Shown here piece after piece: positions 1 to 64,000 of a DNA stretch of 64,000 nucleotides. Location of the stretch: contig NZ_VIRM01000035.1 of assembly GCF_006874475.1 (NCBI RefSeq), positions 1-64,000 of the forward strand. Direction: 5' to 3'. The position numbers were made by a program, and so were the translations under genes. Numbering within the stretch: the stretch's first letter is position 1; every line of letters begins with the position of its first letter. The notes under the pieces were generated by a model. It had not been told where the DNA came from, did not search any database, and worked only from the letters and a program-made list of their open reading frames with translations. This DNA is from Microbispora hainanensis (GTDB taxonomy: Bacteria > Actinomycetota > Actinomycetes > Streptosporangiales > Streptosporangiaceae).

Positions 1-104
1 GTAATGTGAAGTGACATCCCGACGTAGGACAGGACCGATTTCCGACCAGACCGTACGCGACTACATCACACGCGGCGCATCCAAGCAGACGGCGTCGGCC
101 GGCG
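1..104. other. Left window edge, no gene seen
   Basis: These bases precede the TAA stop of the first minus-strand gene. I see no coding frame with support, no clear hairpin and no repeat here. Any gene lying further left is outside the window. Confidence 0.4.
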
Positions 105-680
105 TTACGACGTGGCCGGTTCTGGAGCGACGGCACCCCACATCAACGTGGAGCCCTTCAGCAGCTGCTCCGTCGCCCTGATTCCGGTCAGGTGCTCGAC
201 GAGCAGGAAAGCCGGCCCTCGGTAGAGCCGAGGACCCGATGGGTAAATCCTGTCGATCTCCGCCATCACATCCACGAGTTCGTCCGGGATCTCTGTCAGA
301 TATCCGTCATCGCCGCCCCAGGCGAATCGGATTTCGCCATCCTCACACCAGTAGAAGTAGTCCAAGTCCTTGATGGCGAGTGCGGCTTGGGAGACGAGGC
401 GGGTGCCCTCAGACAGTTTGGTGATCAGGTCTTCGCGGTTGCCGAGCCAGTCGGGGTCGAAGACGAACGTCCAATCGCCGAAGGAGGTGACGCCCAAGGG
501 CTCCCCAGAGCCCGAGTAGTAATCCGGGTCGTCGGGGAAGGGACCCGGCGTGAAGTCCTCCCATCGGCCGCCGAGGCGGGCGACCACCTGTTCCGGCGTC
601 GCACGAATGTAGATGAAGCTGTAGCACTCCTCGGCGTATTCGCCGCAGAGCCAGGAGATATCGAGGGGCCGCATGGTCAT
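105..680 (-). CDS. DUF6461 family protein
   Basis: This 191-residue soluble protein has no signal peptide or membrane segment. Its N-terminal half carries the pattern I associate with DUF6461: an aromatic SWLCGEYAEECYSF segment followed by TPEQVVARLGG, then a run of Asp, Trp and Phe residues. The frame stays open upstream to an ATG at 761. I prefer the ATG at 680 because the protein then begins MTMRPLDISWL, like family members that start just before the conserved Trp; a second ATG lies at 674. The function of the family is unknown to me. In many actinomycetes such proteins are scattered singletons, and the neighbours here give no clue. The family assignment comes from the motif pattern only. 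Confidence 0.7.
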   Translation of the reverse strand: MTMRPLDISWLCGEYAEECYSFIYIRATPEQVVARLGGRWEDFTPGPFPDDPDYYSGSGEPLGVTSFGDWTFVFDPDWLGNREDLITKLSEGTRLVSQAALAIKDLDYFYWCEDGEIRFAWGGDDGYLTEIPDELVDVMAEIDRIYPSGPRLYRGPAFLLVEHLTGIRATEQLLKGSTLMWGAVAPEPATS

Positions 681-849
681 GTCGTCATGCTGCCAGCCCC
701 CACCGACAGAAATGGTCACGCGGAACGATGGAGCCGGGCGCGATGCGGCGTGGCGCACCATAGGCGCGAACCGGGGATTCCGACGACCAGCACGTCTTCG
801 CCGTACAGCTCGGAGGCGGGTGACGCCGGAAACGGATGCTCGGCCGGCA

Positions 850-1413
850 TCAATCGTCGCAGTACTTCGTCCGTCCTTGCCGGTCGAACTCGGCCTGCGG
901 GAGCAGCACGTCGGAGACCTTGTCCCTCTCCGGGTCGTAGTCGTTCACGAGCACGGTGCCCGGGTTGCGCCTGAGCTTGCCCGCGTCGCCGATCTGGAAC
1001 TCGACATGCGCGGTGGAGAAGGTGTTGTCCCGCGTCCAGCCGTACGCCCGATAGGTGATGGCCGGGTCGAGGGAGGGGATCCGCTGATCGGCCCGCCAGC
1101 CGTTCCCGGGAGCGTCGAGCCGGAACGACGCGGTCTCACCCGCCACCCGAGGAGCCCAATAGGAGGCGTCGTCGACGGGGGGATTGGGCGGCCCGCTCGC
1201 GTCGGGGTCGTACGTCTCGGGGGTGGGATCCTCCGAGTACGTGTCGTGGTAGACGGTCACGCCGTCCGGCTGCCGCCCGCACCAGGCCAGGACGATGACG
1301 AGGTTCCCGTCCTGGTCGAGGCCGACGCCGGTGATCCCGTTGATGGGGACGGTGCAGCCGGTCGCCCCGAAGGCGAGCAACCCGACCACGAGCAGACCCG
1401 CGAGCCGTCTCAT
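850..1413 (-). CDS. Predicted lipoprotein of unknown function
   Basis: The protein is 187 residues. It starts with two arginines, a hydrophobic stretch (LAGLLVVGLLAFG) and the lipobox-like ATGC, so it is probably exported and lipid-anchored at the Cys near residue 19. The frame continues upstream to position 1533, but only the start at 1413 puts the signal peptide at the N terminus. The mature part is rich in Asp, Pro and Tyr, with a few conserved-looking Trp residues, and ends in Cys-Asp-Asp. I recognise no catalytic motif. It lies alone between the DUF6461 gene and the MOSC gene on the same strand, with more than 50 bp on each side, so an operon is not evident. Confidence 0.65.
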   Translation of the reverse strand: MRRLAGLLVVGLLAFGATGCTVPINGITGVGLDQDGNLVIVLAWCGRQPDGVTVYHDTYSEDPTPETYDPDASGPPNPPVDDASYWAPRVAGETASFRLDAPGNGWRADQRIPSLDPAITYRAYGWTRDNTFSTAHVEFQIGDAGKLRRNPGTVLVNDYDPERDKVSDVLLPQAEFDRQGRTKYCDD

Positions 1414-1468
1414 ACGGCGACGGTAGATCGCCACGCGGCCGAGGCCGAGGGCCGCGGGCAATTCGTGA

Positions 1469-2116
1469 TCAGGATGCGACGACGCCGCTGCGGTCTCCGA
1501 GCACGCGCTCGGCGATCCGGTCCCACTTGTCACTGTGGCCGGGAAGATCGAGGATCTGCAGCATCAGGTCACGGTCGCCGTGATAGGCCCGGAACGACTC
1601 GGCGATCGTCACGCCGTTCGAGGGCCGGTGGAGCACCTCGATCTCGTCTCCGGCGCCGAGCTCGCCCTGCTCGACCACCCGGAAGTACGCCCCGGTGCGG
1701 TTCGCGTCGGTGAAGCGCTTCACCCAGCCGCGCTCGTCCAGCCAGTTGCGGAACACCACGCAGGGGATGCGGGGGGCGGTGACCTCCAGGACGGCCGTGC
1801 CGATCCGCCACCGCTCCCCGAGGACCGCACCGGTCACGTCGGCCCCGGACGTGGTGAGGTTCTCCCCGAACTGGCCGTCACGCAGGTCGCGGCCCATGAT
1901 GGGCTCCCACCAGTCGTAGTCCTCCCGCGCGTACGCGTACACCGCCTGGTCCGGGTGGCCGTGGTTGACGACGTCGGCGCGCTCGTCGCCCGCGAGACCG
2001 TTCTCGCGGACGGCGATCCGGCCCTCGATCTTCCGCTTGTCGATCGCGGTGCGCCGCAGGTTGCCGGCCCAGTCGGCGTCCACGGCCCGGCCCACGTTCA
2101 CTGAGAGGATGCGCAT
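1469..2116 (-). CDS. MOSC domain protein (YiiM-like)
   Basis: MOSC domains are the sulfur-carrier domain of molybdenum cofactor sulfurases and of YiiM/YuaD-type stand-alone proteins. This 215-residue protein shows the stand-alone layout. An N-terminal beta segment (MRILSVNVG) is followed by a central GDERADVVNHGHPDQAVY region, then GQFGENLTTSG, and the conserved Cys in APRIPCVVF, which in the family would carry the sulfur or bind the Mo-ligand substrate. A C-terminal 3-alpha-like tail follows. The ATG at 2116 is preferred over the TTG at 2122. Known YiiM proteins reduce N-hydroxylated compounds such as 6-N-hydroxylaminopurine; that activity is possible here but is inference. Confidence 0.85.
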   Translation of the reverse strand: MRILSVNVGRAVDADWAGNLRRTAIDKRKIEGRIAVRENGLAGDERADVVNHGHPDQAVYAYAREDYDWWEPIMGRDLRDGQFGENLTTSGADVTGAVLGERWRIGTAVLEVTAPRIPCVVFRNWLDERGWVKRFTDANRTGAYFRVVEQGELGAGDEIEVLHRPSNGVTIAESFRAYHGDRDLMLQILDLPGHSDKWDRIAERVLGDRSGVVAS

Positions 2117-2184
2117 GACCAAACGTTAACCGATGGTCATGTTTCTCCGCGATCGCAATTAAGTTCTGGTCAACCCAGGGACGC

Positions 2185-4026
<1,842 letters not shown>

Positions 4027-4127
4027 GATGATTGACTGCTGATCGGGCGGGCCGTCCGCCTCGCCTCGCGCTCGGCGGGCCCTCCCGAGGCTGGCGGACC
4101 AGCCACCCTCCATGGTGGCATGTCCGG

Positions 4128-5162
4128 GTGCTTGCCTTGACCACCAGACGTGTTCTGCGATTAGCCGCCATCGCCGTCGTGGCCGTGCCGCTCGCGCTCG
4201 GCCTGGCCGGCGCCGCCGCGCTGCGCCTGCAGTACGCCGGCACACCGGCCGGATGGGCCAGGACCACCGGCCACGACGCCCTGTGGATGGGCCACGCGTG
4301 GGTGGACGGCCGCCGCACCGAGGCCGACGTGCGGGCCCTCGCCGTACGGCTGCGCGCGAGCGGGATCAGGGACGTGTACGTCCACAGCGGGCCGTTCAAG
4401 TACGACGGGACCCTGCCGCCCGACCGCTACGCCAACGCCGGAAATTTTTTGAAATGGTGGCGGAAGAACGTGCCGGATGTGCGGGTATCCGCCTGGCTCG
4501 GCCAGACGGTCAACGACAACGGCAAGCTCCACCTGAGCCTGGCCGACACGGCGACGCGGGCACGCGTCGTGGCGGGCGCCCGCGACCTGGCCGCCCTCGG
4601 GTTCGACGGGATCCACTACGACTTCGAACCCGTCTCCGACGGGGACGGGCCGTTCCTCAGCGTCCTGCGCGAGACCCGGCAGGCCATCGGCGCCCGGCTG
4701 TTGTCGGTCGCCACCCAGCAGATCGAGCCGCTGCCCGGCCTGCGCGGCCCCACCGCCCTGGCGATCGGCCACGACAAGTACTGGACGCCGGACTACTTCC
4801 GCCAGGTCGTGGGCCTCACCGACCAGGTCGCGATCATGACGTACGACTCCTGGACGCCGCTCAGCTCCCTTTACGGCGGCTACGTCGCGCGGCAGACCTC
4901 GCTCGCCCTCGGCCTGGTGCCGGAGGACAAGACGCTCCTCATCGGGGCTCCGGCCTACCACGACCACGGCGTCTGGTACGGCGACTCGGCCGAGAGCGTC
5001 GAGACCACGGCCGAGGGCGCACGGCTCGCGCTCAGCGATCTCGGCCCGCGCACCGAGTTCGGCCTGGCCCTGTACGTGGACTTCGCGGCCACGGAGGAGG
5101 ACTGGAGGGAGTACGAGCGGGCCTGGGTGCGCGGCGGCGCCCGAGGGAGCGTGGACTCCTAG
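4128..5162 (+). CDS. Exported GH18-like glycoside hydrolase domain protein
   Basis: The protein of about 344 residues begins with a basic tip and a single hydrophobic segment ([21 protein letters not shown]), fitting a signal anchor or signal peptide, so the rest is outside the membrane. The remainder resembles a TIM-barrel of the GH18 type: [12 protein letters not shown] matches the family signature DGxxxDxE, with the last Glu as candidate general acid, and VAIMTYDSW near residue 245 matches the later barrel strand. The substrate is unknown; chitinase-like or cell-wall glycan cleavage, or a lectin role, are all possible. The start is uncertain: GTG at 4128 or TTG at 4137, while the open frame begins at 4032. 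It sits between lepA and rpsT. Confidence 0.7.
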
Positions 5163-5238
5163 GGTGGGCGGCCCGATGTGCGGACCGCGGTGGCCCCGCC
5201 GCGATAGCATGAGCAGGGGCGGCCCTGTCGTCGTTGAT

Positions 5239-5268
5239 TTGAGCGGCGACCCGGGCTGTTGGTATCCT
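5239..5268 (+). promoter_or_regulatory. Probable rpsT promoter
   Basis: A -35-like TTGAGC (5239-5244) and a -10-like TATCCT (5263-5268) are separated by 18 bp. This places transcription start near 5275 and gives rpsT a leader of about 70 bases. It is a pattern match only. Confidence 0.5.
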
Positions 5269-5345
5269 GTCCAACTGCGTGTGGCGCGCCCTCTCACCAG
5301 CCCGCGCGCCCCATCCGACCAAGACTTAACACTGAGGCTTTCTTC

Positions 5346-5618
5346 GTGGCGAACATCAAGTCCCAGATCAAGCGCAACCGGCAGAACGAGAAGCGCCGGC
5401 TGCGTAACAAGGCCGTCAAGTCGTCCCTGAAGACCGCGGTCCGCAAGTTCCGCGAGGCTGCCGACCAGGGCAACGTCGACGATGCCCTCGTCGCGCTCAA
5501 GGCCGCGTCCCGTCAGCTCGACAAGGCCGTCAGCAAGGGCGTCATTCACAAGAACCAGGCCGCCAACCGGAAGTCGGCGATCGCCAAGCGCGCCGCCGCT
5601 CTGCAGGGCGCCAAGTAG
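5346..5618 (+). CDS. rpsT: 30S ribosomal protein S20
   Basis: S20 is a primary 16S rRNA-binding protein of the small subunit. The 90-residue product begins with the family signature [20 protein letters not shown] and is highly basic, with the expected three-helix pattern and an Ala/Lys-rich C terminus. The frame is open upstream to 5259, but the GTG at 5346 gives the canonical N terminus. The gene is monocistronic, with its own promoter upstream and a strong hairpin terminator directly downstream. Its location between the lepA and holA/com genes is typical of actinobacteria, except that here a marR/MFS pair separates it from holA. Confidence 0.97.
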
Positions 5619-5632
5619 GTCGACCGACGCGC

Positions 5633-5666
5633 ACGCCGCATCCCCCTCGCGGGGGTGCGGCGTTTT
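5633..5666 (+). terminator. Rho-independent terminator of rpsT
   Basis: The left arm ACGCCGCA(T)CCCCC pairs with GGGGGTGCGGCGT across a TCGC tetraloop: 13 base pairs with one bulged T at 5641. A short TTTT run follows at 5663-5666. It begins 15 bases after the rpsT stop. Confidence 0.85.
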
Positions 5667-5778
5667 CGCGTGCCCGCCGCCGGCGTGGCGCGGCCTTTTC
5701 GCATGCCCGACAGCGGCGTGGTGCGATGCAGCCGCCTGCCCCCTGTCGGCAGCAGGACGGTCGGAGGTTGCCGGGCCG

Positions 5779-5825
5779 GTAATGGCTGCCGGTGTCTGGC
5801 CGGTAAGGGCCCTCATGTCAGGCCG
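5779..5825 (-). repeat. Degenerate two-copy repeat spanning the MFS stop codon
   Basis: Two imperfect units of 24 bp (5779-5802) and 23 bp (5803-5825) lie at the end of the MFS gene. On the minus strand both start with CGGCC and end with TTAC. The first one read contains the MFS TGA (5818-5820). A further partial copy of the CGGCC end lies just left of 5779. This is the weakest member of the family of stop-codon-associated arrays in this window. Confidence 0.35.
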
Positions 5826-7023
5826 GCACGGGCTGCGCCGCCTCCTCCGTCGTACGCCGCCGGACCTCGGGCAGGGCGAGCACGGCCAGGTTGACCACGG
5901 CCACCAGCGCCGCCGCCGTGAGCAGCGGTGCCGCTGTGCCGGCCCAGGCGGCGACCGGCGCGGCCGCGGCGAGCCCGAGAGGCCGTGCCGCGAAGGAGAT
6001 CAGGCCGTCGAACGAGTCCACCCGGCCGAGGGCCTGCGGCTCCACACGCTGCTGCACCACCGTCTCCCACAGCGGCGTCAGCATCCCCACGCCCAGCATG
6101 GCGACGACGTACGCGGCGGTCACGACCACGGCCGGGGCGGGCAACGCCGCAGGGAACGCGAAGGCGGCGAGCGGGCACGCGTAGACCGCGGCGCCGACCG
6201 CCGCCACGGCGAGGGGCCGCCGGATCCGCAGCCTGGGGGCCACGAAGACGCCGAGCACCGTCGCCACCGTTCCCGCCTGCATCACGACCACCCAGGTCGA
6301 GTCCCCTCCCAGGCTGCGTACGGCGATGACGGGACCGAGGGTCAGCAGGATGCCCGCCCCGAAGTGCCAGACGCCATGCCCGGCCACGCTGATCAGGAAC
6401 CAGCGGTGCCGCCGCGCCTCGCGCCACCCTTCCCGCAGGTCGTGGAGGAAGTGATCGCGTTCGGCCGCCGGCCGCGAAGCCGTCACCAGGCCGCCCAGCG
6501 TGACCGCGGACCCGGCGAACAGCACCCCGGTCAGCAGGAAGGACCATCCCGGCCCGAGCCACAGCGTCAGGCCTCCGGCGAGCGCGGGACCGGCGATCTG
6601 GGCGACGCCGCCGGCCACTCCCATGTGGGCGTTCACCCGGAGCCGGCGCTCCGCCGGCACCACTCCGACGACCAGCGGGGACACCGCCGGGACGCCGAAG
6701 GCCACCGCGGCTCCGGTGAGTGCCGCGAGTCCCGCCATCAGCGCGACAGGGGGCTGCCCGAGGAGGAGCAGCGACCCCAGTGTCACCTGAGCGGCGCAGC
6801 GGACCAGATCGGCCACGAGGATCACCCGCCTCGGCGGGAAGCGGTCGGCGAACACTCCGCCGACCGGGAGCAGCAGGAGCATGGGCAGCATCTCGGCGGC
6901 GAGGACGACACCGAGATCGAGGGCGGAGCCCGTCACTCTGATGACGGCGAGGGTGAGCCCGGTGGGGATGAGTGCGGTGGCGAGCGCCGCGACCGTCCGC
7001 CCGGCGACCAGACGTGCAATCAT
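5818..7023 (-). CDS. MFS drug-efflux-type transporter
   Basis: The 401-residue protein has about twelve hydrophobic segments and the MFS motif-A-like loop GGVFADRFPPRR between the second and third helices, so it is an inner-membrane secondary transporter. Two symmetric halves are joined by a hydrophilic loop with HDLREGWREARRHRWF. The overall layout resembles the enterobactin-exporter/MFS_3 branch. The substrate is unknown. The ATG at 7023 is preferred to the in-frame TTG at 7032 because a good promoter (TTGACG-18-TACCTT) ends seven bases before the ATG, suggesting a leaderless mRNA. It is divergent from a MarR regulator with shared promoter DNA, so drug-inducible derepression by that regulator is the likely control. 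Confidence 0.85.
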   Translation of the reverse strand: MIARLVAGRTVAALATALIPTGLTLAVIRVTGSALDLGVVLAAEMLPMLLLLPVGGVFADRFPPRRVILVADLVRCAAQVTLGSLLLLGQPPVALMAGLAALTGAAVAFGVPAVSPLVVGVVPAERRLRVNAHMGVAGGVAQIAGPALAGGLTLWLGPGWSFLLTGVLFAGSAVTLGGLVTASRPAAERDHFLHDLREGWREARRHRWFLISVAGHGVWHFGAGILLTLGPVIAVRSLGGDSTWVVVMQAGTVATVLGVFVAPRLRIRRPLAVAAVGAAVYACPLAAFAFPAALPAPAVVVTAAYVVAMLGVGMLTPLWETVVQQRVEPQALGRVDSFDGLISFAARPLGLAAAAPVAAWAGTAAPLLTAAALVAVVNLAVLALPEVRRRTTEEAAQPVPA

Positions 7024-7030
7024 GCGAGGC

Positions 7031-7060
7031 AAGGTATTTCGCCAGCGAATCTTTCGTCAA
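7031..7060 (-). promoter_or_regulatory. Promoter of the MFS gene (leaderless type)
   Basis: On the minus strand, TTGACG (complement of 7055-7060) and TACCTT (complement of 7031-7036) are 18 bp apart. The ATG of the transporter lies seven bases beyond the -10 box, the distance at which transcription itself would start, so a leaderless transcript is predicted. Confidence 0.55.
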
Positions 7061-7083
7061 CGTATTTTTATCTGGCGTAGGAT
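7040..7083 (+). promoter_or_regulatory. marR -10 box and candidate MarR operator
   Basis: A -10-like TAGGAT (7078-7083) ends six bases before the GTG of marR, again suggesting a leaderless mRNA; no good -35 is visible. The whole gap is bracketed by an inverted repeat, CGCCAG (7040-7045) and CTGGCG (7072-7077). One arm lies in the MFS promoter spacer and the other abuts the marR -10, so binding could shut both promoters. The operator role is inferred. Confidence 0.45.
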
Positions 7084-7089
7084 TGCCTC

Positions 7090-7587
7090 GTGGACGACTC
7101 GGTGGACCGGCACATCGCGCGGTGGCGCGGGAAGGCGCCCTTCGACGAACGCGTGGAGGCGATCGTCACGCGCATGCAGTTCCTGGTGAAGCACCTGGCC
7201 CAGGCGAAGGACGGCGCGCTCGCCGCGGTGGGCCTGCAGGACTTCGAGTACGAGACCCTGCACTGGCTCGGGGCCCGGGGAGAGGGCGGCCGTGCCACCC
7301 CGTCGGAGCTCGCCGCCGAGCTGAAGGTCTCCCCCGCCGGCATGACGGGCCGCCTGGACACCCTGGAGAAGGCGGGGCTCGTCCGGCGCATCCGCAGCGT
7401 GGAGGACCGCCGCCGGGTGGACGTGGAGCTGACGAGCGAGGGCCGCGCGATCTGGCTCAAGGCGATGGACCTGCGCGGCGAGGTCGAGGACACGATGGTG
7501 GGCGTCCTGGGGCCGGACGACCAGGAGATCCTCGCCGCGTTGCTCAAGCGAATGCTGCTGCGCATGGAGAACCCCGGCCGCGGCTGA
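7090..7587 (+). CDS. MarR family transcriptional regulator
   Basis: A 165-residue winged-helix regulator. The predicted DNA-binding core reads TPSELAAELKVSPAGMTGRL (recognition helix region around residues 76-95), followed by the wing RSVEDRRRVDVELT, with flanking helices for dimerisation at both ends. The start is a GTG at 7090, in line with the -10 box six bases upstream. It is transcribed divergently from an MFS exporter across a gap of 66 bp that contains an inverted repeat. The usual logic in such pairs is a repressor released by the exporter's substrate. The pair interrupts the otherwise conserved spacing between holA and rpsT. Confidence 0.9.
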   Translation: MDDSVDRHIARWRGKAPFDERVEAIVTRMQFLVKHLAQAKDGALAAVGLQDFEYETLHWLGARGEGGRATPSELAAELKVSPAGMTGRLDTLEKAGLVRRIRSVEDRRRVDVELTSEGRAIWLKAMDLRGEVEDTMVGVLGPDDQEILAALLKRMLLRMENPGRG

Positions 7588-7697
7588 CCGGTGGGCGGGG
7601 AGCGGCGCGTCCAGGCATGGCGACCGGCTCCCGCGACCAGGCGTCCCCGGCCGGGCGTCTCGGTGCCTCGGCGACGTCCCGAGCCGAGGAGGTGTGG

Positions 7698-8663
7698 TCA
7701 GCGCTTGTGTCGGCTGGCCACGATCGTGTGGACGGCCTTCTCCAGCGCGTACGCCGGGTCGGTGCCGCCGCCCTTGACCTGCTCGTCGGCGGTGGCCACG
7801 GCCTGGAGGGCGACGGAGATCCCCTCCGGCCCCCAGCCGGCAAGCTGGCGCTTCACCCGGTCGATCTTCCACGGCGGCATGCCCACGTGGCTCGCCAACT
7901 GGCCGCCGCGCAGGTTGCGGGGCGCCCCGCCCACCTTGGCGAGCGAGCGCAGGCCCGCCGCGAGCGCACTGACGATCAGCACCGGCGCCACGCCCGTGGC
8001 GAGGGCCCAGCGGACCTGTTCGAGCGCCTCCCCCAAACGGCCCTCGATGGCCAGGTCGGCGATGGTGAAGCCGCTGACCTCCGCGCGCCCCCGGTAGTAC
8101 TTCGCGACCGCCGCCTCGTCGATGTTCTTGCCCTCGGTGTCGAAGGCGAGCTGGCTGCAGGCGGCGGCCAGTTCGCGCAGGTCGCTCCCCACCGCGTCGA
8201 GCAACGCCTGGGCGGCGGCGGGCGAGATCGATCGGCCCTCCCGGCGGACCTCGGCCTTGATGAAGTCGAGCCGCTCCCCCGCCTTGGTCGCCTTGGCCAC
8301 GGTGACGACGTCCGCGCCCGCCTTCTTCACCCCGTCCACCAGGGCCTTCCCCTTGGCCCCGCCGGCGTGGGCCAGCACCAGCACCGCGTTGTCGGCCGGA
8401 TGGGCGGTGTATTTCACGATCTCGGCGATGACGTCCTTCGAGAGGTCCTGAGCCCCGCGGATCACGATGACCGACCGGTCCCCGAACAATGAGGGGGAAG
8501 CGAGCCCGGCCAGCTCCCCCGGCTCCACCTTGCTCCCCTGAAGGTCGTGCAGCTCCGCCCCCGGATCCTCGGCGCGTACCGCCGCCACGATGGAGCCCAT
8601 GGCGCGATCGGCCAGGAACTCCTCGTCGCCGACGACCAGGGTCACAGGTGCTGGGTTCGCCAT
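7698..8663 (-). CDS. holA: DNA polymerase III subunit delta
   Basis: HolA is the clamp-loader subunit that opens the sliding clamp. The 321-residue protein begins NPAPVTLVVGDEEFLADRAM, which is the actinobacterial HolA N terminus, and contains the AAA+-like fold without a functional P-loop, as expected for delta. A middle stretch LVLAHAGGAKGKALVDGVKKAGA and the C-terminal helical domain with GVAPVLIVSALAAGLRSLAKV also fit. The frame is open far upstream to 10088 but only as antisense to comEC. ATG at 8663 is chosen, with ATG at 8675 as the alternative. It lies 65 bp downstream of comEC on the same strand, the usual comEA-comEC-holA order. Confidence 0.92.
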   Translation of the reverse strand: MANPAPVTLVVGDEEFLADRAMGSIVAAVRAEDPGAELHDLQGSKVEPGELAGLASPSLFGDRSVIVIRGAQDLSKDVIAEIVKYTAHPADNAVLVLAHAGGAKGKALVDGVKKAGADVVTVAKATKAGERLDFIKAEVRREGRSISPAAAQALLDAVGSDLRELAAACSQLAFDTEGKNIDEAAVAKYYRGRAEVSGFTIADLAIEGRLGEALEQVRWALATGVAPVLIVSALAAGLRSLAKVGGAPRNLRGGQLASHVGMPPWKIDRVKRQLAGWGPEGISVALQAVATADEQVKGGGTDPAYALEKAVHTIVASRHKR

Positions 8664-8728
8664 GTCACGCAGCATGCCACGCCCAGGCGGCCGGGGCACA
8701 TCCACCGCCAGCCCCGCCCTCGCCTTCT

Positions 8729-11209
8729 TCACCTGGCTCGCGCTCCTTTTCCCCGTACGACCACAGCCAGGCCGTTGTGAGTGGCGACGACGGCGATGTC
8801 TCCCGACAGGTCGGTGCGGTAGGGGCGCATGCCCAGCCAGCGCAGGCGCCGCAGCGTCAGCGGGGCGGGATGCCCGTAATCGTTGACCGCGCCGACGCTG
8901 ATGAGCGCGGCCCGCGCGCCTGTGGCGGCGAGGAAGGCCGGTGTCTGTCTCGACGAGCCGTGATGGGGAACTTTCAGCAGGTCGACCCGTGGCAGGCCGC
9001 GCCGCACCAGGGCTTCCTGCGCCTCCGTCTCCAGGTCGCCGGCGAGCAGGGCCGCCCCGAGAGCCGGTGCCGGCGAGCCGTCTGGTGCCGTGGACGGTCC
9101 GAACCAGCGGACCAGCAGCACGACGCTGGCGTTGTTGGCCACCGCCCCCTCGCCGGGACCCTGCGGCCCCACACCGGGCTCGGGCGCGAGCACGGTGATC
9201 TCGCTCGGTCCGAACCGCCACCGCAATCCGGGGACCGCCTGCCATTCCGGAATGTGCGCCGCCCTGAGCTGTGCGGAGACGCGTCCGGCCTCGCCCTCGG
9301 GCACGCGGCTCGGGCTCACGACCACCGCCCCCACCGCCCGGCGGCGCAGCACGCCCGGCAGCCCGCCGACATGGTCGAGATGGGGATGGGTCAGGACCAC
9401 GAGCGGCACCTGTCGTACCCCGAGAGCGCGCAGGCACCGATCGGCGGGGCCCGGCTGCGGCCCGGTGTCGACCACCACCGCCCGGCCGGGACCGGCCGCC
9501 AGCGCCAGGGCGTCCCCCTGCCCGACGTCGCAGACGACCAGCAGCCATCCCGGCGGCGGCCAGGGCGACACCACCGGCATGGCCACGAGCGCGGCGAGCA
9601 GCGCTCCGGCGGAGAGCGCCGCCACCAGGCGTCTTCGCGCGCGGCCACGCAGCACGAGCCATCCTGCGACGGCCGCCGCCGCGAGCGCGGCGACGCCCGC
9701 CGCTCCCCCGAACCACTCCGCCGAGGCGAACGGAAGGTCCGCTGCCCGCTGCGCCACCGCGATGATCCAGCCCACCGCCCACCCCGCAGGGCGCACCAGC
9801 AGCCGGGCCAGGTCCATGCTCACCGGAGCGACCAGTGCGGCTCCGAACCCCAGCACCGTCGCGGGCGCCACCGCGGGCTCCGCGAGGAGGTTGGCCGGGA
9901 TCGCCGCCAGGTCGAGGCGCCCCGACATCAGCACCAGCAGGGGCGTGACCGCCGCCTGCGCCGCGGCGGTCACCGCCAGGGCCTCGGCGAGCAGGCGGGG
10001 CACCCGGCGGGCCGTCAGACGGTCGCGCCATCGGGGAGCGAGGACCAGAATGCCGCCGGTCGCGAACACCGACAGCGCGAAGCCCCACTGACGGGCCAGC
10101 CCGGGATCGAACACGACCAGTCCCAGCACGGTCGCCGACAGGGCGGCCACCCCGTCCCGGGTGCGGCCGGTGCCGAGGGCCGCGGCGGCGACGGTTCCCA
10201 TGACGAGGGCTCGCAGCACGCTTGGCGACGGCCGCGCCACGACCGAGAAAGCGATCATCGCGATGACCGCGACGACGGCCCGGAGAGCCAGAGGCAGGCC
10301 GGCGAAGCGCCCGACCACCAGCACAGCGCCCGCCACGATCGCCAGATTGGTGCCGGACACGGCGGTGAGGTGGCTCAGGCCCGCCGTCACCAGGTCGAGC
10401 CGCACCTCCTCGTCGAGGCGTGACACGTCGCCGACGACCAGGCCGGGCAGCAGCCCGCGCTGGTCGTCCGGCAGCACACCGCTCGCCTCACGCAGCCCCT
10501 CGCGCAGCACCCCGGCCGTACGCTGAACGGCCGAGGGCGTGCCGATCGGCTCTGGCGGCCCCCGGACGAGCATGACGGCCGCGACCGGCTCACCCTGCTC
10601 CGCCGGGCCCAACCGCCCGCGCACCCTGACCCGCTGGCTGGGCAGCAGCGGACGCCAGCCGTCGGCGGGGCCGAGCAGCACGACGGGCACGTCCACGGCG
10701 TACCGCTCCCGAGCGGCCGACACCAGCAGCATCCGGGCGCGGACGACCGCCGTCTCCCGCCGGGACACCCCGCCCTGGTGCGGCCGGATGCGCGGATCGT
10801 CGGTGATCTCGGCTTCCGCCGTCACCGTGACGTTCCGGCGGGCCAGGTCCGGCACCGGCCCGGTCGTCACCCGGTGGACCGTGAACGCCGTCAGCGCGGC
10901 CGTGACGGCCGTGGACGCGAGCACCGCCAAGGCGATCCTGAGGGCGGCCCCCGGCGCTCCCGCCGGGTCGGCGAGTCCGCCGCCTGCCTGCTTGCCGCGC
11001 CGCCCGGCGGTCCACGCCGTCGCCCACGTGACCGCACCCGCGACGGTCGCGGCCAGCGCCACGGCGGCTCCGGCGACGGCCGAGCAGCCGAGCAGCACGA
11101 GCGCCGTGAGCCAGGCGGAGACCGCCGGAGCGGCCAGAGCCACCGGACCCGAAACCGCCCTGCCCCGTCCCGCCTCATCGCGGCGCTCGGGCAGGTCGCC
11201 GGCGATCAC
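8729..11209 (-). CDS. comEC: ComEC/Rec2 family DNA-uptake channel protein
   Basis: ComEC is the membrane channel for single-stranded DNA in competence. The 826-residue protein has an N-terminal membrane region, a central competence domain with SGLPDDQRGLLPGLVVGD-like and HLTAVSGTNLAIV motifs, a set of hydrophobic helices, and a C-terminal metallo-beta-lactamase-like domain with THPHLDHVGG and the later HHGSSRQTP, which could act as nuclease. The start GTG at 11209 overlaps the comEA stop in GTGA, so the two are translationally coupled. Most filamentous actinomycetes are not known to be naturally competent, so the actual role (DNA uptake or another) is open. Confidence 0.93.
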   Translation of the reverse strand: MIAGDLPERRDEAGRGRAVSGPVALAAPAVSAWLTALVLLGCSAVAGAAVALAATVAGAVTWATAWTAGRRGKQAGGGLADPAGAPGAALRIALAVLASTAVTAALTAFTVHRVTTGPVPDLARRNVTVTAEAEITDDPRIRPHQGGVSRRETAVVRARMLLVSAARERYAVDVPVVLLGPADGWRPLLPSQRVRVRGRLGPAEQGEPVAAVMLVRGPPEPIGTPSAVQRTAGVLREGLREASGVLPDDQRGLLPGLVVGDVSRLDEEVRLDLVTAGLSHLTAVSGTNLAIVAGAVLVVGRFAGLPLALRAVVAVIAMIAFSVVARPSPSVLRALVMGTVAAAALGTGRTRDGVAALSATVLGLVVFDPGLARQWGFALSVFATGGILVLAPRWRDRLTARRVPRLLAEALAVTAAAQAAVTPLLVLMSGRLDLAAIPANLLAEPAVAPATVLGFGAALVAPVSMDLARLLVRPAGWAVGWIIAVAQRAADLPFASAEWFGGAAGVAALAAAAVAGWLVLRGRARRRLVAALSAGALLAALVAMPVVSPWPPPGWLLVVCDVGQGDALALAAGPGRAVVVDTGPQPGPADRCLRALGVRQVPLVVLTHPHLDHVGGLPGVLRRRAVGAVVVSPSRVPEGEAGRVSAQLRAAHIPEWQAVPGLRWRFGPSEITVLAPEPGVGPQGPGEGAVANNASVVLLVRWFGPSTAPDGSPAPALGAALLAGDLETEAQEALVRRGLPRVDLLKVPHHGSSRQTPAFLAATGARAALISVGAVNDYGHPAPLTLRRLRWLGMRPYRTDLSGDIAVVATHNGLAVVVRGKGARAR

Positions 11210-12333
11210 ACGGAGACCTTGTCGCGCATCTCGGCGAACTTCCTGTCTCCGATGCCCGGGACCTCCTTCAACTGGTCGACGCTCTGGAAGCCTCCGTGCG
11301 CGTTCCGATAGTCGACGATCCGTTGCGCGATCACGCCGCCGATCCCGGGCAGCGCGTCGAGTTGCTCGGCGGTGGCGGTGTTGAGGTTCACCACCCCCGG
11401 TCCGGGCGCCATGGTCGATCCCGGAACGGAAGCGAGCCCCGCGTCGGCCGCCGCCGGGCTTCCGGCGACGATCTGCTCACCGTCCACCAGACGCCGGGCC
11501 AGGTTGATCCCACCCGGTTTCGCGCCCTTCCGCAGACCTCCCGCGGCCTCGATCGCGTCGGCGACCCGCGCGCCGGACGCGAGGACGAACACTCCCGGGT
11601 GGCGAACCTTGCCCGTCACATAAACGACGACCCGCGCAGGCGAACCGGGGGTGGTGACCGCGGGGCCGCCGGCACCCGCGACATAGGCCGTCGCGCCCGG
11701 CCCGCTGTCGCCTCCCGGGCCCGGCGACGCGGGCGCCGCCGAACCGGGCGGCACGTCGCGGCCGGTGGCGGAGCCCGCGGCATGGTCTGCGGCGTGGTCT
11801 GTGGCGTGGTCTGCGGCAGGGCCGAGGTCGCGAACCGCGGCGGCCGGGAGTGGCGGGCCGATGGGCTCGGCCACCGGCCGCGACCGCCAGGCCAGGACCC
11901 CGGTGACGACCGCGGCGAGCAGCCCGGCGGCCACGAGCACCCGCAACCCGGGCATGCCGGGATCGAGCCGTGGCAGGGCACGACCGAGAGCCGCTCGTCC
12001 GCGCGCTCTCAGGTCCGGCGCGGACGTCCCCGGCCCGTCCGGACGTGCTGGCGACTCGTCCAGGCGTCCTCCCCACCGATCGGCGGCCTCCTCGGGCAGG
12101 CCGAAGGTCTCCTCGCGGTAAGGGCCGTCCTCGGCCTCCGTCGAATGCTCGGGCACGTAGGTCTCCGTACAGACGATGTGGGGAGCGCCGAACGACGGCG
12201 GCGGCCCGGGCGGGGACGGCGTCGACCGCAGGCGGGCGGACGGGGGAACCGGATCGAGCGGACGCAGCAGCCCGCGCAGGCGGGACTCGCCGACGACACC
12301 GCGTGCGGCCCCACGAGACTCCTTGCTTCGCAC
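11206..12333 (-). CDS. comEA: ComEA-like DNA receptor, helix-hairpin-helix protein
   Basis: This 375-residue protein is anchored by one membrane helix near residues 128-148 (LRVLVAAGLLAAVVTGVLAW). Outside it has a low-complexity Pro/Ala linker, an SLBB domain (VVYVTGKVRHPGVFVL through ADAIEAAGG) and a C-terminal helix-hairpin-helix pair (NLNTATAEQLDALPGIGG and LKEVPGIGDRKF) for double-stranded DNA binding. The N-terminal cytoplasmic extension of about 125 residues is long for the family and low in recognisable motifs. Inside the linker, a 12-bp unit is repeated about three times in frame (near 11778-11817), giving DHATDHAADHAA. The gene overlaps comEC and probably shares a transcript with it and holA. 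Confidence 0.9.
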   Translation of the reverse strand: MRSKESRGAARGVVGESRLRGLLRPLDPVPPSARLRSTPSPPGPPPSFGAPHIVCTETYVPEHSTEAEDGPYREETFGLPEEAADRWGGRLDESPARPDGPGTSAPDLRARGRAALGRALPRLDPGMPGLRVLVAAGLLAAVVTGVLAWRSRPVAEPIGPPLPAAAVRDLGPAADHATDHAADHAAGSATGRDVPPGSAAPASPGPGGDSGPGATAYVAGAGGPAVTTPGSPARVVVYVTGKVRHPGVFVLASGARVADAIEAAGGLRKGAKPGGINLARRLVDGEQIVAGSPAAADAGLASVPGSTMAPGPGVVNLNTATAEQLDALPGIGGVIAQRIVDYRNAHGGFQSVDQLKEVPGIGDRKFAEMRDKVSV

Positions 12334-12454
12334 GCCATGGACGGTAGGGACTCACCGAACCCTCAATCGCCGCCGAACGCGATTCTGTGGACAACCCGCG
12401 AACCCCCGGTCGCCCGGCAACGCGACGAGGGTGATGTGCGGCTTGGCCGGAGGC

Positions 12455-13309
12455 TCAGCCGGGGGTGGCGGGGGCGATGGTGACGCCGAGCATGCCGGGA
12501 CCGACGTGGGCCCCGAGGACCGGGCCGATTTCGGCCACCCACATCCGTACGAGCCTGGGCAGTCGTGCTGTCAGGCCCTTGGTGAGCGCCTCGGCCCGCT
12601 CGGCGGCCATCAGGTGCTGTACGGCCACGTCGACCGGCCGGTCCCCGGCGGCCTCGACGGCCAGGTCCTCCAGGCGGGCGAGGGCCCGGCTCCCGGTGCG
12701 GACCTTCTCCAGGACGCCGATCTCGCCCTCGGCCATGCGCAGCAGCGGTTTGATCGACAGCGCCGATCCCAGGAGGCCGGCCACCCGGCCGATGCGGCCG
12801 CCGTGCCGCAGGTAGTCGAGCGTCTCGACGTAGAAGAACGTGCTTGCGGAGGCGGCCCTCCGCCGGGCCACGTCGGCCACTTCGGCGGCCGGGGCCCCCG
12901 CCGCGGCCGCCCCCGCGGCGGCCAGTGCCGCGAAGCCGAGTCCCATGGCGATCGACCCGCTGTCGACGACCTCGACCGGCACAGGGGCTTGTCTCGCGGC
13001 CAGACGTGCGGAGTCGGCGGTGCCGGACAGCGCGCCGGACAGATGGACGGAGACGATCGCGGTGGCGCCGTCCGCGGCGGCCCGCCGGTAGGCGTCCGCG
13101 AAACGCTCGGGAGCCGGGCGCGAGGTGAGGATCGGCGAGCGGGCCTTGAGGGCGTGCGCGAGAAGACCGGCGTCGAACGGGGTCACGTCGTCGATCTCGC
13201 GATCACCGAGGATCACTTGAACCGGCACGACGGTGATGTTCCATCTGCCGGTCGCCTCGGCGCCGAGGTACGCCGTGGAATCGGTGACGACAGCGACAGA
13301 TGGTGACAT
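12455..13309 (-). CDS. DegV family fatty-acid-binding protein
   Basis: DegV (FakB-like) proteins bind a fatty acid and, where a FakA kinase exists, present it for phosphorylation. The 284-residue protein has the family N terminus SPSVAVVTDSTAYL, the SRPAPERFADAYRRA segment (the family TSQPxP-type motif), SVHLSGALSGTADSARLAA, VVDSGSIAMGLGF, and the late YLRHGGRIGRVAGLLGSALSIKP motif. No kinase gene is visible nearby. A promoter ends six bases before the ATG at 13309, so the transcript is probably leaderless. The 20-bp tandem array downstream of hutI begins right behind this promoter's -35 box. Confidence 0.93.
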   Translation of the reverse strand: MSPSVAVVTDSTAYLGAEATGRWNITVVPVQVILGDREIDDVTPFDAGLLAHALKARSPILTSRPAPERFADAYRRAAADGATAIVSVHLSGALSGTADSARLAARQAPVPVEVVDSGSIAMGLGFAALAAAGAAAAGAPAAEVADVARRRAASASTFFYVETLDYLRHGGRIGRVAGLLGSALSIKPLLRMAEGEIGVLEKVRTGSRALARLEDLAVEAAGDRPVDVAVQHLMAAERAEALTKGLTARLPRLVRMWVAEIGPVLGAHVGPGMLGVTIAPATPG

Positions 13310-13315
13310 ATCGCG

Positions 13316-13343
13316 AGATTACCCGCGGGTGATCGCCTGGCAA
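13316..13343 (-). promoter_or_regulatory. degV promoter (leaderless type)
   Basis: On the minus strand, TTGCCA (complement of 13338-13343) and TAATCT (complement of 13316-13321) are 16 bp apart. The degV ATG lies six bases beyond the -10 box. The -10 is close to consensus; the 16-bp spacing is slightly short. Confidence 0.55.
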
Positions 13344-13344
13344 G

Positions 13345-13444
13345 CTTTTCCGGAACCCCGGGCCGCCTTTTCCTGGATCTCCCAGCCTTTTCCCGGACCT
13401 CCAGGCCTTTTCATAAACCTTCAGACCGCTTGCTGGATCTTCAG
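13345..13444. repeat. 20-bp tandem repeat array, five imperfect units
   Basis: Four units of exactly 20 bp (13365-13384, 13385-13404, 13405-13424, 13425-13444) follow a fifth, more degenerate one (13345-13364). On the plus strand a unit reads gccttttcccggacctccag. Conserved cores are the CTTTTCC at the start and GGAnCTnCAG at the end. The array fills the gap between the degV promoter and the repeats at the hutI stop. It has no spacers, so it is not CRISPR. Confidence 0.75.
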
Positions 13445-13468
13445 GCCTCGCGCACGGCCCGCCCGTCG

Positions 13469-13516
13469 CCGAACCGGCCTTCACGAAAACCGGCCCGTCA
13501 CAAAACCGGCCCGTTA
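13469..13516 (-). repeat. Tandem repeat of the hutI stop-codon region
   Basis: Read on the minus strand, the hutI stop sits in a unit TAACGGGCCGGTTTTG (13501-13516). It is followed by TGACGGGCCGGTTTTCG (13484-13500) and TGAAGGCCGGTTCGG (13469-13483). Each unit starts with a stop codon, and the second stop is in another frame from the first. Confidence 0.75.
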
Positions 13517-14722
13517 CTGGACCGGTACGCCGCCCCGCCAGACCCGACGCGGCTTGAGACCGAACGACCAGGCGAACGCGCCCTCGTGGTCGGCGTCCCA
13601 CTGGACGATGTCGGCCAGGCGGCCGGGGGCGAGGATGCCGCGGTCGGGCGCGCCGAGGACCTGGGCTCCACCCAGCGTGGCGGCCCGCAGGGCGTCTCCG
13701 ACGCTCATCCCGAACGCCGCCACCGCGAGGCTGATGACCAGGGACATCGAGGTGATGCCGCAGTGGCCCGGGTTGTGGTCGCTGCCGAGCGCGATCGGGA
13801 CACCCTGGGCCAGCATCCGGCGCACCGGCGGGAGGTGGCCCACCTGCAGAGCCGCGCCCGGGCAGACGACGGCGGGCACGCCGTACCTCGCCATCAGGGC
13901 GACGTCCTCGTCCGAGGCGTGGTGGAGCAGGTCGGCGGAGGCGCAGCCCATCTCGGCCGCGAGCTGGACGGCGCCGCGCCGGTTGTAGGCGCCCGCGTGG
14001 ATGCGCGGCAGCAGCCCGACGTTGCGGCCGGAGGCCAGCACCCAGCGGGCCTCCTCTGCGGTGAAGTGGCCGTCGTCGCAGTAGACGTCGACGCTGTCGG
14101 CCCCGGCGCCGGCGGCGTCCGCGCACCAGGAGGCCACGGCCTCGACGTAGTCGCGCTGGCGGCCGAAGTATTCCGGCGGCACCACGTGGGCGGCCAGGAA
14201 CGTGACGTGGACCCGCGGCATCATCGGCTCTTTTTCGAGCTCGCGCAGCAGCCGCACGTCGGCCAGCTCGCCGTCGCGGGTGAGGTGGTAGCCGGTCTTG
14301 GCCTCGACGGTGGTGGTGCCGCCGAGCAGCCACTCGCGCAGCCGCTCGCGGACCCCGTTGCACAGCGTCCAGGGGTCGGTGCCGCGGGTCACGGTGACGG
14401 TCGAGCCGATGCCGCCGCCCGCCGCCGCGATGGCCGAGGCGCTGGACCCGCCGGAGCGCATCGCCATCTCCGCGTAGCGGTTGCCGGCGTACACGGGGTG
14501 GGTGTGCGCGTCGATGAGGCCGGGCGTGACGAGCGCGCCGCCGAGGTTCTCCACGTGGTCGACGTCGACGATGTCGTCCACGACGCCGGGAACGCTCTGC
14601 GGGAGGTCGGCGGCGCGGCCGACCCACGCGATCCGGTCGTTGTGCACGAGGATCGCGGCGTTGCTGCACACATCGTGTCCGGTCCAGAGCCGGCCGATGT
14701 TGGTGAGAAGGCGAACGGTCAT
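13514..14722 (-). CDS. hutI: Imidazolonepropionase
   Basis: HutI hydrolyses 4-imidazolone-5-propionate to N-formimidoyl-glutamate in histidine breakdown. The 402-residue amidohydrolase has the metal-binding DAHTHPVYAGNR near residue 71, EAKTGYHLTRDGE, RIHAGAY with a metal His, HHASDED, and GSDHNPGHCGITSM with the catalytic Asp. The ATG at 14722 is chosen because AGGTGG lies just before it; the in-frame upstream ATG at 14737 would contain this ribosome-binding site. No other hut gene is present in the window, so the pathway must be completed elsewhere. The end of the gene leads into two kinds of tandem repeats. Confidence 0.94.
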   Translation of the reverse strand: MTVRLLTNIGRLWTGHDVCSNAAILVHNDRIAWVGRAADLPQSVPGVVDDIVDVDHVENLGGALVTPGLIDAHTHPVYAGNRYAEMAMRSGGSSASAIAAAGGGIGSTVTVTRGTDPWTLCNGVRERLREWLLGGTTTVEAKTGYHLTRDGELADVRLLRELEKEPMMPRVHVTFLAAHVVPPEYFGRQRDYVEAVASWCADAAGAGADSVDVYCDDGHFTAEEARWVLASGRNVGLLPRIHAGAYNRRGAVQLAAEMGCASADLLHHASDEDVALMARYGVPAVVCPGAALQVGHLPPVRRMLAQGVPIALGSDHNPGHCGITSMSLVISLAVAAFGMSVGDALRAATLGGAQVLGAPDRGILAPGRLADIVQWDADHEGAFAWSFGLKPRRVWRGGVPVQ

Positions 14723-14929
14723 CCGACCACCTGCCAAACACCCCGGGACGACGAAAGGCCCCCGCCTGCGGGCGCCTGGCCCGCCGGGTCCGCTTCGCGT
14801 CCGGACGTCATTGGGGGGTCTCCTGCCTCATCGCGCACCGATGTTGTGCGATGACCCTACCGCCGGGATCTCGAACCCGGGCGATTCAGTTCAGTTACGG
14901 TATTTCACAGGTGGGCTTGATGTACAGGG
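14723..14929. other. Gap upstream of hutI
   Basis: Together with the small ORF and the stretch after it, this belongs to a region of about 450 bp between hutI and hflX without a long gene. I see a short dyad near 14833-14853 and the palindrome-like GGGATCTCGAACCC near 14875, but no tRNA, no convincing promoter and no coding frame. Base composition falls toward the right end. Confidence 0.4.
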
Positions 14930-15097
14930 TTAGCGACAGAAACGTAGGCCGGCATCATGCGCATCGCCGCGCATCAGTCGTCTCACACGCTGCGGCGAGA
15001 TCAGGTTCGACGAGACCGATCCGTTGTCCGCGAACGCCTTGAATAGGGTGACCGCACTGCCTGGAGTCATGTTGTTACCCACGCCATAAGGTCCCAT
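14930..15097 (-). CDS. Small ORF, 55 residues, unknown function
   Basis: The ATG at 15097 is preceded at good distance by the purine run AAGGAAAG (complement of about 15101-15108), a plausible ribosome-binding site. The frame stays open for 55 codons to a TAA at 14930. The product starts MGPYGVGNNMTPGSAVTLFK, has a mixed middle with FADNGSVSSNL, and a basic end, RVRRLMRGDAHDAGLRFCR. I see no signal peptide or membrane helix and do not recognise a family. Codon use is less GC-biased than in neighbouring genes (CTA twice, AAC repeatedly), which may mean recent acquisition or a non-coding origin. It follows hflX on the same strand beyond a hairpin. Confidence 0.4.
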   Translation of the reverse strand: MGPYGVGNNMTPGSAVTLFKAFADNGSVSSNLISPQRVRRLMRGDAHDAGLRFCR

Positions 15098-15115
15098 TAG
15101 GCTTTCCTTATCTTA
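15097..15115. promoter_or_regulatory. Weak iron-box-like sequence before the small ORF
   Basis: The 19 bases from 15097 match the IdeR/DmdR1 consensus TTAGGTTAGGCTAACCTAA at 12 positions, including TTAGG at one end. It overlaps the ribosome-binding site and the TAAGAT that could serve as a -10. Twelve of nineteen is below what is usual for working sites, so this is only a lead. Confidence 0.2.
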
Positions 15116-15130
15116 GCAAGGGCAACCGCC

Positions 15131-15162
15131 GGCGGGCCACCGACACGCGAAGGTGGCCCGCC
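15131..15162 (-). terminator. Hairpin after hflX
   Basis: GGCGGGCCACC (15131-15141) can pair with GGTGGCCCGCC (15152-15162), an 11-bp perfect GC-rich stem with a ten-base loop. It lies 12 bases beyond the hflX stop on the minus strand. There is no T run, so it would be an intrinsic terminator of the T-less type frequent in high-GC actinomycetes, or an RNA-stabilising end. Confidence 0.6.
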
Positions 15163-15173
15163 GAGGAAAGGCG

Positions 15174-16586
15174 TCAGACGGTTTCGACGGGTTTGGCCAC
15201 CCGGTCGAGCTCCGCGTACAGGTCGGCGAGGACCCGGGCGTGCAGGACGGTGCCGTCGCCGGTGTGCTCCAGCGACAGGACCTCGCCCTCGCTGTGCGCC
15301 CGCGCGATCAGGTCGCCCCTGTCGTATGGCACCAGCAGCCTCACCTCGTGGTCGAGGCGGGGCAGCTCCCGCTCGATCACGGCCATGAGCTCACTGATCC
15401 CGGCCCCGGTGCGGGCGGAGACGACGACGCTGTGCCGTTCCTTCATGGTCAGCCGGGTCAGCACGACGGGGTCGGCGGCGTCGGCCTTGTTGACGACCAC
15501 GATCTCCGGGATGTCCCGCGCGCCCTCGATCTCGGCCAGCACCTCGCGCACGGCCGCGATCTGCGACTCGGGGTCGGGGTGCGAGCCGTCCACCACGTGG
15601 AGGATCAGGTCGGCGTCGCCCACCTCCTCCAGCGTCGAGCGGAACGCCTCGACGAGCTGGTGGGGCAGGTGCCGTACGAACCCGACCGTGTCGGCCAGCG
15701 TGAACAGGCGGCCCTCGGGCGTGCGGGCCTTGCGCACGGTCGGGTCGAGGGTCGCGAACAGCGCGTCCTCGACCAGCACTCCGGCGCCGGTCAGCTGGTT
15801 GAGCAGCGACGACTTGCCGGCGTTGGTGTATCCGGCGATCGCCACGGCGGGCACCTCGCGGGCCTGCCGCCGGTGCCGCATGGTCTGCCGTGCGGTCGAC
15901 ATCTCCTTGATCTGCCGCCGCAGCTTGGCCATCCGCTCGCGGATCCGCCGCCGGTCCAGCTCGATCTTGGTCTCACCGGGACCGCGGCCACCGATGCCGA
16001 CGCCGCCGGCGGCGCGGCCGCCGACCTGACGGGACAGGTTGCCACCCCAGCCTCGCAGGCGCGGCAGCAGGTATTGCAGCTGCGCCAGCTCGACCTGGGC
16101 CTTGCCCTCGCGGCTCTTGGCGTGCTGGGCGAAGATGTCGAGGATCAGCGCGGTCCGGTCGATGACCTTGACCTTCACGATCTCTTCGAGCTGGCGGAGC
16201 TGGCCGGGGGTCAGCTCGCCGTCGCAGATCACGGTGTCGGCGCCGCTCGCGGCGACGATGTCACGCAGCTCGATCGCCTTGCCCGATCCGATGTAGGTGG
16301 CGGGGTCGGGCCGGTCGCGACGCTGGATCAGACCCTCCAGCACCTGCGATCCGGCGGTTTCGGCCAGCAGCTTCAGCTCCTGCAGCGAGTTCTCCGCGTC
16401 CAGCGCGGTGCCGCCCGCCCAGACGCCGACCAGGACGACCCGCTCCAGCCGCAGCTGCCGGTATTCGACTTCGGTGATGTCTTCGAGCTCTGTCGACAGA
16501 CCCGCTACGCGGCGGAGCGCCTGGCGCTCTTCCAGTTCGTAATCGCCCACGGCGAGGTCTTCGGGCTCGTTTCGCATATATGTCAT
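15174..16586 (-). CDS. hflX: GTPase HflX
   Basis: HflX splits stalled or stress-arrested 70S ribosomes. The 470-residue protein has the HflX N-terminal domain (RVVLVGVWAGG, SGKAIELRDIV, DGELTPGQLRQLEE, DRTALILDIFAQHA), the glycine-rich linker GGRAAGGVGIGGRGPGETKIE, and the GTPase domain with GYTNAGKSSLLN, DTVGFVRHLP and NKAD. The open frame begins at 16658; I place the start at ATG 16586 (MTYMRNEP), with ATG 16577 as the alternative. In many actinobacteria hflX directly follows dapF. Here dapF lies about 33 kb away, so this pair has been separated. Confidence 0.95.
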   Translation of the reverse strand: MTYMRNEPEDLAVGDYELEERQALRRVAGLSTELEDITEVEYRQLRLERVVLVGVWAGGTALDAENSLQELKLLAETAGSQVLEGLIQRRDRPDPATYIGSGKAIELRDIVAASGADTVICDGELTPGQLRQLEEIVKVKVIDRTALILDIFAQHAKSREGKAQVELAQLQYLLPRLRGWGGNLSRQVGGRAAGGVGIGGRGPGETKIELDRRRIRERMAKLRRQIKEMSTARQTMRHRRQAREVPAVAIAGYTNAGKSSLLNQLTGAGVLVEDALFATLDPTVRKARTPEGRLFTLADTVGFVRHLPHQLVEAFRSTLEEVGDADLILHVVDGSHPDPESQIAAVREVLAEIEGARDIPEIVVVNKADAADPVVLTRLTMKERHSVVVSARTGAGISELMAVIERELPRLDHEVRLLVPYDRGDLIARAHSEGEVLSLEHTGDGTVLHARVLADLYAELDRVAKPVETV

Positions 16587-16798
16587 CTCTACTAGACAGA
16601 ACAGTCGGACACCCCGATGCCTTCCCAGGCCCCGGATGCCTCCCGTCGATGGTGACACGACCCCCGGGACGTACGCACTCCCTTATGCGCCCGATTCGCC
16701 AGGAGCCGAGCCAATTCCCAATCATCAACAAACGGGATGTAGCAGGGTTGATCACGAGCGGGGCCGACCGGCGCCCCCGTGCACAGCAGGAGGAGAGC

Positions 16799-18151
16799 GT
16801 GACAACCCTGGGCACCGACCTTCGCCGTACGGTACGCGGGCAGGTCCACGTCCCCGGCGACGACGGCTTCGAGTCAGCGCGACTGCCGTGGAACCGGGCG
16901 GTCGACCAGCGGCCGGCCGCGGTCGTGGCGGTCGAGGACGCGGCCGACGCCGCCGCCGCGGTCCGCTTCGCGAGCCGGGCCGGCCTCCCCGTCGCGGTGC
17001 AGCCGAGCGGGCACGGCGCCACGACCCGCCTCGACGGCACGATCCTGCTGCGCACAGGACGGCTGCGCAGTGTGGAGGTCCTGCCGGAGCGGCGGACCGC
17101 CCGGGCCGAGGCCGGCGTGCAGTGGGGTGAGCTGCTGACCGCGACCGGCAAGCACGGGCTGACCGGCCTGCCCGGCGGCTCCCCCGTCGTCACTGTCACC
17201 GGCTACACCCTCGGTGGCGGGCTCGGCTGGTTCTCCCGCAGGCACGGCTGGGCGGCCGGCGCCGTACGCGCCTTCGAGGTGGTCGCCGCCGACGGCACGC
17301 AGGCCCGCGTCACGGCCGAAACGGACCCCGAGCTGTTCTGGGCGCTGCGCGGCGGCGGGGGCGACTTCGCGCTGGTGACGGCGATGGAGCTGGACCTGCA
17401 CCCGGCGCCGCACCTGTACGGCGGGCGCATGCTGTGGCCCGCCGAGCGGACGCCCGAGGTGCTCGCCGCCTATCGCGAGGTGACGGCGGCGGCGCCCGCG
17501 GAGCTGACCGTGTGGTTCGCGATGGTGAAGTTCCCGGCGGCGCCCCATGTGCCCGAGCCGTTGCGCGGGCTGGCCGCGGTCGCGGTGGACGCGACGTTCC
17601 TGGGCGGCGAGGAGGAGGGGCGCGACCTGCTCCGGCGGTTCGAGGGCATCCCCGGCGTGCTGAGCGACAGCCGCGCGGCGATGCCCCTGGACGCCCTGGG
17701 CGGCATCTGCGCCGAGCCGACGCAGCCGGTGCCCGGCGCGGGCCGCGCCGAACTGCTGACCGGGCTCGGCGACGCCGTGGCGGACGACCTGCTCGCGGCC
17801 GTGGGAGGCATCGCCCCCGTGGGCACCGTGCAGGTGCGTCACCTGGGCGGCGCGCTGAGCCGGCCCGCGGACGGCGGCGGGGCGTGCGGGCACATCGCCG
17901 AGCCTTACCTGCTGAGCATGGTCGGGCCGGTCCTGTCGCCCGAGGGCGGGCAGGCGCTCACCGCGCGGATGGCGGAGATCGCCCAGGCGATGGCGCCGCA
18001 CACCAGCGGCCGCAAGCCGTTCACCTACCTGAACGGCGGCGAGACGGCCGCCTCCGCGTTCGACGCGGACACGCTGGCCCGGCTGCGCGAGATCAAGCGC
18101 CGGCGCGACCCCGGCGGTGTCTTCCGCGCCAACCGGCCGGTGCTCGGATAG
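16799..18151 (+). CDS. FAD-linked oxidase (berberine-bridge type)
   Basis: The 450-residue protein has a PCMH-type FAD-binding domain (VEDAADAAAAVRFA, QPSGHGATTRLDG with the His that usually carries FAD, GLPGGSPVVTVTGYTLGGGLGW) and a C-terminal BBE segment ending in RRRDPGGVFRANRPV. In double-covalent members a Cys follows the GGGxGW motif. Here the position reads HGWAAGAVRAFEVV, so attachment would be through His only. No signal peptide is present and the substrate is unknown. The GTG at 16799 has a very good ribosome-binding site (AGGAGGAGAG), whereas the upstream open frame to 16580 is poor. It is divergent from hflX across about 210 bp. Confidence 0.88.
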   Translation: MTTLGTDLRRTVRGQVHVPGDDGFESARLPWNRAVDQRPAAVVAVEDAADAAAAVRFASRAGLPVAVQPSGHGATTRLDGTILLRTGRLRSVEVLPERRTARAEAGVQWGELLTATGKHGLTGLPGGSPVVTVTGYTLGGGLGWFSRRHGWAAGAVRAFEVVAADGTQARVTAETDPELFWALRGGGGDFALVTAMELDLHPAPHLYGGRMLWPAERTPEVLAAYREVTAAAPAELTVWFAMVKFPAAPHVPEPLRGLAAVAVDATFLGGEEEGRDLLRRFEGIPGVLSDSRAAMPLDALGGICAEPTQPVPGAGRAELLTGLGDAVADDLLAAVGGIAPVGTVQVRHLGGALSRPADGGGACGHIAEPYLLSMVGPVLSPEGGQALTARMAEIAQAMAPHTSGRKPFTYLNGGETAASAFDADTLARLREIKRRRDPGGVFRANRPVLG

Positions 18152-18158
18152 CGGCCGG

Positions 18159-18839
18159 CTATGCCTTGTGCACCTCGGCGTCGCCCGATCCGGTCCTGAC
18201 CGTGATCGTGTGCGGCGCCGAGTCGTCGTCCAGGACCTCGATCCTGCGGTCGCCGCTTCCCGTGGACGCGTTGACGTTGTAGGCGCCGTCCGGCACCCAG
18301 AGCCGGCTGTCGCCCGACCCGGTCACGGCCTGTACCTGGTCGGGAACGGCGGTGAACCGCAGCGTGATGTCCCCCGACCCCGTGCGGGTGTTGACCTGCT
18401 TGGCGGCGAGCCCCCGCGCGTCGAGGTCGCCCGAGCCGGCGGAGGCGTTCACCTGGCCGGTCAGGTCGCGCAGCGTGATGTCCCCTGAGCCGGTGTCGAT
18501 CTTCACGGTGAGACCACGCGGCACCTCCACCTTGTAGTCCACCGAGCAGTCGTCGCACTTGTACGCCAGCCTCAGCGTGTCCCCGTCGACGGAGTGGCCG
18601 TTCGCGGGCTTGTCCCCGCGCCAGTGCAGGGTCTCGGTGACGTGGACGCCGGTCCTGTCGCTCTCGTTCACCACGACGTCGCCCGACGCCGTGTGGGTGT
18701 CGAGGACGGTCACCTTGTCCGTCACGTCGTAGGACTCCACGGCCTGCTGCCCGCCGAAGTTGAGTCGCACGTCACACGCCGCGACGGAGAGGCTCAGTCC
18801 CAGGACGGCCCCCGCGACGGCCATCGTCTTGTGTCTCAT
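18159..18839 (-). CDS. DUF4097-type lipoprotein with repeated TGSGD motifs
   Basis: The 226-residue protein has a signal peptide ending in the lipobox SVAAC, so it is anchored outside the membrane at Cys 22. The mature part is a chain of short beta-repeats in which TGSGD or AGSGD recurs six times at intervals of about 20-25 residues (for example DTGSGDITLRDL, TRTGSGDITLRF, AVTGSGDSRLWV). This is typical of DUF4097 right-handed beta-solenoids. The cell-surface function is unknown. It converges with the FAD-linked oxidase, seven bases away, and is divergent from aceB. Confidence 0.85.
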   Translation of the reverse strand: MRHKTMAVAGAVLGLSLSVAACDVRLNFGGQQAVESYDVTDKVTVLDTHTASGDVVVNESDRTGVHVTETLHWRGDKPANGHSVDGDTLRLAYKCDDCSVDYKVEVPRGLTVKIDTGSGDITLRDLTGQVNASAGSGDLDARGLAAKQVNTRTGSGDITLRFTAVPDQVQAVTGSGDSRLWVPDGAYNVNASTGSGDRRIEVLDDDSAPHTITVRTGSGDAEVHKA

Positions 18840-18915
18840 GCCGTAGATCCTCGGGGATGCGTGCGTGGTCTCTCATCGGGGAAGTCCCTCACCATCCCCT
18901 GAGCCGTCCCCCGCG

Positions 18916-18945
18916 TTGACCCCCGGACGTTCCCTGAAGTAGCGT
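18916..18945 (+). promoter_or_regulatory. Probable aceB operon promoter
   Basis: TTGACC (18916-18921) and TAGCGT (18940-18945) are 18 bp apart, which fits the main actinobacterial sigma factor. Transcription would start near 18952, about 34 bases before the aceB ATG. Confidence 0.5.
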
Positions 18946-18948
18946 CGA

Positions 18949-18984
18949 TTCCACGATTCAGAACTATTTTTCCGGAAGGTGGAA
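18949..18984 (+). promoter_or_regulatory. Candidate IclR-type operator in the aceB leader
   Basis: TTCCAC (18949-18954) and GTGGAA (18979-18984) form an inverted repeat around a perfect TTCCGGAA palindrome (18970-18977), just downstream of the proposed start point and reaching the ribosome-binding site. IclR regulators often use TTCC/GGAA-type dyads. The link to the iclR gene at the end of this operon is inferred. Confidence 0.35.
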
Positions 18985-18985
18985 A

Positions 18986-20575
18986 ATGGCGGAAGACGTC
19001 GAGATCAAGGGCCCCATGCTGGACCGGTTCGACGAGATCCTCACCCCCGAGGCCCTCGGCTTCGTGGCCACCTTGCAGCGCGAGTTCGACCCCAGGCGCA
19101 GGGAACTGCTCGCCGCGCGTCAGGCGCGGCAGGAGGAGCTGTCCGCGGGCGGCATGCTCGACTTCCTGCCCGAGACCGCCCACGTCCGCGAGTCCGAGTG
19201 GCGGGTCGCCCCGCCCGCTCCGGGGCTGGAGGACCGCCGGGTCGAGATCACCGGTCCGGTCGACCGCAAGATGACGATCAACGCGCTCAACTCCGGGGCC
19301 AAGGTCTGGCTGGCCGACTTCGAGGACGCCAACTCGCCGACCTGGGAGAACACGATCAACGGGCAGCTCAACCTGCGCGACGCGCTCGACCGTACGATCG
19401 ACTTCGAGGCCGGCGGCAAGACGTACGCGCTGCGGCCGGACGAGGAGCTGGCCACCATCGTGGTGCGCCCGCGCGGCTGGCACCTGCCGGAAAAGCACAT
19501 CCTGGTGGACGGCGACCGCATGTCGGCGTCGCTGCTCGACTTCGGCCTCTACTTCTTCCACTGCGCGCAGCGGCAGATCGCCAAGGGCCGCGGGCCGTAC
19601 TTCTACCTGCCGAAGATGGAGTCGCACCTGGAGGCGCGGCTCTGGAACGACGTGTTCGTCCGGGCCCAGGAACTGCTCGGCATCCCCCGGGGGACGATCC
19701 GGGCGACCGTGCTCATCGAGACCTACCCGGCCGCGTTCGAGATGGAGGAGATCCTCCACGAGCTGCGCGAGCACTCCGCGGGCCTCAACGCCGGCCGCTG
19801 GGACTACCTGTTCAGCGTCATCAAGAAGTTCCGCACCCGGGGCCGGGAGTTCCTGCTGCCCGAGCGCAACGCGGTGACGATGACCGCGCCGTTCATGCGG
19901 GCCTACACCGAGCTGCTGGTGCGCACCTGTCACAAGCGCGGCGCGCACGCGATCGGCGGCATGGCGGCCTTCATCCCGTCCCGCCGCGACCCGGAGGTCA
20001 ACAGGGTCGCGCTGGAGAAGGTGCGGGCCGACAAGACCCGCGAGTCGGGCGACGGCTTCGACGGCTCCTGGGTGGCCCACCCCGACCTCGTGCCGATCTG
20101 CCGCGAGGTGTTCGACGGCGTGCTCGGCGACCGGCCCAACCAGATCGACCGGCTGCGCGAGGACGTCCACGTCACGGCCGAGGACCTGCTGGCGGTGTCC
20201 AAGACCCCCGGCGAGATCACCGAGGCCGGGCTGCGCAACAACGTGGACGTCGGCCTGCGCTACCTGGCGGCCTGGCTGGGCGGCAACGGCGCCGCGGCGA
20301 TCCACAACCTGATGGAGGACGCCGCGACCGCGGAGATCTCCCGCTCGCAGGTCTGGCAGTGGATCCACAACGAGATCACGCTGGCCGACACCGGCGCGGT
20401 GGTGACACGGGAGCTCGTCGAGCGGATCATCGAGGAGGAGCTGGCCGGGATCGCCGCCGAGCCGGGCTACGACGAGAAGCTCTACGCGCAGGCGACGGCG
20501 CTGTTCAAGGAGGTCGCCCTTGACGACGACTTCGCGGAGTTCCTTACGCTGCCGGCGTACGAGCGGATGCCGTGA
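18986..20575 (+). CDS. aceB: Malate synthase A
   Basis: AceB condenses glyoxylate with acetyl-CoA to malate in the glyoxylate shunt or in glycolate use. The 529-residue length is that of isoform A. Visible family segments include [36 protein letters not shown], the signature region [32 protein letters not shown] and [13 protein letters not shown], and the late [20 protein letters not shown] good ribosome-binding site (GGAAGGTGG) precedes the ATG. It is the first gene of the run aceB-glcDEF-iclR, with 24 bp to glcD. No isocitrate lyase gene is present in the window, so the operon looks dedicated to glyoxylate made from glycolate. Confidence 0.96.
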
Positions 20576-20599
20576 CGAGGTGAGGGGAAGCGGGAGCCG

Positions 20600-22051
20600 A
20601 TGTCCGAGCTCGAACGGCTGACGGCACGGCTGGCGGCCGTGCTCCCTCCCGGCGCCGTCATCACCGATCCCGTACGGCTGCGCACCTACGAGTGCGACGG
20701 GCTGACCCACCACCGGGCGACCCCCGGAGTGGTCGTGCTGCCCGACGGAGCCGAGCAGGTCGCCGCGGTCGTGCGGCTGTGCGGCGAGCACGGCGTGCCG
20801 TTCGTCGCCCGCGGGTCGGGCACCGGCCTGTCGGGCGGCGCCCTCCCCCGCACGGACGGCGTGCTGATCGTCACCTCCCGCATGCGGCGGATCGTCGAGA
20901 TCGACATTCCGAACCGGCGGGCCGTGGTGGAGCCCGGGGTGACGAACCTGGCGATCACCGAGGCGGTGCGCGACCAGGGGTACTACTACGCCCCCGACCC
21001 CTCCAGCCAGCAGGTCTGCTCGATCGGCGGCAACGTCGCGGAGAACTCGGGCGGCGCGCACTGCCTCAAGTACGGCTTCACGGTCAACCACGTGCTCGCC
21101 GCCGAGATCGTCACGCCGGACGGGGACATCGTGGAGCTGTCCGCCATGGACGCCGGCTACGACCTGCTCGGCGCGTTCATCGGCTCCGAGGGCACGCTCG
21201 GCATCGCCACCAAGATCACCGTACGGCTGTCGCGGGCGCCGGAGGCGGTCACGACCCTGCTCGCCGCCTTCACGAGCATCGAGGCGGGCGGGCACGCCGT
21301 GTCGGCGATCATCGCGGCGGGCGTCGTGCCCGCCGCCATCGAGATGATGGACGCGCTGGCGATCGAGGCGGCCGAGGCCGCCGTGCACTGCAGCTACCCC
21401 GCCGGGGCGGGAGCCGTACTGGTGGTCGAGCTGGACGGCCCCCACGCCGAGGTGGAGCACCAGTTCGCGGCCGTGGAGCGGATCTGCCGCGACAGCGGCG
21501 CCTTCGAGATCCGGGTGGCCGCCTCCGCGGCGGAGCGGGCGGCCATCTGGAAGGGCCGCAAGTCGGCGTTCGCCGCCGTGGGCCGGATCAGCCCGGCGTA
21601 CATCGTGCAGGACGGCGTGGTGCCGCGCACCGCGCTCCCGCGCGTGCTCGCGGGGATCGACCGGCTGCAGGAGGAGTTCGGCATCCGGGTGGCCAACGTC
21701 TTCCACGCGGGCGACGGCAACCTCCATCCCCTCGTGCTGTTCGACGACTCCGTGCCCGGCGAGGCCGAGCGCGCCGAGATCGTCAGCGGGCGCATCCTCG
21801 ACCTGTGCATCGAGCACGGCGGGTCGATCACGGGGGAGCACGGCGTCGGCGTGGACAAGGCCCGCTACATGCCCCGGATGTTCACCGGCGACGACCTCGA
21901 CACCATGCAGCTCGTGCGGTGCGCGTTCGATCCCCGGGGTCTTGCCAACCCGGGCAAGGTCTTCCCCACCCCGCGCCTGTGCGGCGAGGTGCCGGGAGTG
22001 CGCAAAGGCGCCCATCCCCTGGTCGAGGCCGGTCTGGCGGAGCAGTTCTGA
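20600..22051 (+). CDS. glcD: Glycolate oxidase subunit GlcD (FAD-linked)
   Basis: GlcD is the FAD-binding catalytic subunit of glycolate dehydrogenase, converting glycolate to glyoxylate and feeding electrons to the membrane chain. The 483-residue protein has the PCMH FAD domain (FVARGSGTGLSGGAL, SIGGNVAENSGGAHCLKYG, GSEGTLGIATKI) and the FAD-oxidase C-terminal domain with the metal-binding VFHAGDGNLHPLVLFD and ITGEHGVGVDKARYM. It ends with TGA overlapping the ATG of glcE by one base. A D-lactate dehydrogenase role is the main alternative for this family; the neighbouring malate synthase favours glycolate. Confidence 0.93.
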   Translation: MSELERLTARLAAVLPPGAVITDPVRLRTYECDGLTHHRATPGVVVLPDGAEQVAAVVRLCGEHGVPFVARGSGTGLSGGALPRTDGVLIVTSRMRRIVEIDIPNRRAVVEPGVTNLAITEAVRDQGYYYAPDPSSQQVCSIGGNVAENSGGAHCLKYGFTVNHVLAAEIVTPDGDIVELSAMDAGYDLLGAFIGSEGTLGIATKITVRLSRAPEAVTTLLAAFTSIEAGGHAVSAIIAAGVVPAAIEMMDALAIEAAEAAVHCSYPAGAGAVLVVELDGPHAEVEHQFAAVERICRDSGAFEIRVAASAAERAAIWKGRKSAFAAVGRISPAYIVQDGVVPRTALPRVLAGIDRLQEEFGIRVANVFHAGDGNLHPLVLFDDSVPGEAERAEIVSGRILDLCIEHGGSITGEHGVGVDKARYMPRMFTGDDLDTMQLVRCAFDPRGLANPGKVFPTPRLCGEVPGVRKGAHPLVEAGLAEQF

Positions 22052-23385
22052 TGAGCGAGCGGGACGTCGGGGACGCGCTGGAGGCGACGGGTGTGGCCGT
22101 GCGCGCGGCCGGCGACGAGGACGAGGTGGCGGGCGTGCGGCCGCGCTGGGTGGCGCTGCCCGAGTCGGCCGAGGAGATCGCGGCCGTGATGCGGGTGTGC
22201 GCCGCGCACGACCTGGCCGCCGTCGCGACGGGCGGCGGCACCAAGCTGCACTGGGGCGCCCCGCCGCGCCGCTGTGACGTGCTCGTCGACCTGTGCTGCC
22301 TCAACCGTGTGGTGGAGCACGCGGCGGGCGACCTGGTCGTCCGGGCGCAGGCCGGCGTGACCGTGGAGGCGCTCGCACGCGCTCTCGCCGAGGGAGGCCA
22401 GGAGCTCGCGCTCGACGTGCCCGTGCCGGGCACCACGGTCGGCGGCCTGCTGGCCACCGGCATCGCCGGACCGCGCAGGTTCCGCCACGGCACCGTCCGC
22501 GACCTGCTCATCGGCGTCACGGTCGTCCTCGCCGACGGCACCATCGCCAAGTCGGGCGGGAAGGTCGTCAAGAACGTCGCCGGATATGACCTCGGCAAGC
22601 TGTTCACCGGTTCGTACGGCACGCTCGGGATCATCGCGGACGCGACGTTCCGCCTCCATCCCCTGCCCGCCGCCCGCGCCTGGGTGACCGCGACGGTCGA
22701 ACGGCCCGTGACCGAGACGTACGGGACCTGGACGAACGAGGACGGACTGACCTTCGAGACTCTCACCACCGACCTCGACGGATCTCTGGCGACGATGGTC
22801 CCCGCGGTGACCGAGTCGCCGCTGGAGCCGAGCGCGATGGAGGTGGACTGGCCCGACGTGTCCGGCCGCTGCACGGTGGCGGTGCTCGTGGAGGGCGCCG
22901 CCGCGGCCGAGCGCGCCAAAGCACTGTGCGGGCTGATGGGCGAGACGGCGGAGGTGGCCGAGGAGCCGCCGCCGTGGTGGGGACGCCTGCCCGAGCACGG
23001 GGGCACGGGGAACACCGGCGGCGGGGAGATCCTGCTGGAGGTCAGGAACATGCCCTGTCGGCTGGCGGACGGCTTCCTCGGCCTCTTCGAGGCGGTCCGT
23101 GAGGCCGGTGTGCGCGCGGCCATGCGCGGCTCCCTGGCCTCGCACGTCTTCCACGTCGCCCTGCCGCCGGACACCGATCCGGCACTGGTCGCGGGGTTCA
23201 CCTCCCAGCTGCGCGCCGGAGTCGGCGAGGAGGCGCGCGTGGTCGTGCTCGCCGTGCCGCCCGAGGCCGGTCGCCGCCTGGACCGGTGGGGGCACGTCGG
23301 CGCGCTCCGCCTGATGCACCGGGTCAAGGAGCGGTTCGATCCCGATCGCCGGCTCTCCCCCGGCCGTTTCCCGGGAGGCATCTGA
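22051..23385 (+). CDS. glcE: Glycolate oxidase subunit GlcE (FAD-binding)
   Basis: GlcE is the second, non-catalytic FAD-binding subunit. The 444-residue protein has the PCMH pattern (ATGGGTKLHWGAPPRR, QAGVTVEALARALAEGG, VGGLLATGIAGPRRFRHG, YDLGKLFTGSYGTLGIIA). It lacks the long C-terminal metal-binding part of GlcD, as expected. The ATG at 22051 overlaps the glcD stop, and the gene ends in a TGATG overlap with glcF, so all three subunits are translationally coupled. The stretch between about residues 230 and 330 is poorly conserved in the family and shows no recognisable motif. Confidence 0.9.
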   Translation: MSERDVGDALEATGVAVRAAGDEDEVAGVRPRWVALPESAEEIAAVMRVCAAHDLAAVATGGGTKLHWGAPPRRCDVLVDLCCLNRVVEHAAGDLVVRAQAGVTVEALARALAEGGQELALDVPVPGTTVGGLLATGIAGPRRFRHGTVRDLLIGVTVVLADGTIAKSGGKVVKNVAGYDLGKLFTGSYGTLGIIADATFRLHPLPAARAWVTATVERPVTETYGTWTNEDGLTFETLTTDLDGSLATMVPAVTESPLEPSAMEVDWPDVSGRCTVAVLVEGAAAAERAKALCGLMGETAEVAEEPPPWWGRLPEHGGTGNTGGGEILLEVRNMPCRLADGFLGLFEAVREAGVRAAMRGSLASHVFHVALPPDTDPALVAGFTSQLRAGVGEEARVVVLAVPPEAGRRLDRWGHVGALRLMHRVKERFDPDRRLSPGRFPGGI

Positions 23386-24650
23386 TGGACCCCGAGCTGA
23401 TCAAGGACTGCGTCCACTGCGGGTTCTGCCTGCCCGCCTGCCCGACGTACGTGCTGTGGGGCGAGGAGATGGACTCCCCGCGCGGGCGCATCCACCTCAT
23501 GGGGCAGCACGTCGAGGGCACGCCGATCACCGACGCGATGGCCGGCCACTTCGACGCCTGCCTCGGCTGCATGGCGTGCGTCACCGCGTGCCCGTCCGGG
23601 GTGCGGTACGACCGGCTGATCGAGCAGACCCGTGCGGTCGTCGAGCGCGAGCACGTGCGCCGCCCCGATGACCGCGCGATCCGGGCGCTGGTGTTCGCGC
23701 TGTTCCCCTACCGGCGCAGGCTGCGGGCGATGCGGCTGCCCATGCGGCTGACCAGGCGCCTGCGGGCGTTCCTCGATCAGGTGCACCCCTCCCTCGGTGC
23801 GATGGCCGAGCTGGCCCCCGCCGTCCCCCGGTCCGTACGGCTGCCGCCCCTGGTGCGGGCGAGGCGGCGCCGCAGGGCACGGGTCGGGCTGCTCACCGGC
23901 TGCGTGCAGGGCGAGTTCTTCCCGCAGGTCAACGCGGCGACGGCCCGGGTGCTCGCGCTGGAGGGCTGCGACGTGGTCATCCCGCCGCGGCAGGGCTGCT
24001 GCGGGGCGCTGTCGCTGCACGCGGGCCGCGAGGCCGAGGCGCGGAAGTTCGCCCGCCGCACGATCGCCGCCTTCGAGCGGGCCGGCGTGGACACCGTGGT
24101 GGTGAACGCGGCGGGCTGCGGATCGAGCATGAAGGACTACGCCGATGTGCTGGCCGGCGAGCCCGGCTGGGCGGCCCGTGCCGAGGCGCTGCGGACCCGC
24201 GACCTGACGGAGTTCCTGACCGAGCTGGGCCCGGTCGCCGAGCGCCGCCCGCTGCCGGTGACGGTCGCCTACCACGACGCCTGCCACCTGGCCCACGCCC
24301 AGGGCGTGCGCGCCCAGCCGCGCGAGCTGCTGCGCGCGATCCCGGAGCTGGAGCTGCGGGAGATCGGGGAGTCCGCGATCTGCTGCGGGTCCGCGGGCAC
24401 CTACAACCTCGTCCAGCCCGAGGCGGCCAGGGAGCTGGGCGACCGCAAGGCCGAGCGGGTGCTCGCCGCCGGCGCCGACGTGCTGGTGTCGGCCAACCCG
24501 GGATGCACGATGCAGATCGCGGCCGCCGTACGCAGGGCCGGCAAGGGGGAGATCCGGGTCGCGCACACGGCCGAGGTGCTCGACGCCTCGCTCCGTGGTC
24601 TCGAACCCGGCATCCTGGGACGGTCCCCGATCCGGAGGAGGATGCCGTGA
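23385..24650 (+). CDS. glcF: Glycolate oxidase iron-sulfur subunit GlcF
   Basis: GlcF passes electrons from the FAD subunits to the quinone pool. The 421-residue protein has two ferredoxin-type 4Fe-4S motifs, CVHCGFCLPACPTYV near residue 7 and CLGCMACVTACPSGV near residue 57. Two CCG domains follow: the first around GCCGALSLHAGREAEA, the second around YHDACHLAHAQ and CCGSAGTYNLVQPE. The start is set by the overlap with glcE; the open frame upstream is antisense noise. The stop overlaps the start of iclR in GTGA. Confidence 0.93.
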   Translation: MDPELIKDCVHCGFCLPACPTYVLWGEEMDSPRGRIHLMGQHVEGTPITDAMAGHFDACLGCMACVTACPSGVRYDRLIEQTRAVVEREHVRRPDDRAIRALVFALFPYRRRLRAMRLPMRLTRRLRAFLDQVHPSLGAMAELAPAVPRSVRLPPLVRARRRRRARVGLLTGCVQGEFFPQVNAATARVLALEGCDVVIPPRQGCCGALSLHAGREAEARKFARRTIAAFERAGVDTVVVNAAGCGSSMKDYADVLAGEPGWAARAEALRTRDLTEFLTELGPVAERRPLPVTVAYHDACHLAHAQGVRAQPRELLRAIPELELREIGESAICCGSAGTYNLVQPEAARELGDRKAERVLAAGADVLVSANPGCTMQIAAAVRRAGKGEIRVAHTAEVLDASLRGLEPGILGRSPIRRRMP

Positions 24651-25381
24651 GCGTGCAGAGCGTCGACCGGGCGCTGGACGTGCTGGAGGCACTGTCCGAG
24701 CACGGCGGCCAGGCCGGTCTGTCGGAGATCGCCGCCACGACCGGCCTGCCGTACGGGACGATCCACCGGCTGTTACGGACGCTGCTGGCCCGCGGCTACG
24801 TCCGGCAGGAGTCCGACCGGCGCTACGCGCTCGGCGGCGCGCTCGTGCGGATCGGCGGCGTGGCCGAGCGGATGCTCGCGGTCTGGGCCGAGCCCTATCT
24901 CGCGAGGCTCGTGGAGCTGTCGGGCGAGACCGCCAACCTCGCCGTGCTGGAGGGCGACTACGTCGTCTATGTGGCCCAGGTGCCCTCGCCGCGCAGGCTG
25001 CGGATGTTCGCCGAGGTCGGCCGCCGGGTGCTGCCGCACAGCACGGCCGTCGGCAAGGCCCTGCTGGCCGGGCGGGACGACGCGGAGGCGGTGTTCCGGC
25101 GCACCGGGCTGCCCCGCCGTACGGACCGGACGATCACGTCGGTCGGCGAGCTGCTGGAGGAGCTCGACCGGGTGCGCGCCCGGGGGTACGCCCTCGACCT
25201 GGGCGAGGAGGAGAGCGGGGTCCACTGCATGGCCGTGCCGGTCCACGACGGCGGGCGGGCCTTCGCGGCGATGTCGGTGTCCGGACCGGCCGAGCGCATC
25301 GACGCGATCGACCGCGAGGAGCTGGCCGCGATGCTGCGCAAGGTGGCCGAGGACTTCGGCGCCGCCGTCCTCCACCCCTGA
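24647..25381 (+). CDS. IclR family regulator of the glycolate operon
   Basis: The 244-residue protein has an N-terminal winged helix (VDRALDVLEALSEHG, LSEIAATTGLPYGTIHRLLR, a typical IclR recognition helix) and a C-terminal effector-binding domain ending in GVHCMAVPVHDGGRAFAAMSVSGP. In IclR/AllR/KdgR relatives the effector is a small organic acid such as glyoxylate. The GTG at 24647 overlaps the glcF stop and has the strong site GGAGGAGG upstream, so it is co-transcribed with the genes it presumably controls. Autoregulation through the dyad before aceB is a reasonable inference. Confidence 0.92.
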   Translation: MSVQSVDRALDVLEALSEHGGQAGLSEIAATTGLPYGTIHRLLRTLLARGYVRQESDRRYALGGALVRIGGVAERMLAVWAEPYLARLVELSGETANLAVLEGDYVVYVAQVPSPRRLRMFAEVGRRVLPHSTAVGKALLAGRDDAEAVFRRTGLPRRTDRTITSVGELLEELDRVRARGYALDLGEEESGVHCMAVPVHDGGRAFAAMSVSGPAERIDAIDREELAAMLRKVAEDFGAAVLHP

Positions 25382-25409
25382 CCGGTCGCGGATCGGTCAG
25401 TATGGGGTC

Positions 25410-25628
25410 ATGTGCCGAAGCATCAAGACCCTGCGCCCGCCGTTCACCGACGAGGTGACCGAGGAGGACATCCGGGCGGCGGCCCTGCAGTATGTCCGCA
25501 AGATCTCCGGCTTCCGCGCGCCCGCCGCGCACAACGCGGAGGCGTTCGACCGCGCGGTCGAGGAGATCGCGCAGGCCAGCACGGCGCTGCTGGCCTCCCT
25601 CCAGGTGCGCGGCTCGGCCGCCCGGTAG
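25410..25628 (+). CDS. DUF2277 family protein
   Basis: A 72-residue protein starting MCRSIKTLRPPFTDEVTEED, with the conserved second-residue Cys and the segment AALQYVRKISGFRAPAAHN that define DUF2277. The family is widespread in actinobacteria and its function is unknown; the Cys and the Arg/Lys pattern suggest a nucleic-acid or metal role, but this is speculation. The start is the only ATG that keeps the N-terminal MCR motif. The TAG stop lies inside a 29-bp tandem repeat shared with the end of the convergent M48 protease gene. Confidence 0.85.
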   Translation: MCRSIKTLRPPFTDEVTEEDIRAAALQYVRKISGFRAPAAHNAEAFDRAVEEIAQASTALLASLQVRGSAAR

Positions 25629-25721
25629 CCCCTCGAACGTTCCCGGCCGTCCGGTAACCGCTCAGACGTTCCCGCCGCCCGGTGGCCGCCCGTCCGCCGA
25701 GTGGCCGCTCAGACGTTCTCC
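25622..25721. repeat. 29-bp tandem repeat covering two convergent stop codons
   Basis: Units at 25622-25650 and 25651-25679 are 29 bp each. Partial copies follow at about 25680-25700 and 25701-25721. The 12-base core CGCTCAGACGTT occurs in unit 2 and in the last unit, where it contains the M48 stop. The DUF2277 stop lies in unit 1. Read from the protease side, the stop-codon neighbourhood has been copied two or three times downstream. Confidence 0.65.
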
Positions 25722-27556
25722 AGCAGGGCGATGAGGTGCTTGCGGCTGTCGTCGTCCAGTTCGTCGCTGCTCCACCGTTCCCGCAGCCGCAGGGTCGCGC
25801 CGCCGTAGAGCACGAGTTCGGCGTCGAGCGGGATCCGCTTCCCGATCCGGACGCTCTCGATCTCCTCGAAGGCGACGAACCGGTTCTGCTCGGCCAGGCT
25901 CACCGCGGTCGTCGTGCCGAGCAGGTCGCGCATGCGCTGCCGCCCGTTGTCCGACTTGCCGGGATTCGCGACCAGGACGAGCCCCGTGGTCAGCACGAAC
26001 AGGTCGTGCTCGGCCCCGTCCGCCCGCACGTTCGCCAGGCCTCCGACGACGGCGGACCCAAAGGTGCTCGGGGCCGTGTCGGCCGGTGCGGCCCGGCGGA
26101 CGTCGACGCCGAGCGCCGCCAGCTCTCCGAGGGCCGCCTGCAGGCCGCCCGGACTGACCGCGAGCGTGGCGATCTTCCCCAGCGGCAGCTCGTCACAGCG
26201 TACGCCGCGGAACCGGGCCGGGCCGCTCCAGGAGTGCCACCACCGCCCGACGCCGGACCGCAACGCGGCGAGCCGGATCAGGGTCTCCAGCGGCTCGGCG
26301 AACAGCGGGCCCACCTCCCGCCGGGTGGCGGTCGGAAAGAAGGGCTGCGCGATCGTCGTGAGCTGCCCGGCCGCGATGGCGTCGACCACGTCGGCCAGCC
26401 CCACCGCCGGTTTGCCGGTCGTACGGGCGATCATGCGGAGGATCGCGTCGGCGTCGCGCTGGAGCTGCGCGGCGAGGGCCGTCGCGGTGAGCTCGGGCCA
26501 GGTCAGCAGGGTGCGCTCTCCGCTGTCGATCGCCACCTGCTGCAGCGCGCGCCCGGCCCAGGCGATGTCCGCGAGCAGCATCGACGCGGGCCGGGTGTCG
26601 AGCGGCGCCGCCGTGCGGGGCGCCGCCGCGAGAGCGGCGAGCCGTTCGGACAAGGGCGGATGGGTGTCCCATCTGGAGCCGCTGTCGTCCGGCTCGCGGG
26701 CGCGCAGCTCGTCCAGCTCGTCCCGGCGCGCCTCCACCAGCGCGCCGAACCCGGCGAACAGGTCGGCCGGGGCGTGTCCGGACTCCCAGCCGAGGCGGAC
26801 GTACTGGTCCAGGAAGAAGTCCCAGGCGGCGGCGAGGACGCGGATCTCGCGCAGCGCGCCGGCCGCCGCGTCGGCTCCCGCCGCCCGGGCCGAGGCGAGG
26901 TCGGCCTCCAGCTCCTGGCGGCGCGACCCCGCCCGGTCGACCAGGAGGTAGAGCCGGGCGTACGCGCGGAAGAGCCAGCCCGCCGGGTTGTTCGGCCCGA
27001 TGCGGTCCAGGGTGTGGGCGATCACCAGCCTGCCCCGGTACGCGGGCGCGGACAGGCGGGTGTGGCGTTCGGAGTAGTGCCCGAGCTCGTGCGCGAGCAC
27101 GGCCCGCATCTGTCCCACCGTCATGGTCTGCAGCAGCGGCAGCCCGACGTAGAGGCGGCGGCGTCCTCCGGCGAGCCCGAGGAGACGCGACTCCTCCTGC
27201 ACGGCGGCGTTGACCTCCGCGGTGAGCCAGATCTCCTCCGGCATCCGGGTGCGCGCCTCCGCCGCCAGTTCGTGTACGGTCGCCCACAGCATCGGCGCCC
27301 GGTCGGCGGGCAGCAGCAGGCCGGTGGGCGGCTCCGGGCGGGAGCGTGCCGCCCGCCACACGCCCCGGCCGACCGCCCAGGTGGTGGCGGCGAAGAGCGG
27401 CCACAGCAGCTTCACCACGACGAACCCGGCCATCACCGTGGACAGCCACAGGACGAGCGCCACGAGCCCGGCGACCTGCGCGGCCGCCAGCACGAAGAAC
27501 CCCGCGAGCATGGCCAGGCTGAACCCGGCCCGAATCGTGTTCACTAGTTCACACAC
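25709..27556 (-). CDS. Membrane-bound M48 family metalloprotease
   Basis: The 615-residue protein has two to three hydrophobic helices in the first 60 residues, followed by a cytosolic-type M48 domain. It carries the zinc motif HELGH at residues 156-160 and a downstream ELEADLASA as the likely third ligand, which is the HtpX/Ste24 pattern. The last 300 residues are not part of the usual protease core. They include SRWDTHPPLSERLAAL, typical of M48 proteins, and a C-terminal beta-rich region (ELVLYGGATLRLRERW) that looks like a PH-type fold. The start is uncertain: GTG at 27556 (weak GAGAG upstream) or GTG at 27544. It diverges from the next gene over 41 bp. Confidence 0.85.
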   Translation of the reverse strand: MCELVNTIRAGFSLAMLAGFFVLAAAQVAGLVALVLWLSTVMAGFVVVKLLWPLFAATTWAVGRGVWRAARSRPEPPTGLLLPADRAPMLWATVHELAAEARTRMPEEIWLTAEVNAAVQEESRLLGLAGGRRRLYVGLPLLQTMTVGQMRAVLAHELGHYSERHTRLSAPAYRGRLVIAHTLDRIGPNNPAGWLFRAYARLYLLVDRAGSRRQELEADLASARAAGADAAAGALREIRVLAAAWDFFLDQYVRLGWESGHAPADLFAGFGALVEARRDELDELRAREPDDSGSRWDTHPPLSERLAALAAAPRTAAPLDTRPASMLLADIAWAGRALQQVAIDSGERTLLTWPELTATALAAQLQRDADAILRMIARTTGKPAVGLADVVDAIAAGQLTTIAQPFFPTATRREVGPLFAEPLETLIRLAALRSGVGRWWHSWSGPARFRGVRCDELPLGKIATLAVSPGGLQAALGELAALGVDVRRAAPADTAPSTFGSAVVGGLANVRADGAEHDLFVLTTGLVLVANPGKSDNGRQRMRDLLGTTTAVSLAEQNRFVAFEEIESVRIGKRIPLDAELVLYGGATLRLRERWSSDELDDDSRKHLIALLENV

Positions 27557-27562
27557 TCTCGA

Positions 27563-27590
27563 TTGAGCTGATCGGCACTTTATGTACCAT
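27563..27590 (+). promoter_or_regulatory. Promoter of the 318-residue protein gene (leaderless type)
   Basis: TTGAGC (27563-27568) and TACCAT (27585-27590) are 16 bp apart. The ATG at 27598 is seven bases beyond the -10 box, predicting a leaderless transcript. Confidence 0.45.
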
Positions 27591-27597
27591 TCGCCGC

Positions 27598-28554
27598 ATG
27601 CCTTTCCGCCTTTTTCAGAGAAGACGTGGAGATATCGATATCGATCCCGCGATGGGTGATCCAGGCGCCGCGGGGCTGCGGTCGGTGCTGGCGGCCCGCG
27701 ACTGGCGTTCCGCCGGGTCCTTTCTCCGGTCCGTCACCGATCCGGACGACCGGGCCTTCTACCTGAACGTCTGCGCGTCGGTCAAAGGCGTGCAGGACTG
27801 GGCCGACGAATGGATCGCGGCCGAGCCCGGCTCCACGCTGCCGCTCCTGGTGAAAGGCGCGCACGGGATCAGGTGGGCCTGGGAGGCGCGCGGCGCCGCC
27901 ACCGCGGAGCGGACCGGCGAGCAGCAGTTCCGCGAGTTCCACCGGCGCCTCAAGGTGGCCGAGGACTGCCTCGACGAGGTCGTCGAGCGCGATCCCGGCG
28001 ACGTGGCGGCGTGGTCGTTCCTCGTCGTCTCCGCACGGGGCCGCGAGGTGGGGCGGGAGGAGACGCTGCGGCGCTTCCACGCGGCGACGAGCGGGCACCC
28101 CTGGCACCTGCACACCCACTCACAGATGCTGCAGTGGCTGTGCGCGAAATGGTTCGGCAGCGAGGAGGAGATGTTCGCCTTCGCCCGGCGGGCCGTGGCG
28201 GACGCGCCTCTTGGCAGCCCGCTGGGCAGACTCGTCGCCGAGGCGCACCTGGAGAAGTGGCTGTCGCTCGACAGGGGCGAGGACGACGCGTACATGACGC
28301 GGCCCGACGTCAGGGCCGAGTTGCGCGCCGCCGCCGATCGCTCCGTGCGCCACCCGGCCTACCGGCGGCGGCCGGGCTGGCCGGAGGACCACAACGTGTT
28401 CGCCTGCGCCTTCGCCCTGGCGGGCGACCACGTCGCGGCCAAGGAGCGCTTCGAGGCGTTCGGGGATCTGGTGACCGCGATTCCCTGGCGCTACCTGGGC
28501 GATCCCGGCGGGATCTGCGAGAGGTTGCGCCGGGTCGCGCTCGCGTACGCCTAA
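27598..28554 (+). CDS. Helical-repeat (TPR-like) protein of unknown function
   Basis: The 318-residue protein is soluble, rich in Arg, Trp and Ala, and reads as a series of amphipathic helices (for example ADEWIAAEPGSTLPLLVKGA, LKVAEDCLDEVVERDPGDVAAW, AFALAGDHVAAKERFEAFGD). The spacing resembles TPR/DUF4034-type solenoids found in bacterial peptide-sensing or assembly proteins. I see no enzyme motif. It is transcribed away from the M48 membrane protease across only 41 bp, so the two may be co-regulated, but a functional link is inference. Confidence 0.6.
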   Translation: MPFRLFQRRRGDIDIDPAMGDPGAAGLRSVLAARDWRSAGSFLRSVTDPDDRAFYLNVCASVKGVQDWADEWIAAEPGSTLPLLVKGAHGIRWAWEARGAATAERTGEQQFREFHRRLKVAEDCLDEVVERDPGDVAAWSFLVVSARGREVGREETLRRFHAATSGHPWHLHTHSQMLQWLCAKWFGSEEEMFAFARRAVADAPLGSPLGRLVAEAHLEKWLSLDRGEDDAYMTRPDVRAELRAAADRSVRHPAYRRRPGWPEDHNVFACAFALAGDHVAAKERFEAFGDLVTAIPWRYLGDPGGICERLRRVALAYA

Positions 28555-28820
28555 CCGCCCACTGGCTCCCGCCCGGCAGGGCAACCGGATTCCAAGCGGA
28601 CGGCAAGTGGCGGGCGCGACAGTGGCCGCATGGGTGTCGTCTCCGATTTCCGCGTGGCCCGCCTCACCCGGCTGGGTCCGTCCGAGCAGGGCGAAGGCGC
28701 GACGGCGCCCGCCGCGCCCGCGCAGGGATGATCACCTGTCCCGACTTGGACGCTTTGCAGCGAACAGGAAGCGTGTCACGATAAATGATCACGGCGTTTG
28801 CGAGGGAGAGGGGGCGGACG
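28555..28820. other. Intergenic stretch before the FHA gene
   Basis: About 266 bp without a supported gene. The left part is GC-rich with no clear structure. The right part drops in GC and carries a possible promoter: TTGCAG (28755-28760) and ACGATA (28778-28783) with 17 bp between, followed by the purine-rich ribosome-binding site GAGAGGGGG just before the ATG at 28821. Confidence 0.4.
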
Positions 28821-30782
28821 ATGCCGCCTGCGATCGTCGGGCATGAAGGTCCACTTGCCGGTCAGCGTTTCCCGATCGACGACAAGCCGATCACCTTCGG
28901 CCGCAGAGGCGACAACAGTGTGGTGATCACGAGCGAGAGGGCCTCGCGCTTCCACGCGGAGCTGCGCCGCGAGGCCGAGGGCTACGTGCTGCTCGACCGG
29001 GGCAGCAGCAACGGGACGCTGGTCAACGGCGCGCGCGTCACCAGGCATGTGCTCCAGCCCGGCGACACGATCGCCATCGGAGGCGAGACGTTCCGCTTCG
29101 AGGCGTTCGACGACTCCGTGACGGTGCTGAACACCTCCCTGATGCAGCGGTTCCGCCCGTCGGTTCCGGACGTCGAACCGGAGCAGGTGTTGCACGTCAC
29201 CGTCTCCGGTGGCGGGCCCGTCGGGCTGGCCTTCGCCCTGCTCCTCGACCACCTCATGGGGCAACGCGTCACCATCACGATCTACGACGGCCGCTGGACC
29301 GAGGACGGCTCGCGCGTCGTGTGGAAGAACGCCGCGCAGGGCAACAACCGGCGGCAGCAGGTCGTGACCGTGCAGAGCCGCCAATATCTGAATCTGCCGG
29401 AGGACGTCCAGCAGCGGCTGTTCACCGAGGGGTCCTACAGCGAGATGTGGCCGGCCGGTCCGGACTCGATCCGCGGCTGCGGCCCGCGGAACATCCGGAT
29501 CGCCCACATCGAGGACACCCTGCTGGAGATGGCGAACGAGAGATCCGCCCGCATCCGCCTGGTGCCCGAGAAATTCGACGTCGCGCAGCGCCAGGACACC
29601 GTGGCCAAGGAGCACGTGCTCGCCATCTGCGAGGGAGGGCGCTCGCGGACCCGCGAGCACTTCACCGACAGGTTCGGCCGGGCCGACGAATCGATCTTCT
29701 CGCTCGACGGCCGCCACCTGCAGGACGTGGTGCTGGGGATCCGGGTGAAGTCCGGCCTGCCTGACCCGGCGATCGTGCTGCTGACCGTGGCGCAGAACCG
29801 CTTCCTGCTGAACTCGCTGCGTGGCGAGGGCTTCCTGAACATGCGGCTCACCGACGACGAGGCCGCGGAGGTCGTGGGCATCGACCCCGTCCGGCACGTG
29901 TTCGAGGAGTGCGTCGCCTCCAGCCCCTGCCTGATGGAGCGCACCCAGGACGGGGACTTCCACTGCTCGACCCACCACACGCTGTTCCTGCCCGCCCTGA
30001 TCAAGGGGTCGGCACTGTGGAAGCGGGCGCAGGAAGGGCTCGCGCTCTTCGGCGTCGCCGACGGCGACGTGAGCGCGGTCACGGCCTTCCGGCTGGACAT
30101 GGTGCAGCGGCCGCGGTTCACCGCCCGGTTGTTCTCCCCCACCTCGACCACTCCCGGGACGTACGGGTTCCTCCTGGGCGACGCGGCCAACGCGATCCAC
30201 TTCTGGCCGGGGCGGGGGCTCAACAGCGGCCTGGCGTCGGCCATCTCGCTGGCCCGGTCGCTCAACCGCAACTGGCGCGGCAGGCCGTTCCGGGACGCCG
30301 ACTTCGTCCGGCACGAGGCGGCGATGTCGATGCTGCAATATCGGCACAAGAGCCGCGCGTGGAACGCGATGGTGACCACCGACGAGCAGGGGGTCACCCG
30401 GGCGATCAAGGACACGATCGTGCAGGGCATCGAGGAGGGCAGCGCCACCCCGGACCGGGAAGCGGACATCGACGCCTTGATGGAGCGCCTGCGGCAGATC
30501 CGCGACCGCCTGTCACCCCGTGTGCCCGGCATGCCCGACGACGCGACGCTCCTCCGGCACCTGCATGGACTGAGCAGCGAGACGCTGCACACCCTGCTGG
30601 TGAGCGAAGCCTGGGAGACGCTGACGGTCGGCGGCGAGGAAGTCGACATCGACATCTTCGACCAGCCGGTCGCCGCTGCGTCCCCCGCGGCCTCCCCCGC
30701 CACGTCCCCTGTGGAGGGAGCGCTCGTCGCGCGGCGGGCGGACGGGCAGAGCGGGCGGCCCGGCGGCACGCCCTCCGGCTGA
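28821..30782 (+). CDS. FHA domain fused to FAD-dependent monooxygenase
   Basis: The 653-residue protein begins with an FHA phosphothreonine-binding domain: GRRGDNSVV near residue 27, SRFHAEL near 42 and SSNGTLVNG near 62, all key positions present. From about residue 125 it continues as a flavoprotein. It has the dinucleotide fold VSGGGPVGLAFALLLDHL, a second FAD motif CEGGRSRTREHF, and GDAANAIHFWPGRGLNSGLA, which matches the GD motif of aromatic hydroxylases and squalene-epoxidase-like enzymes. The C-terminal 150 residues are helical and end in a Pro/Ala tail. The combination implies that a flavin oxygenase is recruited or controlled by Ser/Thr kinases. Start at ATG 28821 is favoured by a strong GAGGGGG site; ATG-like starts upstream lack it. 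A 15-bp tandem array starts six bases after the stop. Confidence 0.8.
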   Translation: MPPAIVGHEGPLAGQRFPIDDKPITFGRRGDNSVVITSERASRFHAELRREAEGYVLLDRGSSNGTLVNGARVTRHVLQPGDTIAIGGETFRFEAFDDSVTVLNTSLMQRFRPSVPDVEPEQVLHVTVSGGGPVGLAFALLLDHLMGQRVTITIYDGRWTEDGSRVVWKNAAQGNNRRQQVVTVQSRQYLNLPEDVQQRLFTEGSYSEMWPAGPDSIRGCGPRNIRIAHIEDTLLEMANERSARIRLVPEKFDVAQRQDTVAKEHVLAICEGGRSRTREHFTDRFGRADESIFSLDGRHLQDVVLGIRVKSGLPDPAIVLLTVAQNRFLLNSLRGEGFLNMRLTDDEAAEVVGIDPVRHVFEECVASSPCLMERTQDGDFHCSTHHTLFLPALIKGSALWKRAQEGLALFGVADGDVSAVTAFRLDMVQRPRFTARLFSPTSTTPGTYGFLLGDAANAIHFWPGRGLNSGLASAISLARSLNRNWRGRPFRDADFVRHEAAMSMLQYRHKSRAWNAMVTTDEQGVTRAIKDTIVQGIEEGSATPDREADIDALMERLRQIRDRLSPRVPGMPDDATLLRHLHGLSSETLHTLLVSEAWETLTVGGEEVDIDIFDQPVAAASPAASPATSPVEGALVARRADGQSGRPGGTPSG

Positions 30783-30787
30783 CGCCG

Positions 30788-30847
30788 CTGCGCGAAAACC
30801 CGCTGCGCGAAAACCCGCTGCACCAAAAACCGCTGCGCAAAACACGG
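30788..30847. repeat. 15-bp tandem repeat downstream of the FHA gene
   Basis: Four units: CTGCGCGAAAACCCG twice in perfect copy (30788-30802, 30803-30817), then CTGCACCAAAAACCG and CTGCGCAAAACACGG. The array starts six bases after the TGA. The stop codon is not inside a unit here. Confidence 0.8.
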
Positions 30848-30932
30848 AACCGGCCCGGGCCGTCCGGCGGAGTAGAGGCGAGAGGCGCGACAGCGCCCAC
30901 GGAAGGATAGCCTCTATGAACGGACAAAACGG

Positions 30933-31622
30933 GTGGTGAGGACGGTATCCGGCGACCTGCGATTCCCCTCGGTCGCCCCGGCTCACGAACCCGGCGGCTC
31001 CCGCGACGGCACCGAACCAGGTCCCGGAGCCGGTTCCGAAGCCCGCATTCGGCCGCATGACGCCGAGCCGAGCGACGCGGGGCTGATCGAGGCGTCGCTG
31101 ACCGCGCCCGAGCGGTTCGCCGGCGTCTTCGACCGGCACGCGGACGAGATCCACGCCTATGCCGGCCGCCGTCTCGGCCCGGAGCACGCCGACGACGTGA
31201 CGGCCGAGACGTTCCTCGTGGCGTTCCGCAAGCGGCACCGCTACGACACCTCGCGGCCGGACGCCAGGCCCTGGTTGTACGGCATCGCCGCCAACCTCAT
31301 CTCCGGGCACCGCCGCTCGGAGGTCCGGCGCCTGCGGGCGCTCGCCCGCGCGCCCCGCGACGCCGACGAACGCGGCCTCCACGAGGAGGAACGCGGAGCG
31401 GAGCGGGCGAGCGCCGCCGCCCTGCGGCCCGCCCTCGCCGCCGCGCTGGCCAGGCTGTCGTCCGCCGAGCGCGACCTGCTCCTGCTGGTCGCCTGGGCCG
31501 ACCTCTCCTACGAGGAGGCGGCCGAGGCGCTGAAGATCCCCATCGGCACGGTCCGCTCGCGCCTCCACCGCGTGCGCGCGAAGCTGCGCCGCCATCTCGA
31601 CCTTCCCGAGGAGAACGTGTGA
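30933..31622 (+). CDS. ECF-type RNA polymerase sigma factor
   Basis: The 229-residue protein has sigma region 2 (FAGVFDRHADEIHAYAGRRL, DVTAETFLVAFRKRHRYD, ARPWLYGIAANLISGHRR) and region 4.2 (LSSAERDLLLLVAWADLSYEEAAEALKIPIGTVRSRLHRVRAKL). The first 50 residues are low in complexity and variable, so the start is uncertain: GTG at 30933 or 30936 are both possible. The last codons overlap the start of the CU044_5270 gene in TGATG, the usual arrangement with the membrane partner that probably acts as its anti-sigma factor. Target genes cannot be seen from the sequence. Confidence 0.9.
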   Translation: MVRTVSGDLRFPSVAPAHEPGGSRDGTEPGPGAGSEARIRPHDAEPSDAGLIEASLTAPERFAGVFDRHADEIHAYAGRRLGPEHADDVTAETFLVAFRKRHRYDTSRPDARPWLYGIAANLISGHRRSEVRRLRALARAPRDADERGLHEEERGAERASAAALRPALAAALARLSSAERDLLLLVAWADLSYEEAAEALKIPIGTVRSRLHRVRAKLRRHLDLPEENV

Positions 31623-32650
31623 TGACCGACGAGATCGACCTGGTGGCGCGGGAACGGCCCGACGTCGCCCCCTACTCCCTGGCGGCCAAGGCGGCCGTGC
31701 GGCGGCGGCTGACCGACCCGGGGAGCCGTCCCGCCCGCCCCCGCCCCCGTCCGTACATGCTGCTCGCGGGCGGGACGGCGCTGCTGGCCGCGGCGGGCGT
31801 CACCGCCGTCATCATGAGCCCGGCGGAGCCGGAGCCCCGGCCGGTGACGGTGAGCGCCGGGGTTGTGAGCCTGCCGAAGGTGTCGAACATGTCGGCCGAG
31901 GAGGTGCTGGGCAAGGCGGCCCGCGCGGTGACCGACCTGTCCCCGCGCGACGACCAGTTCGTCAAGGTCAGCTCCCAGACGATGTACGAGGCCGTCATGG
32001 TCGGCGAGGACAAGAAGCAATCTCGTTACCTCTACCGGACGAAGCGGACGATCTGGCTGTCGGCCGACGGCACGAAGGACGGCGCGCTGAAGGTCGAGTA
32101 TCTGGAGCCCCGGGCGTACCCCGGCTGGCCGATCCCGCCGGAGGCGTACCAGCAGAAGGGCACCGCGTGGATGCGGCTCCCGGCATGCAACAACGTGCGG
32201 GACACCGCCTACACGAGCCTGAAGAGGCTGCCCGCCGACCCGGAGAAGATGCGCGCCTACCTGTACGGCCGGCCGCGCGGCGACAACCCGCCCGACACCG
32301 GCGCGTGGACGGCCGTCGGCGACCTGCTGCGGGAGACGTACGTGCCGGCGCCCCAGCGCAAGGCGCTGTTCAAGGCCGCCGCCACGATCCCCGGGGTCAC
32401 GGTCAACGAGAGCGCCGAGGACGCGGCCGGACGGACCGGCATCGGCGTCGGCCGGGTCTCCGGCGGGGTGCGCCAGGAGATCATCTTCGACCCCTCCAGC
32501 TATGAGCTGCTCGGCGAGCGCGGCATCGTGGTGGACGCGAAGGAGGCGCAGGCGCCCGCCGGGAGCCTGGTGGCCTCGACCGCCCAGCTGGAGGTCACGG
32601 TCGACGACAGCGCGCCGAAGGTCGACGACCCCGCCGCCGGCTGCGACTGA
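31622..32650 (+). CDS. CU044_5270 family membrane protein (sigma partner)
   Basis: The 342-residue protein has a short cytoplasmic N terminus, one membrane helix (MLLAGGTALLAAAGVTAVIM) near residues 45-65, and an extracytoplasmic domain with KTVSAGVVSLP-like, ERPDVAPYS and YEPQQILFDPxTYxLLG-like features (here EIIFDPSSYELLGERGIVV), which mark the CU044_5270 family. Members are encoded directly behind an ECF sigma factor in actinomycetes. A role as anti-sigma or signal-sensing partner is inferred from this position. The ATG at 31622 overlaps the sigma stop by one base; the upstream GTG at 31619 lies in the same frame. Confidence 0.85.
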   Translation: MTDEIDLVARERPDVAPYSLAAKAAVRRRLTDPGSRPARPRPRPYMLLAGGTALLAAAGVTAVIMSPAEPEPRPVTVSAGVVSLPKVSNMSAEEVLGKAARAVTDLSPRDDQFVKVSSQTMYEAVMVGEDKKQSRYLYRTKRTIWLSADGTKDGALKVEYLEPRAYPGWPIPPEAYQQKGTAWMRLPACNNVRDTAYTSLKRLPADPEKMRAYLYGRPRGDNPPDTGAWTAVGDLLRETYVPAPQRKALFKAAATIPGVTVNESAEDAAGRTGIGVGRVSGGVRQEIIFDPSSYELLGERGIVVDAKEAQAPAGSLVASTAQLEVTVDDSAPKVDDPAAGCD

Positions 32651-32726
32651 CCCCGCGCGCCACTCGATCCCGCGGTGACGCGGATCGCGCGGCTAAATGT
32701 CGGTGGTGATCTCTAGCCTCCGGCAC

Positions 32727-34100
32727 ATGACAAACGCGACGCAGGCGTACAGCTACGCCGCGCCTTCGATGCTGGTGGACGGGCGTCTCGGGCTCTCGAC
32801 GTCCGGGGGCAGGGCCCTGAGCGGCCCCGCCGTGGCGCCGAGGTTCTTCAGCGGGGTGGTGACCCAGGCGGCCCCCGCGGCGGCGGCCCTGCTGGGCGTG
32901 GCCGACGTGGCCCTCACCCGTTATCACCAGCCGCGTCCGGGGTGGACCCGCGATCCGGTCGTCACGTGCGGCGGCGACCGGCTGCGGCTCGAGTCGTTCT
33001 CCGCCTGCGGCGGCGTGTACGCCCGGCTCGACCTGCTCGGGGACGCCCTGGACGGCGAGGTGTTCGACCGGGGGACGACCAACGTCGACGTCAACGGCGC
33101 GCTGCGGGAGGCGCTGGCCCGCGTGGGCCCGCGCGACCCGCTGCACCTCGGGGTCGGCGCCGACGAGCTCACGGTGACCACGCTCGACGGCGCGGTGGTG
33201 GAGAAGAAGGTGCCGCTGCCCGAGCGGTGGCTGCGGGGGTTCGCCGAGGTTCAGGTGATCGCGGCGCGGATGGACCTGCGGGCCGAGCTGCAGGGGATGA
33301 GCGCGGTGCGGTTCCTGCGGTCCCTGCCCAAGCGGGCGACGGCCGACCTGTGGGTCGCCCCCGCGGACCGCGACCTGCGCGTCGCCGACCGGCCCGGCCC
33401 CGGATCGGTGTGCCTGTCCGGCGTGGGCCGCCTGGCGACGCTGCTGCCCCTGCTCCGCTTCGCCAGAAGCCTCAAGGTGTACGGCCCGGCCTCCCCCGGC
33501 GGCCCGGCGTCGAGCGCGTGGGAGCTGGAGCTGCCCGGCATGCGTTACACGCTGGTCCTGTCGCCCGAGCGCTGGCGCGGATTCTCCGGCGAGGGCGCGG
33601 TGCTGACCGACCTCGCCACCGACGAGGCCGAGGCCGACGCCGACGTGGTGGGGATGCTGCTCAACTTCGAGCCCGAGGTGGAGATCGGCCTGCTGGCCGA
33701 CCGCGCCGGGCTGTCCTCCAGCCGGGTGCGGGCCGCCCTCACCCAGCTCGGCACGGCGGGGCGCGTCGGCTACGACCTGTCCGAGGCGGCGTACTTCCAC
33801 CGTGAGCTGCCCTACGACCGGGAGCACGTGCAGCACCTCAACCCGCGGCTGACGGCCGCGCGGGCGCTGGTCGCGGCCGGCGCCGTGGAGGTCACGGGCG
33901 ACACGGCACGCGTACGGACCGACGGTGGGCTGCGGGAGGTCGGTCTGACCGACGGATCGTGCACCTGCCCCTGGTGGTGGGATCATCGCGGCTCACGCGG
34001 GCCGTGCAAACACGTGCTCGCGGCCAGGATCGCCGCGCGGGCCGGCACGGACGCCGGCATGAGGGCGGTCGTGGAGACGAGCCCGGAGCTCGTCCGATGA
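32727..34100 (+). CDS. SWIM zinc-finger protein
   Basis: The 457-residue protein carries near its C terminus the SWIM motif CTCPWWWDHRGSRGPCKHVL, i.e. CxC-x(n)-CxH, which binds zinc and typically mediates DNA or protein contacts. The rest is a beta/alpha-rich domain without known catalytic residues; around residue 310 a winged-helix-like segment (IGLLADRAGLSSSRVRAALT) is visible. The ATG at 32727 is preferred to 32697. The stop overlaps the start of the next large gene in ATGA, so the two are coupled. In other bacteria SWIM proteins of this size lie beside MoxR ATPase and VWA genes; none is present here. Confidence 0.85.
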   Translation: MTNATQAYSYAAPSMLVDGRLGLSTSGGRALSGPAVAPRFFSGVVTQAAPAAAALLGVADVALTRYHQPRPGWTRDPVVTCGGDRLRLESFSACGGVYARLDLLGDALDGEVFDRGTTNVDVNGALREALARVGPRDPLHLGVGADELTVTTLDGAVVEKKVPLPERWLRGFAEVQVIAARMDLRAELQGMSAVRFLRSLPKRATADLWVAPADRDLRVADRPGPGSVCLSGVGRLATLLPLLRFARSLKVYGPASPGGPASSAWELELPGMRYTLVLSPERWRGFSGEGAVLTDLATDEAEADADVVGMLLNFEPEVEIGLLADRAGLSSSRVRAALTQLGTAGRVGYDLSEAAYFHRELPYDREHVQHLNPRLTAARALVAAGAVEVTGDTARVRTDGGLREVGLTDGSCTCPWWWDHRGSRGPCKHVLAARIAARAGTDAGMRAVVETSPELVR

Positions 34101-37100
34101 GCGCCTGGCAGGAGGTGCGCGACCTCGTCACCGCGCGCGAGACGAAGGCGCTGGCCGACCGCGTGATCGCGCTCACCGAGGCCGAGCGCGCCGAGGTGGC
34201 GAAGCGGCTGCCGGGCTTCCTCACGGAGATGCGCGACAGCGCCACGCAGATGGCCCGCGAGAGCGAGCGGGCTCACGGCTTCGGCGACGAGGACCCATGG
34301 CTCGTCTGGGAGCGCCGCCGCACGGTGCGGGACGCCCTCGCCGAGTTCGGCACGGTCCTGCGGATCGCGGGCGCGGGGACCATCTCCGGGCCCGCCGCGG
34401 CGGCGGCGTGGCTGACCCGTCGTGAGCTCTACCCGGAGTGGGCGCCGGCCCCGGGCCCGGCCGAGGTGGTCCGGGTGATGGTCACCCGCCCGGCCGGGTG
34501 GCAGGCCGACGTGGCGGGCCGGCTCGCCGCAAAGATCCGCAGGGCCGGCGACGATCGGATCGCCCCGCTGGTGCTCGCACTGCTGCGGGCCTCCGGCATC
34601 ACGCCGCCCGCGCACGACATGCTCGTCGTCGCGTGGCTGACCGGCGAGGCGGCGGACGACGATCCGCTGCTCGGCCCGCTGCTGCCGCGGATCTTCCACG
34701 CCGAGGGCGCGGGCCGCGCCCTGCGCGAGGAACGGCTCACGCCGACGCCCACCCGGTGGCTCTCCCTGATCCGGCGGCTCCTGGACGCCGGGCGGGTGTC
34801 CCGGACGGAGCTCCTGGACGGCTGCGTGAGCCGGTTCCTGCGCGGGGGCGACGCCGCGGACCTCCGCTTCTTCGTGCGCCTGCACGAACTGGTCGATCCC
34901 ACGCCGCAGGAGGCGGCCGAGAGGGCCCGTGACTACCTGCGGCTGCTCCCCGCCGCCCCCGGCCCCGTCGCCGAGCTGGCCCTGACCCAGATCAACCGCT
35001 GCGGCCCCCACGACGACGCCGACGTCCAGGAGGCGATCGACGCGCTGACCTTCAGGCCCGAGGCCAAGCAGGCCCGGGCCGGCCTGACCCTGCTCGACCA
35101 GGAGGTGCGGCGAAGTCCCGCACGGGCCGGCGCACTCGCTCCCGCGCTCGTCACGGCGCTCGCCCACACGTCCGACGACGTGCGGCGGCGAGCCGTACGG
35201 ATCGCGCTCAGGCACGCCGCGGCGTTCGGCGGGGACGCGAAACCGATCGCCGACGCGGTGCCACTGCTGCCCGCCGATCTCGGCCGGGAGCTCGCCGCGG
35301 TGTTCGGCGGCGAGGTCGCGGCCGAACAGACGCCGGAACCGTTCACCCCCGCGCCGCTGCCCGTCTTCCCCGAGCCCGGCCCGTTCCCCCCGCCGACGGT
35401 GGATCGGACCGCGAGCGCACTGTACGGCTGGGAGGCGTGCGAGCAGTGGCTCGCCGGCTTCGTCGAGCGGGCGGGCAGTGACCGGGCGGCCCTGCGGGAG
35501 GCGCTCGTCCCCGCCTTCGGGGACTCCTTCTCCCATCTGTACGACATGGAGCGCTGGCTCGATCCGGACGCCTGGATCGCCGCCATGGCGAAGGAAGTGA
35601 TCACTCCCGGCGCCGATCCCGGCGTGCCCGATCCGGAGCCCGTCGATCCCTGGGCGGGATCGAGCTTCTCGGTGAGCGTGAGCGCCGTGCCGCCCGACGA
35701 GCCGGACGGCCACGCCGCACCGGACAACGCCGCACCGGAAAACGCCGCACCGGAAAACGAAGGCGGCGCGGAAGACGGAGACGACGCGGAAGACGGGGCC
35801 GCGCCCGAGCCGGCCTTCGGCCGCCTGCCGGAGTACGTCCGGGAGGAGATCTTCCGCCAGATCCGTGAGCTCGGGGTCTCCGCCGAGCGGGTGGCGGCGA
35901 TGCGCGACGGCCTGCCCATGCCTCCCCGCGATCCCGGCGAGCCGAACTTCCGCGTGGGGATCATGTATTCGGGCTTCCGGCCGCTGTTCGCCGAGCCGGA
36001 GGAGCCGGACCCCGCGGTGGAGTTCCGCCGCCGCGCCCGGCTGCCGGAGCCCGCGCACGTCTCCCCGCCGCACATGTTCCTGCTGCACCGGCTCAGCGAG
36101 ATCTATCGGGCGCTCCGGGAAGGGACGCTGCCTCCCGTCCTGCTGGCGACGCCGACGGTGACGACCGGGCACCTCGATCCCGGCGTGCTGGTGGACCGGC
36201 TGGAGCTGTGCGCCGCCGCGGGCACGGAACCGCTGCCCGCCGACCTGCAGCAGGCGTTGCTGCGGCTGCCGAGGGGGGCGCACCCTGTCGCCGCCGAGCG
36301 CGCCGCACGCGTGGGTTCGCGGGCGGCGTCGGCCGTCGCCGCCTGGCTCGCCCGGGGCGGCCTGCCCGATCCGGAAGCCGGGGTGAAGTGGGGCTACGTC
36401 GAGGGGGCCCATGAGCACCTGTTCGAGGAGCACGACCCGGTGCATGTCGAGCAGGTGCACGTCGGGCGGGTGCGGCTGGTGCCGGTGCTGCGAGCGGAGC
36501 CGACCGGGCATCCCCTCATCGACGAGCTGCTGCGCGAGCCGTCGAAGTGGCGGTGGGACGATCACGGCCACGCCATGGACTGGTGGCCGTCGATCCTCCC
36601 GTCGCACCGCGAGGCCGTCTCCGTCAACTACCTGCCCCACCTGCTCTATCAGTGGAACCAGCCGGGGGTCTATCCGCCCCATCTGCGGGGCGTGGCGGAC
36701 GCCGACGGCCCGCTCGGGGACGCGACCGCGCTCATCCTGGCCTACTTCCTGGCCACGGGTCACCCCGGCTCGGTGCCCCTGCTGCTGCGGATGACGAGCC
36801 GGGGAGCGCTGGACGCCGAGGCGGCCGGCCGTCAGCTCGCGCTGCTGATCCGCCGCACCAGGTTCGAGCCCCGCCCGGTGATCGCGTCGCTGCGGGAGGC
36901 CGCGCATCAGGGGGCGCACGAGCAGGTGTGGGAGATCGTGCGGACCCTGTTGCCCGGCCTGCTGCCCTCCGCCGGGGAGCGACCCGCCGTCGCCCACACC
37001 GAGGCGGTGACGCTCGCCGCCGACGTGGCCGCCTGGGTGGGCGCCCGCGGCGAGATCCCGGCGGTGTCGGCGCACGCCGCCGCCGGCCGGGCGAGCCGGG

Positions 37101-37153
37101 GCAGCCGCTTCGCCCGGGAGTGCGCGCGCCTGCGCGACCTGCTCGCCGGATAA
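34097..37153 (+). CDS. DUF6493 family large protein
   Basis: The 1018-residue protein is mostly helical and Ala/Leu/Arg-rich, with HEAT-like stretches (for example LAHTSDDVRRRAVRIALRHA near residue 350), and has no signal peptide. I assign it to DUF6493, which is found behind SWIM proteins in actinomycetes, from overall layout and position. A disordered acidic linker near residues 530-570 contains in-frame repeats of AAPEN (15 bp, three times) and an 18-bp GAEDGD-type unit. No ATPase or nuclease motif is visible. The ATG overlaps the SWIM stop, so both proteins are made together and may form a complex. The role is unknown. Confidence 0.75.
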   Translation: MSAWQEVRDLVTARETKALADRVIALTEAERAEVAKRLPGFLTEMRDSATQMARESERAHGFGDEDPWLVWERRRTVRDALAEFGTVLRIAGAGTISGPAAAAAWLTRRELYPEWAPAPGPAEVVRVMVTRPAGWQADVAGRLAAKIRRAGDDRIAPLVLALLRASGITPPAHDMLVVAWLTGEAADDDPLLGPLLPRIFHAEGAGRALREERLTPTPTRWLSLIRRLLDAGRVSRTELLDGCVSRFLRGGDAADLRFFVRLHELVDPTPQEAAERARDYLRLLPAAPGPVAELALTQINRCGPHDDADVQEAIDALTFRPEAKQARAGLTLLDQEVRRSPARAGALAPALVTALAHTSDDVRRRAVRIALRHAAAFGGDAKPIADAVPLLPADLGRELAAVFGGEVAAEQTPEPFTPAPLPVFPEPGPFPPPTVDRTASALYGWEACEQWLAGFVERAGSDRAALREALVPAFGDSFSHLYDMERWLDPDAWIAAMAKEVITPGADPGVPDPEPVDPWAGSSFSVSVSAVPPDEPDGHAAPDNAAPENAAPENEGGAEDGDDAEDGAAPEPAFGRLPEYVREEIFRQIRELGVSAERVAAMRDGLPMPPRDPGEPNFRVGIMYSGFRPLFAEPEEPDPAVEFRRRARLPEPAHVSPPHMFLLHRLSEIYRALREGTLPPVLLATPTVTTGHLDPGVLVDRLELCAAAGTEPLPADLQQALLRLPRGAHPVAAERAARVGSRAASAVAAWLARGGLPDPEAGVKWGYVEGAHEHLFEEHDPVHVEQVHVGRVRLVPVLRAEPTGHPLIDELLREPSKWRWDDHGHAMDWWPSILPSHREAVSVNYLPHLLYQWNQPGVYPPHLRGVADADGPLGDATALILAYFLATGHPGSVPLLLRMTSRGALDAEAAGRQLALLIRRTRFEPRPVIASLREAAHQGAHEQVWEIVRTLLPGLLPSAGERPAVAHTEAVTLAADVAAWVGARGEIPAVSAHAAAGRASRGSRFARECARLRDLLAG
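35717..35795 (+). repeat. In-frame minisatellite in the DUF6493 gene
   Basis: The 15-bp unit GCCGCACCGGAAAAC occurs three times (the first with a one-base change), followed by about two 18-bp units of GGCGCGGAAGAC type. All keep the reading frame and lengthen a flexible acidic linker. Confidence 0.7.
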
Positions 37154-37214
37154 CGGGGCGCTGCCGGAACGATCTGCCCTAAGATCGTCCGTCTTGTCAG
37201 AGAAGGAGCGCGGG

Positions 37215-38681
37215 ATGTTCCGGCAGCGTGTGGGGCCGATCGTGGCCGGGGTCTACCTGACGGCCGCTGCCGTCGCGGGCATGCTCGCGGCCGTCACGGG
37301 AGACCTCGGTCCCCTGTGGACCGTCGTCGTGTGGAACGTCCCCGGCGAGCACGCCTTCACGGAACCGTCCACGGCCGCCGTGCTGGCGGCGGCAGGCCTG
37401 TTCGCGATCCTCGCGCTGAAGACCTGGATGCTCCGGCAGGTCCTGGCCTTTCCCCCGCGCGCGGCTCCGCCGGGCGGCACGCGGGTCGTCTGGGCGCGGC
37501 GCGGGCTCTACCTGGCCGTCGCCTTCCACGTGGCCGGCCGGCTGCCCGCCGCGCTGCTGCCCGGCGACCTCGCCGTCGTCCTCGCCCTGCTCCCCATGGG
37601 TGCGCAGACCGTGTCGTTCGCCCTGGTCCTGTCCGGGCGCCGGATGCGGATGTGCGTGCTCGCCGCCGCCCTGGCGGCGTCGGCGGCCACCGCGGCGATC
37701 GCGTTCTACGACGAGATCGAGCCGCTGCCGCCGCCCATGTTCTTCTACGTCCTCTGGGTGCCCGTGCTGAGCTGGCAGGTGGTCGTCCTCGCCGGTCAGC
37801 GCCGCGACGGCCGCTGGAGCCGCGCGACGCTCAGGGCCGGCCTGGTCGCCGCCTGTCTCACGCTGGTGAGCCCCTACCCGGGAGCGGGCCTGGAATGGGC
37901 GATCGGCGGGCCACCGGGGCTGCCGGACGAGGGGCTCGGCGTCTTCCTCGTGGTGTGGCTCGCCCGCTCGGCCCACGAGCTCGCCGGCCCGGGCGCCCTG
38001 CCGGAGGAGCTCGGGCCGCCCCGGCGCCTGCCCCGGCCGATCCTGCTGGCGGGGGTCCTGCTGCCGTTCCTCGTGCTGGTCGCGCCGGAGGCGGCGCCCC
38101 CGCCCGCCGGCTACGCCTGGCAGCTCGAGCCGCCGCGTACGGGGAACGGGCAGGCCGTGGACACGGAGGACTACGTGGCGGAGGCCAACGCCCGCTGCCG
38201 GGACCCCTGGCCGCGGGTGCGGGCCCGGCGTCAGGGCACGGCGGCGTACTTCCTGTTCGAGGGCGGCGGATACGTCGTCTACGACCCGGACGGCACCGGC
38301 GAGGGCGAGGACGTCGTCGGCGCGGCGATAGAGGACGGCTTCGTCGCCGCGGCGGGGAGTTCGGCGGCCGTGATGACGTACGGCGAGAACGAGCCGATGT
38401 GCCTGACGGTGAAGGCGTTCGGCTCCGCTCCCCCGCTGCGGCTGAAGGGCTGGGAGCAGGTGGCCGAGGTCGGCGTGGTCAGCCGCAGCGGCCGCCTGGA
38501 AGTGCCCGCCTACGCCGACGGCGGCGACGAGGGCGCCGGAAGGCCCCTGCCGAACCTGGCGGCCCGGGGCCCGGGACGCTACCGGCTGCGGGTCTACGCC
38601 CGGGTGCACGAGGAGATCGGCGAGCAGCACCTGGTCGTCGTGTTCCCGGGCCGGTCGGCCGGGAAGGTCGTCTACCGGTGA
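37215..38681 (+). CDS. Polytopic membrane protein, unknown function
   Basis: The 488-residue protein has about eight hydrophobic helices in the first 320 residues, with conserved-looking loops such as LPPPMFFYVLWVPVLSWQ and SPYPGAGLEWAIGG. A non-membrane C-terminal domain of about 160 residues follows, with beta-strand character (GTAAYFLFEGGGYVVYD, RYRLRVYARVHEEIGEQHLVVVF). The start ATG at 37215 has the strong AGAAGGAG site; the TTG at 37194 does not. I do not recognise the family. It follows the SWIM/DUF6493 pair by 61 bp and converges with the DUF1524 lipoprotein gene at ten bases. Confidence 0.65.
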   Translation: MFRQRVGPIVAGVYLTAAAVAGMLAAVTGDLGPLWTVVVWNVPGEHAFTEPSTAAVLAAAGLFAILALKTWMLRQVLAFPPRAAPPGGTRVVWARRGLYLAVAFHVAGRLPAALLPGDLAVVLALLPMGAQTVSFALVLSGRRMRMCVLAAALAASAATAAIAFYDEIEPLPPPMFFYVLWVPVLSWQVVVLAGQRRDGRWSRATLRAGLVAACLTLVSPYPGAGLEWAIGGPPGLPDEGLGVFLVVWLARSAHELAGPGALPEELGPPRRLPRPILLAGVLLPFLVLVAPEAAPPPAGYAWQLEPPRTGNGQAVDTEDYVAEANARCRDPWPRVRARRQGTAAYFLFEGGGYVVYDPDGTGEGEDVVGAAIEDGFVAAAGSSAAVMTYGENEPMCLTVKAFGSAPPLRLKGWEQVAEVGVVSRSGRLEVPAYADGGDEGAGRPLPNLAARGPGRYRLRVYARVHEEIGEQHLVVVFPGRSAGKVVYR

Positions 38682-38691
38682 GCGGATCGGC

Positions 38692-39483
38692 TCACTTGCA
38701 CTGCTCCAGCATGGCCGCCTTGTCGGCGGAGGTCACCGGCAGGTCGTACTTGAGAGCGACCTGGGCGAACCGCACGACGTAGGAGCAGCGGATGTCACGG
38801 CTGGGCGGCAGCCAGGTGGCCGGCCCCGAGTCGCCCTTGGAGCCGTTGGTGGAGCCGTCGACGGGGATCAGGTTGAGCGGGTCGTTGGCGATCTGCTTGC
38901 GCTTGCTCTCGCTCCAGCGCGACGCGCCCATCTGCCAGTCGTACGACAGGGGCATGACGTGGTCGATCTGAACCGCCGCCGCCTTCGACTTGGTCCAGTC
39001 GATCGTCTTGCCGGTGTAGGGGTCGTACAGGGTCATGGAGACGATGACGCAGTTGGACCCGTCGCGATATTCGACGTCCCGGCCGTCCCGCTTGAGCAGG
39101 TCGTTGCGGGTGTCGCAGCCGTTGCGCCCCCAGGGGACGTCGTCCACGCTGTCGGCCCAGGCGTAGCCGAACTTGTCGCGGTCATAGCCGGTCTTCGCCC
39201 CCCGGCCCTTCGTCGCCACCTTGTCGATCAGCTCGCGGGCCTTCGCCCGGTCCTTGTCCGACGTGATCGGCTTGAGGCCGGGGCCGGTGCCGTCGGGGTT
39301 GTCGAGCGGGTTGACGCCCCGCTCCGTCCCCGAGTCGCCCTGCGCGCCGCTGCTCGTGCCGCCGCCCTTGCCCGCGAGGTCGCCGTCGAGTTCCGGCATC
39401 GGCCCGCAGCCCGCGAGTACGGCCACCGCCATCGAGAGTCCGGTGATCGACACAGCGATCGACCGGGTTCCACGCCCGCCCAC
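38692..39483 (-). CDS. Secreted lipoprotein with HNH/DUF1524 nuclease domain
   Basis: The 263-residue protein has a signal peptide with lipobox LAGC (AVSITGLSMAVAVLAGC), then a Gly/Ser linker, and a DUF1524/GmrSD-C-like HNH core. IDHVMPLSYDWQMGA supplies the catalytic Asp-His, and NDPLNLIPVDGSTNGSKGDSGP supplies the Asn and the later basic residues of a beta-beta-alpha metal finger. Such proteins are secreted nucleases in many actinomycetes. Two Cys pairs could form disulfides outside the cell. The GTG at 39483 is chosen because AGGGG lies just before it; the open frame starts further upstream at 39588. Confidence 0.88.
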   Translation of the reverse strand: MGGRGTRSIAVSITGLSMAVAVLAGCGPMPELDGDLAGKGGGTSSGAQGDSGTERGVNPLDNPDGTGPGLKPITSDKDRAKARELIDKVATKGRGAKTGYDRDKFGYAWADSVDDVPWGRNGCDTRNDLLKRDGRDVEYRDGSNCVIVSMTLYDPYTGKTIDWTKSKAAAVQIDHVMPLSYDWQMGASRWSESKRKQIANDPLNLIPVDGSTNGSKGDSGPATWLPPSRDIRCSYVVRFAQVALKYDLPVTSADKAAMLEQCK

Positions 39484-39575
39484 AGCCACCCCTAGGTAAT
39501 GAAATGTCCCCCTCAGATATAGCAAAGTGCAAAAAGGTGGCAAAGGAGGCGCGCACAAGATCTCGGCGCACGACA

Positions 39576-39608
39576 AGGGGCGTGGCACGCCGTGCGTGCC
39601 ACGCCCCT
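39576..39608 (-). terminator. Terminator of the betaine transporter operon
   Basis: A perfect 14-bp stem (39576-39589 with 39595-39608) and a five-base loop lie about 100 bases after the last gene of the operon, beyond its tandem repeat. There is no T run on the outgoing side, so it would be of the T-less GC-rich type. Confidence 0.65.
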
Positions 39609-39629
39609 CGGTCGGACCCGTGGAAGGCC

Positions 39630-39713
39630 CCGTTGATCAGATGCCGTTGATCAGATGCCGGGGATCGGACGCCCGGGATCGGACGCCCGGGATCGGACGC
39701 GGTGGATCAGGCG
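39630..39713 (-). repeat. 14-bp tandem repeat starting at the stop codon of the second betaine-binding protein
   Basis: Six contiguous 14-bp units cover 39630-39713. Plus-strand units are CCGTTGATCAGATG twice, CCGGGGATCGGACG, CCCGGGATCGGACG twice and CGGTGGATCAGGCG. The last one contains the TGA (39707-39709) of the gene. Every unit keeps the GATC core. This is the clearest array in the window. Confidence 0.9.
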
Positions 39714-40657
39714 GGGATCCAGTCCTGCCAGACGATCTTGTTGGCCTCGACCCATTTGCGGGCGGCGTTCTCCGCGCTCATCTTGTTCACCGCCATGTCG
39801 TAGGCCACGGCGTTCTGGTCGTCGTTGGTCCAGACGAAGTTCTTGATCAGTTCGTACGCCGTGCCGCCGGTCTTGGCGAACTTCACGCTGACGACCTTGT
39901 CGAGCAGGTACGGCGGATAGTCGCACTTGATCGTCTTGACGTTGGCGTCGCACCCGATGGCGTACGGCGGCAGGTTGATCTTGACGAGCTTGAGCTGGTT
40001 GAACAGCCACTGGGGCTCGTAGAAGTACATCAGCAGCGGAGTCTCGTTCTCGGTGGCCTTGCGGGCCGCCGCGATCAGCGCGTCCTCACTGCCGGAGTAG
40101 ACCACCTTGTAGGGCAGGTTCAGGTTCCTGATGAGCGCCTCGTCGTTGGTGACGAAGGACTTGTCGCCGGCGAGGAACTGGCCGAGGCCGTCGCTCTTGT
40201 CGGTCTTGAACAGGTCCTTGTACTTGGGCAGGTTGTGCCAGTCCGTGATGTCCGGATATTTCTGGACCATCCACTCCGGGACGTACCACCCGATGACGCC
40301 CTTGTTGCCGTTCTCACCCGCGGTGATCGCGACCTTCTTGTCGTCGATGTACTCCTTCTTCAGCTCCGGGTGGCTCCAGTTCTCCAGCACGGCGTCGACC
40401 GTGCCCTTCTCGAAGCCCTTCCAGGAGTCCGCCTCGCCGCTCTCGACCTTCTCGACCTTGTAGCCGAGCTCGTGCTCGAGGAGATAGGCGACGACCGCGG
40501 CGCTGGCCTCGTAGCCGATCCAGGGGTTGATCGCGAGTCGAACGGTCTTCGTGCCGCCCCCGGCGCCTGCCCCGGCGGCGTCATCCGAACTCCCGCCACT
40601 GCAGGCGGTCATGGCCAGCGCGAGCGTCAGCACGCCGGCAAGGAGACGGATCCTCAT
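39707..40657 (-). CDS. Glycine-betaine/proline ABC transporter substrate-binding lipoprotein (second copy)
   Basis: The 316-residue protein has a signal peptide with lipobox LAMTAC and then an OpuAC/ProX-type binding domain (LAINPWIGYEASAAVVAYLLE, KGVIGWYVPEWMVQKYPDIT, EPQWLFNQLKLVKINLPPY). Several aromatic residues at these positions would form the cage for a quaternary amine. It is close in sequence to the binding protein encoded upstream, so the two arose by duplication. It is separated from it by about 175 bp with a perfect hairpin, which may lower its expression. ATG at 40657 has an AGG seven bases upstream; ATG at 40669 is the alternative. Confidence 0.88.
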   Translation of the reverse strand: MRIRLLAGVLTLALAMTACSGGSSDDAAGAGAGGGTKTVRLAINPWIGYEASAAVVAYLLEHELGYKVEKVESGEADSWKGFEKGTVDAVLENWSHPELKKEYIDDKKVAITAGENGNKGVIGWYVPEWMVQKYPDITDWHNLPKYKDLFKTDKSDGLGQFLAGDKSFVTNDEALIRNLNLPYKVVYSGSEDALIAAARKATENETPLLMYFYEPQWLFNQLKLVKINLPPYAIGCDANVKTIKCDYPPYLLDKVVSVKFAKTGGTAYELIKNFVWTNDDQNAVAYDMAVNKMSAENAARKWVEANKIVWQDWIPA

Positions 40658-40757
40658 ATCTAGCCTCATTTGATTTCGTACGGGCGGGTCGTGCGGGCGC
40701 GGAACGCGAACGGCGGGGCCGCGGCGACACCGGCAGAGTATTCCACAACACGCGGGA

Positions 40758-40786
40758 TCGGCCGCGATCGCGGGGATCGCGGCCGA
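40758..40786 (-). terminator. Intercistronic hairpin between the two binding-protein genes
   Basis: A perfect 12-bp stem with a five-base GCGGG loop: TCGGCCGCGATC pairs with GATCGCGGCCGA. It lies in the gap between the first and second binding-protein genes. It could terminate most transcripts, or protect the 3' end of the upstream mRNA, as such structures do in other binding-protein operons. Confidence 0.7.
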
Positions 40787-40832
40787 CGCGTGCGTCAGCG
40801 CCCGGACGGGCGGACCACAGACACGACCTGGA

Positions 40833-41813
40833 TCACTTCGGCATCCAGGCCTGCCACTTGGTGGGGTTGGCCTCCACCCACTTCTTGGCCGCGTCCTCGG
40901 GCGTCATCCCGTTGTTGGTGATGTCGTCCGCGACCGCGTTCTGGTCGTCGTTCGTCCACTGGAAGGCCTTGACCAGCTCGAACGCCTTGCCGCCGGTGTC
41001 GGCGAACTTCTTGCTCACGATCTTGTCGAGGTCGTACGGCGGGTAGTCACAGGCGACCTTCTTGGGGTCGCTGTCACAGCCCTCCGTGTAGGCGGGGAGG
41101 TTGACCTTGACCAGCTTGACCTGGTTGAACAGCCACTGCGGCTCGTAGAAGTACATGAGCAGCGGCTTCTTCTGGTCCGTCGCCTGCTTGGCGGCCTTGA
41201 TCAGCGCGGCCTCGCTGCCCGCGTAGACCACCTTGTAGTCGAGCTTGAGGTTCTTGACCAGCGCCTCGTCGTTGGTGACGAAGGACGGGTCGCCGTCCAG
41301 CATCTGGCCCTTGCCGTCCGACTCCGAGGTCTTGAACAGGTCGGCGTACTTGTTCAGGTTCTTGTAGTCGGTGATGTCGGGGTACTTCTGCACCATCCAC
41401 TCGGGCACGTACCAGCCGATGACGCCCTTGTTGCCGGTGCTGCCCGCCTCGACGGCGACCTGCTTCTCCTCGATGTACTTCTTCTTGAGGTCCGGGTGGC
41501 GCCAGTTCTCGATGATGACGTCGACGTCGCCCGACTCCATGCCCTGCCAGGACGGCTCCTCGGCGAGCGTCACCTTCTCGACCTTGTAGCCGAGCTCGTG
41601 CTCCAGCAGGTACGACACCACGGCGGCGCTGGCCTCGTAGCCGACCCAGCCGTTGATGGCCATCTTGACCGTGCCCCCCGCGGACGCGGGCGCGGAGCCC
41701 GCGGCGCTCGCGCTCGGCGCCGCCGCGGAGTCGTCCTCTACCTTGGCGCCTCCGCAGGCGGCCACGGCGAGGCCGAGAGCGAGAACCCCTGCGATTAGGC
41801 GTAACTTCTTCAT
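40833..41813 (-). CDS. Glycine-betaine/proline ABC transporter substrate-binding lipoprotein (first copy)
   Basis: The 326-residue protein has a signal peptide (MKKLRLIAGVLALGLAVAAC) with the lipid-anchored Cys 20, an Ala/Ser-rich linker, and the binding domain (INGWVGYEASAAVVSYLLEH, NKGVIGWYVPEWMVQKYPDI, EPQWLFNQVKLVKVNLPAY). It carries the same aromatic pattern as its neighbour. The ATG at 41813 overlaps the permease stop in ATGA and has AGAGGAACGC before it. It delivers compatible solutes to the permease encoded just upstream. Confidence 0.93.
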   Translation of the reverse strand: MKKLRLIAGVLALGLAVAACGGAKVEDDSAAAPSASAAGSAPASAGGTVKMAINGWVGYEASAAVVSYLLEHELGYKVEKVTLAEEPSWQGMESGDVDVIIENWRHPDLKKKYIEEKQVAVEAGSTGNKGVIGWYVPEWMVQKYPDITDYKNLNKYADLFKTSESDGKGQMLDGDPSFVTNDEALVKNLKLDYKVVYAGSEAALIKAAKQATDQKKPLLMYFYEPQWLFNQVKLVKVNLPAYTEGCDSDPKKVACDYPPYDLDKIVSKKFADTGGKAFELVKAFQWTNDDQNAVADDITNNGMTPEDAAKKWVEANPTKWQAWMPK

Positions 41814-43747
41814 GCGTTCCTCTTCTTGTGGGGAGAGCGGCGCCCGTTGGCGCCTTGCGTGATCCGGTCGAGCATGACTCCGAGGAGGACCAGGGCGACG
41901 CCTGCGGCGAGACCCTTTCCGTAGTCCTCCTGCTGCGCGAACCCGGCCACGACGTCGTATCCAAGAGCCCCGGCGCCGACCAGCGCGCCGATCACCACCA
42001 TCGCCAGCGTCATGACGATGCCCTGGTTCGCCGCGAGCAGCAGCGAACCGCGCGCCATCGGCAACTGGACCTTCCACAGCAGCTGCCGGTCCGTGGAGCC
42101 CGCGGACCGCGCCGCCTCCATGACGGTCCCGGGGACCGCGCGCAGGCCGTCCTCGACGAGGCGGGCCACCACCGGCACCGCGTAGATGAAGGAGGCGGTG
42201 ATCGCGGTGAAGCGGCCGTTGCCGAACAGCGCCACGGCGGGCAGCAGGTAGGAGAACGAGGGCATCGTCTGCGCGGCGTCCAGCAGCGGGCGCAGCCCGG
42301 CGGCGAACCACCGCGACCGCGCCGCCGCCACGCCGAGCGCGAGCCCCGCGGCGATGGTGATCACCGAGGCGACCAGCACCATCGTCAGCGTCTCCATGGC
42401 GTGCTCCCACAGCTGCAGCCCGGCGACGCACAGGAGGCAGGCGGTGGCGACCAGACCGGCCGCCGCCCCGCTCACCCGCCAGGCGAACACCAGCACCGCC
42501 GCGGTGACCAGCCACCACGGCGCGTTGGTCAGCACGTCCTGCAGCGGGTTGAGCAGGCCGTACGCCACCACGTCGTTGAGGAAGCCGGTGAAGGTGTACC
42601 AGTGGGCCTCGATCCAGTCGACCACGTCGTTGATCGGCCGGACGATCTGCACCTCCCACTGCTCGGGGAAGTCCTGCGCCAGCACGGGGAGCAGGGCGAG
42701 CCCGGCCGCCGTCAGGACCGCGAACCCGCCCCAGCGGACGGCCCGCGCCCGGGTGCCGCCCTCGCGCCGCTGCGCCGCCGCCCGCGTCATGCGGTCGAGC
42801 ACGATGGCGATCAGCACGATCGCGACGCCGGGCACCAGCGCGGCGCCCACGTTGACCCGGGCGAGCGCGCGGAGCAGGTCCTCGCCCAGCCCGGGCGCCG
42901 CGATCAGCGCCGTCAGCGGCACCATCGACAGCGCCGCGGCGATGGTCTGGTTGACGCCCAGCATGATCGTGTTGAGCGCCAGCGGCAGGCGGACCTTGCC
43001 CAGCGTCTGCCACCCGGTGGCGCCCAGCGACTCCGACGCCTCCACCGCCACACCGGAGACCCGCTGGATGGCCATCGCGGTGATCCTGATCGCGGGCGGC
43101 ATCGCGTAGATCATCGTGGCGATCGTCGCCGACGCCGGGCCGATCAGGAACAGCAGCACCATCGGCGACAGGTACGAGAACGTCGGCATGATCTGCATGA
43201 CGTCGAGCACCGGCGTCACGATCCGCCGTACGCGGGGCGAGCGGCCCGCCCAGATCCCCAGCGGGATGCCGAACAGCAGCGACAGCACCACCGAGGACAG
43301 GGTCAGCGCGAGCGTCTCGACGCTCGCCTCCCAGAAACCGAGCACGCCGACACCGGCGAAGCCGGCGAACGAGACGAGCGCGATCCGCCATCCGCCGGCC
43401 AGCCAGCCGAGCCCGGCGGCCAGCCCGAGGAGCCCGGGCCAGCCGAGCGCGACCAGGCCCGCCTGGATCGCTTCGTAGACTCCGGCCGCCCCCAGGCGGA
43501 TGTAGTTGACGACGTACAGGAAGATCGGGCTGCTGTTGCGGTTGGCGTCGACCCAGTCGCGGGCGTCGTTGAGCCAGTGGAACAGGGTGGCGTCGTCGTC
43601 GTGCGGCAGCACCGCCTTGCCGCGGAAGGCCACGTAGAGGACCACCACCGCGACCACGCCGGCGACCGGCGCGACCCACCGCGGCAGGCGCCGGGCCCGC
43701 GCCGGGGCCTCCACGGGCGGCGCGACCTGCACAGGCGCGCTCACCAT
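41810..43747 (-). CDS. ABC transporter permease, two permease domains in one chain
   Basis: The 645-residue protein holds two BPD_transp_1 domains in tandem. The first is centred on VETLALTLSSVVLSLLFGIP through LPLALNTIMLGVNQTIAAAL with the EAA-like loop EASESLGATGWQTLGKVRLP. The second is centred on METLTMVLVASVITIAAGLA with EAARSAGSTDRQLLWKVQLP. Most ProW-type permeases have one domain and work as dimers. Here a single chain could make the whole channel, with one binding site per half for the ATPase dimer. The N terminus has an extra hydrophobic helix. It directly follows the ATPase gene (stop and start adjoin) and overlaps the first binding protein. Confidence 0.92.
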   Translation of the reverse strand: MVSAPVQVAPPVEAPARARRLPRWVAPVAGVVAVVVLYVAFRGKAVLPHDDDATLFHWLNDARDWVDANRNSSPIFLYVVNYIRLGAAGVYEAIQAGLVALGWPGLLGLAAGLGWLAGGWRIALVSFAGFAGVGVLGFWEASVETLALTLSSVVLSLLFGIPLGIWAGRSPRVRRIVTPVLDVMQIMPTFSYLSPMVLLFLIGPASATIATMIYAMPPAIRITAMAIQRVSGVAVEASESLGATGWQTLGKVRLPLALNTIMLGVNQTIAAALSMVPLTALIAAPGLGEDLLRALARVNVGAALVPGVAIVLIAIVLDRMTRAAAQRREGGTRARAVRWGGFAVLTAAGLALLPVLAQDFPEQWEVQIVRPINDVVDWIEAHWYTFTGFLNDVVAYGLLNPLQDVLTNAPWWLVTAAVLVFAWRVSGAAAGLVATACLLCVAGLQLWEHAMETLTMVLVASVITIAAGLALGVAAARSRWFAAGLRPLLDAAQTMPSFSYLLPAVALFGNGRFTAITASFIYAVPVVARLVEDGLRAVPGTVMEAARSAGSTDRQLLWKVQLPMARGSLLLAANQGIVMTLAMVVIGALVGAGALGYDVVAGFAQQEDYGKGLAAGVALVLLGVMLDRITQGANGRRSPHKKRNA

Positions 43748-44818
43748 CTACGCCTCCTCACCCGTGGCGCCGGCGGAGGCCGCGGCCGCCACGGGCTGGG
43801 GTTCCGGCCGCACCGCGCCGAGGAGGTCGACGCGGCTCACCACGCCGACCAGCTCGCCGCCGGCGACGACGCGGATGGGCCGGTCGGACGCCATCGCGGC
43901 CGGGACCGCGTCGTGGATCACGGTGTCGGCGGGGAGCTCGGGACCGTCGAGCGGTTCACCGGGCTCGGGGGCACGGCAGATCCAGCGCAGCGACAGCACC
44001 TGCGCCCGGGGCACGTCCCGCACGAAGTCGGCCACGTACTCGTCGGCGGGCGCGCCCACCAGCTCCTCGGGGGTGCCCACCTGCACGATCGCGCCCGCCC
44101 GCATGATCGCGATGCGCTCGCCGAGCTTGAGCGCCTCGGACAGGTCGTGGGTGATGAAGACCATGGTCTTGCCGACCTCGCGGTGCAGCCGGATGACCTC
44201 GGCCTGCATGTCGCGGCGGATCAGCGGGTCGAGCGCGCTGAACGGCTCGTCGAACAGCAGCACCTCGGGGTCGACGGCGAGCGCCCGGGCGAGGCCCACC
44301 CGCTGCTGCATGCCGCCGGAAAGCTGCTCGGGATAGGAGTCCTCGTGTCCCCCCAGCCCGACCAGCGACAGGATGCGCCGGGCCTTCTCGTGCCGCTCGG
44401 CCTTCCCGACGCCCTGGATCTCCAGGCCGTAGCCGACGTTGTCCACGACCTTGCGGTGCGGCAGCAGCCCGAAGTGCTGGAAGACCATGCTCACCCGGTG
44501 GCGGCGGAGCTCCCGCAACTGCTTGGCCGACATGGCGCGCACGTCCTGTCCGTCGATCCGCAGCTCGCCCGCCGTCGGCTCGATCAGCCGGGTGAGACAG
44601 CGCACCAGCGTCGACTTGCCGCTGCCGGAAAGGCCCATGACGACGAAGACCTCGCCCGGGCGTACTTCGAAGCTGACGTCCCTGACGGCGGCGGTGCACC
44701 CCGTCTTCGCCCGCAGTTGCGCGGGCTCAAGGTCTGCGTCGGGGCTGCCGATGATCCGGTCGGCCTTGGGACCGAAGATCTTCCAGAGCCCGCGAACCTC
44801 GATCGCGGCTGTGCCCAC
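43748..44818 (-). CDS. Glycine-betaine/proline ABC transporter ATPase
   Basis: The 356-residue protein has Walker A (GLSGSGKST), the Q-loop [12 protein letters not shown], the signature [15 protein letters not shown] and Walker B ([13 protein letters not shown]), with the H-loop ITHDLSEA. After the nucleotide-binding domain a short CBS-like segment remains ([35 protein letters not shown]), as in ProV/OpuAA, where CBS domains sense ionic strength or nucleotides. GTG at 44818 has the strong site GAGGGG; the upstream open frame to 44905 is not needed. It is the first gene of the operon. Confidence 0.93.
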
Positions 44819-45167
44819 TCTGATTCCCCTCACTTGGCGCTCGCCCGCGAGGCGGCGTGGACGCCCGGAAACGCCAAAGCACGGCGCGAGGGCTGCCGCT
44901 CGCACGCCGTGAATGAAGAGCGGGGGGCCAACGACTCCTCAGGGCACACGCACAGGCGTTGCGCTTGGCGCAACACGGATCCTGTTTTGACAACAGGTCT
45001 GAGGCTAGGGCCCTGCTGCCCCTCTTATGGTGAAAAATGCCACCTAATCTCCATATCGTGATCGTCCGGTGATCTTCTGCTCCGCGGGCCGTACCGGGTT
45101 GTGAAGACGCGGCGGCGCGGCGTGAGGACCCGCCTTCGGCGAGGCGGCGGCCGGTGTCACGACGGGC
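44819..45167. other. Regulatory gap upstream of the betaine transporter operon
   Basis: About 350 bp without a gene. It holds two inverted repeats (annotated separately) and an AT-richer stretch around 45025-45060. No coding frame is supported; the plus-strand open frame here is antisense continuation. I see no clear riboswitch fold by eye. Confidence 0.4.
44958..44997. promoter_or_regulatory. Pair of perfect dyads upstream of the betaine transporter operon
   Basis: GTTGCGCTTGGCGCAAC (44958-44974) has perfect 7-bp arms around three bases. CCTGTTTTGACAACAGG (44981-44997) has perfect 6-bp arms around five bases. They are six bases apart and 140-180 bases before the ATPase start. They could be operators for one dimeric regulator or two, and the second contains a TTGTCA that might act as a -35 box on the minus strand. 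The regulator is unknown. Confidence 0.5.
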
Positions 45168-45929
45168 TCAGGTGGCGAGGATGCCTCCGTCGACCGGGAG
45201 CACGGCCCCGGTGACGTACGAGCCGGCGTCGGAGGCGAGGAAGACGGCGGCGGCGACGAGCTCCTCCGGCTCGCCGGAACGCTTCATCAGCACCCGCTGC
45301 TCCCGCATGCGGTCGAGGTAGCCGCCGGGATACTGCGCGGTCATCTCGGAGTCGAAGAAGCCCGGCTCCAGGCAGTTGACCCGGATGCCCCGGCGCGAGG
45401 TCCACTGCTGGGCGAGGTCGCGGGTGAGCCCGACGACGGCGGCCTTCGACGCGCTGTAGGCCGCCTGCGGCAGCCCGGCCGTGGTCTCGCCGAGCACGCT
45501 GCCGATGTTGACGATCGACGAGCCCGGGCGCATGACCCGGGCGCAGGCCTGGGCCATCCAGTAGGTGCCGTTCAGGTTGACGTCGAGCACCCGGCGGAAC
45601 TCTCCGGGCGTCTCCCGCAGGGCGGGCACGGCCGTGCCGACGCCCGCGTTGTTGATCAGCACGTCGACGCGGCCGAACTCGCCCATGGCCGCGTCGACGA
45701 GGGCCTGGCACTCCGCGGGGACCGACACGTCGGTCGGGACCGCGAGGCAGCGGCGGCCGGTCTCCTCGACCAGCCGCCGGGTGCGCTCCAGTCCTTCGGG
45801 ACGGCGGGCCCCGATCACCACGTCGGCGCCCGCCTCCGCCAGACCCCTGGCGAAGGCGACGCCGAGCCCCGACGAGGCCCCCGTCACGATGGCCACCCTG
45901 CCGTCAAGACGGAACCGGTCCAGGATCAC
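45168..45929 (-). CDS. SDR family oxidoreductase
   Basis: A 253-residue classical short-chain dehydrogenase. The cofactor motif TGASSGLGVAFARGLAE is near residue 16, NNAGVGTA is present, the catalytic Ser is in NIGSVLGET, YSASK supplies Tyr and Lys, and the C terminus ends in TGAVLPVDGG. The Arg residues after the first strand (GARRPEGLERTRR) favour NADP. The substrate is unknown. The GTG start at 45929 follows a good GAGGAGGC site. The gene is alone, with a repeat-flanked gene end about 50 bp upstream. Confidence 0.9.
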   Translation of the reverse strand: MILDRFRLDGRVAIVTGASSGLGVAFARGLAEAGADVVIGARRPEGLERTRRLVEETGRRCLAVPTDVSVPAECQALVDAAMGEFGRVDVLINNAGVGTAVPALRETPGEFRRVLDVNLNGTYWMAQACARVMRPGSSIVNIGSVLGETTAGLPQAAYSASKAAVVGLTRDLAQQWTSRRGIRVNCLEPGFFDSEMTAQYPGGYLDRMREQRVLMKRSGEPEELVAAAVFLASDAGSYVTGAVLPVDGGILAT

Positions 45930-45983
45930 GCCGCCTCCTCGCTCATGAATCGAACCCGACTCTAGAGCAAGGTTCCGCCAGGG

Positions 45984-46031
45984 GTGGCCGGCGGGTGGAT
46001 CAGAGGCGTGGCGGGCGGGTGGATCAGAGGC
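45984..46031 (-). repeat. 24-bp direct repeat covering the stop codon of the 758-residue protein
   Basis: Two 24-bp units (46008-46031 and 45984-46007) differ at only one position. On the minus strand each has the core GCCTCTGATCCACCCGCC. The first one contains the TGA of the gene (46024-46026). The copies are in the same frame, so the second TGA is also in frame with the first. Confidence 0.85.
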
Positions 46032-48300
46032 CGTACTCCTTGGAGATCCGCTCGTGCCGCTCGGCCTCGATGCCCACCTCGCGGGCGAGGTCGAGCCACG
46101 CGAGCGGGTGGGACCACTGCTCGGTGACGTCGTCGAGAACGGCGTCCAGCTCCGCCGGCCGCACGGCGGGCGGGATCGCGATCCAGCCGAACACGCCGGG
46201 AAGCTGCTCGCCGGTGGCCGGGTGGGTGACGCGATAGTTCTCGTCGCTGTAGACCCACATGGGCCAGCCGCGCTCGGCCAGGACCTCGTTGAACTCGGCC
46301 CACTCGTCCTCCGACGGCGCCGCGCCGTCGAAGAACCAGCTCGTGTAGCCGCCCGGGCGCAGCATCGTCACCCCGGCGAACGGGATGACGAAGCTCTCGC
46401 GCTCCTGCTCGTTCTCCGGGATCGGCTCCAGCGGCCGGGGGTCGATCACGACGACGTCGCCCGCGTTGTACTCCATGCCGCGCGGCTGCGGGATCGCGAG
46501 GCGCGCGGTGGCCGGGCCCGTCCGTACGGCGAGCACCTCCCGCTGGCTGCCGTCGGGGGCGGGGAGGATCACCCGGACCAGGTGCCACTCCTCCTCGATC
46601 GGGCCCTCTCCCGGCTCGATCGGCATGCCGAGCTTGGCGCCCGCGGCGCGGACGGCCGCCCAGTCCTCCACGGCGGTGGACAGGACGATGAGCCGCCAGA
46701 CGTCCTCCTCCTCGCCCTCGCCGGAGTCGAGGAGCGGCTTGAGGATCTCGGCCGCCTTGGTGTTGTCGCCGAGCTGCTGCACGGCGCCCGACCACAGGCG
46801 GCGGGCCTCCAGCCCGCTCCCCTGGGCGACCGCCTGCTCGGCCTCGGCCGCCGTCTGCTCCCAGCGCTCGCGCGCGCGGTGCAGCCGGGCGAGGGCGAGG
46901 TGCGAACGGCTCTCCGGCAGCCGGGCCGCCAGGGTCTCCACGCGCTCGTCCTGCCCGGCCTCGATGAGCAGGCCGGTGAGGTAGGAGATGTCGTCGTCGC
47001 CGGCGGCGGCCGGGTCGCCGTCCTCGACGATCGTCTTCCAGTAGAGGTCGGCGCCCACCGGGGCGTAGCCGAGGAACCCGAGCGTCGTGGTGTGGCGCCG
47101 GGTGGCCTCCAGGTCGGTGCCGGACAGCGGCCACAGCCAGCCCACCCACCGCTCGGGGTCGGCGGTGCTGCCGTCGGCGGCGTCGAAGTAGGCGACGAGC
47201 TCGTCACGCGGGCCGGGCGGCGCCGGCTCCTTGGCGGCGTCGGCGGCGGCGCGCAGCTCGGCCACCCGCTCGGCCAGTCCCTCCGTGGCGCGGAGATCGG
47301 CGATCGCGGCCTCGGCGTAGTCGGCCAGCAGGCGGGCCTGCCACAGGCCCTGCCGGGCGATCGCCAGGTGCCCGGCGGTCAGCGCCAGCTCGAACCTGGC
47401 GCGGTGGCCGCCCACGCTCTCGAAGTAGGAGATCCACTGACGCAGGATGCGGCCGAGCTGCCAGGTGTTGGCGATGCCCTCGGTGAGCATGCCGACGGTG
47501 CGCGCCCACTCCACCCACTCGCGCGCGTGGTCGCCCACCACGTCGAGGTCGGGCAGCGCGTCGACGGCCTCCTGGATGCGGCCGAGCGTGGCCAGCACCT
47601 GCGACTTGAGCAGGGTCTCGCGGCGGCCCCTCGCGACCGGGTCGTCCGGCTTGAAGCCGGTCGAGGCGTCGAGGGCGGCCAGGGCGTCGTCCGGGCGTCC
47701 GGCGGCCAGCAGGGCACGCGCGGAGGCGGCGCCCAGCTCCCAGCTCGCCTCGCGGCCCGCGCCGCGCAGGCGCTCGACCGCCGCCTCGGCGTACGCGACG
47801 GCCTCGGCCGCCTGGCCGGCGTCGATCAGCGCCGCGACGTACTGCGTGGCCAGGCCGGAGAAGGCGAGGGAGTCCGGGCCGACGCCGTCGAGGACGGCGC
47901 CCAGGGCGGCGAGCCGGGTCGCGGCATAACCGGGGCCGTCGGTGTTGGCCTGGGTCATCGCCAGGACCTCCACCGCGCCGGGGGCGGCGGGACAGTCGCT
48001 GACGTCGTCACGCTGGGCGAAGTCCGCCAGCGCGACGGCGTCGTCGAGCGCGGCCGCGCCGATCGCCCGGTCGCCCACCCGGCCGAGCAGGTGCCAGTAG
48101 CGCGCGAAGAACTCCAGCCACGGCTTCTCCAGCGTCTCCGCGTGCTGCGCGATCGCCGGCGCCACGACGTCGAGCTGGGTGAAACGGCCCTCCAGCGCCT
48201 GCGCGGGCACGTCACCCAGCGCCATGGCCAGCCCCGTGTTGCCCGCCTCGTGCAGTTCGCGCTGGGTGCCGCCGACCCAGGCCCAGATGTCCACGTCCAT
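46024..48300 (-). CDS. Large TPR-like repeat protein, unknown function
   Basis: The 758-residue protein is soluble and consists largely of repeating helix pairs (TPR-like, for example AAEAVAYAEAAVERLRGAGR, DDALAALDASTGFKPDDP, DNTKAAEILKPLLDSGEGEE), with a beta-rich C-terminal part from about residue 560 (LVRVILPAPDGSQREVLAVR) ending in a short helix. I recognise no catalytic motif. Long proteins of this layout occur as singletons in many actinomycetes. It has no operon partner: 67 bp separate it from the SCO6745-type gene on the same strand. The stop codon lies inside a direct repeat. Confidence 0.65.
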   Translation of the reverse strand: MDVDIWAWVGGTQRELHEAGNTGLAMALGDVPAQALEGRFTQLDVVAPAIAQHAETLEKPWLEFFARYWHLLGRVGDRAIGAAALDDAVALADFAQRDDVSDCPAAPGAVEVLAMTQANTDGPGYAATRLAALGAVLDGVGPDSLAFSGLATQYVAALIDAGQAAEAVAYAEAAVERLRGAGREASWELGAASARALLAAGRPDDALAALDASTGFKPDDPVARGRRETLLKSQVLATLGRIQEAVDALPDLDVVGDHAREWVEWARTVGMLTEGIANTWQLGRILRQWISYFESVGGHRARFELALTAGHLAIARQGLWQARLLADYAEAAIADLRATEGLAERVAELRAAADAAKEPAPPGPRDELVAYFDAADGSTADPERWVGWLWPLSGTDLEATRRHTTTLGFLGYAPVGADLYWKTIVEDGDPAAAGDDDISYLTGLLIEAGQDERVETLAARLPESRSHLALARLHRARERWEQTAAEAEQAVAQGSGLEARRLWSGAVQQLGDNTKAAEILKPLLDSGEGEEEDVWRLIVLSTAVEDWAAVRAAGAKLGMPIEPGEGPIEEEWHLVRVILPAPDGSQREVLAVRTGPATARLAIPQPRGMEYNAGDVVVIDPRPLEPIPENEQERESFVIPFAGVTMLRPGGYTSWFFDGAAPSEDEWAEFNEVLAERGWPMWVYSDENYRVTHPATGEQLPGVFGWIAIPPAVRPAELDAVLDDVTEQWSHPLAWLDLAREVGIEAERHERISKEYGL

Positions 48301-48366
48301 GAGCAGTCAGTCTGCCAGGTCGCCGACCATGACCCAAACGAACGCGGCCTTCGGCTCTCCGGCGCG

Positions 48367-49134
48367 TCAGCGCGCCCGGCCCGCCAGGGACGCCTCCCGG
48401 AGCAGGCCGCACAGCTCGGTGAGCTCCGCCGGGCCGAGCGCCGCGTACGCGCGGGCGACGAGGTCGTCGGTCAGCTCCTCCGCCCTGGCCCTGCGTTCCA
48501 CCGCCTCCTCCGACGGCACGGGGTAGGGCTCGGGCCAGGCGAGGAACCGGGCGACGTCGGTGGTGCGGCCGTAAGGAACGGGGGTCCCGGCGTCGGCGGC
48601 GCCCACGAGGGTGGCCTCCAGCGGGCCCAGTCCCTGCGCCACCACGGCCGTCGCGTGCCAGGCGCCGCGCAGCTCCCGCACGACGTGCAGCAGGTGGGCC
48701 GCAAGGGCGGGCCCGCCGTCGGGCCGCGGCATCGCCCGCCATCCGGCGAACAGCGGCGCGCAGTAGGCGTCCGCGCCGTCGGCGACGGCGGCGAGCAGCT
48801 CGGCCAGCCGGTCGGCGTTCCCGAAACCGGCGAGCCTGCGCCGTCCCCAGTCGTGGCAGGCCCCGGCGTAGAGCGCGGCGGCCTCCTCGACGGGGAGCTT
48901 GCGCCCGCCCTCCCACGACTCACGGACATGCCCGGCCGGGAAGAAGACGACCGCCGCGAGCACGACGTCGGCGTCCACCTCGCCGAGGACGCCGCACCTG
49001 CCCCGGAAGTACATCTCCCGGGGGCCGAGGCCGTGACGCTCGCACAGCGCCTTGACCTCCCGCGAGAGCATGAAGCCCCCGCCGAGGGCCCCGATCGCCG
49101 CCTTCGTCTCCACCACCGCGTCACGCGGGTCCAT
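48367..49134 (-). CDS. SCO6745 family protein
   Basis: The 255-residue protein matches the SCO6745 pattern as I remember it: an early ALCERHGLGPREMYFRGRCGVLG stretch, an FFPAGHVRESWEG segment and a later ATLVGAADAGTPVP-type helix region. The family is often annotated near MarR-like or helix-turn-helix proteins, but its function is unknown. The ATG at 49134 has the good site GAGGAGGGCGC; the frame stays open upstream only as noise. It lies 73 bp from dapF on the same strand. Confidence 0.7.
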   Translation of the reverse strand: MDPRDAVVETKAAIGALGGGFMLSREVKALCERHGLGPREMYFRGRCGVLGEVDADVVLAAVVFFPAGHVRESWEGGRKLPVEEAAALYAGACHDWGRRRLAGFGNADRLAELLAAVADGADAYCAPLFAGWRAMPRPDGGPALAAHLLHVVRELRGAWHATAVVAQGLGPLEATLVGAADAGTPVPYGRTTDVARFLAWPEPYPVPSEEAVERRARAEELTDDLVARAYAALGPAELTELCGLLREASLAGRAR

Positions 49135-49207
49135 GCGCCCTCCTCGGTCCGGTCTCCCAGACTCACGGTGGCGGATCAGAACAAGATTCTGCAAGTCTCT
49201 GAAACGA

Positions 49208-50020
49208 TCAGAGGACGGCGGGCCACTCCCCCGAGGCGACGAGGACGGCCGGCCCGGACAGATAGCTCGTGTCCTCCTCCAGCCTGACGGTGACCGTGCC
49301 GCCGAGGATCCGGACCTCCCAGGTGCCGGTGGTCTCCCCGGCGGCGTGGGCGGCGGCGACGGCCGTCGCGATCGCCCCGGTGCCGCACGACCGCGTCTCA
49401 CCCGAGCCCCGCTCGTGCACCCGCATCGACACCTTGTGGTCGCCCAGCATGTTGAAGATCTCGACGTTGACGCCCTCGGGGTAGACCCCGCGGTCGAAGG
49501 CGGGCTCGCGGCCGAGGTCGAACCCGGCCACCGGCTCCTCCACGGCGCACGCCAGGTGAGGGTTGCCCACGTTCACGTTCACGCCGTGGCACTCGCGCCC
49601 GTCGACGACCGCGCTGCTGTCCCCCAGCACGTGGGGCATGCCCATGTCCACGGTCACGTCGCCCGTCGCCCCGAGCCGTACGCGCTTGAGGCCCCCGCGG
49701 GTGGCGACGGCGAACTCGCCGGGCGCCGCGAGGCCCGCGTCCACGAGGTAGCGGGCGAAGACGCGGACGCCGTTGCCGCACATCTCGGGGATGCCGCCGT
49801 CGGCGTTGCGGTAGTCCATGAACCACTCGGCCTCGCCGGCCAGCCCGGCCGCCTCGGGGCAGAGCTTGGTGCGCACCACGCGCAGCACCCCGTCGGCGCC
49901 GATGCCCGCGCGCCGGTCGCACAGCGCCGCGACGTCCACCGGGGACAGGTCCAGCGTGGCGTCGGCGTCCGGCAGGATGACGAAGTCGTTCTCGGTGCCG
50001 TGGCCCTTCAGAAACCGCAT
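49208..50020 (-). CDS. dapF: Diaminopimelate epimerase
   Basis: DapF interconverts LL- and meso-diaminopimelate for lysine and peptidoglycan. The 270-residue protein has GHGTENDFV at the N terminus, the first catalytic Cys in EMCGNGVRVFARY near residue 80, NVGNPHLA, and the second catalytic Cys in ERGSGETRSCGTGAIA near residue 217. Both Cys are present, so it should be active. It lies nine bp downstream of miaA and is presumably co-transcribed with it. In many actinobacteria hflX comes next; here it does not. Confidence 0.96.
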   Translation of the reverse strand: MRFLKGHGTENDFVILPDADATLDLSPVDVAALCDRRAGIGADGVLRVVRTKLCPEAAGLAGEAEWFMDYRNADGGIPEMCGNGVRVFARYLVDAGLAAPGEFAVATRGGLKRVRLGATGDVTVDMGMPHVLGDSSAVVDGRECHGVNVNVGNPHLACAVEEPVAGFDLGREPAFDRGVYPEGVNVEIFNMLGDHKVSMRVHERGSGETRSCGTGAIATAVAAAHAAGETTGTWEVRILGGTVTVRLEEDTSYLSGPAVLVASGEWPAVL

Positions 50021-50029
50021 GGCAGCAGT

Positions 50030-50944
50030 CTAGGAGGCACCGGTGATCACGGCGATCGCGCGGTCGGCCAGATCGGGCGCGTCGAACGGCAGCCACACCA
50101 CCCGGGGGTCGCGGCGGAACCACGACTCCTGCCGCCGGGCGAACCTGCGCGTGGCGCGCACCGTCTCCTCCCGCGCCTGCTCCTCGGTCCACTCCCCCGA
50201 GAGGAAGCGCAGCACCTGCGCGTACCCGAGCGCCCTGCTGGCGGTCCTGCCCTCCGCCAGGCCGCGCGCCGCCGCGAGCGCGCGCACCTCGTCGACCAGC
50301 CCGGCCGCCCACATGAGGGCGACCCTGCGCTCGATCCGCTCGTCGAGGACCGGCCGGGGCACCTCGACGCCGATCTGCACGCTGTCGTAGACCGCGTCGT
50401 ACGACGGCATCGTGGCGGAGAACGGCCGTCCGGACAGCTCGATGACCTCCAGCGCGCGGACGATCCTGCGGCCGTTGCCCGGCAGGATGTTGTCCGCGGC
50501 CACCGGGTCGAGGCCCTTGAGCCGCTCGTACAGGGGGGCCGGGCCGGTGGCGGCGAGCTCCTTCTCCAGCCGGGCCCGCACGTCCGGGTCGGTCCCCGGG
50601 AACTCCAGGTCGTCGATCGCGGCGCGCACGTAGAGCCCGGATCCGCCCGCAAGCACGGGCGCCCTGCCGCGGGAGCGCAGGTCCTCGATCAGCGGGCGGG
50701 CGAGCCGCTGATACTCCGCCACGCTGGCGGTCCGCGTCACCGGCCAGATGTCCAGCAGGTGGTGGGGGACGCCGCGCCGCTCCTCCATGGTCAGCTTGGC
50801 CGTGCCGACGTCCATGCCCTCGTAGAGCTGCATGGAGTCGGTGTTGATCACCTCGCCGTCCAGCCGGAGCGCCAGCTCGACGGCAAGATCTGACTTTCCC
50901 GCCGCGGTCGCGCCCACGACGGCGATCACTGGTAGCTGCCCCAC
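50030..50944 (-). CDS. miaA: tRNA dimethylallyltransferase
   Basis: MiaA attaches a dimethylallyl group to A37 of tRNAs that read codons starting with U. The 304-residue protein has the P-loop GATAAGKSDLAVELA near residue 11, DSMQLYEGMDVGTAKL, HHLLDIWPVT, GGSGLYVRAAIDDLEFPG and the C-terminal TRRFARRQESWFRRDPRV. The next step, methylthiolation by MiaB, is encoded about 3.3 kb upstream on the same strand, in the conserved actinobacterial cluster. Confidence 0.96.
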   Translation of the reverse strand: MGQLPVIAVVGATAAGKSDLAVELALRLDGEVINTDSMQLYEGMDVGTAKLTMEERRGVPHHLLDIWPVTRTASVAEYQRLARPLIEDLRSRGRAPVLAGGSGLYVRAAIDDLEFPGTDPDVRARLEKELAATGPAPLYERLKGLDPVAADNILPGNGRRIVRALEVIELSGRPFSATMPSYDAVYDSVQIGVEVPRPVLDERIERRVALMWAAGLVDEVRALAAARGLAEGRTASRALGYAQVLRFLSGEWTEEQAREETVRATRRFARRQESWFRRDPRVVWLPFDAPDLADRAIAVITGAS

Positions 50945-50972
50945 ACCCTCCAGTGTCCCAGCGGCGGGGAGG

Positions 50973-51506
50973 TCAGATGTCCCAGTCGAGGGTGGGAGGC
51001 AGGTGGCCTTCGAGGGTGAGCAGCCACCGCTTGGACTCCACGCCCTCGCCGCCGCTGAAGCCGCCGAGCCCGTTGCTCGCGACGACCCGGTGGCACGGCA
51101 CGATGATCGGGATCGGGTTGGCGCCCATGATCGAGCCGATGGCCCGCGCCGGGACCCCCGTGCCGCTGCGCGCCGCCAGCTCCCCGTACGTCACCACCTC
51201 GCCGTACGGGACGGTCGCGAACAGCGTGCCGAGGACCTGCCGCTGCAGCGGCGACATGAGCCGCCAGTCCACCGGCACGCGAAACTCCTTCAGCTCGCCC
51301 CGGAAGTAGGCCGTCAGCTCCTCCCGCGCGGCGGCCGTACGGGCCGGGTCGTCGGCGACGGCCATCCCGAGACGATCGGCGACGTGCTCCCTGAACCGGG
51401 GGCCGTCCTGGAAGTGCGTCGCGACGACCCCGTCTTCGGTGACGGCGGCGACCACGTCGCCCACCTTGGTCGGTACGGCCGCGAACGCCACCGTGCTGCT
51501 GTCCAT
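50973..51506 (-). CDS. ogt: Methylated-DNA-[protein]-cysteine S-methyltransferase
   Basis: This suicide repair protein takes the methyl group from O6-methylguanine. The 177-residue protein has the helix-turn-helix and active-site region VVTYGELAARSGTGVPARAIG, then GANPIPIIVPCHRVVASNGL with the acceptor Cys, and GGFSGGEGVESKRWLL. The N-terminal domain is short and lacks Ada-type zinc-binding cysteines, so it is the Ogt type. ATG at 51506 is chosen, ATG at 51515 is possible. It lies between miaA and the LigB-like gene, and is divergent from the latter. Confidence 0.93.
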   Translation of the reverse strand: MDSSTVAFAAVPTKVGDVVAAVTEDGVVATHFQDGPRFREHVADRLGMAVADDPARTAAAREELTAYFRGELKEFRVPVDWRLMSPLQRQVLGTLFATVPYGEVVTYGELAARSGTGVPARAIGSIMGANPIPIIVPCHRVVASNGLGGFSGGEGVESKRWLLTLEGHLPPTLDWDI

Positions 51507-51548
51507 GCGTCCCATTCTGCGCGCGCCCGGGCGGGGTAGGGTGATCGG

Positions 51549-52256
51549 GTGCTGGTCGCCGCTGCCGTCTGCCCGCATCCTCCGCTGCTCGTCCCGCAGG
51601 TCGCCGGGGCCGCCGCACCCGAACTCGACGATCTTCGCGCGGCCTGCGCCGCGGCGGTCGGCCCGCTTCTGGACGCGCGCGCCGGCGTGCTGGCCGTGGC
51701 CGGCGGCGCGGACGCCACCGCGTCCTTCCCCGGGGACGCCGCGGGGACGCTGCGCCCGTGGGGCCCCGACGTCCGGGTCGGTCCGGGCGATGCCGTCCTG
51801 CCCCTGTCGCTGACGATCGGCCGCTGGCTGCTGGAGCGGGCGCAGGCGTCGTCCGGAGGCGACCTGCCCGCGCTGCGGTTCGAGGCGGTCGGATTCGACG
51901 CCCCAACGGCCGGATGCGCCGCGCTGGGCCGCCGCCTGGCGGACTCGGCGGAGCGGGTGGCGCTGCTGGTGATGGGCGACGGCTCGGCCAGGCGCACCGA
52001 GAAGGCGCCGGGTTACATCCATCCCGGCGCCGTGCCGTACGACGAGACGATCGCCGGCGCGCTCGCCTCGGGCGACGCCGGCCGCCTGCTGGGCCTCGAC
52101 CCCGGCGAGGCGCGGGAGCTGTGGGCGGCGGGCCGCGCGGCCCTCCAGGTCCTCGGCGGCGCGGCGCAGGCGGCGCCCCCGCCCGCCGCCTCCGAGCTGC
52201 TGTATGACGACGCGCCGTACGGCGTGGGCTACTTCGCCGCCCGCTGGGCCTGGTAG
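51549..52256 (+). CDS. LigB/MEMO-like class III extradiol dioxygenase family protein
   Basis: The 235-residue protein starts [19 protein letters not shown], the His-containing PHPPLL motif of the class III extradiol dioxygenase/AMMECR1-linked family, and later has [20 protein letters not shown]. The usual second metal His is not evident, so catalysis is doubtful. Homologues lie between miaA and miaB in many actinobacteria, which suggests an RNA- or fold-related housekeeping role; that is inference. A TAGGGT box six bases before the GTG at 51549 suggests a leaderless mRNA. The end overlaps the convergent rnz gene by 28 bp. Confidence 0.7.
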
Positions 52257-53179
52257 TCCGCCCGCTTCGGCACGGGGACGCGCATGAGGTCGCGCGCCGT
52301 CACGACGTCCCCCGCGTAGGACTCGCGCACCTCGTCGACGAAGCGCGGCTCGTCCGCGGTCGTGTAGCGCTCGGAGAAGTGGGTGAGCACCAGCCGCCGC
52401 ACCCCGCAGGCCGCCGCGATCCGCCCCGCCTGGGCCGCCGTCAGGTGCCCGTACTGCGCGGCCAGCGCGCTCTCGTCCGACAGGAACGTCGACTCGATCA
52501 CCAGCAGGTCGACGCCGTCGGCCAGGGCGAACGCGCCGTCGCATATCCGGGTGTCCATCACGAAGGCCGCGCTCTGGCCCGGTTTGGGGGCGCTGCACTC
52601 GTCCAGCGTGACGGTCGTGCCGTCCGGCAGCGTGAGCGAGCCGTGCCGCTGTAGCTCCCCGATCATCGGTCCGCGCACGCCCCGCCTGGCCAGTTCCCCG
52701 GGCAGCATGCGGCGTCCGCCCGGCTCGTCCACGCGATAGCCGTACGACTGGACGGGGTGCGACAGCGGCCGCGCGGTCAGCGTCACCGGTCCCGCCGGCC
52801 ACCGGGCCACCTCGCCGGAGACCGGGCGCGGCGCGATCACGTCGGTGTCGGCGAAGGCCGCCGCGTTGCGCAGCCTGCGCCAGTAGCTCTCGCCGCTCGC
52901 GGGGTAGGCCGCCCGCACCTCGTGGGTCACCTTGTCCCTGGCGATCCGCTGGACCACGCCGGGCACCCCCAGGCAGTGGTCGCCGTGGAAGTGCGTGACG
53001 CAGATCCAGGTGATGTCGTGCGCGCTTACCCCGGCGTGCAGCATCTGCCGCTGGGTGCCCTCGCCGGGGTCGAACAGGAACCCCTCGCCGTCCCAGCGCA
53101 GCAGATAACCGTTGTGGTTGCGGTGACGGGTGGGCACCGCGCTGGAGGTGCCGAGGACGACCAGTTCACGAACGGACAC
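52229..53179 (-). CDS. rnz: Ribonuclease Z
   Basis: RNase Z removes the 3' trailer of tRNA precursors. The 316-residue metallo-beta-lactamase-fold protein has [14 protein letters not shown] (metal motif HxHxDH), [26 protein letters not shown] with a metal Asp/Glu and [16 protein letters not shown] with the last His. The start is a GTG at 53179. The length fits the short bacterial form. Its 3' end overlaps the LigB-like gene from the other strand by 28 bp. Confidence 0.93.
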
Positions 53180-53414
53180 ACGGCGATGCTAGGACGTGTC
53201 CGGCACCCGCGGTGTTCCGGGCGGAGACATCGGTCGCACGCGGCCTTTTTGGGCGAATTGCCCCGCTCACCAATATTAGGGGCATTCATTCGCGACAATG
53301 GCCGGCGGCGCATTTGGAGTTCCCGGTAATCGGTGGAACCGCCGCGGGAATTCGTAAGCGGCGGGCAGACTGAGAAATCGGAAACGACTGGCCGCCGCAC
53401 GGAAGATCACGACC
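53180..53414. other. Gap between rnz and the next gene
   Basis: About 235 bp. It has a locally AT-rich patch at 53272-53280 (CAATATTAG) that may belong to a promoter, and a T run at 53247-53251. I find no gene, tRNA or strong hairpin. Confidence 0.35.
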
Positions 53415-54215
53415 TTGCCGGATTTCTCCCCAACCCCGAGGCACCGCCGCGACGGTCATCCCGTCCTCGCCGTGACGGGCGTCATCGGCGTGACCGCCGT
53501 CGCCGGGCTCGGCGTCGTTCTGGCCGTCCTGTCCGGTCAGGCCCCCGCGCCCCCGCCCGCCCGGCCGGTGGCCGTCGACCTGGGCGCCGCGGCCACGCCG
53601 GCACGTCCGGTGCCGGGATCGCCCGCCGCCGATCCCTTCTTCCCGCCGGAAACCGCCCCGCTCGGCCGTGCGTCCGAGCGGCCGGAAACGGAACCGGAAC
53701 GCGCGACCGAGCATCGCGAGGAGACCGGAGAAGCGGTCACGCGAGACGGCGCGGAGAACAATTCGGGAAACGGCCCGGAAAAGGGACAGCCGGCGAAAGA
53801 ACAACCGGTGCGAGAGCAGCGGGCGAGTCGACGCGGCGCACCACCACCCGGTCGAGAGATCGAATCGTCACGGTCGTCCCGGCGCCCCGCCCCGACGGCG
53901 GGCCCCTCCTCGTCGTCCCGCGGCGGCGGAGGCGACTCCACCGACGGCCGGCCCGGGACCGGGGAGGTCCGGCGGCCGCGCCCCGCCCGCATGGCTCCGC
54001 AGGACGCCCGGCAGCAGAGTGCACGCGGCTCCGCGAGCGACGCCCCGGCGGCCGAGACCACGAAAGCCGAGACCACCGCGTCCAAGAGCGCCGCGTCCAA
54101 GGACACGGACCCGTCCGGCGCGGCGAGCACCCGGGTCGAGGACCCCTGCCTGCAGTTCGACGACGAGCTGCGGCGCGCCTACTGCTACGAGGTCCTGCGC
54201 GCCCTCGGCCAGTGA
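53415..54215 (+). CDS. Membrane-anchored low-complexity protein
   Basis: The 266-residue product has one hydrophobic helix near residues 16-40 (VLAVTGVIGVTAVAGLGVVLAVL) and then a long disordered region rich in Pro, Glu, Arg, Ser and Thr with short internal repeats (KAETTASKSAASK). It ends with a conserved-looking EDPCLQFDDELRRAYCYEVL that contains two Cys. Only the two ends look constrained. The start is uncertain (TTG at 53415). The gene lies between rnz and miaB, convergent with the latter. Function unknown; wrong-frame risk is real in such GC-rich low-complexity DNA. Confidence 0.5.
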   Translation: MPDFSPTPRHRRDGHPVLAVTGVIGVTAVAGLGVVLAVLSGQAPAPPPARPVAVDLGAAATPARPVPGSPAADPFFPPETAPLGRASERPETEPERATEHREETGEAVTRDGAENNSGNGPEKGQPAKEQPVREQRASRRGAPPPGREIESSRSSRRPAPTAGPSSSSRGGGGDSTDGRPGTGEVRRPRPARMAPQDARQQSARGSASDAPAAETTKAETTASKSAASKDTDPSGAASTRVEDPCLQFDDELRRAYCYEVLRALGQ

Positions 54216-54251
54216 ACGCCAGCGCCCCGCCCGATGACCCGCTCAGCGGTG

Positions 54252-54269
54252 CGGCCGGTGACCCGGCCG
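54252..54269. terminator. Small hairpin between convergent genes
   Basis: CGGCCGG pairs with CCGGCCG across a TGAC loop, 7 bp, in the 71-bp gap between the membrane-anchored protein gene and miaB. It could serve both as terminator, but lacks T runs. Confidence 0.3.
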
Positions 54270-54286
54270 TCGCCGGGCCTGGGGCG

Positions 54287-55807
54287 TCAGACGGCCGAGC
54301 AGGCGGACGGCTCGGCGGGCAGCGGAGCGGGACGCCCGATGGTGGGCATCCCCAGGTTGACCGCGCTGCCCCGCTGCGGGGCGGCCTGCCGGGTCTCCCA
54401 GGCGTCGCCCGCGCGGGTCCGCCGTACGGACAGGACCTTGTCGGCCACCAGGTGGTGCGGCGCGGCGTAGGTCACCTCCACCGTGACCATGTCGCCGGGG
54501 CGCGCGTCGGCGGCGGCCTCGCCGGCGAGGTGGACGAGGCGGTTGTCGGCCGCGCGGCCGGACAGGCGACGGGTTGCGTCGTCCTTGCGGCCCTCGCCCT
54601 CGGCGACCAGCACTTCCAGGGTGCGGCCGACCTGCTTCTTGTTCTCCTCCCAGGAGATCTCCTCCTGGAGGGCGACCAGGCGCTCGTAGCGCTCCTGGAC
54701 CACGGCCTTGGGCACCTGGTCCTCCATGGTCGCGGCGGGGGTGCCGGGCCGGATGGAGTATTGGAACGTGAACGCGTTGGCGAAGCGCGACTGCCGTACG
54801 ACGTCGAGGGTCTGCTGGAAGTCCTCCTCGGTCTCGCCGGGGAAGCCCACGATGATGTCGGTCGAGATCGCGGCGTCCGGCATCGCGGCCCGGACCCGCT
54901 CGATGATCCCAAGGTAGCGCTCGGACCGGTATGACCGGCGCATGGCCTTGAGGATGCGGTCGGAGCCGGACTGCAGCGGCATGTGCAGCTGGTGCATCAC
55001 GTTCGGCGTCTCGGCCATGGCGGCGATCACGTCGTCGGTGAAGGCGGCCGGGTGGGGCGAGGTGAAGCGGACCCGCTCCAGGCCCTCGATGTCGCCGCAG
55101 GCCCGCAGCAGCTTGCCGAACGCCAGCCGGTCGCCGAACTCCACGCCGTAGGTGTTGACGTTCTGGCCCAGCAGCGTGATCTCCAGGACGCCCTGGTCGA
55201 CGAGTGTGCGCACCTCGTTGAGGATGTCGCCGGGACGGCGGTCCTTCTCCTTGCCCCGCAGCGACGGCACGATGCAGAACGTGCAGGTGTTGTTGCACCC
55301 GACCGAGATCGCCACCCAGGCCGCGTAGGCCGACTCGCGGCGGCTCGGCAGCGTGGAGGGGAAGGTCTCCAGGGACTCCTTGATCTCGACCTGGGCCTCT
55401 TCGGCGATCCGGGCCCGCTCCAGCAGGACCGGCAGCGAGCCGATGTTGTGGGTGCCGAAGACCACGTCCACCCAGGGGGCCCGGCGGACGATCTCGCCCT
55501 GGTCCTTCTGCGCGAGGCACCCGCCGACCGCGATCTGCATGCCCTTGCGGGCCATCTTGATCGGTCTCAGGTGGCCCAGGTTGCCGTAGAGCCGGTTGTC
55601 GGCGTTCTCGCGTACGGCACAGGTGTTGAACACGACGACGTCCGGCGTGTCTCCTTCGGCCGCGCGGACGTATCCGGCGTCCTCCAGCAGCCCGGACAGC
55701 CGCTCCGAGTCGTGCACGTTCATCTGGCAGCCGTAGGTCCGCACCTCGTAGGTCCGGGCCTCGCCTTCGGCGCCCTGGGTCGTCGCAGTCTGTGTGGTCG
55801 CAGTCAT
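54287..55807 (-). CDS. miaB: tRNA-2-methylthio-N6-dimethylallyladenosine synthase
   Basis: MiaB is a radical-SAM enzyme with two iron-sulfur clusters. The 506-residue protein has the N-terminal UPF0004 domain with three cluster Cys ([22 protein letters not shown]), the SAM-cluster motif CNNTCTFC near residue 165, and a C-terminal TRAM domain. The last 25 residues form a divergent tail. ATG at 55807 is the start; the frame further up is noise. In actinobacteria miaB normally neighbours the gluABCD transporter. Here a histidine kinase gene lies between. Confidence 0.95.
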
Positions 55808-55987
55808 CGCACTACAAGGGTAGGCGCTTCCCCGCCCCCGCCCGTACCGGAACGTCGCACACCCGGCCGCGACCGGGCGGCGATGGCGGACGGTTGCGTG
55901 ACACGCCTCCGGAATGCCGGACGCGGACCGGATCGTGGAGGCGGGGCCGCTGTCATGACCCGGGCTCGCATCCGGCATTACCCAGGC

Positions 55988-56017
55988 TTGTGAAAACAGA
56001 AAGTTTCGTTTTATTGA
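55988..56017 (+). promoter_or_regulatory. Promoter of the histidine kinase gene (leaderless type)
   Basis: TTGTGA (55988-55993) and TATTGA (56012-56017) are 18 bp apart in an unusually AT-rich stretch. The -10 box ends seven bases before the ATG at 56025, which supports that start and a leaderless transcript. Confidence 0.55.
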
Positions 56018-56024
56018 GTCGTTC

Positions 56025-57503
56025 ATGTCTATGTGGTGCCCTTGTGAGGGCACCAGACCAACGCTCCCCACCGATTGGCCCGAAACGATGTCGAACTGGA
56101 ACCGATCATCCATTCTCGTCCGGAGGACGGTCGGTTACTCCATCGTCGCGGCGCTGGTCTGCACCGGGGTCAGCCTGCTCTTCCTCTTCGTCGTGGGCAG
56201 CAGGGACGCCGACGCGGCACGGGCCCGGGTCACCGGGGCGTGGGATCGAACGGTGCCCTTGATCAGGGAGGGATACCTCCCCTCCATGCTGCCGGCGGGC
56301 CAGGACATCGCGCTCCAGGTCCTGGACACGCAGGGACAGGTCGTCGCGTCCACGCCGCAACTCGCGCACAAGCCGCCAATGGCCACCTTCCACGCGCCCA
56401 GCGCGAGCGTGCACGCCGAACGGGTGCTGTGCCCTCCGGCCGGGCTGAAGGGCTGCATGACCGTCTTCTCGTACAAGGTCTATCAGCCGGACGGGCCGTG
56501 GCTCCTTTACGTGGCGGCGCCCACGGTCCCCTGGTTCGGGAACATGGCGGCGCTGTCCTTCGCGATCGGCATGTCCCTGGTCGCGACCGCGATGACGGCC
56601 GCCGGGACCTTCCATGTGGTCAAAAGGGACATGACCGCGGTGGACGCCATCCGCAGGGAGCTGGCGGAGATCACTGCCACCCATCTGCACCGCCGGGTCC
56701 CCGTGGGGTGCGACAACCAGGAAGAGATCAAGCTTCTGGCCGGAACGGTGAACGACACCCTCGACCGGCTCGAAGGCGCGTACAAGCAACTGCGGCAGTT
56801 CACCTCGGACGCCTCGCACGACCTGCGCAACCCCCTCACCGCCATGCGGACGCAGCTCGAAGAGGCCCTCATGCATCCGCACGACACCGACTGGCCGAGG
56901 ACGGCCGGGGCGGTGCTCACCGGTGTGGACCGGCTCCAGGCGATCGTGACCGACCTGCTGACCCTGGCCAGGCTGGACGCCCGCGCCCCCCTCGACCTCA
57001 GTGCGACCGACCTCGGCCGCCTGGTCGGCGAGGAGCTCGACCGCCACGCCTACCGGATGGAGATCGTGCGGGATCTCCGGCTGAACGTGTTCGTCGACTG
57101 CGACCCGCTGCGGATCACCCGCCTCCTGGTGAACCTGCTCGACAACGCCGAACGGCACGCCACCTCACGGATCACCGTCATCGTGCGGGCCGACGGGCCG
57201 ACGGCGACGATGGAGGTCATCGACGACGGCGCCGGGATCGCTCCGGAACACCGGGAACGGGTCTTCGACCGCTTCACCCGGCTGGACGCCTCACGCGACC
57301 GGGACTCCGGGGGGACCGGGCTGGGGCTGGCGATCGCACGGGAGATCGCGGAAGCACACCACGGCACGCTGACCATCCAGGACAGCGAAAGGGGAGCGCG
57401 GTTCGTCCTGCGCCTCCCCGTCCGCGAAGCGCCGCAGACCTCCGGCCGCAGCACGCACGGCGCCGGTCATGCCGGCCTTTTCAGTTTTCCGGTCATTCGC
57501 TGA
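56025..57503 (+). CDS. Sensor histidine kinase without a neighbouring response regulator
   Basis: The 492-residue protein has two membrane helices (about residues 35-58 and 172-197) that enclose an extracytoplasmic sensor of about 110 residues with two Cys (residues 136 and 144). A HAMP linker follows, then the dimerisation helix with the phospho-acceptor His 265 in [12 protein letters not shown], and a full ATPase domain: N-box [14 protein letters not shown]1 [12 protein letters not shown]-box region [11 protein letters not shown] and G2 [10 protein letters not shown]. All motifs are intact. The start at 56025 is favoured by the promoter; ATG 56088 is the alternative. No response regulator gene lies on either side, so its partner is elsewhere. 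The stop codon begins a 20-bp tandem array. Confidence 0.9.
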
Positions 57504-57600
57504 GTTCCCGGCCATCCGACTGAGTTCCCGGCCATCCGACTGAGCTCCCGGCCATCCGACTGAGTTCCCGGTCATCCGATGAGCCGCTCCCGGTCCCGAT
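57481..57600 (+). repeat. 20-bp tandem repeat starting at the histidine kinase stop codon
   Basis: The unit is TGAGTTCCCGGCCATCCGAC. Copies begin at 57501 (its TGA is the gene's stop), 57521, 57541, 57561 (19 bp) and 57580 (more degenerate), with a further TGAG at 57600. The 20 bases before the stop are a sixth, divergent copy. The TGA triplets at 57501, 57521 and 57541 fall in three different frames. Confidence 0.9.
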
Positions 57601-57727
57601 GAGCCCCGTTCCGCCGCCGGCGCCGTGCGGACAAACCAGGACTGATGTCCTGAGCTGCCGGGATGTGATCTATTCGGTACCGCTCCGTTAGTGACGTGGC
57701 GAGGTTGACCCCCCTACGGTTTTGACC

Positions 57728-58483
57728 ATGACGGAGATCAGTGGTTCCGACCCGCTTGTCAGGCTGGAGGGAGTCAACAAGCATTTCGGTCCCCTGCATG
57801 TGCTCAGGGACATCGACCTGAGCGTGGGCCGGGGCGAGGTGGTCGTCGTCATCGGCCCGTCCGGCAGCGGCAAGTCCACGCTGTGCCGGGTGATCAACCG
57901 GCTGGAGACGATCGACACCGGGACCATCGTCTTCGACGGGCGGGAACTGCCCGCGGAGGGCCGGGCCCTGGCCCGCCTGCGGTCCGAGGTCGGGATGGTG
58001 TTCCAGTCCTTCAACCTCTTCTCGCACAAGACGATCCTGGAGAACGTCACGCTCGGCCCAACCAGGGTGCGCAAGGTCGCCCGGCAGCAGGCCGAGCAGC
58101 GGGGCATGGAACTGCTCGAACGGGTCGGCATCGCCACGCAGGCGAGCAAGTATCCCGCCCAGCTTTCCGGCGGCCAGCAGCAGCGCGCGGCCATCGCCCG
58201 CGCGCTGGCGATGGACCCCAAGATGATCCTTTTCGACGAGCCCACTTCGGCCCTCGACCCCGAGATGGTCCAGGAGGTGCTCGACGTGATGACCGGCCTG
58301 GCCAAGGACGGCATGACGATGATGGTCGTGACCCACGAGATGGGTTTCGCCCGCCGGGCCGCCAATCGGATCGTGTTCATGGCCGACGGCCAGATCGTCG
58401 AGGAGGGGTCGCCCTCGGAGTTCTTCACCCAGCCGAGCACCGAGCGCGCCCGCGACTTCCTCTCCAAGATCCTCACTCATTAG
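57728..58483 (+). CDS. gluA: Glutamate ABC transporter ATPase
   Basis: The 251-residue polar amino-acid type ATPase has Walker A GPSGSGKST, Q-loop MVFQSFNLFSHKT, signature LSGGQQQRAAIARAL, Walker B MILFDEPTSALDP and H-loop VTHEMGF. It starts the operon gluA-gluB-gluC-gluD. ATG at 57728 is preferred to the TTG at 57722. With the downstream genes it forms a glutamate/polar amino-acid importer as known from Corynebacterium and Streptomyces. The stop lies 45 bp before the binding-protein gene. Confidence 0.94.
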   Translation: MTEISGSDPLVRLEGVNKHFGPLHVLRDIDLSVGRGEVVVVIGPSGSGKSTLCRVINRLETIDTGTIVFDGRELPAEGRALARLRSEVGMVFQSFNLFSHKTILENVTLGPTRVRKVARQQAEQRGMELLERVGIATQASKYPAQLSGGQQQRAAIARALAMDPKMILFDEPTSALDPEMVQEVLDVMTGLAKDGMTMMVVTHEMGFARRAANRIVFMADGQIVEEGSPSEFFTQPSTERARDFLSKILTH

Positions 58484-58528
58484 ATCCCAGCTCACGACAA
58501 GCTCCACAAGAAGCGAAAGGTGACGCGG

Positions 58529-59362
58529 ATGCGATTCGGAGCCGGCCTGCTCGCGCTGGCCGCCCTGGCCACCGGCCTGACTGCCTGCGGCAACTCCGGT
58601 GCGGACTCGATCGTCGACAAGGCCAAGAACGACAAGAAGCTCGTGGTCGGCGTCAAGATCGACCAGCCGGGCTGGGGGCTGAAGAAGCCCGACGGCAGCT
58701 ACGGCGGATTCGACGTCGAGGTGGCGAGGTACGTCGCCAAGGAACTCGGCGTGCCGGAGAGCGGAATCACGTTCAAGGAGGCCCAGTCGGCCAACCGCGA
58801 GCCGTTCATCCAGCAGGGCCAGGTGGACATGGTCGTCGCGACCTACTCCATCACCGACGAGCGCAAGCAGAAGATCTCCTTCGCCGGGCCCTACCTGGTC
58901 ACCGGACAGGACATCCTCGTCCGCGCCGACGACACCTCGATCACCGGGGTCGACTCCCTCAAGGACAAGAAGGTCTGCGGCGCCCAGGGCTCGTCGTCGC
59001 CGAAGCGGCTCGCCGACAAGTTCGGGCCGGAGTGGGAGTCCAAGAACCTCACCCAGCAGCAGGGATACGGCGCCTGCCTGCCGCTGCTGGAGAACAACCA
59101 GGTCGACGCCATCTCCACGGACGCGACGATCCTCGCCGGGTTCGCCGCCCAGTTCCCCGGCAAGTTCAAGCTGATCGGCCAGCCGTTCAGCGAGGAGCGG
59201 TACGGCATCGGCATCAAGAAGGACGACAAGGCCGGCCGTGACGCGATCAACAACGCCATCGAGAAGTTCTTCAACGACGGCAGCTGGCGCAAGGCCCTCG
59301 ACACCAACCTCGGCGAGTTCGGCAAGTACTTCACCACGCCGCCGTCCGTCGACCGCTACTAG
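58529..59362 (+). CDS. gluB: Glutamate-binding lipoprotein
   Basis: The 277-residue protein has a signal peptide with lipobox LTAC at residue 20, then a family-3 solute-binding domain with GGFDVEVARYVAKELG, the ligand-binding QSANREPFIQQGQVDMVVATYSITDERK, FAGPYLVTGQDILV and YGIGIKKDD. The Arg/Thr residues in the central segment normally hold the amino-acid alpha-carboxylate. The ATG at 58529 is chosen over the GTG at 58520 because GAAAGG stands at a better distance. The gene lies between the ATPase and the permease genes. Confidence 0.93.
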   Translation: MRFGAGLLALAALATGLTACGNSGADSIVDKAKNDKKLVVGVKIDQPGWGLKKPDGSYGGFDVEVARYVAKELGVPESGITFKEAQSANREPFIQQGQVDMVVATYSITDERKQKISFAGPYLVTGQDILVRADDTSITGVDSLKDKKVCGAQGSSSPKRLADKFGPEWESKNLTQQQGYGACLPLLENNQVDAISTDATILAGFAAQFPGKFKLIGQPFSEERYGIGIKKDDKAGRDAINNAIEKFFNDGSWRKALDTNLGEFGKYFTTPPSVDRY

Positions 59363-59397
59363 GACGGCGCGAAAGCGGCACTGAGAGGAGGCCGGCG

Positions 59398-60069
59398 GTG
59401 GAGGCCGTCGTCGACGAGCTTCCCGTCATCCTCGGCGCGTTCTGGCTGACGGTGAAGCTCACGGTGGTCAGCGGGGTGATCTCGCTGGTCTGGGGGATCG
59501 TGCTGGCGGCCATGCGCGTCAGTCCGCTGCCGGTGCTGCGGGCGGCGGGCGCGGTGTACGTCAACGTGCTGCGCAACACGCCCCTCACGCTCATCATCGT
59601 GTTCTGCGGCCTCGGCCTGGGCACGGTGATGAGCGTCCAGTTCTCCCGGGACGACCTGTCGCTCAACAGCTTCTGGCTGTCGATCATCGGGTTGTCCGCC
59701 TACACCTCCGCCTTCGTGTGCGAGGTCGTGAGATCCGGGATCAACACCGTGCCGCTCGGGCAGGCGGAGGCGGCCCGGGCGATCGGGCTGACCTTCCTGC
59801 AGACGCTCCGCCTGGTGATCCTCCCCCAGGCGGTGCGCACGGTCATCGCGCCGCTCGGCAGCCTGCTGAACGCGCTGGTCAAGAACACGACGGTCGCGGC
59901 CGCGATCGGCGTCATGGAGGCGGCGCTGCGGATGAAGAACCTGTTCGACGCCCACGGAGACGCGATCATTCCCATCTTCCTCGGCTTCGCCGCCGGGTTC
60001 GTCGTGCTGACCCTCCCCTTGAACCTGCTGTCCGGCCGGCTGGCCCGGCGCCTGGCGGTGGTCCGATGA
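59398..60069 (+). CDS. gluC: Glutamate ABC transporter permease
   Basis: The 223-residue protein has about five membrane helices and the permease loop GQAEAARAIGLTFLQTLRLVILPQAVR (EAA motif) near residue 120. The GTG at 59398 follows the strong site GAGAGGAGG. It ends in an ATGA overlap with gluD. One of two heterologous permease subunits. Confidence 0.94.
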   Translation: MEAVVDELPVILGAFWLTVKLTVVSGVISLVWGIVLAAMRVSPLPVLRAAGAVYVNVLRNTPLTLIIVFCGLGLGTVMSVQFSRDDLSLNSFWLSIIGLSAYTSAFVCEVVRSGINTVPLGQAEAARAIGLTFLQTLRLVILPQAVRTVIAPLGSLLNALVKNTTVAAAIGVMEAALRMKNLFDAHGDAIIPIFLGFAAGFVVLTLPLNLLSGRLARRLAVVR

Positions 60070-60944
60070 CCGAGCGCGGCGCCACCGTCCTCTACGACCT
60101 CCCGGGCCCGCGCGCCCGCCTGCGCAACAACGTGCTGACCCTCGTGTTCGGCGTCGTACTGCTGCTGGTGGCGTACTTCGTCTGGACGAAGTTCGACGAG
60201 AAGGGCCAGTGGGACGGCAAGCTGTGGGAGCCGTTCCTGCGGGGCGAGACCTGGACAGAGCTGATCCTGCCCGGGCTGCTCAACACGCTGATCGCCGCCG
60301 CGCTCGCCGCGGTGCTCGCGCTGCTGTTCGGGGCCGTGTTCGGCATCGCCCGCCTGTCGGACCACCGCTGGGTGCGGATCCCGGCCGGGGTCGTCGTCGA
60401 GGCGTTCCGCGCGGTCCCGGTGCTCATGCTGATCTTCTTCGCCCAGTACGGCGGAAGCCTGGCCGGGCTGGTCGTGACCGAGTTCGCTGCCGTGGTCTTC
60501 GGTCTCACGGTCTACAACGGATCGGTCCTGGCCGAGATCGTGCGCGCCGGCATCCTCGCCGTGCCGCGCGGCCAGGCCGAGGCGGGATCCGCGATCGGCC
60601 TGCGCAAGAACCAGGTGATGCGGCTGATCCTCCTGCCGCAGGCGGTGACCGCGATGATGCCCGCGATCATCAGCCAGCTCGTGGTGCTGCTCAAGGACAC
60701 CGCGCTCGGGTTCGTCGTGGCGTACGCCGACCTGCTGAACGCGGGCGCCCGCGTGGTGCCGGCCAACTACGCCAACCTGATCCCCTCGGTCATCGTGATC
60801 GCGACGGTCTACATCGTGATCAACCTGGCGCTGGGCTACCTCGCCACCTGGCTGGAACGGCGCAGCAGGCGCAGCCGCAAGGTCACGGCCGATCCGGCCG
60901 CCGCCGAGGCGGCCGCGGGCGGCGAGGTCGCGCTGATGCGCTGA
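60066..60944 (+). CDS. gluD: Glutamate ABC transporter permease, second subunit
   Basis: The 292-residue protein has an N-terminal extension with one helix (NNVLTLVFGVVLLLVAYFVW), then the BPD_transp_1 domain with five helices and the EAA loop RGQAEAGSAIGLRKNQVMRLILLP. A basic and then Ala-rich tail follows the last helix. The start overlaps the gluC stop. It completes the importer. Confidence 0.94.
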   Translation: MTERGATVLYDLPGPRARLRNNVLTLVFGVVLLLVAYFVWTKFDEKGQWDGKLWEPFLRGETWTELILPGLLNTLIAAALAAVLALLFGAVFGIARLSDHRWVRIPAGVVVEAFRAVPVLMLIFFAQYGGSLAGLVVTEFAAVVFGLTVYNGSVLAEIVRAGILAVPRGQAEAGSAIGLRKNQVMRLILLPQAVTAMMPAIISQLVVLLKDTALGFVVAYADLLNAGARVVPANYANLIPSVIVIATVYIVINLALGYLATWLERRSRRSRKVTADPAAAEAAAGGEVALMR

Positions 60945-61023
60945 CCTGCCGAGCTACGGGGTAAAGGGAGCTTTGCCGTGTCGCTGCTGGCGAGGGGACG
61001 GGCGCGACCTCGATATTGAGCGC

Positions 61024-61761
61024 GTGTGGCGTGTCGTTGCCGTGGTCGGCGTCCTTGCGGCCGCGTTCCTGACCGGTGGGTGCGGGAACGCGGGCACGCT
61101 GGTGGTCGGCGTGCGCCCCGGGCAGCCGGGCCTGGTCACCCGGCTCCCCGACGGGCGCTACAGCGGCTTCGACATCGAGGTCGCGCAATACGTCGCCCGT
61201 GCGCTCGGATACCGCGACGACCAGGTCGTCTACACGCTCGACCCCACGCGGGCCGATCTCGTCGTCGGCGCCACCGGCCCGCCGGGCTCCCGGTATGTCG
61301 CCGGCCCCTACCTCGTCACCAGCACCGACATCCTCGTACGGGCCGGCGACCTGTCCGTCCGCCGTCCGCGCGACCTCGCCCGCAAACGCGTCTGCGCCAC
61401 CCGGGAGTCCGCCGCGCCGCTCGTGAAGCGGTTCGGCACCCGCTGGCGGCAGGTCTTCCTCGCCGAGGCGAACCTGCCCGCGGCCTGCGCGCCGCTGCTG
61501 GCCTCCGGCAGGACCGACGCGATCGTGGCCGACGCCCCCGTGCTCGCCGGGCTGTCGGCGCAGTATCCCGGCAGGTTCCGCTTCAGCGGCAGGTCCCTGG
61601 CCACCGAGAAGTACGGCATCGCCGCCGAGACGCCCGCGCTGCGCGACCAGGTCGAGGAGGCGCTGCGCCGGATGTTCGACGACGGCACCTGGAAGCGGAC
61701 GGTCATCGACCAGCTCGGCACGCTCGCCACCCGCTACACCACTCCCCCGTCCCTCGACTGA
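61024..61761 (+). CDS. Divergent glutamate-binding-like lipoprotein
   Basis: The 245-residue protein has a signal peptide with lipobox LTGGC near residue 18 and shares with GluB the blocks PDGRYSGFDIEVAQYVARALG, AGPYLVTSTDILVRAGD, ASGRTDAIVADAPVLAGLSAQYPG and LATEKYGIA. Between the first two blocks, about 15-20 residues are missing relative to GluB, including the ANREPF and SITDERK motifs that hold the amino-acid backbone. It therefore probably binds something else, or nothing. The GTG at 61024 is taken as start from the signal peptide. It follows gluD by about 80 bp on the same strand and may share its transcript. Confidence 0.8.
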   Translation: MWRVVAVVGVLAAAFLTGGCGNAGTLVVGVRPGQPGLVTRLPDGRYSGFDIEVAQYVARALGYRDDQVVYTLDPTRADLVVGATGPPGSRYVAGPYLVTSTDILVRAGDLSVRRPRDLARKRVCATRESAAPLVKRFGTRWRQVFLAEANLPAACAPLLASGRTDAIVADAPVLAGLSAQYPGRFRFSGRSLATEKYGIAAETPALRDQVEEALRRMFDDGTWKRTVIDQLGTLATRYTTPPSLD

Positions 61762-61814
61762 TGCGTTGCCGCATTCACACCCCCGGAAGCGGGCTCGTCC
61801 GGCAGGATGCGGTC

Positions 61815-63737
61815 ATGCCCCCCACGCCTGGCCCGAGGCCGTTCTCGCCACGGCCGTCGTCCATCTCCAACGCCGACGTCGCACGCGCCGGCCGTCGGCT
61901 CGGCTTCCCGACCGCGCTGGGCGGGGAGACGTGGTGGGAGGAGGACCGCCCCGCCGAGGGCGGCCGCCGCACCGTCGTCCACCGGGCCGCCGACGGCTCC
62001 CTCGCCGACCTGCTCCCCGCGCCCTGGGACGCCCGTACGCGCGTCCACGAGTACGGCGGCCGGTCCTACGCCGTCGTCCCCGGTCACGGCATCGTCTTCG
62101 CGCACCACGCCGACCAGAGGCTCTATCTCGCCGGGCCCCGCACGCGCGGCGAGCCGGGCGGCCCGGGAGCGGAGCGGCCCCGTCCGGTCACGCCGGAGCC
62201 CGACGAGCCGGGCACGCTGCGCTACGCCGACCTGCGGGTCCAGGACGGCGCGGGTGGTCCGCGGGTGTGGTGCGTCCGGGAACGCCACCACCACGACGCC
62301 AAGGTCACCCGCTCGATCGTGGCCGTGGATCCGACCGGGGCCGCCGAGGTCGCCGAGGTGGTCACCGGCAGCGACTTCTACGCCTCGCCCACGCCGTCCC
62401 CCGACGGCCGGCACCTCGCCTACATCTGCTGGAACCACCCGCACATGCCCTGGACCGGCACCGAGCTGCGGGTCACCCGGCTGTCCGACGGCGCCACGTG
62501 GACGGTGCTGGGCGGGACCGCCGAATCGGTCCTCGCGCCGGTGTGGTGCGACGAGCGGCGCCTGTACGCGGTCTCCGACCGGTCGGGCTGGTGGAACCTC
62601 TACCGGGCCGACATCACCGGATCGTCGTGCGAGCCCCTCTGCCCTGCCGAGGAGGAGTTCGCGGGCCCGCTGTGGCAGCTCGGCGGCCTGCCGTACGCCG
62701 TGCTGGGCGACGGACGGCTCGCCGTGCTGCACGGACGCGGCGACCTGCGCCTCGGCGTCCTCGACCCGGAAACGCGTACGCTCGCCGACCTCGACATCCC
62801 CTTCCAGGGGTGGGCGCCCGTGCTGCACGGGGACGGCGACGACGTGCTCGTCGGCCTCGGCTATCGGTCGGGCGCGCCACGCTCGGTCGTCCGGATCGGC
62901 ACCGCCGGCGGCCCTGGTGACCTGACCGCTCGCGCCGAGGAACTGCGCCGGGAGATCGACGACGTCCCCGCCGATGTCCTCCCGGAGCCCCGTGCCGTGG
63001 AGTTCCGGGTGGCGCCCGGCGTCCGCGTCCACGCGTACCTGTATCCGCCGGAACAGCCGGACGAGGGCGGCGCGCCCTACGTCGTATTCGTGCACGGCGG
63101 GCCCACCGGGCACGCGACGAGCGAGCTCAGCCTGGACAAGGCGTTCTTCACCACCCGCGGCATCGGCGTGCTCGACGTCAACTACGGCGGATCCAGCGGG
63201 TACGGCCGGGCCTACCGGGATCGCCTGCGCGGCCGATGGGGCGTGACCGACGTGGAGGACGTGATCGCCGCGGCCAAGTGGCTGGTCGCCGAGGGCCTCG
63301 CCGACCCCGCCCGGATCGCCGTACGCGGCGCGAGCGCGGGCGGGTGGACGGTCATGGCCGCCTGCGGCGCGTCGGACGTCTTCGCGGGCGGCGTCTCGGT
63401 GGCGGGCGTCAGCGCGCTCGGGCCGCTCGTCGCGGCCACCCACGACTTCGAGTCGCGCTATGTGGAGTGGCTGGTCGGGCCCGAGGACCGGTATGGCGAG
63501 CGAGAGCCGCTGGCCCGGGCCGGCCAGGTGAACTGCCCCATGCTGCTCATGCAGGGCCTCGCCGACCCGGTGGTGCCGCCGGCCCAGTCGCGGGCGTTCG
63601 CCGAGCGCCTGCTGGCGCGCGGCGTGCCCTGCACCTATCTGACGTTCGAGGGCGAGGCCCACGGGTTCCGGCGGCTGGAGACCAAGGCGGCGGCGCTCGC
63701 CGCCGAGCTGTCGTTCTACCTGCAGATCTTCCGCTGA
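61815..63737 (+). CDS. S9 family peptidase (prolyl-oligopeptidase type)
   Basis: The 640-residue protein has an N-terminal beta-propeller with repeating WxxD/Y blades (for example FYASPTPSPDGRHLAYICWN) and a C-terminal alpha/beta-hydrolase. That domain has VFVHGGPTGH, the nucleophile motif RGASAGGWTVMA, the Asp in GLADPVVPP and the His in EGEAHGFRR. No signal peptide is present, so it is cytoplasmic. The start at ATG 61815 gives the usual RPFSPRPSSISNADVARAGR N terminus; ATG at 61761, overlapping the previous stop, is possible. Likely role: cleavage of short peptides, perhaps after uptake by the neighbouring importer, which is speculation. Confidence 0.93.
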   Translation: MPPTPGPRPFSPRPSSISNADVARAGRRLGFPTALGGETWWEEDRPAEGGRRTVVHRAADGSLADLLPAPWDARTRVHEYGGRSYAVVPGHGIVFAHHADQRLYLAGPRTRGEPGGPGAERPRPVTPEPDEPGTLRYADLRVQDGAGGPRVWCVRERHHHDAKVTRSIVAVDPTGAAEVAEVVTGSDFYASPTPSPDGRHLAYICWNHPHMPWTGTELRVTRLSDGATWTVLGGTAESVLAPVWCDERRLYAVSDRSGWWNLYRADITGSSCEPLCPAEEEFAGPLWQLGGLPYAVLGDGRLAVLHGRGDLRLGVLDPETRTLADLDIPFQGWAPVLHGDGDDVLVGLGYRSGAPRSVVRIGTAGGPGDLTARAEELRREIDDVPADVLPEPRAVEFRVAPGVRVHAYLYPPEQPDEGGAPYVVFVHGGPTGHATSELSLDKAFFTTRGIGVLDVNYGGSSGYGRAYRDRLRGRWGVTDVEDVIAAAKWLVAEGLADPARIAVRGASAGGWTVMAACGASDVFAGGVSVAGVSALGPLVAATHDFESRYVEWLVGPEDRYGEREPLARAGQVNCPMLLMQGLADPVVPPAQSRAFAERLLARGVPCTYLTFEGEAHGFRRLETKAAALAAELSFYLQIFR

Positions 63738-63759
63738 GCCTTCCGCCGAGCGGGGCCGG

Positions 63760-64000
63760 TCACCCGTCCATCCCGGCGAGAAGCGTGCGCATCCGGTCGA
63801 TCTCGATGCGCTGGTCCGCGTCGACATGGGTGACGAACTGGTTGATCTCCGACTCCTCTCCTCCCCCGTCGCCGAAGAGCCGCTCCACCATGGTCAGCGC
63901 TCCCAGGTGGTGCTGGATCATGTCCTCGTAGAAGAGCCGGTCGAACCGCGCACCCTTGGCCTGCTCCAGTTCGGCGAACTGCGCCTCGCTGAGCATGCCG
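63760..64000 (-). CDS. DUF305 family protein, 5' part cut by the window edge
   Basis: Only the last 80 or so codons are inside the window. They contain RLFYEDMIQHHLGALTMVERLF, with the His-His pair and Met residues typical of DUF305 ferritin-like copper- or iron-associated proteins, and a C-terminal EIDRMRTLLAGMDG. The real start lies beyond 64000; the ATG at 63996 is probably internal. Full-length members are usually lipoproteins or have a signal peptide. Confidence 0.85.
   Translation of the reverse strand, partial: GMLSEAQFAELEQAKGARFDRLFYEDMIQHHLGALTMVERLFGDGGGEESEINQFVTHVDADQRIEIDRMRTLLAGMDG

Follow-up and report, generated by a model that had tools for sequence, protein, structure and literature searches.

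Gene-private tandem arrays at stop codons of Microbispora hainanensis and their probable nature as bacterial minisatellites

Short head-to-tail arrays, each with a unit of its own, are overrepresented at gene ends in Microbispora hainanensis, a soil bacterium of the Streptosporangiaceae, and in a sister species. We consider it very probable that they are private bacterial minisatellites (VNTRs), born by slippage and persisting where selection tolerates them. Why, then, does the stop codon lie in the first unit? A first-pass annotation had supposed a process that repeatedly duplicates the DNA around stops; in our reading duplication probably does not target stop codons, and the geometry of a duplication that spans one forces this position.

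Results

Arrays in the window

The window is the 64,000-nt stretch of DNA from which the analysis starts, and arrays in it were located with TRF at a reporting floor of score 30. Seven gene ends had been said to run into tandem arrays, and six of these were recovered; for the 23-24 bp array assigned to the MFS gene, TRF gave no row at score >=30 between 5725 and 5863, and the repeat that the convergent spacer of MFS does contain (33 bp x2.1; 5657..5725, unstranded) is not at the stop. A whole stop codon lies within the array at four of the seven ends: DUF2277 (29 bp x2.6; 25615..25689, + strand), in the spacer common to the convergent M48 gene; the betaine-binding protein (14 bp, called by TRF as 14/28 bp, about five copies; 39635..39710, - strand); the 758-residue protein (24 bp x2.2; 45980..46031, - strand); and the histidine kinase (20 bp x4.8; 57489..57583, + strand), whose array is overlapped at its 3' edge by a 20-bp x1.9 row (57566..57605, + strand). 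The hutI array (16 bp x3.4; 13461..13514, - strand) starts on the final base of its TAA stop, with a second array (20 bp x2.4; 13365..13412, - strand) 101 nt beyond the stop, and the FHA-gene array (15 bp x4; 30785..30843, + strand) begins 2 nt 3' of the stop, so that the earlier count of six ends with their own stop in the first unit was generous. The array units of this genome are imperfect and GC-rich. Two of these arrays border other features: the FHA array stands directly 5' of a conserved downstream element, and the betaine array directly 5' of a conserved GC-rich hairpin, itself a separate element.

Density and 3' bias

In a 623-kb sample of the M. hainanensis genome (517 genes, on which the stop and start counts are based), arrays per 10 kb numbered 18.5 in convergent spacers, 7.5 in co-directional spacers, 3.3 in divergent spacers and 2.7 in coding sequence. 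Spacers scanned alone held 62 arrays against a mean of 1.25 in dinucleotide shuffles (20 rounds), which excludes chance; like VNTRs and minisatellites, these are head-to-tail units of about 10-60 bp beyond chance expectation. Stop codons fell inside arrays more often than start codons, at 15 versus 4 of 517 (p=0.009), and the pattern was repeated in the sister genome G011, a single contig, at 19 versus 2 of 315 (p=9e-5). Nonomuraea and Streptomyces, pooled, also showed it, at 15 versus 6 of 314 (p=0.04). The claim of gene-private arrays with a real 3'-end excess thus held, both against shuffled controls and against starts and other gaps. Arrays also turn up far inside spacers and between divergent genes, and are therefore not confined to stops. 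The excess of convergent over divergent spacers was weak in Streptomyces (p=0.06) and absent in Azospirillum and in G098, and a small Microbispora panel showed no convergent excess (20.1 versus 25.9 in divergent spacers, the latter representing two arrays in 772 nt).

Privacy and turnover

No cross-matches at E<1e-3 were found among the units of 72 non-coding arrays in the sample, bearing out the view that the units are unrelated to one another. REP/BIME elements, a dispersed palindromic family, are also located after genes, but the arrays here have no unit in common, and no related unit recurring at many loci, of REP/BIME or MIRU type, was seen among them. A candidate shared motif, CTGATC, occurred in 6 of the 72 arrays and was rejected, its density in spacers being about that of the genome.

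The units are private to their gene end and often missing from the sister species. Between M. hainanensis and G011, which are 94.6% identical in aligned blocks, 27 of the 57 array-bearing ends compared carry an array in just one species. At the hutI stop, arrays occur in 6 of 15 Microbispora genomes, with at least four independent origins and probably five. The DUF2277/M48 spacer holds no TRF array (score >=40) in three relatives with an M48 match at E<=1e-100. In most relatives the FHA spacer is short, with at most one similar copy; the array is decayed in G011, and L160 has a separate 12-bp array. The kinase unit is single-copy in G011, and L137 has a separate 18-bp x4 array. Copy number also differs between relatives, each species being represented by one genome: the betaine array has about 5 copies in M. 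hainanensis, 4.6 in G011 and 2.2 in G006, and the 758-residue array about two against a single copy in L044-L047.

Reading frame, protein ends and constraint

In two Microbispora genomes, 91-93% of perfect coding duplications (n=47 and 27) have a period divisible by three, compared with 31-34% of perfect spacer duplications (n=35 and 39); in Nonomuraea this frame rule is not clear-cut, at 62% of 8 coding and 50% of 12 spacer duplications. Protein ends are unchanged by the arrays: of 24 gene pairs in which an array spans the stop, 22 agree at seven or more of the last nine positions, the stop counted, as do 216 of all 227 pairs. Of 59 perfect spacer duplications, some of them common to M. hainanensis and G011 and hence not all independent, 46% are flanked by microhomology of at least 3 nt, versus 8% in simulation (p=5e-8), which suggests slippage; about one third of perfect spacer duplications are without microhomology.

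Across 143 orthologous spacers, with three over-long ones excluded, simple indels of at least 8 nt between M. hainanensis and G011 ranked as array density does, at 16.1 per kb in convergent, 6.0 in co-directional and 2.45 in divergent spacers, and the order was kept in array-free spacers at 10.7 (from 8 spacers only), 3.3 and 1.2 per kb. Within the first 15 nt of array-free spacers, substitutions per site were 0.092-0.151 after stops versus 0.022-0.029 before starts; at 15-30 nt in co-directional spacers this contrast was gone (0.051 after stops, 0.050 before starts), but indels still differed. In pairwise alignments, only a small number of the large indels were scorable as simple tandem copies (2/58, 9/82 and 2/15), perhaps because multi-copy arrays align badly.

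Discussion

We propose that head-to-tail duplications of 10-40 bp would form throughout the chromosome, for the most part through slippage at short direct repeats, and would later shift copy number and decay, with selection setting where survivors are found. Within genes, survivors would be almost only multiples of three; 5' of starts, duplications would harm promoters and ribosome sites; and in the spacer 3' of a stop they would be tolerated as far as the next functional element. A stop-spanning duplication would leave the protein unaltered since ribosomes would still terminate at the first copy, and the stop would therefore always lie in the first unit. Slippage tolerated only at gene ends was among the options raised at first pass, and it is the one our results support; we infer that slippage is the mechanism and that the arrays are neutral.

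Might duplication nevertheless be provoked at the stop? RNA polymerase running free of ribosomes past the stop could give rise to R-loops, pausing and, between convergent genes, head-on collisions, with breaks repaired by duplication. Array density does peak in convergent spacers, stop-spanning arrays make up 36 of 118 where uniform placement predicts 22 (1.6-fold), and the density of array 5' edges between -20 and +10 is about double that between +10 and +100. The excess over the uniform model appears in M. hainanensis (13 versus 8.9), G011 (15 versus 6.3) and Nonomuraea (6 versus 4.6), with 2 versus 2.4 in Streptomyces. We ascribe this excess and the edge density to putative terminators and promoters further 3'. 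Array coverage, however, climbs smoothly through the stop and is higher inside the spacer, which speaks against duplication being directed at the DNA around stops: for M. hainanensis and G011 together it rises from 1.3% at -30 to -20 and 6% at -10 to 0 to 9% at 0 to 10 and 14% at 30 to 40, so that the stop itself lies below positions 30-60 nt further on, and M. hainanensis, taken by itself, keeps 9% coverage at 100-150 nt and 5.5-6.4% further out. In-frame duplications are, moreover, common within genes (the period is a multiple of three in 45 of the 49 perfect coding duplications of M. hainanensis), and substitutions and small indels are also elevated in convergent spacers and directly after stops, a rise that relaxed constraint would account for. 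We therefore regard stop-linked mutation as unlikely.

It is more improbable still that the arrays were selected for an RNA function at the 3' end, as terminators, stabilisers or back-up stops. They are located after genes, a conserved hairpin follows the betaine array directly, and arrays show slightly more structure, relative to dinucleotide shuffles, than ends lacking one (-1.14 versus -0.64; -1.32 versus -1.03). Yet that hairpin is an element apart from the array, and shuffling the units yields arrays that fold just as well (mean z -0.19 and 0.03), so that in this set-level test no stable hairpin of the intrinsic-terminator kind is seen in the units and the suggested 3'-end RNA structure fails. 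Back-up stops in other frames, also suggested, fare no better, the periods of stop-spanning arrays being multiples of three in 5 of 14 and 6 of 16 cases, the chance share; neither units nor their presence are conserved, as the 27 of 57 ends with an array in one species only attest. An assembly or gene-calling artefact we regard as negligibly probable. The M. hainanensis assembly is a draft of 251 contigs, of the 48 genes annotated in a 50-kb piece of E. coli the gene caller recovered only 36, and 47% of the TRF periods in spacers are divisible by three, so some spacer arrays may be coding; but the single-contig G011 assembly gives the same pattern, other genera, assembled independently, have arrays too, all 36 E. 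coli stops were called correctly, and in Microbispora the periods of perfect spacer duplications are divisible by three as often as chance predicts (31-34%).

The minisatellite reading carries a simple rule: a stop-spanning duplication is invisible to the protein, and gene ends therefore gather the scars of a process acting elsewhere too. Such scars could serve as strain markers for Microbispora and as a natural gauge of how fast duplications arise. Streptosporangiaceae spacers carry roughly five times as many perfect duplications as those of other sampled Actinomycetota, possibly a new observation: 72 in 197 kb from 12 genera (3.6 per 10 kb), versus 17 in 245 kb from 14 other actinomycete samples (0.7 per 10 kb; p=2e-12 pooled, p=0.001 across lineages, the latter test using the 10 of 12 genera with more than 3 kb of spacer). 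GC content as sole cause was rejected, three actinomycete samples of 67.5-72% GC (G050, G062, G079) having no perfect spacer duplications, and so was Ku as sole cause, with none in the Ku-positive G031, G062, G070 and G092. We tentatively suggest, at somewhat less than even confidence, that the family has a lineage-wide, unusually active short-tandem-duplication machinery, independent of GC and going beyond Ku alone, of which the post-stop arrays would be the visible trace, since at these positions a duplication does not alter the protein. If Streptosporangiaceae do duplicate short DNA several times faster than other actinomycetes, they would offer a natural mutator-type system for finding the polymerase or repair step.

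Our search of open-licence full texts found no description of stop-centred arrays in actinomycetes. Bacterial VNTRs and minisatellites, including MIRU-VNTR of Mycobacterium, likewise form short head-to-tail spacer arrays that vary between strains, and the rnc-fpg1 array begins 40 bp past the rnc stop; MIRUs, however, are 40-100 bp units scattered over 41 locations (PMC2734929), whereas the 72 arrays sampled here have no common unit. The tandem repeats of archaeal Borgs resemble ours in independent origin, unique units and a frame rule (here in Microbispora), but they are perfect, A-rich and on extrachromosomal elements (PMC9879509), unlike these imperfect, GC-rich arrays in a bacterial chromosome with a measured 3' bias. 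A survey of prokaryote satellites covers comparable arrays of at least 10 nt and at least 4 copies, many coding ones again having periods divisible by three, and its Table 1 gives 4.2 per Mb for S. coelicolor and a maximum of 23 per Mb among the bacteria listed (PMC6749651). Our sample is higher at 82 per Mb, 35 of these outside called genes, although this looser TRF count follows different criteria; the same looser count gave 20 per Mb in the Streptomyces sample, 0 of them outside called genes.

Arrays at gene ends in the window

Contig C181, which holds the window as positions 1-64000, spans 89,789 nt in a draft genome of 8.7 Mb and 251 contigs. Pfam supports the MFS, amidohydrolase (hutI-like), DUF2277, M48, FHA, OpuAC and histidine kinase assignments, with the HUTI-specific domain of the hutI-like protein slightly under its cut-off, and a sub-threshold TPR match is the sole Pfam signal in the 758-residue protein, whose relatives at 85-97% identity carry the name Microbispora. 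The first-pass annotation described seven gene ends running into short tandem arrays, six of them with the stop codon in the first unit. The tandem-repeat finder TRF recovered six of the seven and found none in the window for the weak MFS array. The whole stop lies within the array for DUF2277, the betaine-binding protein, the 758-residue protein and the kinase. For hutI only the final base of the TAA stop belongs to the array, and the FHA array starts 2 nt past the stop, which makes the count of six generous. A coding counterpart, 15 bp in 3.2 copies with 96% matches, occupies 35712-35759 within the gene at 34097-37153.

Distribution across genomes

The 3' excess of arrays is no oddity of the window; it is common to some actinomycetes, though not universal. 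TRF (score at least 50, period 10-40) found 210 arrays in 622,622 nt of this genome, window included. Genes hold 138 of them (2.66 per 10 kb), co-directional spacers 31 (7.54), convergent spacers 28 (18.46) and divergent spacers 8 (3.26); the other 5 lie past the last called gene at either end of a stretch. Convergent spacers exceed divergent ones at p=1.5e-6. Genes were called with our own coding-model script, which on one E. coli stretch recovered 36 of 48 annotated stops, all 36 correctly, so some "spacer" arrays may be coding. An excess over shuffled sequence, the comparison initially proposed, was borne out: spacers scanned alone hold 62 arrays, their shuffles a mean of 1.25. The top-scoring spacer array in our listing, at L027:14633-14752 (C1:134633-134752 of the same genome), starts 9 nt past a stop and consists of eight 15-bp units that are almost identical.

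All genome samples are partial. It is the densities elsewhere (co-directional, convergent and divergent, per 10 kb) that extend the pattern beyond the window: 9.8, 17.6 and 2.8 in the single-contig sister genome G011 (94.6% nucleotide identity in aligned blocks >2 kb), 11.4, 19.5 and 1.8 in Nonomuraea gerenzanensis (convergent over divergent, p=0.005), and 7.4, 23.0 and 8.2 in a large Streptomyces replicon (p=0.06). Samples of 100 kb gave no spacer arrays in E. coli or S. meliloti pSymB and one in R. jostii pRHL1; Azospirillum, an alphaproteobacterium of 67.5% GC, and genome G098 have 7 and 16, with no convergent excess.

Probable constraint and the stop codon

Is the stop codon itself the target? 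The first-pass annotation proposed a process that repeatedly duplicates the DNA around it. Around 444 stops before spacers of at least 60 nt (this genome and G011), array coverage shows no peak at the stop, rising from 1.3% at -30 to -20 through 2.7% at -20 to -10 and 6.2% at -10 to 0 to 9.4% at 0-10, 12.0% at 10-20, 13.9% at 30-40 and 12.8% at 40-60, which speaks against such a process; coverage around starts is about 1-4%. Stop-spanning arrays do exceed a uniform-placement model in which a unit may span either spacer end (36 of 118 in four samples, 22.2 expected), mostly in the two related Microbispora, a surplus we read as an effect of putative constrained terminators or promoters further down. 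That the stop always falls in the first unit needs no special explanation, because translation ends at the first of two stop-bearing copies. The encoded C-terminus matches in 22 of the 24 gene pairs that have a stop-spanning array and in 216 of all 227 pairs.

Simple indels of at least 8 nt between this genome and G011 parallel array density (convergent 16.1, co-directional 6.0 and divergent 2.45 per kb), and array-free spacers keep the order (10.7, from 8 spacers only, 3.3 and 1.2). In array-free spacers, the 15 nt past stops change several-fold more than the 15 nt preceding starts; at 15-30 nt in co-directional ones the contrast is lost for substitutions but kept for indels. On the side away from the stop, the betaine array is followed by a conserved hairpin and the FHA array by a conserved block. 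Functional suggestions fared poorly: no frame pattern points to back-up stops, and the arrays are no more structured than arrays of shuffled units, contrary to a role in 3'-end RNA structure.

Origin of the duplications

Among perfect duplications, the share with a period divisible by three is 91-93% in genes and 31-34% in spacers of the two Microbispora, and 62% of 8 and 50% of 12, respectively, in Nonomuraea. Given the Microbispora shares, the input there looks frame-blind and filtered in genes by selection: duplications would arise without regard to frame, and selection in genes would keep mostly multiples of three. Of 59 perfect spacer duplications from this genome, G011 and Nonomuraea (extra match <0.6 of the period), 46% have at least 3 extra matching junction bases, against 8% of simulated ones. 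The excess is consistent with slipped pairing of short direct repeats or with joining guided by microhomology, either of which might generate the duplications. About a third have no junction microhomology.

Lineage and literature

Streptomyces resembles this genome and Nonomuraea in TRF array density but not in perfect (recent) spacer duplications, which number 34 in 81 kb, 19 in 56 kb and 1 in 25 kb in this genome, Nonomuraea and Streptomyces, respectively. Pooled densities per 10 kb are 3.6 in 12 Streptosporangiaceae genera and 0.7 in 14 other actinomycete samples (still 0.76 in the eight at ≥67.5% GC). The family pool comprises this genome, N. gerenzanensis and 65 of 80 loci, with L083 counted as Nonomuraea and with G011, 11 other Microbispora loci and 4 loci of other genera left out. 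The higher family density is a lead, not a proof, because family values start from 0 (Planotetraspora, Acrocarpospora), G040 outside the family reaches 3.7 (3 in 8 kb), the comparison set includes large plasmids, and few kilobases come from several of the family genera.

As far as the available portions of the sources go, mycobacterial VNTRs (PMC2734929) and the satellites of a prokaryote survey (PMC6749651) are of the same known kind as our arrays, and intergenic DNA is reported to be enriched, in most cases, for closely spaced pairs of 10-bp direct repeats (PMC4060949); those portions contain no statement of a stop-side bias in actinomycetes.

History of single arrays

The 758-residue gene has one copy of the unit in species L044-L047 and two in the window. 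Past the same gene, two Microbispora species (L048 and L050) have the usual spacer swapped for a longer related sequence that contains an inverted repeat around GATCTTGCAATTGCAAGATC and may be a small mobile or repeat element. The 20-bp kinase unit occurs 4.8 times in the window and once in G011, and G008 (L137) carries about four copies of an 18-bp unit. In most relatives the FHA spacer is short and holds no more than one similar copy, the G011 form is decayed, and G012 (L160) has its own array with a 12-bp unit.

The hutI protein is at least 96% identical in 15/15 genomes, and its final eight residues are identical in 14. Arrays begin within 15 nt of its stop in six of these genomes, with periods of 16, 16, 13, 17, 14 and 14. 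Sequence comparison gives at least four origins, probably five, since one array is common to this genome and G011, those of L289 and L292 are each built from the gene end but differ in period, and those of L285 and L291 resemble the others no more than shuffles do.

Comparing 143 of 227 orthologous gene ends with G011 (12 of differing context and 72 with spacers <20 nt dropped), we found an array at 57, in both genomes at 30 and in one alone at 27, convergent spacers being counted from both ends; spacer lengths differ by at least 10 nt in 107 of 171. In the G011 ortholog of the convergent C1:16404-17729 spacer, which has no TRF array in this genome, a 17-bp unit repeated about ten times fills most of the spacer. 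The G011 ortholog (L279/L280) of the M48 gene at 25709-27556 aligns as two segments that lie in different frames and overlap around residue 293, so the gene may be broken at that point.
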